Below the pieces are notes generated by a model. It was not told where the DNA came from. It searched no databases and was given only the letters and a program-made list of their open reading frames with translations. From NCBI GenBank assembly GCA_007280905.1, contig QYQM01000093.1, positions 1 to 41,796 of the forward strand: a stretch of 41,796 nt of DNA, in the 5' to 3' direction. Made by a program: the position numbers and the translations under genes. Each line of letters starts with the position of its first letter. Position 1 is the stretch's first letter. This DNA comes from Porphyromonadaceae bacterium (lineage in GTDB: Bacteria > Bacteroidota > Bacteroidia > Bacteroidales > UBA12481). Shown here one piece after another: positions 1 through 41,796 of the stretch.

Positions 1-28
1 CTATTATTCATATTATAATTTGTTCATC

Positions 29-1081
29 CTATAAGGAGTTTCCAATCCCTACGATAAAAACCGAAAGGAGGATGGCAACAATTCCGATGACAAAAGTCCG
101 GATGGTCCGGGATGAAACCCCTTTCCATTCTCTTCGGTACAAGCCCCACATGTTGGCCGTGAGGATAATGGTTGACATGTGCAAAATCCAGGAACTGGCT
201 CCATTTCCGAGTTTGCTTTCACCCATTCCATAGAAGAAGAACTGCGTAAACCAGAGGGTACCGGCCAGTGCGGAAAAGAGATAGTTATTAAACAGGGGTG
301 TTGCCTTATCAACAAAGTTTCCGTACGTACGGTTTTTCAGGTTGAGGATAGTGGTCCAGATCAGGTTAGTTGTGAGGCCCCCCCAGAGCAGTACGACAAA
401 GGTTACATTATTCTGGAACAGGGGATTAAATCCGGCTGCCACAGCTGCTTGAGCCATTGGTTTTCCGGCTTCGATGCCGAAGTTGAAGAAAGAGCTCAGG
501 ACACCTGAAATGACAGCAATAATAAGGCCTTTGACTATGCTGAACTCTTTATCAGCAGTTCTTGTTCCGTTTCCGGCGATTTCCTTTTCCTTCATCATCC
601 CGGCTTTCCCGGATATAGCTATACCTGCCAGAGCCACGGCCACACCGATAAGAACCAATTGTCCGCCGGTATGGCCCAGCATATCGGTAAAGGATACTTT
701 TCCCGGCGTTGGATTGATCGTGTAATAGATCGACGGCACCAGGGCTCCGAAAGCCGAACATAAACCCAGGATTACCGAGTTTCCGAGGGACATCCCAAGG
801 TATCTTACTCCCAATCCGTAAGTTAATCCGCCTATTCCCCACAGCAAGCCCATCAGAATAGTGATAGAAATAATGGGTCCCGAAGTGGCTGCTATGATCT
901 CCGCAAAGCCCGGGACCGTTAACCAGGCTGCCAGCGGGGGTACGATCAGCCAGGAGAACAATCCTCCGATGATCCAGTAACTTTCCCAGGCCCAGCCTTT
1001 CACCTTGTTGAACGGCATATAGAAACTTCCGGAAGCAAATCCTCCGATGGAATGAAAAATTACCCCAAGCAATGCATTCAT
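29..1081 (-). CDS. rhaT: L-rhamnose/H+ symporter, RhaT family
   Basis: A 350-residue, very hydrophobic protein with about ten predicted membrane helices and no signal peptide, the size and layout of RhaT-type L-rhamnose:proton symporters of the inner membrane. Glycine-rich helices near residues 75-115 (for example GLLWGIGGLTYGLG) and the N-terminal GGFASGSFYMPF segment resemble the family. The start at 1081 is the first ATG after a good Bacteroidota promoter at about 1154-1184. The gene lies divergent to the remnant of an AraC-family regulator. A rhamnosidase-like gene at the other end of the window supports rhamnose as the substrate, although that is inference. Family assignment is firm; exact substrate is less so. 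Confidence 0.88.
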   Translation of the reverse strand: MNALLGVIFHSIGGFASGSFYMPFNKVKGWAWESYWIIGGLFSWLIVPPLAAWLTVPGFAEIIAATSGPIISITILMGLLWGIGGLTYGLGVRYLGMSLGNSVILGLCSAFGALVPSIYYTINPTPGKVSFTDMLGHTGGQLVLIGVAVALAGIAISGKAGMMKEKEIAGNGTRTADKEFSIVKGLIIAVISGVLSSFFNFGIEAGKPMAQAAVAAGFNPLFQNNVTFVVLLWGGLTTNLIWTTILNLKNRTYGNFVDKATPLFNNYLFSALAGTLWFTQFFFYGMGESKLGNGASSWILHMSTIILTANMWGLYRREWKGVSSRTIRTFVIGIVAILLSVFIVGIGNSL

Positions 1082-1153
1082 AGTCTGATTGATTTATTTT
1101 GTAACTGCGGTTTATTTGATTTTTTTTGACATAAGATTATTCCCGGTAATGGT

Positions 1154-1184
1154 CAAACATATTGGTATAAATTAACTATAACAA
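1154..1184 (-). promoter_or_regulatory. Bacteroidota sigma-ABfr-type promoter of rhaT
   Basis: Read on the minus strand, TTG (1184-1182) is followed after 20 bp by TATGTTTG (1161-1154), an exact match to the Bacteroidota -7 consensus TAnnTTTG with normal spacing. Transcription would start about 65 bp upstream of the rhaT start codon. The lineage-specific consensus makes this one of the best taxonomic clues in the window. Confidence 0.65.
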
Positions 1185-1223
1185 TGCATATATTGGATCA
1201 TAATTTGCACTTATTGACACTGA

Positions 1224-1343
1224 ATGGACGACTTCTTTAAATACCTTGCCACCAGTGAGGAGGATCAAGATTGGGGATTGTTTCTGAAGACCGAAGCAGA
1301 TAAGTTTAATTATTTCATTAAATCAATCTCCAGGTCGCTGTAA
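1224..1343 (+). pseudogene. N-terminal remnant of an AraC-family regulator
   Basis: A 39-codon open frame begins with MDDFFKYLATSEEDQDWGLF, which closely resembles the conserved N-terminus of AraC-type sugar regulators common in Bacteroidota (FFKYL..SEED..WGL). The similarity stops after about 25 residues, where the frame runs into the end of the phosphohexomutase fragment on the other strand. The sensor remainder and the helix-turn-helix domain are missing. Its divergent position beside rhaT suggests it was the local regulator before a deletion or insertion removed most of it. This is recognition by eye from a short stretch. Confidence 0.55.
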
Positions 1344-1673
1344 CCTTTCAGGAAGCTGTGCAGGTCTGCAGTAATCATACTGGTGCCACACGGCTGATTC
1401 GATTTTGCATTCAGTGCCATTACGGGATCATGGAGAGACAGCCGGAGCAGGAACCATCCATTACCGCTTTCAGAATTGCAGGATACCCTTATGCCTTCAT
1501 GGTTATTGGGCACTATGCTCCAGCCATCAATTTGAGGTACAAATATTTGCAGGTCATTGATCACTTTATTGCCGTAAGCTTTAAAATCCGGGGTTTTTAT
1601 CTTGATTCTGAACTCTTTACTCTCTGCCGGCATGATCAGATTATCCGTCAGTTTATGGAAGCTCTCTCCCTGG
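1310..1673 (-). pseudogene. C-terminal remnant of a phosphohexomutase (phosphomannomutase/phosphoglucomutase)
   Basis: Beyond the tRNA-like repeat, the minus-strand frame encodes about 115 residues resembling the last domain of COG1109 phosphohexomutases: an EFRIKIKT strand, NNHEGIRVSC, then GNGWFLLRLSLHDPV, which corresponds to the phosphate-binding loop of domain 4. The catalytic serine, metal-binding and sugar-binding domains 1-3 are absent, so this is a truncated copy without enzyme activity. The open frame extends into the repeat at 1674-1712, but those residues (NSRPLAP) are translated tRNA sequence. The break coincides with the repeat, so the loss is probably linked to site-specific recombination there. 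Confidence 0.6.
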
Positions 1674-1712
1674 GGGGCGAGGGGTCGAGAGTTCAAATCT
1701 CTCCATCCCGAC
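1674..1712 (+). repeat. Left 39-bp direct repeat: tRNA 3' half, probable att site
   Basis: Identical over 39 bp to 27837-27875. It reads as the 3' part of a tRNA: variable loop GGGTC, T stem-loop GAGAG-TTCAAAT-CTCTC, acceptor 3' strand CATCCCG, discriminator A; in this copy CCA completion follows (1712-1714). No matching 5' acceptor strand (CGGGATG) or D-arm lies upstream at about 1638-1665, so this is not a complete tRNA gene. The acceptor sequence and G-rich anticodon-loop side suggest tRNA-Pro, tentatively. Confidence 0.75.
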
Positions 1713-1719
1713 CAATGAG

Positions 1720-1759
1720 AATAAGGCTTTCAGCGTTTTTGGCTGGAGGCCTTATTTCG
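1720..1759 (+). terminator. Hairpin after the left tRNA-like repeat
   Basis: AATAAGGC (1720-1727) pairs with GCCTTATT (1749-1756), with an inner CAGC/GCTG pairing and a short T run after the outer arm. It sits 8 bp after the discriminator/CCA, where a tRNA terminator would be expected. Confidence 0.45.
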
Positions 1760-1763
1760 TAAT

Positions 1764-1781
1764 GTGAAACATTTGTGAAAC
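1764..1781 (+). repeat. Direct repeat GTGAAAC x2, 11-bp period
   Basis: GTGAAAC occurs at 1764-1770 and 1775-1781, one helical turn apart and about 50 bp from the att core. A comparable pair lies beside the right core at 27922-27940. Such pairs could be arm-type integrase or Xis binding sites; this is inference. Confidence 0.3.
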
Positions 1782-1818
1782 GTTTTAAGGCCCCTCGCCC
1801 ATTTACACGCCTCATAAG

Positions 1819-2094
1819 TTAATAAGTATCCACCCGGTTTTTCTCCAGGATGGCCTCAACATCGCTCCGCTTGAAGAAGACTTTGCCTCCCATTTTCGAA
1901 AAAGGAAGAATTCCATTGTCGCGATAGCTTTGCAAAGTCCTCGAACTGATCTTGAGCAGTTTCATCACATCCGGGCTATCGAGCCAGCCAAAAGGAGCCT
2001 CCGGATTCATGTTGGCGTGATCCAGCACTTCAAGCCGTTGGTTCAGTCGATCGATTTTATTCATAAGTTGAAACAGGTCTTCGAGAGAAATCAT
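1819..2094 (-). CDS. Excisionase-family helix-turn-helix DNA-binding protein
   Basis: A 91-residue protein, taking the ATG at 2094 (MISLEDLF); an upstream ATG at 2178 would add a low-complexity, unlikely N-terminus. After a short helical segment, residues about 35-90 form a winged helix of the HTH_17/excisionase type: DSPDVMKLLKISSRTLQSYRDNG, then the wing GKVFFKRSDVEAIL. Proteins of this type act as recombination directionality factors or small regulators in Bacteroidota integrative elements. Its location about 100 bp from the left att repeat fits a Xis role for the element whose integrase remnant is at the other end. Whether it is Xis or a regulator cannot be decided from sequence alone. 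Confidence 0.75.
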   Translation of the reverse strand: MISLEDLFQLMNKIDRLNQRLEVLDHANMNPEAPFGWLDSPDVMKLLKISSRTLQSYRDNGILPFSKMGGKVFFKRSDVEAILEKNRVDTY

Positions 2095-2257
2095 AAAGAT
2101 CGGTGAGGTGCATCCCCTTCGGTTTCGGGTAGCGGTGCGAAGTACCAATAGGTCTGCCGGCTGGCAGTACCAGTTCAAAGTTTTGTTTGAATAGTGTCTT
2201 CACAATAGACGATTTTTCCGTTTACATTTTTCAATTCCAGTTTTTGGTACCCCCCCG

Positions 2258-2422
2258 ATGGAAAATATTTTATCAGATTCAACTCAACAATTCGATGTAG
2301 GTAAGTGGTATCCCGCGAACAAGGGTTACTACCACATCTGCCCGCAATGCGGGAAAGGTTTTTTTGGCCGGAAGAACCAGATATATTGTCCAGGCGGTCA
2401 ATGTAAAGGAGTGTTCAACCCA
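2258..2422 (+). pseudogene. 3'-truncated small zinc-finger-like ORF
   Basis: The frame opens with ATG at 2258 and encodes about 55 plausible residues with a CPQCGKGF...IYCPGGQC motif, two cysteine pairs resembling the small zinc-ribbon proteins found in Bacteroidota mobile elements. The open frame continues to 2644, but from 2423 it runs antisense through the conserved ATPase region of the histidine kinase, so the rest is not native coding sequence. It was probably cut off when the hydrogenase cargo and its two-component genes joined the element. No function is assigned. Confidence 0.4.
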
Positions 2423-3763
2423 TCAGTTAATCAGAACTGGATTTTTGGGAAGGGTAAACGTTACCCGGGTCCAGACACCGACTTCGCTGGCAACCCAGAT
2501 CCTGCCTTGGTGATTCTCTATGATTTGCTTTACAATAGAAAGTCCAAGGCCGGATCCTGTTTTTATGTCTTTCGGAACATTGCTGGCCCGGTAAAACTCA
2601 TCAAATATTTTCGAAAGTTCCTCCTTTGGAATCCCGATCCCTGAATCCGACACCTCTGCGATAATTTGATCCGGCTGGTTTTTAACTGATAGGCCGATGT
2701 GGCCTCCGGGTGGAGTGTATTTCACAGCATTCATCAGGAGGTTTGAAAACAATTCTTCAAGGGTAAAGGGATTACCGACAATTTTTAGGATGGAATTATC
2801 AAAATAGAAATTGAATTCGATGGATTTGTCCGCCGCGAGAATCTGGACAGTTGATACTACTTTTTGTACAAGATCTTTCAACAAAAACTCCTCAAACTCC
2901 TTTTCCTGCTTCAATCGTTTCTGGGTAAGGTTTAAAAGATCCTTAACAAAACTTGTAAGCAATTCTGTTCTTACATAAGCCCGGTTGATGAATTCCTCTT
3001 GTCTTTCATTCAGCGATCCGGTAATTTTTGTTCGGACAACCGAAAGGCTGCTGATAATAGCTGCCAGATGCCCTTTGATATCATGTGTTACACGTAACAC
3101 GTATTGATGCTGCAGTTTATCCTTCTTTTCAAGTTCAATATTCGATCTCACATAGGATTCTTCGATTTTGATTGATCTGGTAAAGATCATGTGAGTCAAG
3201 CTAACCAAAAGAATGGAAGTGAAACTGAAGATGAAGCCGGTTCCGAAGAGGTAAAACTGATTATGGTACAAATCATGATTTACAAATCCCTCCAAATGAT
3301 AATGGGGAATCACCCCGTAACATTCAAGAAAAGCCAGTAATGCGACAAGGATGAGTGCAAAGGTTGTATGCAGGTAACTTTCAAGGGAGGAAAATATGGA
3401 ACTTGCAATAATCATATGAAAAAAGAAGAAAACAATTAAAGGATTTTCTATGCCCCCGGAAAAGTGAAGCATTAAGGTCAAAATAATAAGGTCGGTGATT
3501 ATCTGGAAATGAATTTCCCGTTTGATCCAAACGATTATCGGGCCGCTTTCTTTCCTGATGATCCAACGCAGAAGGAGGGAGTGTATACTGTTCAGTGTCA
3601 GAAGAATCAGGGTTAGTATGTAAATGGGTGTATCCTGAATGGATACACCGAACAGGTTTTTAACAATATAGGCTGAAATAATAAGAACGACAATGGCAAT
3701 CCACCTGATTCTGATAAACCATTTGGCAAATAGCACATGGGCAGGGATCAGTCTTTTATCCAT
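2423..3763 (-). CDS. Membrane-bound sensor histidine kinase
   Basis: The N-terminal ~190 residues contain five or six hydrophobic membrane segments with no large extracytoplasmic domain. A coiled stretch follows, then a HisKA domain with the phosphoacceptor in RVTHDIKGHL (His about residue 227), then a HATPase_c domain with N box LLMNAVKYTPPGG, G1 VSDSGIGIP, F box FYRAS and G2 GSGLGLSIVKQI. All catalytic boxes are intact. The start at 3763 is preferred because it lies one base after the stop of the response-regulator gene (3767-3765); an upstream ATG at 3787 would overlap that gene. The pair closes the hydrogenase operon, so it may sense redox or membrane state, but the signal is unknown. Confidence 0.85.
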   Translation of the reverse strand: MDKRLIPAHVLFAKWFIRIRWIAIVVLIISAYIVKNLFGVSIQDTPIYILTLILLTLNSIHSLLLRWIIRKESGPIIVWIKREIHFQIITDLIILTLMLHFSGGIENPLIVFFFFHMIIASSIFSSLESYLHTTFALILVALLAFLECYGVIPHYHLEGFVNHDLYHNQFYLFGTGFIFSFTSILLVSLTHMIFTRSIKIEESYVRSNIELEKKDKLQHQYVLRVTHDIKGHLAAIISSLSVVRTKITGSLNERQEEFINRAYVRTELLTSFVKDLLNLTQKRLKQEKEFEEFLLKDLVQKVVSTVQILAADKSIEFNFYFDNSILKIVGNPFTLEELFSNLLMNAVKYTPPGGHIGLSVKNQPDQIIAEVSDSGIGIPKEELSKIFDEFYRASNVPKDIKTGSGLGLSIVKQIIENHQGRIWVASEVGVWTRVTFTLPKNPVLIN

Positions 3764-3764
3764 A

Positions 3765-4154
3765 CTAACTGGACAGAATATCTTCAATCATTCTCGCCAG
3801 GATAATTGGATCGATCGGTTTATCCTGAAACCGGACGTTAGGAAATAAAATCTCATCTTCCACTCCTGAAGCCAGATTAACCCCGAGTTGACCGACCATA
3901 CCCGTTAGTATAATGATCGGCAATTTTTTAAACTCAGGTTCTTTTTTGATCAGGTGTAACAGGTTGTACCCCTCAAGATTGGTTCTCATCATCACATCAA
4001 GAACCAGAAGATCAGGCTTTTCACTCCGGAGCAGGGCCAAACCGTCGGTACCATTATCTGAGGTATACACAGCAAAACCCTGATTTTCAATCGTAACCTG
4101 AAAAGATCTGAGCAGGTCTTCATCGTCATCAATTAATAAAACCTTTTTATTCAT
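3765..4154 (-). CDS. Single-domain (CheY-like) response regulator
   Basis: A 129-residue receiver domain with no output domain. The acidic pocket is DDDED at residues 9-13, the phosphoacceptor is Asp53 in LLVLDVMM, the switch threonine is in IILTGM, and the conserved lysine is in QDKPID. The gene lies 26 bp downstream of the hdrA-like gene and directly upstream of the histidine kinase, so it is probably transcribed with the hydrogenase genes. Having no DNA-binding domain, it would act by protein contact or in a phosphorelay rather than as a transcription factor. Known family features are clear; its target is unknown. Confidence 0.85.
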   Translation of the reverse strand: MNKKVLLIDDDEDLLRSFQVTIENQGFAVYTSDNGTDGLALLRSEKPDLLVLDVMMRTNLEGYNLLHLIKKEPEFKKLPIIILTGMVGQLGVNLASGVEDEILFPNVRFQDKPIDPIILARMIEDILSS

Positions 4155-4180
4155 AACTACTGATTTAAATTAAGTTACGA

Positions 4181-5926
4181 TTATACATATTCAACTTTAC
4201 TGATTAAAGCATCGATCTGGGCAATAACCTGAGAATCGGTAAACTGGCGTCCTTTAATAGCAGCGGATGGACAAGCAGCCACACAGACACCACATGCCTT
4301 GCAAAGTGCACTGATAATATGGCTGTGTCCTTTTTCTTCTTCGTATTCAATAGCGCTGAACGGACAAAGTTTGTTACAGAACCGGCAACCTGAGCAAACG
4401 TTCTCATCAACCTCGGAGTATACTGCGTCAACCTCAATTTTACCTCTGGATATCTTTGCCAGTATCCGTGCTGCAACTGCCCTTGCTTGTGCTACTGAAT
4501 CCGGAATATCTTTGGGTGCCACACAGGTTCCGGCAATAAAGATACCGTCGGTGGTTGTTGCCACAGGTTCCAGTTTCGGATGGCTTTCGATAAACCATCC
4601 GTCTTTATCCTGGCTGATATTGACCAGGTGCGCAACCTCGGCAGAATCCTCACGGGCTTCCATACCTACCATAAGCACAACCAGATCGGCTGGGATCTCT
4701 ATGAGCTCACCCGAAAGTTTCTCGTTGACTTCAATCAGCATTTCACAATCGTCCTTCGGACCTGCCCGGTGGATAACTGGACGGTCACCCTTTTCATACA
4801 TGAGAAATAAAGTTTTTACTTCTGAGGAGCGCTTGTAGAAATCTTCATGACCTTTCCCGAAAGCGTGCATATCTATATATATATCTGATACATAACAGGC
4901 TGGATTGGCAGATTTAATCTCGTGAACGTATTTCAGGGCAGTCATGCAGCATACCCGTGAGCAATAGGTATGAAATTCCAGATTCCGGCTTCCGACACAA
5001 TGGATAATGGCTACATATTGAGGGACCTTGCCCTCTTTTGTTTCGATGCGGCCGGAACGAATCATCTTTTCCAGCTCGAAAGAGGTAATTACATTCGGAA
5101 GTTTCCCGTATCCATAATGCGTGATCCGGGATGCATCAAATTCCTTGTACCCTGTGCATACAGCGATATTCCCGATCCGGACCTCGAAAGGTTTAGACCC
5201 TGTACTTCCCTGTCCGTTCTGTTTCTGGATGTTAGCTTTGAAATTGCCGACAAATCCGCTCAGACTGGTCACTTTTGATTGTAAGTGTAACTGAATCTGC
5301 TTGTTGTTTAATACCCGTGTAATACGTTCCGTTAATAGATCACGGGCAGAATAGAGGTAAGGAGCCGTAAGATCCACACGTGCCAGATTGCCACCGAGGC
5401 GGCTATCTTTTTCAACCAGATAGACCTGGTAACCTGAGTCTGCCAGTTCCAGGGCAGTAGTCATTCCCGCAATACCTCCCCCAATAACCAGCACATTCGG
5501 ACACATATCAACGAAAATACTTTCCAGCGGCTCATGAAGCTCAACGCGTTTAACCGCAGCATACGTTAAAGCCATAGCTTTTTTTGTTGCCTCCTCCGGA
5601 TCATCATGAACCCAGCTGCATTGTTCGCGGATATTCGCCATCTCAAACAGGTACTGATTGAGACCAGCTTTTCTGAGAGCCCCCCTGAAGGTTCGCTCAT
5701 GCATACTTGGACTACAGGCAGCAACAACAATACGGTTTAGCTGGTTTTGTTTGATATCCTGGACGATCATTTCCTGCCCGGGATTCGAACACATATATTT
5801 ATATGTTTTAACCAGCGTTACATTGGGAACAGCGGAGATGAACTTCGCGACTGATTCCACATCCACCATTTTGGCAATATTGGTGCCGCACATGCATATG
5901 TAAACGCCTATTCTGCACTCTTTCAT
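4181..5926 (-). CDS. hdrA: HdrA-like FAD/iron-sulfur protein, type b (downstream module)
   Basis: A 581-residue homologue of the heterodisulfide reductase A subunit. The N-terminal HdrA domain keeps its cysteines (CMCGTNI at 11-17, YMCSNPGQ at 44-51, AACSPSMHE at 69-77) and the REQCSWVHDD segment. The FAD Rossmann motif GGGIAG is at about 149-154. The HCVGSR and YCSRVCC cysteines of the HdrA core are present. Near the C-terminus are two [4Fe-4S] motifs, CSGCRFCNKLCP and CKACGVCVAACP. The ferredoxin insertion usual in the FAD domain is missing, replaced by a short LTAPYLYSARDLL stretch. It is the last oxidoreductase gene of its module, 20 bp after the qmoC-like gene. It probably relays electrons between MvhD, the partner HdrA and the membrane subunit. 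Confidence 0.87.
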   Translation of the reverse strand: MKECRIGVYICMCGTNIAKMVDVESVAKFISAVPNVTLVKTYKYMCSNPGQEMIVQDIKQNQLNRIVVAACSPSMHERTFRGALRKAGLNQYLFEMANIREQCSWVHDDPEEATKKAMALTYAAVKRVELHEPLESIFVDMCPNVLVIGGGIAGMTTALELADSGYQVYLVEKDSRLGGNLARVDLTAPYLYSARDLLTERITRVLNNKQIQLHLQSKVTSLSGFVGNFKANIQKQNGQGSTGSKPFEVRIGNIAVCTGYKEFDASRITHYGYGKLPNVITSFELEKMIRSGRIETKEGKVPQYVAIIHCVGSRNLEFHTYCSRVCCMTALKYVHEIKSANPACYVSDIYIDMHAFGKGHEDFYKRSSEVKTLFLMYEKGDRPVIHRAGPKDDCEMLIEVNEKLSGELIEIPADLVVLMVGMEAREDSAEVAHLVNISQDKDGWFIESHPKLEPVATTTDGIFIAGTCVAPKDIPDSVAQARAVAARILAKISRGKIEVDAVYSEVDENVCSGCRFCNKLCPFSAIEYEEEKGHSHIISALCKACGVCVAACPSAAIKGRQFTDSQVIAQIDALISKVEYV

Positions 5927-5946
5927 GACTACTTTAATTAGTTGAC

Positions 5947-7098
5947 CTAATAGGAATAAGAGGGTAAAACAGCATCCTGTCTTTCCAGGGCATCCCGGCG
6001 TATCTCAGCAAAATACATAGCGAGTGGCCTGTAGACCAGATGTGACCATTTGCTGAAGGGCATCCTCAGCAACCATGGAACCACAGCCATGAGATGAATG
6101 ATATACGTGCCGTTTGCCAATTCATTAAGACCGGTGCGATGGAAAATATGCTGACAAATGCCAGTCAGGACAATCATGAATAAGAGGATCACAAAAACCC
6201 AGTCGGTACTGTGGGATTTCTTATATTGAACATAGTTTTTTCTTGATATACGTTTCCGAATAAAATAGATGGTACCAATTATGAGTCCGACGCTTGCCAG
6301 GTAGCCGAAAATATGGACGGACCAATCTATCCGGGGTCCGGATTGCAACTTTTCAATAAACACCATTACCAATACCAGCATAATGATATAACCCAGCATT
6401 AAGCCAAGGTGAACGATCCAAGGCATGAAGATTTTTGTAGGGCGTGTACTTTTGCATTCTGCATATCTCCTCTGGGAAAAAAAATGCCACACCATCAGGT
6501 ACAGTTTCTTCAGGTACAACCACCAGGGCACAGGGAAGCTGGTACCTCTGACCATAACAAAAAACCACATACGTACTGCGTTGATCAGCAGAAAAACAGC
6601 CAGACAAGCACCGACCAGTAAGTCAAAACTGTGGATAAAATGACTAGGCAGGAAGGCCCCTTCCCCATCATAAATACTGAAATTCCCCTGTGATAGTCCA
6701 TAGTATAACAAGAATGCTCCGGTTAATACTGCGACTCCGATAACCGCAAGTATCTCAGTGGTCAAGGATTTGAAAAAAAGCCGGGCAATACCGGTAATAT
6801 CGTAGCGTGAGATAAGCCATCTTCGCAGGCTCATCATAGTTTCACCCGGATCCGCTTCGCGGGGACACTGCTCTGAACATTGACCGCAATAATAGCACAA
6901 CCATGGTTCGAGGGTGGTTTCAATTTTCCGCCCCAGTCCCATCTGCAAAAAGCGCATTGACTTTCGGGGAAAGCGGTACATCTGATCGGAATGAAAACAG
7001 ACAGTTGAACAATCACCGCAGTGATAGCAGAACTGTACGTCTTCAGCTCCAAAACGCTCGAGATCGTCAATTAGCCTTGGATTAACTCTGATTGCCAT
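5947..7098 (-). CDS. HdrC/QmoC-like membrane iron-sulfur/cytochrome b protein (downstream module)
   Basis: 383 residues from the ATG at 7098, which is preceded by a strong Shine-Dalgarno (AAGGAGGT) and therefore preferred over 7176. The N-terminal HdrC part has two [4Fe-4S] motifs (Cys24, 27, 30, 34 and Cys68, 71, 74, 78). The C-terminal part has about five or six membrane helices of the HdrE/NarI-like cytochrome b type, with histidines in IVHLGLM, QHIFHRTG, YIIHLM and PFSKWSHLVYRP. The fusion of HdrC and cytochrome b parts is the architecture of QmoC in sulfate reducers, where it passes electrons to or from menaquinone. It lies between two hdrA-like genes. The quinone role is inferred from architecture. 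Confidence 0.85.
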   Translation of the reverse strand: MAIRVNPRLIDDLERFGAEDVQFCYHCGDCSTVCFHSDQMYRFPRKSMRFLQMGLGRKIETTLEPWLCYYCGQCSEQCPREADPGETMMSLRRWLISRYDITGIARLFFKSLTTEILAVIGVAVLTGAFLLYYGLSQGNFSIYDGEGAFLPSHFIHSFDLLVGACLAVFLLINAVRMWFFVMVRGTSFPVPWWLYLKKLYLMVWHFFSQRRYAECKSTRPTKIFMPWIVHLGLMLGYIIMLVLVMVFIEKLQSGPRIDWSVHIFGYLASVGLIIGTIYFIRKRISRKNYVQYKKSHSTDWVFVILLFMIVLTGICQHIFHRTGLNELANGTYIIHLMAVVPWLLRMPFSKWSHLVYRPLAMYFAEIRRDALERQDAVLPSYSY

Positions 7099-7108
7099 AA
7101 TGACCTCC

Positions 7109-8911
7109 TTATACAGCATGAATAGTTTTAGCCCTGTCCTCAATCTCGCTGAGGGAGACGCTGGAAAGATGTCCAATGCCCCTCCCGCTGGTTATGCTGC
7201 GTAAAACACCTGCAGCTACAGCCGATGCCTGGGCCACTGTATCGGGGATATCTTTCGGTCCCTGGCACATTCCTGCTACATAAATCCCTCCTCTTTCCGT
7301 ATCGGTGGGATTTCCGTTATAATCCAATTCCGAGAACCAGCCGTCAGAATCCCTTGTTATTTCTAGCATTTTGCTGATTTCTTCCGTACCCGCTGAGGGG
7401 ATAAGCCCGACAGCCAGGATCACCATATCCACCTTGAATTCAACCATCCGATCATTGATAATATCTTCTCCCTTCACGGTCATCTGGTCATTAACCATTT
7501 CAACGGATGCCGAATGTCCCCTGACCACAAATGTTCCCTCATGCCTGATCCGATCGGCGAATTCTTCATAACCTTTGCCGAATGCGCGCATATCAATATA
7601 AAATTCATAACATTTAACATCAGGGATTTTTTCTTTGATCAGGTGGGCAAATTTTAGAGAATACATACAGCAAACGCGGGAGCAGTATGCGTTGTATTTA
7701 TTGTTTCTCGAGCCTACACAATGTAAAATAGCCACACTGCGCGGAGGTACTCCTTCGGGAACGAACACCCACTCCTCCTGTTGGGACTTTCTGTTGAATA
7801 ATTTCGTTTTGGTGACAATTCTTCCCCCGGTGCAACCGGAAGCATTGGTAAGGCGTTCAAATTCAATTGAGGTTAGAACATTGGGATATTTTCCATAACC
7901 ATATTGTTCAATCTTCTGTACATCAAGCAATTCATAGCCTGTGGCTATGATAATATTACCGACTTCCAGGTCGAGAAAAGTTTCGGTTTCCGCTAGGTTG
8001 ATACATTCCTTGGGGCATTTTTTTGCACAGACACCACATTTTATTCCATTCGATAGAATATAGGTGCACGAAGCCTCATCGATAAGGTAAGCATTGGGCA
8101 CCGCCTGGGGGAATGGGATATAAACGGCTTTCCGTTTGGTAATTTTTGAATCGAACTCGCTATCTACCTTTACCGGGCATACATCAGAACATATACCACA
8201 GGCAACACATGAATCAACATCTATGCGGCGAGGACGCTGACGGATCCTGACCCGGTAGGAACCGGGGTTCCCGCTAACCTCGGTAACATCGGAACAGGTT
8301 AGCAGCCGGATCATTTCATGTTGCACTACCGAAACCATTTTCGGTGTCAGGATACAGGCTGCACAATCAAGAGTGGGAAAAGTTTTGTCAAACATAGCCA
8401 TATGACCGCCGATAGTTCCTGTCTGTTCAACCAGGTAAACCTGTTTACCTGCGTTGGCGATCTCCAATGACGCCTGGATACCTGCAATTCCTCCTCCAAT
8501 AACCAGCGTGGAATGGTTAACCGGATTCCCTGTCGGAATCGCAACCAGGGCAAAAGGGACTCCCATGTTGGCACATGCGACCGTCGCCTTGGCCCTGTCG
8601 AGCGCGATTTCACCCGTTGCCCCGTGCTCCTTGAAAGAAGCCAGTCTGACCTCATCCGTATTACACCCGGCCAACGCCATTGCTTTGGTAAAAACCGGCT
8701 TATAATAGCCAGGCATATCTCCCGCGATTACAATCCTTGTGAGGCTGTTTGCCAGAATTAAATCAGCTAGAAGTGACGCTTTCAGATGAGGTTTCAGTCC
8801 AAGGTTCTGAACGATCTCGACACCGGGCAAGTTAGCTGCATACTTTGCGATTGCATCAACATTTAGATTTTTACCATCCTCTACCTGGCAGAAAAAAACA
8901 CCGTTTCGCAT
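7109..8911 (-). CDS. hdrA: HdrA-like FAD/iron-sulfur protein, type a (downstream module)
   Basis: A 600-residue HdrA homologue preceded by a GGAGGAGA ribosome-binding site. The first ~130 residues fall where the HdrA N-terminal domain would be but have lost its CxCG, YMCS and AACS cysteines. The FAD motif GGGIAG is at 139-144 and the typical TFPTLDCAACILTPKM stretch at about 178-192. A ferredoxin insertion follows, with CVACGICSDVCP (235-246) and Cys282/292/295/299. The core cysteines HCVGSR and YCSRVCC are kept, and the protein ends with no C-terminal ferredoxin. It is thus complementary to the type-b protein, which has the N-terminal and C-terminal clusters but no insertion. The two are probably partners, comparable with QmoA/QmoB. 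Confidence 0.87.
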   Translation of the reverse strand: MRNGVFFCQVEDGKNLNVDAIAKYAANLPGVEIVQNLGLKPHLKASLLADLILANSLTRIVIAGDMPGYYKPVFTKAMALAGCNTDEVRLASFKEHGATGEIALDRAKATVACANMGVPFALVAIPTGNPVNHSTLVIGGGIAGIQASLEIANAGKQVYLVEQTGTIGGHMAMFDKTFPTLDCAACILTPKMVSVVQHEMIRLLTCSDVTEVSGNPGSYRVRIRQRPRRIDVDSCVACGICSDVCPVKVDSEFDSKITKRKAVYIPFPQAVPNAYLIDEASCTYILSNGIKCGVCAKKCPKECINLAETETFLDLEVGNIIIATGYELLDVQKIEQYGYGKYPNVLTSIEFERLTNASGCTGGRIVTKTKLFNRKSQQEEWVFVPEGVPPRSVAILHCVGSRNNKYNAYCSRVCCMYSLKFAHLIKEKIPDVKCYEFYIDMRAFGKGYEEFADRIRHEGTFVVRGHSASVEMVNDQMTVKGEDIINDRMVEFKVDMVILAVGLIPSAGTEEISKMLEITRDSDGWFSELDYNGNPTDTERGGIYVAGMCQGPKDIPDTVAQASAVAAGVLRSITSGRGIGHLSSVSLSEIEDRAKTIHAV

Positions 8912-8944
8912 TTTATCTCCTCCTGATTAAGATATTTCCAATAG

Positions 8945-10408
8945 TTAGTTCCGAGTGATACGCTGCAATAATTCCCCTTTTACGTCCCGGATTTCCAGGA
9001 TCATGGGCATCTCCCCGGGTAGACTGTGGGTTGCACATGAGAAGCAGGGATCATAAGCTCTGAACGCCATCTCCACCATATTTAATATCCCGTCGGTTAC
9101 CGTTATTCCTTTTTTAATCAGCCCCTGGGCCGCTTTTTTAATCGACATGGTAATCGCAGCATGATTATTGGTCGTTCCGACAATTATATTGACTTTAGTC
9201 ACAATACCCTTTGCATCCGTCCAGTAATGGTGCGTGAGTGTGCCTCTCTGCGCTTCTACGATCCCAACGCCTTCGCCAACAATCTTATTAAGCGGGGTCC
9301 GAAGCTCCTTCCCAGTGATATCAGCATCCAGAGCCAGTTCAAGACAATGCTCAGCCGCATAAAGCAATTCGATAAGTCTGGCCCAATGCATGGCAAGGGT
9401 TGCATGCACGGGTTTTCCGCCCAGTATAGTATACATACGTTCGTACTCTTGTTGAGCAAGCGGTGTGGCCATCCCATCTGAAGCATTTAATCTTGATAAT
9501 GGTGTAGCATGATAAACACCAGAATCCTGTCCATCCACAAATCCTTTCCATCCAATCTTTTTGAGATAAGGGAATTTCAGATAACTCCATGGTTCCACCC
9601 GTTCTGCCACAAAATCACGATATTCGGCAGGTGAATACTTGCAGAGTTCCTTACCTTCCGTGTCCACTACCCTTACCTTGCCGTCATAAAAATTGACTTT
9701 GTTATTCGCATCAACCAGTCCCATTGAATGAAGACAAAGGGAATAGGGCCCGTTCAGAATAATATCGACGTACTGCTTATTGCCGAGGACGACATCTTCG
9801 AAAATCTTGAGTGAGAATTGTGCAAATTTTATGAAGCCATTAGATTTTTCGACAATATCGTCACGTTCCTGTTCCGAAAGCCCTCTTCTCACACCTCCGG
9901 GAATGTTCATCACCACGAAGGTCTGGTGTCCTCCTAATAAAGCCTGGATTTCCTGGGCGAGCCGGCGTTGTTTGATCACTTCCGTACCAATTTCAACCCC
10001 CACCTTATTAATGACACCCAAAATATTTCTTTCCGACTTCGGAGCCTGAGGTCCGACCACAAAATCCGGTGCTGCGAGTGCATAAAAGTGAGCAATATGG
10101 CTATGAACAAAGTGCGCCATATAAAATAACTCCCTGAGTTTTCTTGCAGTCGGAGGAGGTTGAACACCAAAGACAGCATCGACCGCCTTTCCGGATCCCA
10201 TATGATGGCAGCCCGGACACACACCACAAATCTTAGACACTATGGCCGGTAATTCTTCCACGGGTCTGCCTTCGCAGAATTTTTCAAATCCCCGAAGTTC
10301 CGGGACCTGGAAATACACATTTTTTACATCTCCTTCATCGTCAAGAAAGATTTCAATTTTCCCGTGGCCCTCAAGCCTGGTAATTGGGTCGATGGTAATT
10401 CTTTTCAT
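8945..10408 (-). CDS. mvhA: [NiFe]-hydrogenase large subunit, MvhA type (downstream module)
   Basis: 487 residues, about the normal length for group 3 large subunits. The active-site cysteines are visible: L1 is KICGVCPGCHH (Cys61, Cys64, His68) and L2 is DPCFSCATH (453-461). The 26 residues after His461 should be removed by the maturation protease after Ni insertion. The start ATG overlaps the stop of the small-subunit gene by one base (TAATG), so the two are translationally coupled. The N-terminus (TIDPITRLEGHGKI) lacks a signal peptide; the enzyme is cytoplasmic. Association with MvhD and HdrA genes places it with group 3c/3a enzymes, though exact subgroup needs a tree. A close paralogue is at 12978-14441. 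Confidence 0.92.
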   Translation of the reverse strand: MKRITIDPITRLEGHGKIEIFLDDEGDVKNVYFQVPELRGFEKFCEGRPVEELPAIVSKICGVCPGCHHMGSGKAVDAVFGVQPPPTARKLRELFYMAHFVHSHIAHFYALAAPDFVVGPQAPKSERNILGVINKVGVEIGTEVIKQRRLAQEIQALLGGHQTFVVMNIPGGVRRGLSEQERDDIVEKSNGFIKFAQFSLKIFEDVVLGNKQYVDIILNGPYSLCLHSMGLVDANNKVNFYDGKVRVVDTEGKELCKYSPAEYRDFVAERVEPWSYLKFPYLKKIGWKGFVDGQDSGVYHATPLSRLNASDGMATPLAQQEYERMYTILGGKPVHATLAMHWARLIELLYAAEHCLELALDADITGKELRTPLNKIVGEGVGIVEAQRGTLTHHYWTDAKGIVTKVNIIVGTTNNHAAITMSIKKAAQGLIKKGITVTDGILNMVEMAFRAYDPCFSCATHSLPGEMPMILEIRDVKGELLQRITRN

Positions 10409-11379
10409 TATAATCTCCTCCTTATCATTGCACTAGGAAGACTGAAACGGTAAAACGTTCCGGCGGGATCTACAATATCCTCGATTATTGCTTCAATTTC
10501 TGCCGGTTCTTTTGAATCAATAATACTGGCTATGGCCGACATTATTTTTGCCCCCGTGTCTGTCACGTCTGCGGTAGGACCATAACATCCGCGGCAGGGA
10601 GCATTCCCTTTGATGCAACGGTGACCGCATCCTGAACGGGTGGCAGGTCCCATACAAATTACTCCCTGCTCCATAAAACAGGTAACCCCGTCATCGTATA
10701 TTTCCCACGGACGTTTAAATTTCTTAATCAGTTTGTTATCGGTTTTCGTGCGTGTACACTCCTCGCACTGTGCTTTTGAACCTGCTCCGACCACAGAGCC
10801 TTTGGGTGGCAGTTGTGCACCTGTGACAATAGCCATAAATACTTCGACCAGTCGTTCCGTTTGAGGAGGGCATCCCGGAAGATAATAATCTACATCCACT
10901 ACCTTATCAAGAGGACGGACATCGTTATAAAATACAGGAATTTCAAGTGTCCCTTCTGTGACTTTATATTCAGGCTGCGGTTTTATCTTCTCGGGGTTGA
11001 TGGTTGACTCACTTTCTTCATATACTCTCCGGAAAATTTCTTCCTTAGTAAAAAAATTTGCCATGCCAGGGATTCCGCCGAGGTGGGAACAGCTACCGTA
11101 GGCGACGAGAATTTTTGATTTTTTCCTGAGCAGTTTTGCAATATGTTCATTTTCGCTATTCCTTACAGCTCCGTTGAATAGAGTGAGATCAATAAACCCA
11201 TCATGCATTTCCTCTACATCCTGATACTTGGTATCCAAGGCAACAGGCCAGAAAACAAGATCAGCCGCCGCAACTACATCAAAGAGCTTTTCATGCACAT
11301 CCAGTACCGATACACAACACCCTCCGCAAGCGGCTCCCCAATAGACGGCCAGTTTGAGTTTAGGTTTCTGTTCGTTCAT
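10408..11379 (-). CDS. mvhG: [NiFe]-hydrogenase small subunit, MvhG type (downstream module)
   Basis: 323 residues related to the 20-kDa subunit of NADH dehydrogenase and to MvhG/FrhG. The proximal-cluster motif is in YWGAACGGCC (Cys18, Cys21), with further cysteines in YGSCSHLGG and YYLPGCPP. A ferredoxin-like C-terminal part contains CEEC, CFMEQGVICMGPATRSGCG and CRGCYGP, which would hold the medial and distal [4Fe-4S] clusters. No twin-arginine signal is present, unlike periplasmic uptake hydrogenases, so the enzyme is cytoplasmic. It is flanked by mvhD (17 bp) and mvhA (1-bp overlap) and passes electrons from the Ni-Fe site to MvhD. Confidence 0.92.
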   Translation of the reverse strand: MNEQKPKLKLAVYWGAACGGCCVSVLDVHEKLFDVVAAADLVFWPVALDTKYQDVEEMHDGFIDLTLFNGAVRNSENEHIAKLLRKKSKILVAYGSCSHLGGIPGMANFFTKEEIFRRVYEESESTINPEKIKPQPEYKVTEGTLEIPVFYNDVRPLDKVVDVDYYLPGCPPQTERLVEVFMAIVTGAQLPPKGSVVGAGSKAQCEECTRTKTDNKLIKKFKRPWEIYDDGVTCFMEQGVICMGPATRSGCGHRCIKGNAPCRGCYGPTADVTDTGAKIMSAIASIIDSKEPAEIEAIIEDIVDPAGTFYRFSLPSAMIRRRL

Positions 11380-11396
11380 TATTCAGGCGGTTAAGA

Positions 11397-11822
11397 TTAG
11401 GTTAGTTCTTCCATCACTTGTTTTAACCTGCAAGGTCCCAGTTCGGTAATCGTTTCCGTGAAACTATTTACCAGCTCAGCAAATTGCTTTCCTTCACTGG
11501 CACTGATCCATTCCAGTTTGAGCCGCTCCTGTTCGATCCCCATCTGCTGAATATACTTTTGAAGAAGATGATACCTTCGTAAGCAGCGGTAATTACCTTC
11601 CTGATAATGACAATCGCCAGGATGGCATCCGCAGACCAGCACACCATCGGCGCCACGGATAAAAGCCCTGAGAACGAATGTTGGTTCAATGCGGCCTGAG
11701 CACATCACCCTGATGGCACGCACGTTGGGCTGGTATTTCATTCGCTGTGTACCGGCAAGATCTGCTCCCGTATAGGAACACCAGTTACACAGAAAGGCTA
11801 TAATTTGTGGTCTGAATTCCAT
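11397..11822 (-). CDS. mvhD: MvhD-type iron-sulfur delta subunit (downstream module)
   Basis: 141 residues, the usual length of stand-alone MvhD/FlpD. Five cysteines of the family are visible: CNWC (12, 15), VMCSGRI (41), VCGCHPGDC (64, 66, 71). In methanogens MvhD carries a [2Fe-2S] cluster and links the hydrogenase to HdrA. It is the first gene of the downstream module; about 650 bp of mostly non-coding sequence lie upstream, with a Rex-like palindrome at 12188-12205. A near-identical-length paralogue is at 15460-15885. Confidence 0.92.
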   Translation of the reverse strand: MEFRPQIIAFLCNWCSYTGADLAGTQRMKYQPNVRAIRVMCSGRIEPTFVLRAFIRGADGVLVCGCHPGDCHYQEGNYRCLRRYHLLQKYIQQMGIEQERLKLEWISASEGKQFAELVNSFTETITELGPCRLKQVMEELT

Positions 11823-11983
11823 CTTTACTTATCTCCCAAATGATCGGTTTGAGTTACGATTTCTTATTCTGCACCAAGAAATTATCCATGCTGAGGAAGC
11901 CGGCACGGTTTTAAGGACGAGCTTGTTAATATGCCCGGAACGAAAGTAAAACTCCTGACAGTCTATCTGCAGGATGAGGACAA

Positions 11984-12172
11984 TCAAAATGCCAGCAGGA
12001 TTCTCCCGCTGGTGTATAAGCTATCCAAAATTCTGACCCCAAATCCATTCATCGCGAAGATCAGGGGCATTGCCAGTAGGAATCCTGTAACTGGCGGACT
12101 GAAAAGGATATATCCCTTTCTTATGTAGAAGGTTAAAACCAGTAAGTGGGCAAGATACAGTAACTTATTCAC
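11984..12172 (-). CDS. Small hydrophobic protein, hypothetical
   Basis: A 62-residue frame with two hydrophobic segments (about residues 1-17 and 24-45), including LAMPLIFAMNGFG. I do not recognise the family. It could be a remnant of a larger membrane protein, since it lies in a gene-poor stretch between the two hydrogenase modules and has no visible ribosome-binding site. The opposite strand also holds an open frame of similar length, which lowers confidence that either is real. Confidence 0.25.
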   Translation of the reverse strand: MNKLLYLAHLLVLTFYIRKGYILFSPPVTGFLLAMPLIFAMNGFGVRILDSLYTSGRILLAF

Positions 12173-12187
12173 ACGGATAGTGTTTAT

Positions 12188-12205
12188 GCGTGATTTCTTT
12201 CACAA
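12188..12205 (-). promoter_or_regulatory. Rex/CRP-like palindrome between the two hydrogenase modules
   Basis: On the minus strand this reads TTGTGA-AAGAAA-TCACGC. It contains the perfect inverted repeat GTGA-N6-TCAC and matches 10 of 12 fixed positions of the Rex consensus TTGTGA-N6-TCACAA. A rex gene is on the same island, and TTGTGAAA motifs lie in front of both divergent operons, so Rex is a reasonable candidate; a CRP-type protein would fit the core too. Confidence 0.45.
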
Positions 12206-12385
12206 AGTATAAAAAGAATCTATATTAACCAAAAGATTATTTTTGAAATCAATTGACGAAGATGTGTTTGAGCAGTCATCAAGATACTCTTGCCGATTGA
12301 TGATTTTGGCGGTATCCTGAATCGGAAAAGGGAGAGATTCGACAATAGTTTTCATCAGATAGTGTGACAGCTGAGTTATTACCAC
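12200..12385 (-). CDS. Short hypothetical ORF
   Basis: A 61-residue frame with a GTG start and mixed composition (SHYLMKTIVESLPFPI, then QEYLDD). No family is recognised and no ribosome-binding site is obvious. Its 3' end reaches into the Rex-like palindrome at 12188-12205. It may be a chance frame or the tail of a decayed gene; the preceding 31-codon frame (MNMRAFTAKG) ends in stop codons at about the point where this one starts. Confidence 0.2.
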   Translation of the reverse strand: MVITQLSHYLMKTIVESLPFPIQDTAKIINRQEYLDDCSNTSSSIDFKNNLLVNIDSFYTL

Positions 12386-12478
12386 TGGTCCAAACCGGAG
12401 TATATTCCATTAATGACTTTTTCCGGAGTGGGTATATATAACGTTCCCTTTGCTGTAAATGCTCTCATATTCATTGTT

Positions 12479-12955
12479 TTAAACCGAATTATCAAAAACC
12501 TGTTCTGTGATTAAGTAATCCTTTATTTCCTTAAGTATTTCTGGATAGCGGCTGTTTAAAGGTGGCGTCAGTTCATTCGAGAACTCCCGGTCTTCAATTA
12601 TCTCAACTGCGATAATCCGGATTTCCTCCGGTAATTTGATATTTAGCTTTTTGCCCAGCCTGAGAGCTGTCAGAAAACTAATATCATGGAGATTTGATAA
12701 ATGCATGGTTTCACGGAAATCATCGGGACTGAACAGGTAAACTGAACCCGGGGTACCATTTTTTGTCCGAATAGCATCGATCAGGATGGCCTCATCGTAT
12801 CCGTTGAGGAGTTCAATGATCTCCAATCCACCCACGCAGGCGCACGCGAAATGAACATTTTGGTTCAGGCAATTTTTACTGAGGTCATTCACTAATCTTG
12901 GGCCTATACCGTCATCAGTCAATATTTCATTTCCGATTCCAAGGACCAGCTTCAT
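12479..12955 (-). CDS. [NiFe]-hydrogenase maturation endopeptidase (M52/HyaD family)
   Basis: 158 residues, typical for the family. The N-terminal GIGNEILTDDGIG motif supplies Asp15, Asp60 lies in AILIDAI, and His90 in NLHDISFL; these match the three nickel-sensing positions (Glu/Asp, Asp, His) of HybD/HycI-type proteases. It would remove the C-terminal extension of the large subunit after nickel insertion. It lies 22 bp downstream of the upstream-module mvhA and is the only such protease in the window, so it may serve both large subunits, whose cleavage regions (DPCFSCATH followed by SLPG) are identical. Confidence 0.9.
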   Translation of the reverse strand: MKLVLGIGNEILTDDGIGPRLVNDLSKNCLNQNVHFACACVGGLEIIELLNGYDEAILIDAIRTKNGTPGSVYLFSPDDFRETMHLSNLHDISFLTALRLGKKLNIKLPEEIRIIAVEIIEDREFSNELTPPLNSRYPEILKEIKDYLITEQVFDNSV

Positions 12956-12977
12956 TTTTTAATCATTGATTTGGTAA

Positions 12978-14441
12978 TTAATCCCGCTGAATCGTACGAA
13001 TTATATTTCCATCAGAATCTTTAAAATTAACCAATAGAGGCATTTGTCCCGGCAAACTGTGGGTTGCACATGAAAAACAGGGATCATAAGCACGGAAAGC
13101 CATCTCGATCTGGTTGAGGATGCCTTGATCGGGTTCGATACCAGCTTTAATAACATACTGTGCAGCCTTTTTGAGTGACATGCAAATAGCAGCGTGATTG
13201 TTTGTAGTACCTACAATAATATTAACCTTGGTTACCATGCCTCTCGAGTCGGTCCAATAATGGTGGGTTAGCGTACCCCTTTGTGCTTCCACACATCCGA
13301 CTCCCTCACCGACAATTTCTTTCAGATCGGCTCGAAGCTCTTTACCCGTGATTTCCGGATCCTTGATCAGCTCGTTAAATCGTTCAGCAGCATACAATAG
13401 CTCCACCAGGCGGGCCCAATGCATTGCCAGGGTTGCATGGACAGGTTTCCCGCCGAAGGTACTGAACAATTCCTGGTATGCCTCATTAGCCAATGGGGTG
13501 GCCATACCGTCGGCAGCATTAAGCCTCGACAAAGGCGTTGCATGGTAAACGCCTGAATCTTGTCCTTCCACAAACCCTTTCCAGCCGATCTTCCTCAGGT
13601 AGGGAAACTTCAGGTATGTCCAGGGCTCTACACGCTCGGCGATATAATCCCGATAGTCAATGGCATGATATTTATATTTCTCTTTCCCTTCAGTATCAAC
13701 CACTCTCACCATTCCATCGTAGAAATTGACCTTATTGTTTGAATCAACCAGGCCCATGGAGTGAATCTTCAGATTATAAGGACCTTCGAGGATCATGTTA
13801 ACATAATCACTATTTGCCAGAACCACATCCCTGAAGAGCTGAAGGCTGAATTTGGCGAATTTCTGAAATCCCTTCCCAATCGGAATTAATTGTTCCCTTT
13901 GCTCCTCGGTAAGTCCTTTCCTTACACCACCCGGGATATTTAGTACCACATGGGTCTGATGCCCCCCCAGCATTGCCTGTATCTCCTGTGCGAGCCTCCG
14001 TTGGCGTATTACCTCAGTTCCTACCTCCTTGCCTACCTTGGCGATAACACCGAGGATATTCCTTTCGGAGGGATCGGCATTGGGACCAACCACAAAGTCT
14101 GGGGCTGCAAGTGCATAGAAATGGGCAATATGGCTATGAATAAAATGAGCCATATAGAATAGTTCCCTGATTTTCAGAGCGGTAGGTGGAGGAGCCAGAC
14201 CAAATACAGCATCGATGGCTTTACCTGCTGCCATGTGGTGGCACCCTGGGCATACTCCGCATATCTTGGTAACGATCCGGGATAGTTCTTCAACCGGCCG
14301 TCCTTCGCAGAATTTTTCGAACCCTCTGAGTTCCGGGACCTGAAAATACACGTTCTCAACATCTCCCTGATCTGTAAGGAAGATTTCAATTTTTCCATGG
14401 CCTTCAAGACGGGTTATCGGATCAATGGTAATCTTTTTCAT
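12978..14441 (-). CDS. mvhA: [NiFe]-hydrogenase large subunit, MvhA type (upstream module)
   Basis: 487 residues, the same length as its paralogue at 8945-10408 and nearly identical over the first 70 residues. L1 KICGVCPGCHH and L2 DPCFSCATH are both intact, followed by a 26-residue C-terminal extension that the protease encoded immediately downstream should cleave. No signal peptide is present. It ends the run hdrA-a, qmoC, hdrA-b, mvhD, mvhG, mvhA. Conservation of all active-site residues in both copies shows that neither is decaying. Confidence 0.92.
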   Translation of the reverse strand: MKKITIDPITRLEGHGKIEIFLTDQGDVENVYFQVPELRGFEKFCEGRPVEELSRIVTKICGVCPGCHHMAAGKAIDAVFGLAPPPTALKIRELFYMAHFIHSHIAHFYALAAPDFVVGPNADPSERNILGVIAKVGKEVGTEVIRQRRLAQEIQAMLGGHQTHVVLNIPGGVRKGLTEEQREQLIPIGKGFQKFAKFSLQLFRDVVLANSDYVNMILEGPYNLKIHSMGLVDSNNKVNFYDGMVRVVDTEGKEKYKYHAIDYRDYIAERVEPWTYLKFPYLRKIGWKGFVEGQDSGVYHATPLSRLNAADGMATPLANEAYQELFSTFGGKPVHATLAMHWARLVELLYAAERFNELIKDPEITGKELRADLKEIVGEGVGCVEAQRGTLTHHYWTDSRGMVTKVNIIVGTTNNHAAICMSLKKAAQYVIKAGIEPDQGILNQIEMAFRAYDPCFSCATHSLPGQMPLLVNFKDSDGNIIRTIQRD

Positions 14442-14452
14442 ATCCTGTGGTT

Positions 14453-15448
14453 TTAATTAACGGGCTTGGGGACAGACATTTTTTTCCGAAGAATGGCTTT
14501 TGGCAGGCTAAACCGGTAAAAGGTACCAACTGGATCGACGATCGCATCCACAATTTCCTCTATCTCTATTTCCAGGTTGCTGTCTATTATGGTCCCGATT
14601 GCTGACATCATTTTAGCCCCCGGATCAGGCGCATCGGCAGGTGGACCGTAGCAACCCTGGCAAGGGGCATTCCCTTCGATGCAACGATAGCCGCATCCTC
14701 CCCTGGTGGCAGGGCCCATACAGATCACACCTTGTTCAAGAAAACAGGTTTCGCCGTCATCATGAATCTCCCATGGACGATAAAATTTCCTGATGACCTT
14801 GTTATCTGTTTTCTTTCTCTTGCACTCATCGCATAAAGTTTTCTCCCATGCACCGACAACCGAACCATTTGGGGGTAATTCGGCCTTGTTGACAATTGCC
14901 ATGAAAACCTCAATGAGTCGTTCTGTTCGAGGAGGACATCCGGGAAGATAGTAATCCACATCCACGACCTGGTTCAGGGCTCTCACATCATTGAAGAATT
15001 CCGGCAATTCCAGTTCACCCTCAGTGACATTGAAGTGAGTCTTTGGAATGATCCCGTCAGGATTTAAGGTGGACTCGGTCTCCAGATAGATACGGTTAAA
15101 AAGTTCATTCTTGTTTGTCAGATTGGCCAAACCGGGAATTCCACCCAAATGTGCACAGGAACCATATGCCACTAAAATCTTGGATTTTTGCCTTAGGAGC
15201 CTGGCCATATGTTCGTTTTCGCTATTCCGGACCGCGCCGTTAAAAAGGGTCAGATCGATAAAACCATCTGCCATAGCTTCCACATCCTTATACTTGATAT
15301 CGAGAGCTATAGGCCAGAAAACCAAATCAGCTACGGCCACAACATCGAATAATTTCTCATGTACATCCAGTACTGAAACACAGCAGCCTCCGCAGCCGGC
15401 TCCCCAATAGATAGCCATTTTCAATTTGGGTTTATCTTGATTTGCCAT
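14453..15448 (-). CDS. mvhG: [NiFe]-hydrogenase small subunit, MvhG type (upstream module)
   Basis: 331 residues, with the proximal-cluster segment YWGAGCGGCC, further cysteines in YGSCAHLGG and YYLPGCPP, and a C-terminal cluster region with CDEC, CFLEQGVICMGPATRGGCG and CQGCYGP. There is no export signal. It is a close paralogue of the gene at 10408-11379, with a slightly longer C-terminus (VPKPVN). It lies 11 bp after mvhD and 11 bp before mvhA. It should carry three iron-sulfur clusters linking the Ni-Fe site to MvhD. Confidence 0.92.
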   Translation of the reverse strand: MANQDKPKLKMAIYWGAGCGGCCVSVLDVHEKLFDVVAVADLVFWPIALDIKYKDVEAMADGFIDLTLFNGAVRNSENEHMARLLRQKSKILVAYGSCAHLGGIPGLANLTNKNELFNRIYLETESTLNPDGIIPKTHFNVTEGELELPEFFNDVRALNQVVDVDYYLPGCPPRTERLIEVFMAIVNKAELPPNGSVVGAWEKTLCDECKRKKTDNKVIRKFYRPWEIHDDGETCFLEQGVICMGPATRGGCGYRCIEGNAPCQGCYGPPADAPDPGAKMMSAIGTIIDSNLEIEIEEIVDAIVDPVGTFYRFSLPKAILRKKMSVPKPVN

Positions 15449-15459
15449 AATCAGGTTAT

Positions 15460-15885
15460 TTAGACCATTTGTTCCAATTGGGCTTTAATAGTAGAGGGAC
15501 CAAGGTTTTTAATAGTCTGTGTCATTTCATTTGCCAGTTCGGCAAATAGTTTGCCTTCACTGGCACTGATCCATGCCAGCCTTATGCGGTCGGGCTCAAT
15601 CCCCATTTGCCTGATATACTTTTCAATCAGTTTAAATCGCCTGAGGCACTTATAATTACCCTCATTGTAATGACAGTCTCCCGGGTGGCAACCACAAACC
15701 AGTACCCCATCTGCTCCCTCCTGGAAAGCTTTAAAAATAAAGGTAGGACAAATCCTCCCCGAACACATAACCCGGATAATCCGTAAGCTGGGTGAATATT
15801 TCATACGGCTTGTCCCTGCAAGGTCTGCACCGGTATAGGAACACCAGTTACAAAGAAAAGCGACAATTTTTGGCTCGAATTCCAT
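15460..15885 (-). CDS. mvhD: MvhD-type iron-sulfur delta subunit (upstream module)
   Basis: 141 residues, with [10 protein letters not shown] near the start, VMCSGRI and VCGCHPGDC, the same five cysteines as its paralogue at 11397-11822. It lies 4 bp downstream of the type-b hdrA gene and 11 bp upstream of mvhG, so here the join between Hdr-like and hydrogenase parts of the operon is direct. In the other module MvhD comes first and its hdrA partners last, which is how the two modules differ in order. Confidence 0.92.
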
Positions 15886-15889
15886 AGTT

Positions 15890-17617
15890 TCAGACTTCTA
15901 ATAGTTGTAACATGACTCCTTCGATCTGCGCGAGAATCTGTTTCTCGGTGAAGTGACGGCTTCCGATGGCGCCGGTAGGGCAGGCTGAGGCGCAGGTCCC
16001 GCAACCTTTGCAAATGACTTCGTTGACGCAGGAGACTTTTTTCTCCTTAAGGAATTCAATGGCTCCATAGGGACATACATGAACACAGATTTGGCATCCG
16101 CAGCAAATCTCTTCGCGTACGCTGGAGGTGATAACTTCGACCTCGACCCAATCTTTATTAATCATGGCAAGAACCCTCGCTGCAGCAGCCTTGGCCTGGG
16201 ATGCCGAATCACTTATCTCTTTCGGTGCCTGGCAGCTTCCTACGATAAATACACCGTCCGTTGTAGTTGCTACAGGATCCAGCTTCGGGTGTTTTTCAAT
16301 GTAAAAATTATTGCTACACCGGCTGATCCCGAGAACCTGGCTTAACTGCTTGGATGTTTCCTGGGCCTCCATTCCAACCATCAGGATCACCAGATCAGCA
16401 GTAACCTCAACTTGCTCTCCGCTAAGCAATTCCTTCATTTCGATGACGAGTCTGGTCTTTTCGTTTTTGCCGGCCTCACGGATATAGGGAAGTTTACCCT
16501 TTTGGTCATACATCAGGAACATCACGCCTCTTTTGGCAGTTTTTGAATACATCTCTTCACAACCCTTGCTCATCGACCGCATATCAGCATAAATCTGATA
16601 AACATGAGCTTTAGGCAGCAAATCCTTTATCTGGTTTGCAAATTTCAAAGCTGTCTGGCAACATGTTCTCGAACAATATGGCAGAAAATCAGGATTTCTG
16701 CTGCCAACGCAATGAATTATAGCAACATGTTTGGGCTCTTGCCGTGAGTCCAGCCTGATATACCCTTTACTGAGCATTTCCTCAAATTCCACACTGGTTA
16801 TAATATTTGGTAACCTTTTATAAGCATAATTCGACAACGGGGTAGGCTTAAATGGTTTTAAGCCTGTGGCCACAATGATATTGCCAAATTCAAGCTCGGA
16901 TTGAGTCTCTTTATGATTGACCGTTCCGATGAAATTACCCACATAACCGGACAGTTTTACCAACTGGGAATTCAGGTAAACCTGGATATGCGGATGAGAA
17001 GAGACTTCTTCAATGATCGGATTCAAATACTTTGAGGCCTCATCAAGGTTGGGAAAAGTCCGGTTTATCTTTTTCATCATTCCTCCCAGGCTTTTTTCTT
17101 TCTCAACAAGAAAAACGATACGACCGGTTCGTGCAATCTCCCGTGCTGCTGTCAATCCGGCTATTCCTCCTCCGATAACCAGAGTAGCCGGATTCACCTT
17201 AACGCTACGTTTGTTTAAAGCTTCCTGCCAACGGACACGCTTGACCGCTCCTGTAACCAGGTCTATGGCTTTTTGGGTAGCTTTTTCGCGATCATCATGA
17301 ACCCATGATACCTGTTCCCTGATATTAGCCATCTGAAACAGGTAAGGATTTAGTCCGGCTTTCTCCAGTGCCTTCCTGAAGGTTATTTCATGGATCCGGG
17401 GGGAACAGGCGGCTACTACGATACGGTTGAGATTCATCTCCTGTATATCTTTGACCATAAGGTCCTGGCCCGGATCGGAACACATATATTTATAATCCCG
17501 TGCAACCACAACGCCTTGCAATTTGCCGGCTTCAGCAGCTACTCTTTCGACGTCTACATTCTTGGCTATATTTGTACCACACCAGCAGATGTATACCCCG
17601 ATTCTGATTTCTTCCAT
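15890..17617 (-). CDS. hdrA: HdrA-like FAD/iron-sulfur protein, type b (upstream module)
   Basis: 575 residues, paralogous to the gene at 4181-5926. The N-terminal HdrA domain has [16 protein letters not shown] and AACSPRIHE, followed by [13 protein letters not shown]. The FAD motif is GGGIAG, the core cysteines are HCVGSR and YCSRTCC, and the C-terminal double [4Fe-4S] ferredoxin has [12 protein letters not shown] and [12 protein letters not shown]. The internal ferredoxin insertion of canonical HdrA is absent; the corresponding stretch is [16 protein letters not shown] with no cysteines. It lies between the qmoC-like gene (11 bp) and mvhD (4 bp), which suits a role as the direct electron partner of MvhD. 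Confidence 0.87.
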
Positions 17618-17628
17618 AGCGTTAGAAC

Positions 17629-18819
17629 CTAAATAGCAGGCGTTAATTCAACAATAGACTGACGATTCTGACCTGCCCGTCTGAGACGGTCAAAATAGAC
17701 AGCGAAGGGCCGGTAAGCCAGATGCGACCATTTTGAGAATGGAACCTCAATCACGATCATCGGAACCAGAAAGGCGAGATGGATCAGATAGGTAAAATAC
17801 GTCGCGGCCGGCAAACCTGACACCCGGAAAATATGAATCAGAATGCCTGTGACCGCAGTAAAAAACAGAAGAACGATAAACATCCAGTCGGACGGATGCG
17901 AAAATTGCATCTTAAGATCGGTTTTCCTGATCCTGCCAATAAAGGTGTATATCAGGAAGAACAATATTCCAAAAGTGGAATAGTAACCCAATAAACGCTG
18001 CCAGTGGTACCAGGGTTTGATCTCCTCGATCTGGAACTCCTTCAGGAAAGCCACAATCAGGGTGAACATGATGGTATAGCCTGTCATAACCAGCAGGTGG
18101 CCAATCCAATAGGTCCTGTTATCGCATTTTGAGAACCTGGCTTGGGTTACAAAATTGTATATCAGGCTCCAGAATTCAGTGAAATAAGAATAAAAGGGAA
18201 ATTTCAGGTTCCTATCTGAAAGGATCACCCGGTAAAACATGTGAAAGATATTGCTGATCAGAAAACCTGCCACAAGGATTGCCATCAGGAGATCCCCGTA
18301 TTCGATGAGCTGGACGAACCTGGATGCTGAAATCCCGTTGGCCAGGCTGTTTATCATGACTCCGCCCTGTTCATTAATAAAAGCCTGTGGTTTGGAAAAC
18401 AGGTCCGGCGACGGGGGGAGAAAGACCAGAAACGAAATAATAACACCAAGCGCTATTAAAATTATGGCTGCGAGCTCCCATATCTTTCGTGTATAAAACA
18501 ACCTGGATATGCCAGTCCAGTCATAACAGGAAGTCAGGTACCGGCGTAAAACCATCATTAATTCGCCCGGATTGGCATTGCGCGGGCAGGTTTCGGTGCA
18601 TTCGCCGCAATAGTAGCAGAGCCATGGATCGACACTGGAAACCAATTGCTTTTTAAGTCCCATCTGAGCCAATCTGATTCCTCTCCGAGGAAAAAGATTA
18701 TCATCCTTTGTGAGAGGACAGATCGCCGTACAATTACCGCAATGAAAGCATTCATTCCATTCACGCAGTCCATATTTGTGCAGTTCCTGCTTGAATTCCG
18801 GATCGACTCTGGATATCAT
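17629..18819 (-). CDS. HdrC/QmoC-like membrane iron-sulfur/cytochrome b protein (upstream module)
   Basis: 396 residues. Cys24, 27, 30 and 34 (CFHCGNCTAIC) and a second motif CYYCGECTETCP form the HdrC-like dicluster part. Membrane helices follow, with histidines in WIGHLLVM, LIHIFRVSG, YLIHLAF and PFSKWSHLAYRP, a pattern typical of NarI/HdrE/QmoC cytochrome b. A segment of about 50 residues between the first and second helices is longer than in the paralogue at 5947-7098. It lies between the two hdrA-like genes, 6 bp after type a and 11 bp before type b. The architecture implies membrane anchoring and electron exchange with the quinone pool. Confidence 0.85.
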   Translation of the reverse strand: MISRVDPEFKQELHKYGLREWNECFHCGNCTAICPLTKDDNLFPRRGIRLAQMGLKKQLVSSVDPWLCYYCGECTETCPRNANPGELMMVLRRYLTSCYDWTGISRLFYTRKIWELAAIILIALGVIISFLVFLPPSPDLFSKPQAFINEQGGVMINSLANGISASRFVQLIEYGDLLMAILVAGFLISNIFHMFYRVILSDRNLKFPFYSYFTEFWSLIYNFVTQARFSKCDNRTYWIGHLLVMTGYTIMFTLIVAFLKEFQIEEIKPWYHWQRLLGYYSTFGILFFLIYTFIGRIRKTDLKMQFSHPSDWMFIVLLFFTAVTGILIHIFRVSGLPAATYFTYLIHLAFLVPMIVIEVPFSKWSHLAYRPFAVYFDRLRRAGQNRQSIVELTPAI

Positions 18820-18825
18820 GTCTTT

Positions 18826-20589
18826 TTAATTTATCATATAGGTTAACGGAAATACCTCTGAATCTGTAAGCCTGTCGCTCATAATGCTTTGCAGCACACC
18901 GGCAGCAGCCGCGGAAGCCTGAACCACCGAATCCGGAATATCCTTTGGACCCTGGCAAACACCTGCGATCCAGATACCCGGCCGGTTGGTCCTTACAGGA
19001 TCAATCTCATACCGGACTGCTTTAAACCAGCCGTATTCATCTACGTCAATTCCCAGAATATCCGATAGTTTCTTCTGGTCATCTGCCGGTTCCAGGCCTA
19101 TGGATAAGATTATCATATCCATATCCTGTTCGAGCATCCTGCCGGCAATGATATCCTCCGTTCTCAGATGGAGATGTCCGTCTATTTGGTCTACTCGGGC
19201 AGTTTTACCCCGAATCATTCGGACGCCTTCATCCTGGATCCGGCAATAAAACTCCTCATACCCCTTGCCAAAGGCCCTCATATCTATGAAGTATTCAAAT
19301 ATCTCGGCCGATGGAAGCTTTTCCCTTACCAGGTGTGCCAGCTTCAGCGAGTACATGCAGCAAACCTTTGAACAGTATGGATTGAAATTCTCGTCGCGGC
19401 TTCCCACACAATGTATTATTCCAATCTTCTGAGGCTTACCGCTGTCATTTACAAATACAGAATTCCCCTTTTTATCAGTCGTCCTGAAAGTGATCTCACC
19501 GCCGGTTGGGCCGGCAGCATTGATCAATCGTTCGAACTCAAGAGAAGTCAAGACGTTCGGGTATTTCCCGTATCCAAAGCGGTCAATCCGGGAAGCCTGG
19601 AATGGTTTGAAACCATTTGCAACAATAATGTTTCCTGCTTCTATTTCAATCTCACGTGGTACTTCATACAGATTGATACAGCCGGTAACCGGGCAAACTT
19701 TCACGCAAACTCCGCATTTCCCCTCCTGTATAAACCTGCAGGCTTCACCGTCAATCAAATACTTATTCGGAACTGCCTGTGGAAAAGGCATATAGATAGC
19801 CTTCCTCATGGTTGTTCCTTCATCAAATTCACTGGAAACCTTAACCGGACATTTTTCTGAACAGGTCCCGCAACCAATACAGGATTTAACATCTACCCAT
19901 CGAGGTGACTGCCGGACTGTAACCTTATAATGTCCGGGTGTTCCATTAACAGCAACAACCTCTGAACAGGTCATCAGTTCGATTAAAGGATGCTGCCCCA
20001 CCTCTACCATTTTGGGTGTAAGAATGCATGCGGCACAATCAAGGGTCGGAAAAGTCTTGTCAAACTTGGCCATATGACCGCCTATCGTCCCGGATTTCTC
20101 TATCAGATAAACTTTCAGACCTGCATTGGCAATCTCCAGGGAAGCCTGAATCCCGGCGATGCCTGCGCCGATGACAATGGTATCCTGTTGAATATGGGAA
20201 GATTGATGTCTTTTATCTACAACTTGAGAATGAACCCGCTCAAGCAACTCATACACATTCTGTACCTGGCTTTCATAAACGCACCACGTATCGCCAAAAT
20301 CTGCAATAACAACGGATTCAGCCTGATATCCCAGCTTTGTCATCGCTGTTCGGACTATTTGTCTGAACCTTTCCGGCCTGATTCCGGCCAGTATCACAGA
20401 TGTTAAACGGTGATGCCTGATCGTTTCCATCAATACATGGAAATCAGAGAAAAGGTATCTTGGCTGATCGATGATAACCGGTATCTTAAGGTTATCTCTG
20501 ACAAAAATGATCAGGTCAGACAGATCTACCGGCGTATACCCGGATGGGGGATCGCAGAAGATTATTCCGATTCGATCATACTCACTCAT
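18826..20589 (-). CDS. hdrA: HdrA-like FAD/iron-sulfur protein, type a (upstream module)
   Basis: 587 residues, first gene of the upstream module. The N-terminal ~140 residues retain the length of the HdrA N-terminal domain but lack its cluster-binding cysteines. The FAD motif GAGIAG is followed by FDKTFPTLDCAACILTPKM, a ferredoxin insertion with CIGCGTCSEKCP and GKCGVCVKVCP, and the core cysteines HCVGSR and YCSKVCC. There is no C-terminal ferredoxin. The 232-bp gap upstream, shared with divergent rex, contains a TTGTGAAA motif 20 bp from this start codon. The gene pairs with type-b hdrA in the same operon. Confidence 0.87.
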   Translation of the reverse strand: MSEYDRIGIIFCDPPSGYTPVDLSDLIIFVRDNLKIPVIIDQPRYLFSDFHVLMETIRHHRLTSVILAGIRPERFRQIVRTAMTKLGYQAESVVIADFGDTWCVYESQVQNVYELLERVHSQVVDKRHQSSHIQQDTIVIGAGIAGIQASLEIANAGLKVYLIEKSGTIGGHMAKFDKTFPTLDCAACILTPKMVEVGQHPLIELMTCSEVVAVNGTPGHYKVTVRQSPRWVDVKSCIGCGTCSEKCPVKVSSEFDEGTTMRKAIYMPFPQAVPNKYLIDGEACRFIQEGKCGVCVKVCPVTGCINLYEVPREIEIEAGNIIVANGFKPFQASRIDRFGYGKYPNVLTSLEFERLINAAGPTGGEITFRTTDKKGNSVFVNDSGKPQKIGIIHCVGSRDENFNPYCSKVCCMYSLKLAHLVREKLPSAEIFEYFIDMRAFGKGYEEFYCRIQDEGVRMIRGKTARVDQIDGHLHLRTEDIIAGRMLEQDMDMIILSIGLEPADDQKKLSDILGIDVDEYGWFKAVRYEIDPVRTNRPGIWIAGVCQGPKDIPDSVVQASAAAAGVLQSIMSDRLTDSEVFPLTYMIN

Positions 20590-20608
20590 GGCTTGTAATG
20601 GTTACCTT

Positions 20609-20629
20609 TTATTGTGAAAAACAGATCAA
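20609..20629 (+). promoter_or_regulatory. Candidate Rex operator upstream of the hdr/mvh operon
   Basis: Contains TTATTGTGAAA followed by a less conserved CAGA-T-CA part. It matches 20798-20818 at 17 of 21 positions in the same orientation. The half-site TTGTGA is exact for Rex; the other half (GATCAA) matches TCACAA at only 3 of 6. It lies 20 bp upstream of the hdrA start at 20589, so a bound repressor would block transcription or its early steps. Confidence 0.4.
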
Positions 20630-20690
20630 TATCTAACTCTCGTTTTAATCTCATTACGTAAATTACTAATTTTTTCATTATAATTAAATA

Positions 20691-20704
20691 ATGACAATTA
20701 TCAT
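20691..20704. promoter_or_regulatory. CRP/FNR-like palindrome in the divergent promoter region
   Basis: ATGACAATTATCAT is an imperfect 14-bp palindrome whose core TGA-N6-TCA has the spacing shared by CRP and FNR family operators. It lies midway between the two divergent start codons, where an oxygen- or carbon-responsive activator could serve both operons. No such regulator is encoded in the window. Confidence 0.3.
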
Positions 20705-20706
20705 GT

Positions 20707-20737
20707 TTTGTATATCATACTAATTATCTTACCTTTA
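20707..20737 (+). promoter_or_regulatory. Possible Bacteroidota promoter of the rex-hyp operon
   Basis: TTTG (20707-20710) and TACCTTTA (20730-20737) are separated by 19 bp; the second element matches TAnnTTTG at all but the last base. Transcription would begin about 75-80 bp upstream of rex, placing the TTGTGAAA motif within the leader. No equally good element was found for the hdr side. Confidence 0.4.
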
Positions 20738-20797
20738 TGAATAAAAAAGAAGCTTTTTTTTTAAAAGACATTAAAGGGGAATTAAGGTATCGTTTCG

Positions 20798-20818
20798 TTA
20801 TTGTGAAATTCAGAACAT
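20798..20818 (+). promoter_or_regulatory. Candidate Rex operator directly before rex
   Basis: Second copy of the TTATTGTGAAA..CAGA.CA motif found at 20609-20629. It ends 4 bp before the rex start codon, overlapping the expected ribosome-binding position, which would suit autorepression. Only the left half matches the Rex consensus exactly. Confidence 0.4.
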
Positions 20819-20821
20819 AAT

Positions 20822-21457
20822 ATGTCTCATAAAAACTATATAAAGAGATTACTCCTTTACCGTCTCTGCCTTTTAAGATTCAAGGAACTCGGTTTCAAAA
20901 AAGTGTTTTCACATACCCTGGGGAACGAGGCAGGTGTCAGTGCCGAGCAGGTACGTAAAGACTTCTCCCAGTGCGAAATATCAGGCAATAAAAAAGCAGG
21001 TTATAACATTGAATCTCTGCTCATCACACTCAATGAAAAGTTTATTCGGAGCGAGGTTCGAAACATTATCCTCATCGGCATGGGCAACATGGGAAGGGCT
21101 ATTGCCAATTATAACAATCATTACATTGGAACCAATGTTTTCATCGTTGCTGCTTTTGACATCGATCCGTCGAAACAGAATCAGAAATATGGAATCCAAG
21201 TGTTTTCCCTGGACAAGCTTTCTGCAGTTATTCAAGGTTTTAAGGTTAATACCGCCATTATCGCTACACCTGCTATTTCAGCACAAAACGTTTGCAATCA
21301 ACTGGTTGAAAACGGAATCAAGGGTATATTGAACTTGGCTCCGTTAATTTTAAAAGCACCCAAAGACGTTATTATCAGTAATGTTAACCTAAGTGCAGAA
21401 ATTGAAGCAATTATCTACTATTTGAATGGAAGGAAGGATGAACTGGATGTTGAATAA
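20822..21457 (+). CDS. rex: Redox-sensing transcriptional repressor Rex
   Basis: 211 residues. The N-terminal winged helix includes RLLLYRLCLLRFKELG and the recognition region VSAEQVRKDFSQ, a clear Rex signature (AQVRKDLS in the family). It continues into NKKAGYNIESLL. A Rossmann fold follows, with GMGNMG at 86-91 and an acidic AFDID after the second strand, the NAD(H)-binding determinants. Rex usually represses fermentation and hydrogenase genes until NADH/NAD+ rises. It is transcribed divergently from the hydrogenase operon and 12 bp upstream of hypF, so it is the obvious local regulator. The spacing between the DNA-binding and NAD domains is normal. Confidence 0.9.
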   Translation: MSHKNYIKRLLLYRLCLLRFKELGFKKVFSHTLGNEAGVSAEQVRKDFSQCEISGNKKAGYNIESLLITLNEKFIRSEVRNIILIGMGNMGRAIANYNNHYIGTNVFIVAAFDIDPSKQNQKYGIQVFSLDKLSAVIQGFKVNTAIIATPAISAQNVCNQLVENGIKGILNLAPLILKAPKDVIISNVNLSAEIEAIIYYLNGRKDELDVE

Positions 21458-21469
21458 ATCCGATTAAAC

Positions 21470-23776
21470 ATGACCATGGTCCGATCATCGTATAAGATTC
21501 ACGTTCATGGGACGGTACAGGGAGTCGGTTTCCGGCCATTTGTCTACCGATTGGCACGAGAAATAAAACTGGATGGTTCCGTCGAGAACCGAAATGACGG
21601 TGTATGGATATCTTTATACTGTACCCGGGAAGAATTGGATATTTTCATTACTTTGCTGAAACAACAGGCACCATATCCATCAACGATCCGGTCCATTGAA
21701 TTCATTCAACAGGCAGGGAGAAAAACTCAGTCGGGATTTCGGATACTGGCAAGTCATAAAGGATCCACTGAAATAACCGGTATTTGTCCAGATATTGCGG
21801 TATGCGAGAAGTGTCTGGAAGATATGAAAAACCATCCGCGCCGGATAGGTTATCCTTTCGTGAACTGCACATTTTGCGGCCCCCGGTTTAGTATTATCCG
21901 GGAGCTTCCATGGGACCGGCCCAAGACATCAATGTCCGGATTCGGCATGTGTGACGGTTGTAGGTCAGAATATAACGATCAGCTCGACCGCCGTTTTCAT
22001 GCCCAACCGATAGCCTGTACGATATGTGGACCCGTTTACTATCAAAGAAGTTTTCAACAGGGGGATGAGCCATGGCCGTATTTGTCCGCACAGATCATTC
22101 TGGCTTTACGCGCCGGCAAGATTGGCGCTATCCAGGGTATCGGAGGATACCACCTGGTTTGCGATGCCACAAATGCTTTGGCTGTGGCCGAACTTCGCAA
22201 AAGAAAGCACCGTGACGGTAAGCCTTTTGCTGTAATGTTCCCGGGTATGGAGGAGATTCGTAAATATTGTGAATGCTCTGAAGCAGAGGAAAAACTCATA
22301 ACCTCATGGCAACGTCCCATTGTTATCCTGAAAGAAAAAAAATGTTTAAACACATTAGTCAACAAGGGTTTAGGAAGCCTCGGGGTTATGCTCCCGTATA
22401 CTCCACTGCAACACCAGCTCATGACCGAAGGGAAATTCCAGGCATTAATCTGTACCAGTGGAAATCTTACCGATGAACCCACCGTCATCTCTCCGCAAGC
22501 AGCTGAAGATAAGTTAATGGATATAGCTGACTTTTTTCTACATAGCAACAGACCAATCATTAACCGTACAGATGATTCAGTTGCCCGATTGTGTGGAGAA
22601 TCACCCATTCTTATCCGAAGGTCACGCGGCTATGTACCCGCTGCAATACAGGTAAGCCTATCAGTGGATGGTATTCTTGCTCTCGGCGCAGAGCAGAAAA
22701 ACACATTTTGCCTGGGAAAAGATCGTGAAGCTATCCTGAGTCAGCATATCGGGGATCTGAAAAGCTATGACACCTTTCAATTTATGGAGGAGTCCCTTGG
22801 CAGGTTTAAGAAAATATTCCGTTTCACTCCAACCTTGATCGTCACGGACCAACACCCCGATTATCTTTCAACGCAATTTGGCAATTCTCTCGGTATCCCG
22901 GTGGTAGCAGTGCAGCACCATCACGCACACATCGCCTCATGCATGGCTGAACATCAACTGGATGAGCCGGTGATCGGAGTTGCTTTTGATGGCACCGGAC
23001 TCGGTGCAGACCAAACCATATGGGGCGGCGAATTTCTGATCGCCACCCTGGATCAATTCACCCGGTTTAGCTGGCTAGACCCCATCAAGATCCCCGGCGG
23101 CGATCAGGCAGTAAGGGAACCCTGGAGGGTAGCGATAGCTTACCTTTATAAATGTTATGGGGAAAATATTCCGTTTGATTCTTTCCATGGTCTTCAGTGT
23201 ATTCCTGAGATTCAGCGAAACCAAATCATCAGTCTGTTAAAGTCGGAAGCTCCCGTTCCAGTCTCCTCTGCAGCAGGCAGGCTTTTTGATGCAATCTCAG
23301 TCCTGACCGGTTGCTGCATTGAGAACACCTTCGATGCCGAGGCACCCATAAGACTGGAGATGGCTGCTGATCAGCTGGAAATGGGTGAGTATCCTTATCA
23401 GATTAATCAGACTATTGGCTTTATTCCTACAATTGAAGCCATCCGGGTCGATCTTGCAAATCATGTTCCGGTTTCAGTGATTTCTGCCAGATTTCACAGA
23501 ACCCTGGCGCGGGTTATCCTCGATACTTGTATCAGGGCAAGGGAAGTAACCGGCCTAATAAAGGTGGTTCTGTCAGGAGGTACTTTTCAAAATGTATTTC
23601 TCACCCGGATTACTTGTTCATCCTTAATAATGAACAACTTTACCGTGTTTACCCACCGGATGGTTCCGCCTAATGATGGCGGAATCTCCCTGGGTCAATT
23701 GGTTGTTGCAGCAAAAAAACAGATTAAAAAAAATGTGTCTAAGCATCCCGGCCGAAGTTCTATCCACCAACAGTAA
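21470..23776 (+). CDS. hypF: Carbamoyltransferase HypF
   Basis: 768 residues, the full family length. Domains in order: acylphosphatase (VQGVGFRPFVYRLA at about 15-30), two zinc fingers with CEKC, CTFCGPRFS, CDGC and CTICGP at about 105-190, a YrdC-like nucleotide-binding domain with KRKHRDGKPFAVM at about 240-255, and a Kae1-like carbamoyltransferase domain with the metal-binding QHHHAHIASC and AFDGTGLGADQTIWGGE. HypF converts carbamoyl phosphate to a thiocarboxamide on HypE, the source of the cyanide ligands of the Ni-Fe site. It opens the hyp operon; its 3' end overlaps hypC by 44 bp. Confidence 0.95.
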   Translation: MTMVRSSYKIHVHGTVQGVGFRPFVYRLAREIKLDGSVENRNDGVWISLYCTREELDIFITLLKQQAPYPSTIRSIEFIQQAGRKTQSGFRILASHKGSTEITGICPDIAVCEKCLEDMKNHPRRIGYPFVNCTFCGPRFSIIRELPWDRPKTSMSGFGMCDGCRSEYNDQLDRRFHAQPIACTICGPVYYQRSFQQGDEPWPYLSAQIILALRAGKIGAIQGIGGYHLVCDATNALAVAELRKRKHRDGKPFAVMFPGMEEIRKYCECSEAEEKLITSWQRPIVILKEKKCLNTLVNKGLGSLGVMLPYTPLQHQLMTEGKFQALICTSGNLTDEPTVISPQAAEDKLMDIADFFLHSNRPIINRTDDSVARLCGESPILIRRSRGYVPAAIQVSLSVDGILALGAEQKNTFCLGKDREAILSQHIGDLKSYDTFQFMEESLGRFKKIFRFTPTLIVTDQHPDYLSTQFGNSLGIPVVAVQHHHAHIASCMAEHQLDEPVIGVAFDGTGLGADQTIWGGEFLIATLDQFTRFSWLDPIKIPGGDQAVREPWRVAIAYLYKCYGENIPFDSFHGLQCIPEIQRNQIISLLKSEAPVPVSSAAGRLFDAISVLTGCCIENTFDAEAPIRLEMAADQLEMGEYPYQINQTIGFIPTIEAIRVDLANHVPVSVISARFHRTLARVILDTCIRAREVTGLIKVVLSGGTFQNVFLTRITCSSLIMNNFTVFTHRMVPPNDGGISLGQLVVAAKKQIKKNVSKHPGRSSIHQQ

Positions 23777-23960
23777 TATGGCCATTGTGCAAATAGGTGG
23801 GCTAATGATCCAGGCGTCTCTCGATCTGGTTGAGGATATCTGCGTAGGCGATTATGTCCTGATCCATACCGGATTTATTATTCAGAAGATTTCAACGGAG
23901 GAGGCAGAGGAAACCAAGAGACTCATCCGCGAGATCGAAAACCTTAATGATGTTCCATGA
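23733..23960 (+). CDS. hypC: Hydrogenase assembly chaperone HypC
   Basis: 75 residues from the ATG at 23733 (MCLSIPAEVL). This start is required by the family, in which Cys2 binds iron and the hydrogenase precursor; the longer frame from 23673 would bury it. A small beta-barrel follows (IVQIGGLMIQASLDLV, VGDYVLIHTGFIIQKI). It overlaps the end of hypF by 44 bp and hypD by 4 bp (ATGA). It carries the Fe(CN)2CO group together with HypD to the large subunit. Confidence 0.92.
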   Translation: MCLSIPAEVLSTNSNMAIVQIGGLMIQASLDLVEDICVGDYVLIHTGFIIQKISTEEAEETKRLIREIENLNDVP

Positions 23961-25009
23961 ATACTGTCCAGGCACTGCTGTTTGCCATCCATAGGGAGGC
24001 CAACCAACCGGTCCGGTTAATGGAAGTTTGCGGAGGACATACCCATGCAATCAGGAAATTCGGGATACCGGGACTCCTTCCCGACACGGTTAGCTTACTG
24101 TCCGGACCCGGTTGCCCGGTTTGTGTAACCCATACAGGGTTCATTGATCAGGCTATTCATCTGGCCCAAAACTATCCAGTGATAATTACCACTTTCGGGG
24201 ATCTCATCAGAGTACCCGGATCGGGTCAAAGCCTGGAAACCGCCCGTGCAGGCGGAGCAGATATCCGAATTGTCCTTTCTCCACTGCAAGCTTTGAGCCT
24301 TGCTGAAACCGAGAGGAGTAAACAAGTGGTTTTTCTGGGCATCGGATTTGAAACAACCGCTCCCTCGGTGGCAGCCACCATATTAACCGCACTGGAACGC
24401 AGAATTGAAAATTTTTCTGTTTTGAGTGCCCACAAGATCATGCCCCCGGCTATGGCCGCTTTGGTCAATCATCAGCCCAATCTCGACGGTTTCATTTGCC
24501 CGGGTCATGTAAGTACCATAACAGGCTCGGGTATATATGAATTTCTTTCACGAGATCATGGGATACCTTGTGTTATTTCTGGTTTTGAAGCACCTGATAT
24601 TCTAGAATCAATTTTGCTGTTAATCAGACAGATAAATAATCACCAACCTAAAGTTGAGATCCAGTACAAGCGGGCTGTGAAACCGGAAGGCAATATGAAA
24701 GCCTTGGAAATCATGCATGAAGTATTCGTCCTTCATGACGATTGGTGGCGCGGAATGGGTATTATCCCGAATAGCGGCCTGGTTCCCGGTGGCAGGTATG
24801 CCGGTTTCGATACCCTGCAGCGATTCAGCCTGCCTGAATTTCCGGATACCGACAACCGTGGTTGCAGATGCGGCGATATCCTCCGTGGATTAATTACTCC
24901 TCCTGAGTGCAGCTTGTATGGGAAAACCTGCACTCCTGAATCACCGGCAGGTGCCTGCATGGTGTCATCAGAGGGGACCTGCCAGGCTTTCTACCGCTAT
25001 CAAAACTGA
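23957..25009 (+). CDS. hypD: Hydrogenase formation protein HypD
   Basis: 350 residues, normal length. Family motifs are visible: LMEVCGGHTHAI (about 22-33) with the catalytic cysteine, SGPGCPVCVTH (about 49-59) with the CPVC pair, GIGFETTAP, and a C-terminal [4Fe-4S] region with CRCGDILRG, GKTC and SPAGACMVSSEGTC. HypD is the scaffold on which iron receives its CN and CO ligands, in complex with HypC. It overlaps hypC by 4 bp, and hypE begins 16 bp downstream. Confidence 0.95.
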   Translation: MNTVQALLFAIHREANQPVRLMEVCGGHTHAIRKFGIPGLLPDTVSLLSGPGCPVCVTHTGFIDQAIHLAQNYPVIITTFGDLIRVPGSGQSLETARAGGADIRIVLSPLQALSLAETERSKQVVFLGIGFETTAPSVAATILTALERRIENFSVLSAHKIMPPAMAALVNHQPNLDGFICPGHVSTITGSGIYEFLSRDHGIPCVISGFEAPDILESILLLIRQINNHQPKVEIQYKRAVKPEGNMKALEIMHEVFVLHDDWWRGMGIIPNSGLVPGGRYAGFDTLQRFSLPEFPDTDNRGCRCGDILRGLITPPECSLYGKTCTPESPAGACMVSSEGTCQAFYRYQN

Positions 25010-25025
25010 ATATGAAAAGCTAACC

Positions 25026-26039
25026 ATGAAAGACAAAATACTATTAGCGCATGGGAGTGGGGGTCGGATGACCCGTGAATTGATCCGCGAACTGTTTCAG
25101 CCCTACCTGCACAATCAATATCTTGATAAAGAATCAGATGCAGCAATTCTTAAACAATTGTCAGGTAAAATTGCCGTTTCAACCGATGCCTTTGTGGTAA
25201 ATCCTGTTATTTTTCCCGGAGGCGACATCGGTAAGCTGGCCATATGCGGAACAATTAATGATCTGGCCGTTTCCGGAGCAAAACCACACTCAATTACCGC
25301 CTCATTCATACTGGAAGAAGGTCTCAGGAAAACTGAATTGGAACAGATAGTCGCTTCCATGTCCTCCGAAATCAAAAACCTCGATATTGCTCTGATAGCA
25401 GCAGATACCAAAGTGGTTCCCAGTGGCCTGTGCGACAAAATATATATTACCACTACCGGAATTGGTACCGTTATTCCTGGTCTTGAGCAAGTCTCCACCG
25501 GGAAAGGGATTCAGGCAGGTGACCGGATTATTCTTAGTGGCACAATCGGCGATCATGGGGCAGCAATCTTTTGTGCCCGTTATCCGGAGGATATTCTGAC
25601 GACAATCGTAAGTGATTGTGCTTGCTTATATCCATTGATTGAAAAGATTTCAAGCTTTGGCACTGGCATTCGGTTCATGCGTGATCCAACACGCGGCGGA
25701 CTCGCTACTGTTTTATGCGAGGTTGCCGAGAATCAGGACTGGGGCCTTACGATTAAGGAAAACCTTATCCCGGTAAGGAATGAAGTTGCAGGATTATGTG
25801 ACCTGGTTGGTCTGGATCCCCTTTACCTGGCAAATGAGGGTAAGTTCATTATGGTTGCCGCTGAATCGATTTCAAATGAAGTATTAACTGCTTTACGATC
25901 TCATCCCCTTGGTAAAAATGCTTGTGAAATTGGTGTGGTCACACGGGAAAATCCGGGTCGGGTTATTTTGGAAACCCCGATCGGGGGCACGAGATTATTG
26001 ACCATGCTTTCAGGGGATCCCCTGCCACGAATCTGTTGA
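25026..26039 (+). CDS. hypE: Carbamoyl phosphate-dependent dehydratase HypE
   Basis: 337 residues from the ATG at 25026, giving the family N-terminus LLAHGSGGRMTRELI; a frame beginning at 24918 would overlap hypD out of frame. The PurM-like ATP-binding core has TDAFVVNPVIFPGGDIGKLA and GTINDLAVSGAKP. The protein ends in PRIC, whose terminal cysteine is the residue modified to thiocarboxamide by HypF and dehydrated to thiocyanate. All of this matches a functional HypE. Confidence 0.94.
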   Translation: MKDKILLAHGSGGRMTRELIRELFQPYLHNQYLDKESDAAILKQLSGKIAVSTDAFVVNPVIFPGGDIGKLAICGTINDLAVSGAKPHSITASFILEEGLRKTELEQIVASMSSEIKNLDIALIAADTKVVPSGLCDKIYITTTGIGTVIPGLEQVSTGKGIQAGDRIILSGTIGDHGAAIFCARYPEDILTTIVSDCACLYPLIEKISSFGTGIRFMRDPTRGGLATVLCEVAENQDWGLTIKENLIPVRNEVAGLCDLVGLDPLYLANEGKFIMVAAESISNEVLTALRSHPLGKNACEIGVVTRENPGRVILETPIGGTRLLTMLSGDPLPRIC

Positions 26040-26047
26040 ACCTTACC

Positions 26048-26389
26048 ATGCATGAATTGGCTGTTATAGAAGGAATTATAGAAACGATGACTGAGGTCGC
26101 CTCAGCCAATCATTTATCCCGAATCTCACGGTTGGACCTGGTTATTGGCAAATTACACCAACTGATTCCGGACATGCTTGAGTTTTCGTTTGAGACTTGC
26201 ACGGAGGGTACCCTGGCTGAAAAGTGCAAACTTGTGATCGACTGGAGGCCAGTTATCGTTACTTGCCGTGATTGCAATAACCGGTCTGAGATCATCGACA
26301 GTATATTTATTTGTCCGCTTTGCGGAAGCTTCCGTCTCAATACTGAATCTGGGAAAGAACTATTTATTAAATCAATAACAGGAGAATAG
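26048..26389 (+). CDS. hypA: Nickel metallochaperone HypA
   Basis: 113 residues. The ATG at 26048 (MHELAVIEGI) gives the invariant Met-His-Glu N-terminus whose His2 binds nickel; the ATG at 26036 would add three residues before it and is rejected. A zinc site is formed by CRDC and CPLCGS. It sits 8 bp after hypE and 1 bp before hypB. With HypB it delivers nickel to the hydrogenase precursor. Confidence 0.93.
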   Translation: MHELAVIEGIIETMTEVASANHLSRISRLDLVIGKLHQLIPDMLEFSFETCTEGTLAEKCKLVIDWRPVIVTCRDCNNRSEIIDSIFICPLCGSFRLNTESGKELFIKSITGE

Positions 26390-26390
26390 A

Positions 26391-27053
26391 ATGGATATAG
26401 TATTAATGAAGAATGTTCTGGACAGAAACCAGAATAAGGCGGACGAAAACCGCTCGAGATTATCAGAAAGAGGTATTCTGATGTTCAATATTATCAGTTC
26501 ACCAGGCGCCGGGAAAACCACCCTTCTTGAAAAAACCCTGGCTCACTTTTCGGGGGTATTGAAAATTGCGGTCATTGAGGGTGACATTACTACCGATCGT
26601 GATGCCCGGAGACTACAACCTTTTGGTTCCAAAATCATTCAAATAAACACCGAAGGAGGATGCCATCTCGATTCCCACTCGATTGCCAAAGCATTTGAGC
26701 ATTTGGATCTGGACAAACTTCAATTGATCATGGTGGAAAATGTTGGCAACCTGATATGTCCCGCAGAATTTGATTTGGGTGAAAACCATAAGATAGCCTT
26801 GATCAGCGTTCCGGAAGGTGATGACAAACCGGTTAAGTATCCGCTGCTGTTCAGGGAATCCTCAGCTATTATTCTGAATAAGACAGACCTGATCCCCTAT
26901 ACAAATTTCAGCCTTGAGCGATTCAGAAATTACGTTCGGGAACTGAATGGCAGTATTCCTGTTATGGAAATTTCGTGTACCACCGGCTCCGGATTGTCGG
27001 TTTGGTTTGACTGGATCCTGGCTCAAATAAAAGAGAAAGGCGTACCTGAATAG
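26391..27053 (+). CDS. hypB: Nickel-insertion GTPase HypB
   Basis: 220 residues of the SIMIBI GTPase class. The Walker A is SSPGAGKTTLL, a metal-site region is GGCHLDSHSI, switch residues lie in VENVGNLICPAEFDLGE, and the base-specificity motif is LNKTDL. The long histidine-rich nickel-storage N-terminus found in some homologues is absent. It is the last intact gene of the hyp operon. A histidine-rich fragment of a likely nickel transporter follows immediately. Confidence 0.94.
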   Translation: MDIVLMKNVLDRNQNKADENRSRLSERGILMFNIISSPGAGKTTLLEKTLAHFSGVLKIAVIEGDITTDRDARRLQPFGSKIIQINTEGGCHLDSHSIAKAFEHLDLDKLQLIMVENVGNLICPAEFDLGENHKIALISVPEGDDKPVKYPLLFRESSAIILNKTDLIPYTNFSLERFRNYVRELNGSIPVMEISCTTGSGLSVWFDWILAQIKEKGVPE

Positions 27054-27280
27054 ATACCCATGGCATCAGCCCTGTTTTTGATCAAAATCATAACAATGAT
27101 CATGATCACGGGCACGAACATGAGCATACCGGTAAAATAAAGCAAAATGCCTTTACAGCATTTTTAATAGGAATCATCCATGGATTTGCGGGTTTCAGTT
27201 ACCTGTTTGCGCTTTTACCGTCCCTTGCGCTTCCAACAGTATGGGCTTCTGTTAAGAAGATTGCCCAGAAGAAGGCCTAA
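27050..27280 (+). pseudogene. Remnant of a nickel-permease-like (UreH/NicO-type) membrane protein
   Basis: An open frame without any usable start codon encodes about 75 residues. A histidine-rich run (NHNNDHDHGHEHEH) is followed by TAFLIGIIHGFAGFSYLFALLPSLALPT, which resembles the segment linking two halves of UreH/NicO/RcnA-like metal transporters (HxHxHxH, then GLLHGLAGSSH..LPALALPT). The N-terminal helices are missing and the frame ends soon after in VWASVKKIAQKKA. It begins inside the stop region of hypB. A nickel transporter would fit downstream of hypA-hypB; this copy is deleted at both ends. Confidence 0.5.
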
Positions 27281-27390
27281 TTCACAGAAGCACAGATCGC
27301 GTTTGCACTAAGGCAAGCTTTTCGTTAGAAGCATAAGCTTTTTCAGATCCTCCTCCAGATGGTTCGAGAACTCTCCTGTCGTCTCCCCCC

Positions 27391-27837
27391 CTATCCTGTC
27401 ACCAACTCATTCGCCTTATCCAGCACATCATTCTCAAAACTATCCAGATACACCTGGGTGGTCTGTTCGGTTTCATGACCAAGACCTTCGGAGATGATGG
27501 CAGTTGAGATGCCCTGGCGCTTGGCGATGGTGGCCCAGGAATGGCGGGCAACATAGGTGGTGAGAGGAATTGAAATTTCCGCCAGTACACCGATATCCTT
27601 AAGTTTCTTATTGACCAGCCTCTTAAAACTGATGTAATCCAAGTATTCATTGCCTTTCCGCTTTATGACCGGAAACGCAAACGGAGAATCGTTGTGATAC
27701 CGTGCAAGGATGGCTGTGGCCGCATCGGTCAATTTAATCGAGAACTGCTGACTGGTTTTCCTCCGGGAATATTCGATCCGTCCGGTGCGGATATAAGATT
27801 TTTTGAGGTAGGCTATGTCGATCAGGTTCATTCCCCG
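27391..27837 (-). pseudogene. 5'-truncated tyrosine recombinase (integrase)
   Basis: Encodes the C-terminal catalytic domain of a Bacteroidota phage-integrase-family recombinase. The box I arginine survives as RGMNLIDIAYLKKS right at the edge of the att repeat. The second arginine is in YVARHSWATIAKRQG, the histidine in EGLGHETEQTT and the nucleophile tyrosine in TQVYLDSF. The N-terminal SAM-like and core-binding domains are missing: upstream of the Arg codon (27837-27835) the sequence is the tRNA-like repeat. An internal ATG at 27831 permits a 146-residue frame, but this would not be an active integrase. Its place beside the right repeat fits the integrase of this island. Confidence 0.8.
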
Positions 27838-27875
27838 GGGCGAGGGGTCGAGAGTTCAAATCTCTCCATCCCGAC
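27837..27875 (+). repeat. Right 39-bp direct repeat: tRNA 3' half, probable att site
   Basis: Identical to 1674-1712, including the T arm GAGAG-TTCAAAT-CTCTC and acceptor strand CATCCCG. This copy is followed by TGAG rather than CAATGAG, so CCA is not encoded. No 5' half of a tRNA precedes it; the integrase remnant does. Confidence 0.75.
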
Positions 27876-27880
27876 TGAGA

Positions 27881-27916
27881 AAAAAAGGACTTACAAAAAA
27901 ATGTAAGTCCTTTTTT
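27881..27916. terminator. Strong bidirectional terminator after the right repeat
   Basis: A perfect 15-bp stem: AAAAAAGGACTTACA (27881-27895) pairs with its complement at 27902-27916 around a 6-base loop, ending in six T on either strand. It is placed 5 bp after the tRNA-like end, as for a tRNA terminator. Confidence 0.8.
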
Positions 27917-27921
27917 CGTTG

Positions 27922-27940
27922 GTTGCAATAGGGTTGCAAT
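27922..27940 (+). repeat. Direct repeat GTTGCAAT x2, 11-bp period
   Basis: GTTGCAAT at 27922-27929 and 27933-27940, one helical turn apart, about 47 bp after the att core. The arrangement mirrors the GTGAAAC pair beside the left core although the words differ. It may be arm-type recombinase binding sites of another element; inference. Confidence 0.3.
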
Positions 27941-28031
27941 TTTCGGGTGATATTGGCGAGATTGGTCAATACCCTACTGTTCCTTTATGCCTATGACCAT
28001 TGATTATTATATAATATTCTATATCCGTGAT

Positions 28032-28631
28032 TTAGTCTAGATTACGGTAATACAATTTTTTAGCCTCTATTTTCATGCCCGGATTATGACCCTGTATAGC
28101 GAAATGACCCGATTTGAATTCATCATCATCGTATGTCATAACCAATTGTTTATTGATCCAGAACTGGATATGGCTTCCAACTACCTTAATACGATATTCA
28201 AACCATTCACCGTCTTTGGTTAACAATTCAGTGGCTTTTCCGGTAGGCGTGCCGGGTTTCCATAACCAGCCGGTGTAAGCATCCTGATTATGACAGATCT
28301 GAGCTTCATAACCACGGGGGAACCCATCGGGGTTGTCGGCCGGCTGGTTGGCGCGAAAATAGAAACCACTATTGCTTTTTGCACCTTGCTCCGTGATCCT
28401 GAAAACACCTTTCATCTCAAAATCTGAGCAGCTCGCATCGGTATAGATATGCCCCATCCCGCCTTCTCCAACCAGGATGCCATCCTGAACCGACCAGGTT
28501 GCTTTTCCACGGATAAACCATCCATTCAAATCTTTACCGTTAAATAAAGAAACCCATTTCGATTTAGCTTCTGCAACTCCGCAGAAACTAATCATAATTG
28601 CCGTAATTACTAATATTGATGTCTTTTTCAT
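28032..28631 (-). CDS. Secreted DUF1080 (3-keto-disaccharide hydrolase-like) protein
   Basis: 199 residues with a Sec signal peptide (about 1-22, ending GVAEA). The mature part begins WVSLFNGKDLNGW, the hallmark of DUF1080, and shows the concanavalin-like fold pattern: GILVGEGG, FEMKGVFRI, SNSGFYFRA, GYEAQIC, WFEYRIKVVGSHIQFWIN, GHFAIQGHNPGMKIEAKKLYYRNL. Members act on glycans, some as 3-keto-glycoside hydrolases, in the periplasm or at the cell surface. It is the last gene of the minus-strand sugar operon, 12 bp after the epimerase gene. Confidence 0.87.
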   Translation of the reverse strand: MKKTSILVITAIMISFCGVAEAKSKWVSLFNGKDLNGWFIRGKATWSVQDGILVGEGGMGHIYTDASCSDFEMKGVFRITEQGAKSNSGFYFRANQPADNPDGFPRGYEAQICHNQDAYTGWLWKPGTPTGKATELLTKDGEWFEYRIKVVGSHIQFWINKQLVMTYDDDEFKSGHFAIQGHNPGMKIEAKKLYYRNLD

Positions 28632-28643
28632 GATTAAAAAGTA

Positions 28644-29912
28644 TTAAATCAACTCAATTATTTTCAATCGCCGGATGCTTTGGATCATAGACCTGACTGT
28701 ATGATAATTGATTTTCCAGGAATGCCCCATATGTGTCCAGATCGGTTCACCGCGGCGTGAAAGCAAAGGATACCACTCTCCAACACCTTTGTTGATTACT
28801 TTATCGAATACAAAACGATGAACATTTTTGTAAGCCTCCCAATATTTTTCATCCCCAAACATAATAACGGCATCGAGCAGACCTATCAATGCCTCAGCCT
28901 GTTGCCAGAATTCCTTTTCCTTATCGTAAACACCGCCTGAGTGAGGACCCTCTACAAAAACGCCACCAAATTCATGGTCAATGCCATTATTAACGGTATG
29001 TTCGAAAATGGTCCTGAACAAATCCGAATAAATATTTGGATCCATCTTGAGAATATGAAGCGCATGGATCAACAACCAGGCAAATTCAGCATTATGTCCA
29101 TAACAGGTATTATCGGTTGCATTACCTTTCTGCCCTTCGTCGGAGAATCGGTCCCATCCCCAGATAATATCAAATTTGATTTGAGGAGCAACTGTCCAAT
29201 CTTTATAAAATTGCGGTATGCCGGTTTTGTAAACCGGATGGATAATACGGTTTACCAAAAGATCAATATCTTCCAGTAACTTCCGCCGGTGCACATCTTT
29301 GCCTGAACACTCGTAAAGTGTTGTATATGCTTCCATCAAATGCATATGAACATCGAGCGTTTTCCTGTCTCCTCCCTGGCTTCCCGGCCCGCAAAGTGTC
29401 CAGTCGCGGTGGAACATCTCCCGGTAACCTCCATACATGGTATCGGCGCAATATTTTTGTATGAGGTCAAAAACCTTTTCAGCATAGTCGAGTCCTCGCG
29501 GATCGCCTGTCGCCAAAGTATATTCACTGAGCGAATACATAGCGAAACTATGGCCATAGATTATTTTTTGATCGATTTTTACGTTTCCTCTGCGATCCGT
29601 CATCCAAAAAAAACCGCCATATTCTTTGTCCCACATTTTGTCAATCAGAAAATCAGCGCCATGTTTCGCCAATTCAACATATTTCCCGTCACCGTAACCG
29701 GCAAGGTGCGCAGAAGAGATGGTATACAAACAGCGGGTTTGGGCAATTAATGACTTTTCATCTTCACCGGTATCTTTTCCATCTTTATCAAAATGAGTAA
29801 TATACCCGCCGTTATTTTCGTCTTTCATACGGGTTGTCCAGAATGGTAACAGTTCGTTAACAAGATGGTTTTCAGCCTCATTCTTTAATGCTAATAGATC
29901 ATTCCTGTTCAT
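28644..29912 (-). CDS. AGE-family sugar epimerase/isomerase
   Basis: 422 residues of the N-acylglucosamine 2-epimerase superfamily with an (alpha/alpha)6 barrel. Visible features include FWTTRMKDENNGGYITHFDKDGK, TRCLYTIS, GGFFWMTDR, KIIYGHSFAMYSLSEY, CYGHNAEFAWLL, EFWQQAEALIGLLDA and the C-terminal histidine segment GHSWKINYHT. No signal peptide, so it is cytoplasmic. Candidates include cellobiose 2-epimerase and mannose or N-acylglucosamine epimerase; an alpha-mannosidase in the same operon makes mannose-linked substrates attractive. Substrate cannot be fixed from sequence alone. Confidence 0.87.
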   Translation of the reverse strand: MNRNDLLALKNEAENHLVNELLPFWTTRMKDENNGGYITHFDKDGKDTGEDEKSLIAQTRCLYTISSAHLAGYGDGKYVELAKHGADFLIDKMWDKEYGGFFWMTDRRGNVKIDQKIIYGHSFAMYSLSEYTLATGDPRGLDYAEKVFDLIQKYCADTMYGGYREMFHRDWTLCGPGSQGGDRKTLDVHMHLMEAYTTLYECSGKDVHRRKLLEDIDLLVNRIIHPVYKTGIPQFYKDWTVAPQIKFDIIWGWDRFSDEGQKGNATDNTCYGHNAEFAWLLIHALHILKMDPNIYSDLFRTIFEHTVNNGIDHEFGGVFVEGPHSGGVYDKEKEFWQQAEALIGLLDAVIMFGDEKYWEAYKNVHRFVFDKVINKGVGEWYPLLSRRGEPIWTHMGHSWKINYHTVRSMIQSIRRLKIIELI

Positions 29913-29941
29913 AATACAATAGGGATTAGGAGTTTGGAAAT

Positions 29942-31051
29942 TTATTTTTCTGTCAGTTTTTGATAAATGGCCAATAAAAAATCCCGGTTATCGGCAGTCA
30001 AATAATCCATTTCCCCGCCCATCCTTTGGAATGTTTTGCAGTAACGCAGGTAGTATGCAGGGTTATCCACCGGAGGTTCGCCGTTTTTTTGCCAATCCCA
30101 GTCTGATTTTGCCAAATCCACGACCAGCATATAGTGGTGATCAATATGTTGGTTTTCCTGGATCTTGAGGTTCTGCGACATGGATAGTGCTTTTTCAAAA
30201 ATCATGGGTGACATTACCGCTGATCCTATCGAGAGGTATACTCCGTAATCAAGATTACTGACACTTTTTGCAAAACACAGGAAATCATTCAATGCAGTTC
30301 TACCCAATGCAGCTCCGTGGTTCATCGGATGGTTGTAGATGATGTCGTGGCCTATCATCGGATGTCCTGTAAAAGGAATTCCCAAGTCATAAGCACAGGC
30401 CTGAACTGAGTATTTTTTATAAGGATGAGGAATGGTCATAAATCCTGACTGCAAATTGAATCTTTGAATAACCCCTGCCAGGTCAATTGCTGCAGCGGCA
30501 AGATCAGGATTTGTTTTTATTTTGCTGATTGCCTCATCATACAACAGAGGGATTTCCGGGATCTGCAATCCTTCCCGGGAAATCATTTTCCCCACGGATT
30601 CCCCATATCCCAATCCTTCATAAGCTCCAACAATCAGTGCCAGATTAATATTGAAACCGGTTTCGTCCCATATCCCAAATTGCCCGTGTTCAACATTCTC
30701 ACGAACATCTTCACTCGATTTTCCCTGAAAAGCAAATTCCCAGTCGTGGATAATACCGGCACCATTTGTCGATAAATGAGTTACCCAGCCTTCGTCCATT
30801 AATGCTATCAAAGTGGGAGCCATACCGTTTTTGATGGTATGTGCGCCAAATGCCAGCATTACCGGCCGCTGCTCCTGTTTGGCCAATCGGATACGACCGG
30901 CAGTTTTTTCGATTAGCTTTTGCCCTGATTCTGAAAGATTTGCAGGTTTTTGCGTTACAGGAATATGATCTTTTTCAATATTAACCTTGCTATATCGTGC
31001 ACTTAACTTCTTGATTGCAAGTTGATCCCGGTCTAATTTTGGGTAAGGCAT
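29942..31051 (-). CDS. Deoxyhypusine synthase-like protein of unknown substrate
   Basis: 369 residues. The central part resembles the deoxyhypusine synthase fold: AFGAHTIKNGMAPTLIALM, HLSTNGAGIIHDWEFAFQGKSSEDV, then GYGESVGKMI. The gene is embedded in a sugar operon of a bacterium, where the eIF5A substrate of true deoxyhypusine synthase does not occur. No signal peptide is visible. It probably carries out a NAD-dependent step on a sugar-derived compound, but I cannot name the reaction. It lies 10 bp after the kinase/phosphatase fusion. Confidence 0.6.
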   Translation of the reverse strand: MPYPKLDRDQLAIKKLSARYSKVNIEKDHIPVTQKPANLSESGQKLIEKTAGRIRLAKQEQRPVMLAFGAHTIKNGMAPTLIALMDEGWVTHLSTNGAGIIHDWEFAFQGKSSEDVRENVEHGQFGIWDETGFNINLALIVGAYEGLGYGESVGKMISREGLQIPEIPLLYDEAISKIKTNPDLAAAAIDLAGVIQRFNLQSGFMTIPHPYKKYSVQACAYDLGIPFTGHPMIGHDIIYNHPMNHGAALGRTALNDFLCFAKSVSNLDYGVYLSIGSAVMSPMIFEKALSMSQNLKIQENQHIDHHYMLVVDLAKSDWDWQKNGEPPVDNPAYYLRYCKTFQRMGGEMDYLTADNRDFLLAIYQKLTEK

Positions 31052-31061
31052 ATTTTTAAAA

Positions 31062-32960
31062 TCAGATATTCAGCAAACTTAGTAACCGTGGATATTGCGA
31101 AAAATCAGGAACGATAATATCGGCACCTGCTTTGATCAACCGTGTACGCTTATGCTCATTCAGACCATAACGTCTCAGTTCGTTGCTGGCAATCCCGATG
31201 GTTACTCCGCCCCTTTTACGGGTTTCGCGAATTTCAACAGGGCCATCGCCAAAAGTGGCAATCTTTCCAAAAGCAGTTTCCCCGATTGTATTTAATATGC
31301 GGTCAAGCACCATTTTTTTGGCCTCTTTGGTCACATCTCCTATGGCCCCGTAAATTCTGCCTTCAAAGAGATGATCGTAACCTAAAACACGGGCTTCGCC
31401 TTCTACATCCTCTTCATCAGTACCGCTGACCAGATAGAGCTTAATGCCAGCATCATAGAGTTTCTGAAGAAACGGAACAGCATTTTTTAAAGTAAAATCT
31501 TCCAATAGCAGTTCACCCCGCGATAGTTTCCTTTCCCGTTCCTTGACCATGACAAGCAATTCCTCGTTGTAAATTTGCTTGTATCCAAATTCATCGAGCA
31601 TTTTTTCTTTGGGTATGCAACCAAATTCCCGGATTAAATCCATTAACCCCTGCATCTGGACCAGGGTCTGGATCCCGGTTGTTTTGTCAATGAATTCATC
31701 AACTCTTGTTTGTACTTTTTGATACAATGCTTCATCTGCATCCTGATATTTATCGCCCAATATTGCTTTCCTCATCATGGGGGCCATAATCAATTCCCAG
31801 CCTTCGCGGAGGGTAGAGATTGTCCCGTCGTGGTCAAATATGGCATGTTTGATGTGAAGCTTATTCTCCCATTTGTTGACGATTTCAATTTCGGTATTCG
31901 ACAGATAATTGGCATGTCGTTTATCTTCAGCTAATTCTGCAGCAAAAATATAATCAGGATCCTGCCCTATTCCGAGTATTTCTACCGGAGTTGCGGTCCC
32001 TGTCTGAAATAGTTTCTGAACAGTAACACCGGCAACAAAAGATCCTATTTGTGCAGCAATCTCCATGTCATATCCTGCCGCCAATGTTGATGCCGCTCCT
32101 GCCAGATAACTATCGCCGGCTCCAACGGTATCCACTTTCGATAGGATCATCAGTCCGGGTATTTCTGAAATACCTTTCTCATCTATAGTCAGAGACCCTT
32201 TGCTGCCTCTGGTGATAAAAAGCGGTTTTTGGTAGCGTTTATATAATTCTTTGGCAGATGACACAATTTCAGAATAGAATACCGGTTCATCCGGTTTTTT
32301 GTTAAGCCCGCACAACCTGGCAGCTTCTGTATCATTCATCTTGCGGATAGTCCCCTGGTAATAGTCATTAAAATTGCGGCTATCGACGATAAAGGTTTTT
32401 TCCGGAAATCGCGTTATCACTTCCACCAGCCTCTTCTTAAAGAATTCGGTATGAATACCGGAAGGTACTTGTTGATTGATGATGACGATATCTACTTCAG
32501 GAATTTCCCGTATCAGATTACCAATCAAACGATCAGCAGTCTCTTTTGACAAATGATTGTAATTCCCAAAGTCGACCCGGTTCAACTCTTTGTCCTCGAT
32601 ATACGGTTTAGCATAAGTATGGGTGTACCACTCCTCTTCCTGAATCAGCAGATTTCTTGGTTGAATACCTGTCTCTTTCATGATCCTGACCATTTCTGCT
32701 CCGAATGGATCAGTACCGACCACCCCAAAAGCGCGAATATCTTTGATCCCCATAGCAGCGAGATTATTGGCAACATTGCCTGCCCCTCCAAGAGAGTAAT
32801 GCTGTTGTGAGACAGGTCGGGTGGCCTGGTTGGTCTCTACCGAAATTTCACTCATGGCTTCATCGATGAACCAATAGGCATCGAGACAAAAATCGCCAAC
32901 CACGGCAATCTTTACAGAACTTATATCATTCAGAATTTTTTGCAGTTGTTCCTTCTTCAT
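31062..32960 (-). CDS. PfkB sugar kinase-HAD phosphatase fusion
   Basis: 632 residues from the ATG at 32960 (MKKEQLQKIL); a frame from 33041 would overlap the preceding gene. Residues about 1-335 are a PfkB/ribokinase domain related to HldE heptose-7-phosphate kinase: VGDFCLDAYW, SLGGAGNVANNLAAMG and the catalytic DTVGAGDSYLAGAA. Residues about 390-632 are a HAD phosphatase: FDHDGTIS, YLVSGTDEEDV and TFGDGPVEI. Fusion of a kinase with a phosphatase is unusual and suggests that a phosphorylated intermediate is consumed by a linked step. A GmhA-like isomerase in the operon strengthens the parallel with heptose chemistry. Confidence 0.83.
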   Translation of the reverse strand: MKKEQLQKILNDISSVKIAVVGDFCLDAYWFIDEAMSEISVETNQATRPVSQQHYSLGGAGNVANNLAAMGIKDIRAFGVVGTDPFGAEMVRIMKETGIQPRNLLIQEEEWYTHTYAKPYIEDKELNRVDFGNYNHLSKETADRLIGNLIREIPEVDIVIINQQVPSGIHTEFFKKRLVEVITRFPEKTFIVDSRNFNDYYQGTIRKMNDTEAARLCGLNKKPDEPVFYSEIVSSAKELYKRYQKPLFITRGSKGSLTIDEKGISEIPGLMILSKVDTVGAGDSYLAGAASTLAAGYDMEIAAQIGSFVAGVTVQKLFQTGTATPVEILGIGQDPDYIFAAELAEDKRHANYLSNTEIEIVNKWENKLHIKHAIFDHDGTISTLREGWELIMAPMMRKAILGDKYQDADEALYQKVQTRVDEFIDKTTGIQTLVQMQGLMDLIREFGCIPKEKMLDEFGYKQIYNEELLVMVKERERKLSRGELLLEDFTLKNAVPFLQKLYDAGIKLYLVSGTDEEDVEGEARVLGYDHLFEGRIYGAIGDVTKEAKKMVLDRILNTIGETAFGKIATFGDGPVEIRETRKRGGVTIGIASNELRRYGLNEHKRTRLIKAGADIIVPDFSQYPRLLSLLNI

Positions 32961-33000
32961 AGGGGTATGGTTGAAATATTTTGATTTATTATCTGTCTGT

Positions 33001-34224
33001 CTATTTAAGCGGCTTAGGAAACATGTAAATAGCAGCGTCACCAGGATCCAGCTCTATGGAACTTTCATAAGCACTAGCCGGTACGATTGTTCCATCTTTT
33101 AATACTTTTTTTACCGATTCATCCCCATAAACAGTTAAATTAATGCTACTTAGAAAATCCTTATTTACAACTACAAGAAAGGAAGTTTCACCCTTTTCCA
33201 ACAGCGATACCAAGGCAGGTGCACCACCGGTGTCTAAAACTTTAATTGCATCAGGAAGCGTGGTCAGGCGAACTGTTCCACCAGGAATCATCCCTTTTCC
33301 TGTATGCCTTACCCACACCACTTTTGATCCCAGGAAAACACCCGACAGGTTTTTTATTTCCTCACTCATGAGCTTGACCCTATCATAAACTACGCTTCTT
33401 TTTCCTGCTGCACTAATGGGAGCCCCTCGTTGATCTTCGCTTGACGGTGAAGTAACAGAGGTCGCCGACCAGTAGGTAAAATACTGTATTCCCTGCGCAC
33501 CATAAGCCAAATCGCTATATACCTGCAGTCGCATCGAAGCAAGAGTTTGAGGCGTAAGATGTCCATCATCATAGTTAGTGGTGAGTGCAAATGCCCAAAA
33601 AGGTTTTCCTGCTTTTTTTGCCTCATCGGAAAATTGCTCCAAATTTTCGTACCATGTTTTAGAAAGACGGTCTTTGAGAACCGGATAGTAGTCAAAAGAT
33701 AAAAACTGTAAAGGTATTTGCCTGGCACACTCGCTCACGTATTCTCTGTAGTTTTTCGTTCCGAGTACAGCAGAATCCGCAAAATTAGGAAACAAATTCA
33801 CGTAGCAAAAATGTTTATTATCAACAGATTGGATTCGCCTTCCCCAATTCCCCAGCTCAGGAAATATAACCATACTTGGCTCATCAATAAGATGGTAACC
33901 TGCAACCGCAGGATGATTCATAAAACGTCTGACTGTTTTCTCGGGATCCGATTTTAATTCGGGGCAAGAAACAATCATCTTGATACCCACTTTTGATGCA
34001 ATATCCAGGGCCTTTTGCATTGCATCGGCATTGGGGAATCCGCTAAACTGGTGGGTTATTCCGGCATCCTTCATCTCCTGGTAACGTGTAACCGTGGTTT
34101 CACTTGCAGGAATGCCATACCATGCCAGTATCGGAATCTGCCCATTAGATTCTAATTTATCCTGAGACTTTACAGATCCCATGAAAAAAAACAAAAGCAG
34201 GGTTAGTAAAAAATATTTTTTCAT
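33001..34224 (-). CDS. Secreted TIM-barrel glycoside hydrolase-like protein
   Basis: 407 residues with a signal peptide (MKKYFLLTLLLFFFMGSVKS). The mature protein resembles a retaining-type TIM-barrel glycosidase: ILAWYGIPASE, AGITHQFSGF, VAGYHLIDEPS with a possible acid Glu, FLSFDYYPV, and FWAFALTTNY, then YGAQGIQYFTYWS. A beta-sandwich C-terminal region follows. It may be related to GH42/GH5-like families, but the family cannot be fixed by eye. Its signal-peptide region overlaps the 3' end of the amidohydrolase gene by 68 bp. It probably acts in the periplasm on glycans fed into this operon. Confidence 0.65.
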   Translation of the reverse strand: MKKYFLLTLLLFFFMGSVKSQDKLESNGQIPILAWYGIPASETTVTRYQEMKDAGITHQFSGFPNADAMQKALDIASKVGIKMIVSCPELKSDPEKTVRRFMNHPAVAGYHLIDEPSMVIFPELGNWGRRIQSVDNKHFCYVNLFPNFADSAVLGTKNYREYVSECARQIPLQFLSFDYYPVLKDRLSKTWYENLEQFSDEAKKAGKPFWAFALTTNYDDGHLTPQTLASMRLQVYSDLAYGAQGIQYFTYWSATSVTSPSSEDQRGAPISAAGKRSVVYDRVKLMSEEIKNLSGVFLGSKVVWVRHTGKGMIPGGTVRLTTLPDAIKVLDTGGAPALVSLLEKGETSFLVVVNKDFLSSINLTVYGDESVKKVLKDGTIVPASAYESSIELDPGDAAIYMFPKPLK

Positions 34225-35419
34225 ATTTATGCCTGTAAAATTTAAGTTTGTATATACTTATTGCATTTTCTCTAAGTATCTTTTTTGCAATATCCACAGC
34301 CTCTTCTTCAGTCAAATATCCATTTTTCACCATTCGTGTTAGCGTCTCTTCTACAGTCTCCCTTGCCAAAACAGATGCTCCATAGGCACCCTCAACAGTT
34401 TGATTGTCGCCACCAAAAGCCATGATTTTATTGGCCGGTACGGTTTCAATAAACTCCTGCAAGTATCGCTTTGTATATGATGGTGAGATAAGAGCAGACC
34501 ATGCCATGTCAATATACACGTTGGGGAAATTTTTGGCTAGTGTTGACATTTCTCCTCCATAGGGATAACCAGAATGAAGCAAACAGAATTTTACGCCTGG
34601 GAATTTGAAAAATGTTTTTACCAAGCCCGTAGGATTAGAGTTTGTAATATCGTTACCACTACCCGTTTGCAGTCCTGTATGAATCTGAACTGGCAGCTTA
34701 TACTTGTTGCAAAGACTCAAAATTTTAAAAAAAACGAAATCTTGTAATGGTTTAGCCTCCTCAAAAGAAAAGTTGTGCCCCGGACTTGCCTTCATTTTCT
34801 CAAATACTGCATTCGCTGTTTCCCGAGGCACATCATCAAATTTTAATGTCCGATAGTAAGCTACCCCAAACTTCGCTCCTTGAATACCCTTTTTTACATC
34901 CTGCTCAAACACACTATCTATAAGCGATTCAAATTCCTGAAGAGAGGCAAAGTCTTTGCTGTAATCGCTCAACCTTGATTTCATCTTATCATAACCGAAA
35001 AAACTGCAATACTTATCGTAAACAAAAAGACTTTTGAAATTGCACTCACCCTCGCTCTCAACATCTCTGGGATGTACGGAGTTGTATTCCATGATCAGGC
35101 AGGCATCTATCTTTGCTATTTTCTTCAAAATATTTTCGTAGTATCCTTTATGGTGATCTGCCTGGATACGTTTTGAAAGCTCCTGGTAAGTATGCTCATT
35201 TAAGTCATCAATGCCACACAGATCTTTGGCAGCACCTGCAAGCGCATCCTTTTCGCTCATCAAATGCTCATGGGTATCAATTAATCTGATGGCGAAAACT
35301 ACATCATGAATTCTTTGCTCAAAACCCGTTTTCGGCAAAGAACGTGTCTGAACCTGTGCGCTTAAAACCTGTACTAAAGAAACACATAGAATAGATGAAT
35401 AAATTATAAGCCGATTCAT
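34157..35419 (-). CDS. Secreted amidohydrolase-family TIM-barrel hydrolase
   Basis: 420 residues with a signal peptide (about 1-22, ending LSAQ). The metal-binding RLIDTHEHLMS motif near residue 46 marks the amidohydrolase 2/uronate-isomerase-like superfamily, followed by VQIHTGLQTGSG, FCLLHSGYPYGGEM, and MAFGGDNQTVEGAYGAS, a likely metal- or substrate-binding Asp. Family-like sequence ends around AISIYKL; the last ~28 residues (from KFYRHKY) overlap the signal-peptide region of the next gene and look like read-through of a lost stop codon. The substrate is unknown; lactone or uronate chemistry would fit. Confidence 0.75.
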   Translation of the reverse strand: MNRLIIYSSILCVSLVQVLSAQVQTRSLPKTGFEQRIHDVVFAIRLIDTHEHLMSEKDALAGAAKDLCGIDDLNEHTYQELSKRIQADHHKGYYENILKKIAKIDACLIMEYNSVHPRDVESEGECNFKSLFVYDKYCSFFGYDKMKSRLSDYSKDFASLQEFESLIDSVFEQDVKKGIQGAKFGVAYYRTLKFDDVPRETANAVFEKMKASPGHNFSFEEAKPLQDFVFFKILSLCNKYKLPVQIHTGLQTGSGNDITNSNPTGLVKTFFKFPGVKFCLLHSGYPYGGEMSTLAKNFPNVYIDMAWSALISPSYTKRYLQEFIETVPANKIMAFGGDNQTVEGAYGASVLARETVEETLTRMVKNGYLTEEEAVDIAKKILRENAISIYKLKFYRHKYEKIFFTNPAFVFFHGICKVSG

Positions 35420-35425
35420 TAAAAT

Positions 35426-36577
35426 TTATTTTTTCATTGAATAAACTCCCGCACCAACTAAATAAATCATAGCAGCTAACAAAACCAAAAAACTGGCTCT
35501 AACCCCGGCACCTGTGCTGACCAACCCCATTAACGGTGGTAAAAATGCTCCTCCGGAAACAGCCATGATCATCAACCCGGAAATTTCATTGGAGCGATCA
35601 GGCATTTTTTCAAGTGCAATGGAAAAGATCAGAGGGAATAGGTTAGCTGAACCGAGCCCTACCATGAAAATGGCGATCTGAGCCACCAATACCGACGGCG
35701 CCAGCAACATGCCGCCAAGGCTTATCAACGCCACAATGGCAGTTAAAAGTAAAAACCGCCGTGCAGATATCCAGTTTAAAATGATAGCACCCGAAAACCG
35801 GCCAATCATTAAAGCAGTAAAATAGAGACTGATCCCCAATGATGCACTCTCGAGAGTAAGACCATATTGATTTTGCAGAAAGTTAGCAATATTAGAGTTC
35901 ATACCTACATCGGCTCCAACCAGCATAAAGATACCCAACGCCATCACCACAATAAATTTATTTTTCAACAGGCTGAAACAGCTTTTAAACGTAGCTGCCC
36001 CGTGAGTGGATTTTGTTTCTTCAATCTGGGTAAAATATAGCCAGGTTACCGCTAATACTGAGGTTAATGCATAAACGGCAAAAACCAGTTTCCAATTGCC
36101 AAAATAAGTTGCCATGAATGCTGTAATGGCAGGACCCAGCAAGGAAACAATTGCTTTAATAAACTGCGAAAGACTCATATAGCTGGAATACTTTTCGCGT
36201 GGTGCCACATCGTGCAGCAATGGATTGGCTGACACCTGAACAATGGTGTTCCCGATCCCCAGAACAATAAATGCAGCCAGCATTACCGGGAATGAATAAT
36301 GTATAAACGGGATAACCATTCCCACTCCGGTCAATAGCATCCCGATGTTAAGCATTCGTCTCTTGCCGAACCGGTCCTGTAAAATGCCGGAAGGGACAGA
36401 CAAAAGAAAAAACCAAACCAGCGCCATGGATGGAATCAGCTGAGCAAGATTATCCGGCAGATTAAAATCTTTTTTAATAAAGCCGGTTGCAACACCAACA
36501 ATATCGACAAATCCCATTACGATGAACGACATAAAAACGGGCAGCGTTTTTTTAAATCCGATTTTTGAATTATTCAC
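35426..36577 (-). CDS. MFS sugar transporter (FucP/NagP-like)
   Basis: 383 residues with about 12 hydrophobic helices. The loop after helix 2 has SGILQDRFGKRRML, the MFS signature with DRFGKR. Helix 1 (FMSFIVMGFVDIVGVATGFI) and GIGNTIVQVSANPLL resemble the fucose/glucose/N-acetylglucosamine permeases of the FucP group. It lies 6 bp upstream of the amidohydrolase gene within the operon and probably imports the sugar released by the secreted enzymes. A second, different transporter (RhaT) lies beyond the island. Confidence 0.82.
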   Translation of the reverse strand: MNNSKIGFKKTLPVFMSFIVMGFVDIVGVATGFIKKDFNLPDNLAQLIPSMALVWFFLLSVPSGILQDRFGKRRMLNIGMLLTGVGMVIPFIHYSFPVMLAAFIVLGIGNTIVQVSANPLLHDVAPREKYSSYMSLSQFIKAIVSLLGPAITAFMATYFGNWKLVFAVYALTSVLAVTWLYFTQIEETKSTHGAATFKSCFSLLKNKFIVVMALGIFMLVGADVGMNSNIANFLQNQYGLTLESASLGISLYFTALMIGRFSGAIILNWISARRFLLLTAIVALISLGGMLLAPSVLVAQIAIFMVGLGSANLFPLIFSIALEKMPDRSNEISGLMIMAVSGGAFLPPLMGLVSTGAGVRASFLVLLAAMIYLVGAGVYSMKK

Positions 36578-36643
36578 GATTTTGATTTTTAATAAATAAC
36601 TAAATTGATTAATAAAAATCTGGCAAAAACGATATAAATCGAC

Positions 36644-39214
36644 CTACTCCTCCAGGAGATTGACCTCTTTGATCGTACCGGTATTTTGTTTTATACGGAG
36701 CGTCTTAATTTCGCAGGGTCGGAAACTGCCGGTCCATTTCCGATCGGCAAACCGCAAATCAATGGTTGCAGCAGCCGCTAGTCCGGATGTCTCTACGCAC
36801 CGAATAATAATGTCTTCTCCGTTTTCGGACTGTTTTATCGCAGAAACAACCACGTTTTGTGCATCAACAGCGAGGAAAGAACCGGATTTCGGCATCATTC
36901 CGCCATGTATTCCCTGATAAATAGCGACTAAAGGAACCATGAATTCCTCAGCGATCCTCACAATGTTACTCTTCTTCCAGGTGTCAGAATGCGGGACGAG
37001 TAGCATCCGAAATGTTTGTATCCCCTGATCCATCCAGAGATGTTCTGCCTTCATATCGAGAACCTTCGGGTTGTGATGGGCATAGACCGCAGAGCGTGCG
37101 ATCGAGATTCGCATATCATTTCCTTTAACATTGTAACCATATTTGGCATCATTGATAACCGTTAGCCCATGAGTGCTCCCGTTAAATTTTCCACTCAGAT
37201 CAATCCATCTCTGACCTGGATCTTCATCACCATTTGTAGCACGTTCAATATATCCGTAAGGGGTTTCATAGGTTGCTGTTGGTGATTCAACGTCAACAGG
37301 GAAAGAGAACTTAAGCATCTTAAGATGCTCGTGCCAGTCGAGAGTGACCTTTGCCTCCAGGTTCCGCGAACCGGTGTAAAGTGTCCAGTCAACCGTGAGT
37401 ATAGAAGCACCATAGGTGGATGTTATCCGCATAGTTGCCCGTAATGGACCATTTTCAAGTACTTTGATGGCTGCATTTTCAAAAGCCCCTATCTCATTCG
37501 AGAAGGTCTTAATATCATGGCTCCATGTATCGCTTGGATCATCTATGATAACTGCCCGGCATCCACTTTCGCCTCCGGAAAACAATTCCTTCCCTGATAC
37601 TTTGTCGAATATGCCTAATGATCCATTTGTTGAAAAATGTATCCTGAGGTATTCATTTTCCAGTTTGTTTTCTTGAGCAAAGGCAACATCCTGAATCTTG
37701 AGTGTATCCCCATCCATCAGACGTATCTGGCGGTATCCCATTGGCGGAATCATTGCATTAACGATCAACTTTTTACGACTGCCTGCCTCCGTTGAGCCGG
37801 CAGTCCATTGATGTAGCAGCGAATTTCCCAGTTCATCTTCAACCCGGGAAGATTTATGCGAAGTACCCCAGTTAAAATCATATTCAACATTTCCACGAAC
37901 TTCCCAGGCATGTGGATTGAAGACCAATACATACTGGGAGGCAGGATCCTCCGCAGGAACTTGCCATTCGAGTTTCTGAACAGCCAGATAAGTTGCATGG
38001 TGGGCGATGTCAAGCGCATACCCGTATCCTTCACGGGCAACCTGGGAATGTTCGTATAATGAAGTCCCGGCCAAACTATCGTGAAACTGAAGGAACAGTA
38101 CCCGTTGCCAGGCAGAGGTCAATTCTCTTTTCGGATATTTGGCACCCCATGCTAAAGATCCGACAGCCGCTACTTTTTCAGCGGTGACCAGGGCTGCTTC
38201 CGACTGCCGATTCCCTTTTTTAATTTCTGATTCGGCTGTATAACAACCCACTGCATGATGCTGCAGGTCATCTTTTACAACCGGAAGGTTTATATTCTTC
38301 TCCTCACGAACTTCCTTAAAGTAGCGTTCAGTGGTGCTGAAAAAAACTGTCGGAGCTCCCTTTTCAACCTTTAATTCTTCAATAGAACGGATATTTTCCT
38401 TTGTGGCACCACCTCCATGGTCTCCCGCACCATAGTAAGCCATAAAACTCTTCATCGGCTCATCCTTGAATTGAGTTAGAACCTGCTCCACACGATTCTT
38501 TACCGATCCGCTATCGTTATAACTTAACGGGATGCGATAAGTCAGAACGCGCGTTCCATCTGCGCCCTCCCACCAGAAGAGATTGGCAGGCAGCATTTTT
38601 TCTTTTGGTGCCGGGCGCATAAAAATATAATTCTCCATCCCTTGCGATTTGATAATCTGGGGCAGGGTACTGGTGTGGCCAAAAGAGTCGGGGTTAAATG
38701 CAACTGTGGCACGATGGCCCAGAATTCGCTGAAAGGTTAACTGACCATATAAACCCTGTCGCACCATAGATTCACCGCTGGGGATATTCATATCGGGTTC
38801 CACCCACCATCCTCCAACTATATTCCATCGACCTTCATCCACGCGTTTTCTGATTTCTGCCATCATATTAGGATCGTTTTCGGCAACCCATTGGTAAAAT
38901 TGTGCAGAACTGGCTGTAAAACAAAAGTCCGGTGTTTCGTTCATCCGGTCAAGAGCCGACCTGAATGTGCTATGAACAACGGAGATTCCTTCGGTCCAGG
39001 GCCACAGCCATACCGGGTCAATATGAGCCTGCCCGATCATGTGAAATCTGTATTTTGAAGCATCCGCCGACCATGATGCTGCTGCTTGCATATCATTTGC
39101 GAGGAGTGTTGTTACCGGCCCAAGCGCGATAACCGCTGTACCGGTGGCAGTAAGACTGATGAAACTTCTGCGTGAAATGCGACTCTTCTCCTTTGAATTG
39201 TTTTTGTTCTTCAT
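36644..39214 (-). CDS. GH38 alpha-mannosidase, probable TAT-exported
   Basis: 856 residues. The N-terminus has a twin-arginine motif (SRRSFISLTATGTAVIAL) and a hydrophobic stretch, so it is probably exported folded. The GH38 metal site begins with QAHIDPVWLWPW (His64, Asp66) and the nucleophile is Asp176 in FNPDSFGHTSTLPQ. YGAGDHGGG and LQFHDSLAGTS are further family segments; the C-terminal half is the beta-sandwich of GH38. It would release alpha-linked mannose from oligosaccharides. Its start overlaps the SIS gene stop by 4 bp (ATGA). Confidence 0.9.
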   Translation of the reverse strand: MKNKNNSKEKSRISRRSFISLTATGTAVIALGPVTTLLANDMQAAASWSADASKYRFHMIGQAHIDPVWLWPWTEGISVVHSTFRSALDRMNETPDFCFTASSAQFYQWVAENDPNMMAEIRKRVDEGRWNIVGGWWVEPDMNIPSGESMVRQGLYGQLTFQRILGHRATVAFNPDSFGHTSTLPQIIKSQGMENYIFMRPAPKEKMLPANLFWWEGADGTRVLTYRIPLSYNDSGSVKNRVEQVLTQFKDEPMKSFMAYYGAGDHGGGATKENIRSIEELKVEKGAPTVFFSTTERYFKEVREEKNINLPVVKDDLQHHAVGCYTAESEIKKGNRQSEAALVTAEKVAAVGSLAWGAKYPKRELTSAWQRVLFLQFHDSLAGTSLYEHSQVAREGYGYALDIAHHATYLAVQKLEWQVPAEDPASQYVLVFNPHAWEVRGNVEYDFNWGTSHKSSRVEDELGNSLLHQWTAGSTEAGSRKKLIVNAMIPPMGYRQIRLMDGDTLKIQDVAFAQENKLENEYLRIHFSTNGSLGIFDKVSGKELFSGGESGCRAVIIDDPSDTWSHDIKTFSNEIGAFENAAIKVLENGPLRATMRITSTYGASILTVDWTLYTGSRNLEAKVTLDWHEHLKMLKFSFPVDVESPTATYETPYGYIERATNGDEDPGQRWIDLSGKFNGSTHGLTVINDAKYGYNVKGNDMRISIARSAVYAHHNPKVLDMKAEHLWMDQGIQTFRMLLVPHSDTWKKSNIVRIAEEFMVPLVAIYQGIHGGMMPKSGSFLAVDAQNVVVSAIKQSENGEDIIIRCVETSGLAAAATIDLRFADRKWTGSFRPCEIKTLRIKQNTGTIKEVNLLEE

Positions 39215-39858
39215 GGTAATTTTCTAAAAAAATGATTTTCAACCATCAGGCAAAGTGTATGATATACAGGTAAATGTAATTCCTGAACAAATGCAGTACG
39301 TCTGCCGGTTACATTGATCAGAATGTCGCAAAAAGTTTTCATTTTTCCACCGGTTTCCCCGGTTAATCCAATAACCGCCATTCCTTTTGCTTTCGCTGTT
39401 ATAATAGCATCCACAACGTTTTGAGCATTTCCAGAGGTACTGATCCCGATCAAAACATCTCCATCGGTACCGTACCCAATTACCTGTTGGGCGAAAATAA
39501 GATCAGCATCCGTATCGTTTGCAACAGCAGTTATCAGGGCAATGTGAGCGGTAAGCGAAATGGCAGGCAAAGCCTGCTGAAGTTTTCCGGCCAGATATAT
39601 TCCCCTTTCTCCTCCAAGGTCAGACAACTGGTTTTTCAAAGATTCTCCGATCGGACGCTTATCTTCGAAACCTTTCATTAATTCACCAACAATGTGGTCG
39701 GAATCGGAACCACTTCCGCCATTACCGCACACTAACACCTTACGGCCTTGTTGATAGCACTTTATCAGGCAATCAGCCGCCTTTTGTATTTCATCTTTAA
39801 CCGACACAAGTTGTGGGTATCTCCTAATTAAATCCTCTAAAAAAATGTTGTTATCCAC
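39211..39858 (-). CDS. SIS-domain phosphosugar isomerase, GmhA-like
   Basis: 215 residues. The SIS nucleotide-sugar loop is VCGNGGSGSDSDHIVGELMKGF, followed by GDVLIGISTSGNAQNVVDAI and VIGLTGETGGKM, all typical of GmhA/DiaA proteins. GmhA makes D-glycero-D-manno-heptose 7-phosphate from sedoheptulose 7-phosphate in LPS synthesis. Here the setting is catabolic, between a ROK kinase and an alpha-mannosidase, so it more likely interconverts phosphosugars from the imported substrate. The exact sugar is unknown. Confidence 0.85.
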   Translation of the reverse strand: MDNNIFLEDLIRRYPQLVSVKDEIQKAADCLIKCYQQGRKVLVCGNGGSGSDSDHIVGELMKGFEDKRPIGESLKNQLSDLGGERGIYLAGKLQQALPAISLTAHIALITAVANDTDADLIFAQQVIGYGTDGDVLIGISTSGNAQNVVDAIITAKAKGMAVIGLTGETGGKMKTFCDILINVTGRRTAFVQELHLPVYHTLCLMVENHFFRKLP

Positions 39859-39869
39859 CTTTTAACGAT

Positions 39870-40859
39870 TTAAAATTTATCCTCATAAATGGCTACACAC
39901 AAAGCGGCATAATCGCCGATCGAATCACCCAGTTCTGCTGGTATTATTCTGCATACCTCAAGGGCCGAAGGAATGGCTTCTCTTTGCAGAATTTTGTCTA
40001 CAAGCGGTTTAAAAAGCATTTCATTGCGTGCATAAATGCTCCCGATGACAATACATTCAGGATTCAGGATGTCAATCAAAATTGCCAGCCCCTGACCAAG
40101 ATATTCTGCTGAAATCCCGATTATCTCATTGGCAACCGGATCGCCGGCCTGTGCAGCCAGTGCCACCATTTTCGTGTCAATTTCACTGATCATCTCCGGT
40201 GAAGGACAGAAACCAACGGTCTGATTATTTGTCAGTCTTTCGGATACCATCGATTTTGCCAGTTGGGCAATTCCCCCGCCACTGCAAAATCCCTCGAATG
40301 AACCGGCTTTTCCAAAACCAATCGGACCCGTTTTTTCCAGCCGCATATGTCCGACTTCCCCTCCTAAATCATTGGTTCCACTGTATAACTTTCCGTTTAA
40401 AATCAGGCCTGAACCCATTCCGGTACCGAAAGTCAGAAAAATCATGTTGGAGGTTCCTTTCCCTGCTCCCATCAACCATTCAGCCAAGGCGCAAGCATTT
40501 GCATCGTTCTGAATTACGGTTTCTACTCCGAAATCATCACTGAATATTTTGGTAATGGGCACATTATCCCATCCGGGTAAATTCGGGGGTGAATAAATAA
40601 TACCTTTTTTTGAATCCAACGGCCCCCCGCAGCTTATTCCTATTCGTTTTAAATGGTAACCGGTAAAATCAGCCAGTATTGATCTAATATGGTTTTTGAA
40701 TTCAGATAGGATCACTTGATAGCTGCGCTCTGTCCGGGTATCAAAAACTATTTTTCTCTTAATTGAAAAAGCAGCATCTCCGGCTACCACACTGCATTTG
40801 GTTCCGCCAATATCCAGTCCTAAATAGAGCTCCCCCAGAGTTTGATTATTATCAGCCAT
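39870..40859 (-). CDS. ROK-family sugar kinase
   Basis: 329 residues. The ATP phosphate-binding motif LGLDIGGTKCSVVAGD is at the N-terminus, NDANACALAEWLMGAGKG forms the sugar/catalytic region with Asp, and FLTFGTGMGSGLILNG is the second phosphate motif. The zinc-binding region is atypical: EGFCSGGGI instead of the usual CxCGxxGC. No HTH is present, so it is a kinase rather than a ROK repressor. First gene of the operon after the short gap holding the 40881-40894 palindrome; likely a glucokinase- or mannokinase-type enzyme for released sugar. Confidence 0.87.
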   Translation of the reverse strand: MADNNQTLGELYLGLDIGGTKCSVVAGDAAFSIKRKIVFDTRTERSYQVILSEFKNHIRSILADFTGYHLKRIGISCGGPLDSKKGIIYSPPNLPGWDNVPITKIFSDDFGVETVIQNDANACALAEWLMGAGKGTSNMIFLTFGTGMGSGLILNGKLYSGTNDLGGEVGHMRLEKTGPIGFGKAGSFEGFCSGGGIAQLAKSMVSERLTNNQTVGFCPSPEMISEIDTKMVALAAQAGDPVANEIIGISAEYLGQGLAILIDILNPECIVIGSIYARNEMLFKPLVDKILQREAIPSALEVCRIIPAELGDSIGDYAALCVAIYEDKF

Positions 40860-40880
40860 ATAAGTTCGTTAAATTAATTA

Positions 40881-40894
40881 CTAAATCGATTTAG
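40881..40894. promoter_or_regulatory. Perfect palindrome upstream of the sugar operon
   Basis: CTAAATCGATTTAG is a perfect 14-bp inverted repeat with a central CG, the usual symmetry of LacI-family operators. It lies 22 bp upstream of the ROK kinase start, in the 52-bp gap after the rhamnosidase-like gene. No LacI gene is in the window. Confidence 0.4.
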
Positions 40895-40911
40895 CTAAGA
40901 TAAAAATAACT

Positions 40912-41796
40912 TTATTTCTGAAACAAAATCATGGCCGGGACATCCTGTTTTTCAACACCGGGGCCAGAATATTGCACGCGGAGATACAATCCTCCACCTG
41001 CCTGAAAGTAATCCAGCCTGATCGGATGAACCCCTTTCGTTAAGGCTATTCTGCCACTCTTTTCAATATCGGCTCCATGCGGGCCATCATGATCAATGAC
41101 TAGTTTATTATTGATAAATAACCGGGTTCCATCATTCGATCGGATGTTGAATTCATAGATCCCGTCATTGTTAATTTGGATCATACCACCAAATGACAAT
41201 GCAAACTCATCCTTGGTTGGAATGATCTTGTCCAAGCCAAACTCATAAACCGTACCGGACTTAACTACCGGGAGTTTTGAAAAATCGGGAATTTTTTTCC
41301 AGATACCTTCATAATATTTATAGGTTAAACCGTTGACTTCCGGGTTGATAAAACCGATATAATTGACTTTTGTGAAGCTGGGTTCATAACCATTTGAAAA
41401 AACTTTTGCTCTAATTATGGTTGGTTTTAATACGTAAAACGGGTTCTTAAATAACGCCGAAGTGCTGTCTGGTTCTGAATTGTCGTCAGTATAATAAATC
41501 CGGGCTTCAGCCACATCCGAAGTGATATTGACCCTTACGGAGTCATGTAACAGAGACACTGTATCACCTGGATGAATGATCGGATTGGAAAGGATTGTGT
41601 TTTTCAGCCCGGTTTTCGATTCTTTCGATAAAAACTGATATTCTCCTGATTCAACCTCGTAAACGGCATATTTACCCTGGTTTTCGAGATACTTTATATT
41701 CGGGTTTTTAGAAATGGATTTGCCGCTTTCTGTAACTTTTTTCTTATCACTTGCCAGAACATAAACCTTTGCGAAAGTATTGGCAGGAATAGTAAC
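40912..41796 (-). CDS. C-terminal part of a GH78-like alpha-L-rhamnosidase with CHB_HEX_C and PA14 domains (partial at window edge)
   Basis: The frame is open through the window edge (295 codons including the stop); an internal Met at 41559 is not the real start. The first ~55 visible residues (VTIPANTFAKVYVLAS...VTESGKSI, later YAVYEVESGEYQF) match the C-terminal beta-sandwich of bacterial GH78 rhamnosidases. Then comes a chitobiase/beta-hexosaminidase C-terminal-like repeat (ARIYYTDDNSEPDSTSALFKNPF) and a PA14 lectin-like domain (FALSFGGMIQINNDGIYEFNIRSNDGTRLFINNKLVIDHDGPHG...GVHPIRLDYFQAGG). The catalytic barrel is outside the window. It probably removes rhamnose from plant or algal glycans, consistent with rhaT across the island. 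Confidence 0.7.
   Translation of the reverse strand, partial: VTIPANTFAKVYVLASDKKKVTESGKSISKNPNIKYLENQGKYAVYEVESGEYQFLSKESKTGLKNTILSNPIIHPGDTVSLLHDSVRVNITSDVAEARIYYTDDNSEPDSTSALFKNPFYVLKPTIIRAKVFSNGYEPSFTKVNYIGFINPEVNGLTYKYYEGIWKKIPDFSKLPVVKSGTVYEFGLDKIIPTKDEFALSFGGMIQINNDGIYEFNIRSNDGTRLFINNKLVIDHDGPHGADIEKSGRIALTKGVHPIRLDYFQAGGGLYLRVQYSGPGVEKQDVPAMILFQK

Follow-up and report, generated by a model that had tools for sequence, protein, structure and literature searches.

The window (the whole stretch of 41,796 nucleotides that was analysed) carries two six-gene sets of redox genes. Each set is predicted from its genes (probability roughly 0.6) to encode a membrane-anchored H2:menaquinone oxidoreductase built like Qmo, in which ferredoxin is plausibly a third partner and flavin-based coupling the most likely mode of operation. 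Both types of module are also found in related bacteria.

Gene content of the locus

All twelve redox genes are carried by the minus strand as full-length open frames, with a maturation protease gene between the two complete sets, as the initial annotation described. Since both sets are on the minus strand, the set that it called upstream begins, in transcription order, at 20589. The elements are given below in this order, followed by the neighbouring genes.

18826..20589, minus: HdrN type A, HdrA-like FAD protein with an inserted ferredoxin domain (8 Cys), without N-terminal cluster or C-terminal ferredoxin domain
17629..18819, minus: QmoC-like type A, a 2x[4Fe-4S] domain resembling HdrC joined to a membrane domain with about six helices that is NarI-like in the model
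15890..17617, minus: HdrF type A, HdrA-like FAD protein that has an N-terminal cluster and, at the C-terminus, a 2x[4Fe-4S] ferredoxin domain, but lacks the insert
15460..15885, minus: MvhD/FlpD type A
14453..15448, minus: MvhG type A, hydrogenase small subunit
12978..14441, minus: MvhA type A, [NiFe] large subunit, four active-site Cys present
12479..12955, minus: hydrogenase maturation protease, closing the A unit
11823..12478: gap of 656 bp between the A unit and the B unit, broken frames only
11397..11822, minus: MvhD/FlpD type B
10408..11379, minus: MvhG type B
8945..10408, minus: MvhA type B
7109..8911, minus: HdrN type B
5947..7098, minus: QmoC-like type B; AAGGAGGT precedes its ATG start, and the TTG start that was listed, at 7176, lies upstream
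4181..5926, minus: HdrF type B
3765..4154, minus: response regulator receiver protein, in the terminal part of the B unit
2423..3787, minus: membrane histidine kinase, likewise terminal in the B unit, often adjoining B modules
20822..21457, plus: Rex redox-sensing repressor, transcribed away from the A unit
21470..27053, plus: hypF, hypC, hypD, hypE, hypA and hypB, a full [NiFe] maturation set

A terminator-like hairpin (12012-11992, minus strand) lies inside the gap; one was found and 0.7 would be expected by chance. The pattern search does not support a Rex operator in the space from rex to the A unit: TTGTGAANNNNTTCACAA, with up to three mismatches, has two matches in the window (3.4 expected by chance), neither of them located there.

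Family assignment and cofactor motifs

The four HdrA-like proteins match the HdrA2 model (E 7e-154 to 6e-177), the two QmoC-like proteins the qmoC model (E 4e-57 and 2e-53), the two MvhA the VhuA model (E 2e-117 and 2e-114) and the two MvhD the FlpD model (E 1e-55 and 1e-56). These assignments are far beyond chance and agree with the composite previously annotated, in which a QmoC-type membrane subunit and HdrA-type flavoproteins are combined with an Mvh hydrogenase. For the HdrA-like, QmoC-like and Mvh proteins alike, the score stays below the cut-off of the best NCBIfam model (the QmoC copies score 194 and 182 bits, the curated qmoC cut-off being 300 bits); the module proteins are therefore relatives of the named enzymes rather than these enzymes themselves.

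The nickel-site and cluster cysteines are intact in both sets, as had been claimed, and are kept in every aligned row that reaches them (in loci L115 and L117, a contig end truncates MvhA). HdrN keeps 8/8 insert cysteines; HdrF keeps 8/8 C-terminal and 4/4 N-terminal ones. HdrN and HdrF are complementary halves of HdrA: the domains of one are absent from the other, and neither is a whole HdrA. The positions matching E356 and K409 of 5ODC HdrA are kept in HdrN and in HdrF, each in 18/18 A and 8/8 B modules. This Glu/Lys pair and the ferredoxin-binding insert are given as marks of bifurcating HdrA in PMC9430772. In seven Qmo-like clusters that lack a hydrogenase, and in two modules from Acidobacteriota, HdrF has lost the pair. 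It is also kept in QmoA and QmoB of genome G008 and in HdrF of L095 and L096, which groups with that QmoB; the signature is thus not proof of bifurcation.

In the QmoC model, residues 1-99 resemble HdrC (Z 10.5). Residues ~131-391 resemble NarI and EtfD (Z 8.5-10.5; next, NOX5 and channels, Z 6.1 or less), a likeness that comes from a second-look aligner and from a range, below about Z 13, in which helical bundles may merely share a common arrangement; Foldseek gave no significant match for the model (best E 0.08). The membrane domain is presumably a cytochrome b. Type B QmoC has extra conserved histidines (62, 182, 288 and 346, numbering of the 409-aa TTG-start frame).

Two recurrent types of modules

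The six-gene neighbourhood recurs in other genomes, in two orders. Type A (HdrN-QmoC-HdrF-MvhD-G-A-protease) is found in 18 loci and type B (MvhD-G-A-HdrN-QmoC-HdrF, a histidine kinase gene frequently coming after it) in 8, the window being included in both counts. Partial or frameshifted loci, among others L004, L008, L016, L021, L022, L024, L028 and L031, and also L033, L113, L119, L120, L127 and L128, are outside these counts; L115 and L117 were scored as A despite their cut MvhA, and L122 stands in for L003 (same place). As annotated, the background is probably Bacteroidota: 29 of the 31 best-matching loci carry a Bacteroidota label, the very best being labelled Aminicenantes and L023 Geobacteraceae. 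In a survey of the phylum, QmoC at E <= 1e-90 was found in at least 2 of 395 genomes, the window's own among them (371 were at least 90% complete and little contaminated); at most four first-look candidates were scored per genome, so that copies may be missed, above all in MAGs.

Co-occurrence of the types was surveyed over a range of loci that included 32 of the 33 loci L001-L033 (all except L032), with 11 B genomes that include those of L021, L022 and L028. It bears on the earlier suggestion that both sets form one hetero-supercomplex, or on its variant in which they swap subunits, e.g. one MvhDGA serving both triples. MvhD, MvhG and MvhA are little differentiated between types, and B-like genes are found without their own hydrogenase: G062 has an A module adjoined by a divergent B-like triple without MvhDGA, and the B-like HdrN-QmoC pair of G086, cut by a contig end, is preceded by hypB and not by MvhA. 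The hydrogenase is thus not inseparable from the HdrN-QmoC-HdrF triple, a point against the functional scheme proposed for the module. Against a shared complex, no B or B-like triple was found in 11/18 A genomes and no A in 5/11 B genomes (mostly fragmentary MAGs), and the two types are on different contigs in G008, G069, G071 and G088, far from contig ends in G008 and G071; one genome of the same family holds both types, on different contigs. In the window the units are parted by the 656 bp gap, whose hairpin is no better than chance. A supercomplex or exchange of subunits is accordingly judged improbable, and the suggestion is left unsupported.

Origin of the two sets

The trees were built on chosen rows (40 QmoC, 49 MvhA, 40 HdrN, 43 HdrF). 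B rows stand apart from A rows for QmoC (B support 97/98) and HdrF (96); for HdrN, B and two B-like rows have a support of 99, B alone merely 57. The A set of the window is sister to that of G008 (100/97 in QmoC, 100/99 in MvhA), and its B set falls among B rows. QmoC identity is 38% between A and B and 56% within A; the two copies of the window share 37%. For MvhD, MvhG and MvhA, A-B identity is about the same as A-A identity, while the flavin and quinone subunits differ by type.

By their sequences, the two sets are separate old lineages, long parted on the flavin/quinone side. MvhDGA being hardly type-specific, similar cassettes seem to have been placed on opposite flanks of two old HdrN-QmoC-HdrF triples. 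The adjacency of the sets and their identical gene content would fit an origin in which one six-gene module was recently duplicated on the spot and permuted; this origin is contradicted by the separation of B from A in the three trees, by the sister relationship with G008 and by the low QmoC identity, and is rejected as extremely improbable. Of the paralogous modules in permuted order formerly described, the common gene content stands; the orders are two separately recurring ones, not a rearranged copy, and the trees place the modules in separate lineages.

Proposed function

The scheme below, in which the subunits assemble into a single complex, quinone accepts the electrons, ferredoxin is coupled, and a direction and a division of labour are assigned, is inferred from gene content, cofactor motifs, domain complementarity, the two recurring orders and phylogeny, which are established at the level of sequence. 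The gene neighbourhood suggests that the six products belong to one complex, so that two such complexes would be encoded in the window. Each would be membrane-anchored and face the cytoplasm. H2 would be split at the [NiFe] site of MvhA, and electrons would pass through MvhG, then the MvhD cluster, to a heterodimer of the two complementary HdrA-like flavoproteins. HdrF would contribute its N-terminal cluster and the C-terminal ferredoxin domain, turned towards MvhD, and HdrN the inserted ferredoxin-binding domain. From HdrN/HdrF, electrons would reach the HdrC-like head of QmoC, its membrane domain and then menaquinone. The likeliest reaction is 2 H2 + Fd(ox) + MK <-> Fd(red) + MKH2. What favours flavin-based coupling is the retention of two features of bifurcating HdrA, the ferredoxin-binding insert and the Glu/Lys pair. 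The reaction would run forward at higher H2 and backward at very low H2, releasing menaquinol electrons as H2, driven by ferredoxin.

The genome of the window has two MqnA/MqnD-family matches (menaquinone), Rnf, succinate dehydrogenase/fumarate reductase and an [FeFe] hydrogenase. Since menD was found in just 1/8 genomes (E <= 1e-20), a test for the MqnA/MqnD family took its place, with matches in 8/8. Rnf, a usual ferredoxin outlet, was found in just 3/8 genomes examined, which counts against the scheme. In a plain, non-bifurcating H2:menaquinone oxidoreductase, HdrN/HdrF would be a mere electron wire without a role for ferredoxin. In favour of such an enzyme, the domains are divided as in QmoA/QmoB, which keep the same Glu/Lys pair and for which confurcation stands as a proposal in the literature consulted; the reduction of menaquinone by H2 is, moreover, strongly downhill without coupling. 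That the insert and the pair persist in every A (18) and B (8) module, when HdrF of related modules no longer has the pair, argues against this alternative, which is considered rather unlikely.

Specialisation of the two copies remains plausible, their difference being by sequence mainly on the flavin/quinone side. It is tentatively proposed, at somewhat less than even odds, that A, and B beside it, are quinone-linked bifurcating/confurcating [NiFe] hydrogenases, paralogues whose different quinone sides would allow either the uptake of H2 or its release driven by menaquinol. By the present arithmetic, the reaction (2 H2 + Fd + MK <-> Fd(red) + MKH2) is balanced near 0.2-5 Pa H2; such a pair would thus let one anaerobe switch direction in the syntrophic H2 range.

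Significance

If this reading is correct, a methanogen-type bifurcating hydrogenase is joined to the quinone pool, giving an enzyme that bifurcates through HdrA and has a membrane quinone for its high-potential partner, and anaerobic Bacteroidota gain a way of moving electrons reversibly among H2, ferredoxin and menaquinone. The disposal of menaquinol electrons as H2 by fermenting and syntrophic bacteria is an old energetic puzzle, to which the module makes one answer testable. The Mvh and Hdr/Qmo parts would also recombine, similar hydrogenase cassettes flanking two diverged quinone units on opposite sides.

Comparison with known systems

In the part of the openly licensed PMC full text that was covered, no description was found of Mvh genes and a QmoC-type gene as a module, of such an arrangement of two types or of a complex of this composition, in line with the initial annotation. 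A passage of PMC3949148 tentatively proposes that the Mvh hydrogenase of Archaeoglobus sulfaticallidus supplies HdrA as well as QmoB; it shares the idea that Mvh could feed a complex of the Qmo type, whereas no dedicated six-gene module or pair of types appears there.

HdrABC-MvhADG of methanogens (5ODC; group 3c [NiFe] hydrogenase) shares with the window sets MvhA, MvhG and MvhD with nickel-site and cluster ligands, the HdrC-like domain and the bifurcation signature; the A-type HdrA-like copies give 423 and 491 bits to 5ODC HdrA. It differs by HdrB with its heterodisulfide site, in place of which the window modules have a membrane domain (no HdrB match, CCG domains, among the contiguous genes of either set), and by an HdrA that is one protein (N-terminal cluster, insert, C-terminal ferredoxin domain), the domains of which are divided over HdrN and HdrF in the window. 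Ordinary-looking HdrC-HdrB-HdrA-MvhDGA clusters, with HdrB recognised by eye, occur in L017, L020 and L030 (Bacteroidota labels).

Hydrogenase-less MvhD-HdrN-HdrF-QmoC clusters of relatives (L121, L123, L124 twice, L126, L130, L153) have the subunit kinds of the window except MvhG/MvhA, absent from the available stretch (just 6.5 kb for L121), and the Glu/Lys pair of HdrF is lost in 7/7.

A classical Qmo of sulfate respiration is rejected for the genome of the window (G000, 99% complete), which has no aprA match at E <= 1e-30; aprA was found in G008. In a joint core tree (48/130 rows), the window flavoproteins group with HdrA and not with QmoA/QmoB, a join with QmoA or QmoB not being rejected (p 0.07 and 0.13). 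The modules were annotated as neither HdrABC-MvhADG nor QmoABC; their composite nature stands, and they are less alien than this implied, having the domain plan of QmoABC with the MvhD domain of QmoB as a separate protein. The membrane subunit QmoC and the MvhD domain are common to QmoABC of sulfate reducers and the window modules, and the division of HdrA domains between QmoA and QmoB equals that between HdrN and HdrF, as compared with one pair (G008) named by its position beside qmoC and by its domains. MvhD is fused to QmoB in G008 and encoded by a separate gene in both window sets, in which QmoC lies under the qmoC cut-off and MvhG and MvhA are added beside MvhD.

Gene content of the window

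The window (44% GC, no N) corresponds to bases 1-41796 of contig C35, from a 4.39-Mb genome rated 99% complete. The twelve redox genes in two sets reported by the initial annotation were recovered, all intact and all on the minus strand. The sets are named A and B; HdrN and HdrF are the names used here for two kinds of HdrA-like protein. Redox genes are given in order of transcription.

A unit, minus strand: HdrN (587 aa), QmoC (396), HdrF (575), MvhD (141), MvhG (331), MvhA (487), maturation protease; intergenic gaps of 4 to 22 bp
B unit, minus strand: MvhD (141 aa), MvhG (323), MvhA (487), HdrN (600), QmoC (383, counted from the ATG at 7098), HdrF (581), response regulator, histidine kinase
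11823-12478: 656-bp spacer between A and B, broken frames only
Upstream of the A unit, divergent: rex-hypF-hypC-hypD-hypE-hypA-hypB
27391-27831: phage-type integrase (146 aa, PF00589), bordering the hydrogenase region just beyond hypB
28032-41559: sugar catabolism genes (3-keto-disaccharide hydrolase, GlcNAc epimerase, PfkB kinase, amidohydrolase, MFS transporter, GH38 mannosidase, SIS and ROK proteins)

The spacer may be the scar of a former gene. A single terminator-like hairpin lies in it (0.7 expected by chance), which proves nothing about termination.

Module types and their gene orders

Loci were sought in one-genome-per-species contigs with the MvhA pair as query; the best 80 of 527 confirmed loci were kept, and further stretches were added from whole genomes. 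This set was picked for similarity to the query MvhA and does not amount to a census. Among the loci listed, the order HdrN-QmoC-HdrF-MvhD-MvhG-MvhA is found in 18, window included (two of these have an MvhA truncated at a contig end), and the order MvhD-MvhG-MvhA-HdrN-QmoC-HdrF in eight, window included. The sets had been described as paralogous modules in permuted order; they are instead two old types, each with a recurring order, and the window's A and B copies belong to separate tree lineages. Two Acidobacteriota-labelled loci (L062, 1885-9879; L079, 6383-14262) show a third order, HdrF-MvhD-MvhG-MvhA-HdrN-QmoC.

In the QmoC tree, the ten B rows form one group (97/98), joined at 100/100 by two B-like rows, and window A pairs as sister with the A copy carried by G008, a genome of the same family (100/97). 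The same pair is found in the MvhA tree (100/99), where window B lies inside a group of eight B rows (98/92); only 58% of bootstraps unite all 11 B rows. The HdrN and HdrF trees are of a quick kind, without bootstrap. In the former, support is 99 for B plus the two B-like rows and only 57 for B alone; in the latter, A rows plus one partial row (99) and B rows (96) are sister groups against ordinary HdrA (99). A-order rows do not occupy one side of any branch in the four trees (changes: 5 in QmoC, 8 in MvhA, 3 in HdrN, 2 in HdrF). Therefore, "A" refers to an order common to several lineages, while B is tight.

Distribution

The genomes carrying A or B are mostly fragmentary MAGs, so that the absences given here are soft: no B was found in 11 of the 18 A genomes, each of which has a single MvhA above 900 bits, and no A in five of the 11 B genomes. 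Several of these 11 A genomes have further QmoC-like matches (about 80 to 211 bits). A complete B accompanies A in five genomes (G000, which is the window's own, G008, G069, G071, G088), and B-like genes accompany it in two (G062, G086). In the remaining B genome, G066, an MvhDGA-protease run lies at the end of a contig, and the MvhA of this run falls among A rows in the MvhA tree. A lies next to B in the window only, among the loci examined.

This MvhA was found in two of 12 genomes of the window's family and in none of the seven others in the genus, among which one is only 67% complete. In a phylum-wide sample of 395 genomes, two have this QmoC at E <= 1e-90, the window's own being one of them. 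The label is Bacteroidota for 29 of the 31 best named loci. L001 (Aminicenantes label) and L023 (Geobacteraceae label) have a Bacteroidota-group MvhA, 78 and 74% identical to that of the query; either misbinning or transfer would account for these labels. Isolate labels (LacPavin, fen, Reactor) suggest anoxic habitats.

Divergence by subunit

Mean identity (%) within and between module types
Subunit: within A, within B, A-B
MvhA: 80, 80, 78
MvhG: 72, 75, 70
MvhD: 72, 81, 70
QmoC: 56, 70, 38
HdrF: 66, 79, 53
HdrN: 59, 77, 51

The difference between types is small in the hydrogenase parts and large in the flavin and quinone parts. In G062, a B-like HdrN-QmoC-HdrF without MvhDGA lies divergent beside the A module; G086 carries, besides its A module, a B-like HdrN-QmoC truncated where the contig ends, and upstream of this pair lies hypB instead of MvhA. 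These B-like rows are outside the B group in the QmoC tree, and that of G062 also in the HdrF tree. Most simply, two diverged HdrN-QmoC-HdrF triples would each have acquired an MvhDGA cassette, on opposite flanks. A kinase above 500 bits adjoins seven of 11 near-complete B modules (a contig end cuts two of the other four) and none of 18 A modules, some with little flank.

QmoC and MvhA

The model of the A QmoC-like protein has a mean pLDDT of 84, with an Fe-S head partly below 50. Foldseek gave no match below E 0.08. On structural re-alignment to its list, residues 1-99 match HdrC (Z 10.5) and residues about 131-391 match NarI and EtfD at Z 8.5-10.5 (the entries that follow reach 6.1 at most), although helical bundles with Z under about 13 may share arrangement only. 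His 62, 182, 288 and 346 are each present in eight of eight B rows and in 0, 4, 0 and 0 of 18 A rows. MvhA keeps the four active-site Cys and has a tail behind DPCxxCxxH, which we take to be the part a protease would remove.

Bifurcation signature and partners

E356 and K409 of HdrA mark bifurcating HdrA, according to the part of PMC9430772 consulted. Electrons pass from H2 through MvhA, MvhG and MvhD to FAD, where their paths part: one electron takes the clusters of HdrA and HdrC, the other HA3, HA5 and HA6 to ferredoxin (excerpts of PMC6019823). The equivalent residues were placed by alignment of A HdrN to HdrA of the methanogen HdrABC-MvhADG structure (5ODC), with numbering checked. The Glu/Lys pair is kept in HdrN and HdrF of 18/18 A and 8/8 B modules. 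Relatives also have seven Qmo-like MvhD-HdrN-HdrF-QmoC clusters that lack the hydrogenase (L121, L123, L124, L126, L130, L153). In these, and in L062 and L079, the HdrF residues are instead K/H, K/N, N/Y, N/H or I/H; in the seven clusters, HdrN retains the pair in six and HdrF in none. The pair is no proof of bifurcation, since it is also kept in QmoA and QmoB of G008 and in two HdrF (L095, L096) grouping with that QmoB.

The window's genome encodes two MqnA/MqnD family matches, Rnf, succinate dehydrogenase or fumarate reductase, and a [FeFe] hydrogenase; aprA and menD were not found in it, at 99% completeness. This gene content makes ferredoxin, menaquinone and H2 plausible partners. Of eight genomes with related modules, however, only three gave a match to Rnf. 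The coupled reaction is computed to balance at 0.23 to 5.2 Pa H2 (inputs: H2 -414, menaquinone -74, ferredoxin -420 to -500 mV, -500 mV being the lower bound for ferredoxin). Potentials of -414, -70 and -420 mV for H2, menaquinone and ferredoxin are given in the portion of PMC5861303 consulted. The direction of the reaction is not readable from sequence. Elsewhere in the genome, L150 (contig C124, 1931-6862) groups an HdrC-like protein, a 352-aa protein, an FAD protein and others; the contig also has rnfC.

Comparison with known systems

A HdrN aligns to 5ODC HdrA over residues 4-564 (423 bits), ending before the C-terminal ferredoxin domain; A HdrF aligns in two pieces flanking an absent insert (491 bits together). 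HdrN has 8/8 Cys of the insert and lacks the N-terminal cluster and C-terminal domain; HdrF has 4/4 Cys of the N-terminal cluster and 8/8 of the C-terminal domain and lacks the insert. Both contain C-Xn-C-X3-CC. Each thus fills the gaps of the other, as complementary halves of HdrA.

Domains are divided likewise in the Qmo of G008: the insert is in QmoA, and QmoB, to which MvhD is fused, carries the C-terminal ferredoxin domain (names assigned from position and domains). This Qmo adjoins aprA, and its qmoC exceeds the family cut-off. At this locus (L151, contig C51, 9950-16519), in a genome also bearing modules A and B, aprA (881 bits) lies beside qmoABC; a small Fe-S frame adjoining it may be aprB. 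In a core-domain tree, built quickly and without bootstrap from 385 columns and 48 of the 130 rows, module HdrN (99) and module HdrF (99) are separate groups on the HdrA side, parted by a branch (98) from QmoA, a long branch, and QmoB. Constraining HdrN with QmoA (p 0.07) or HdrF with QmoB (p 0.13) was not rejected; the Qmo-like split of HdrA may have arisen once or twice.

The composition had been put forward as matching no known complex, and no open-licence paper was found, in the text consulted, that treats an Mvh hydrogenase and a QmoC-type subunit as one module; this argues only weakly for novelty because the literature search was limited to such papers. The nearest precedent is a tentative suggestion for Archaeoglobus sulfaticallidus, in which Mvh may associate with HdrA and also with QmoB (part of PMC3949148). 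The individual parts are all known; what may be new is their combination, the two recurring orders, and the split in divergence between the hydrogenase and quinone sides.
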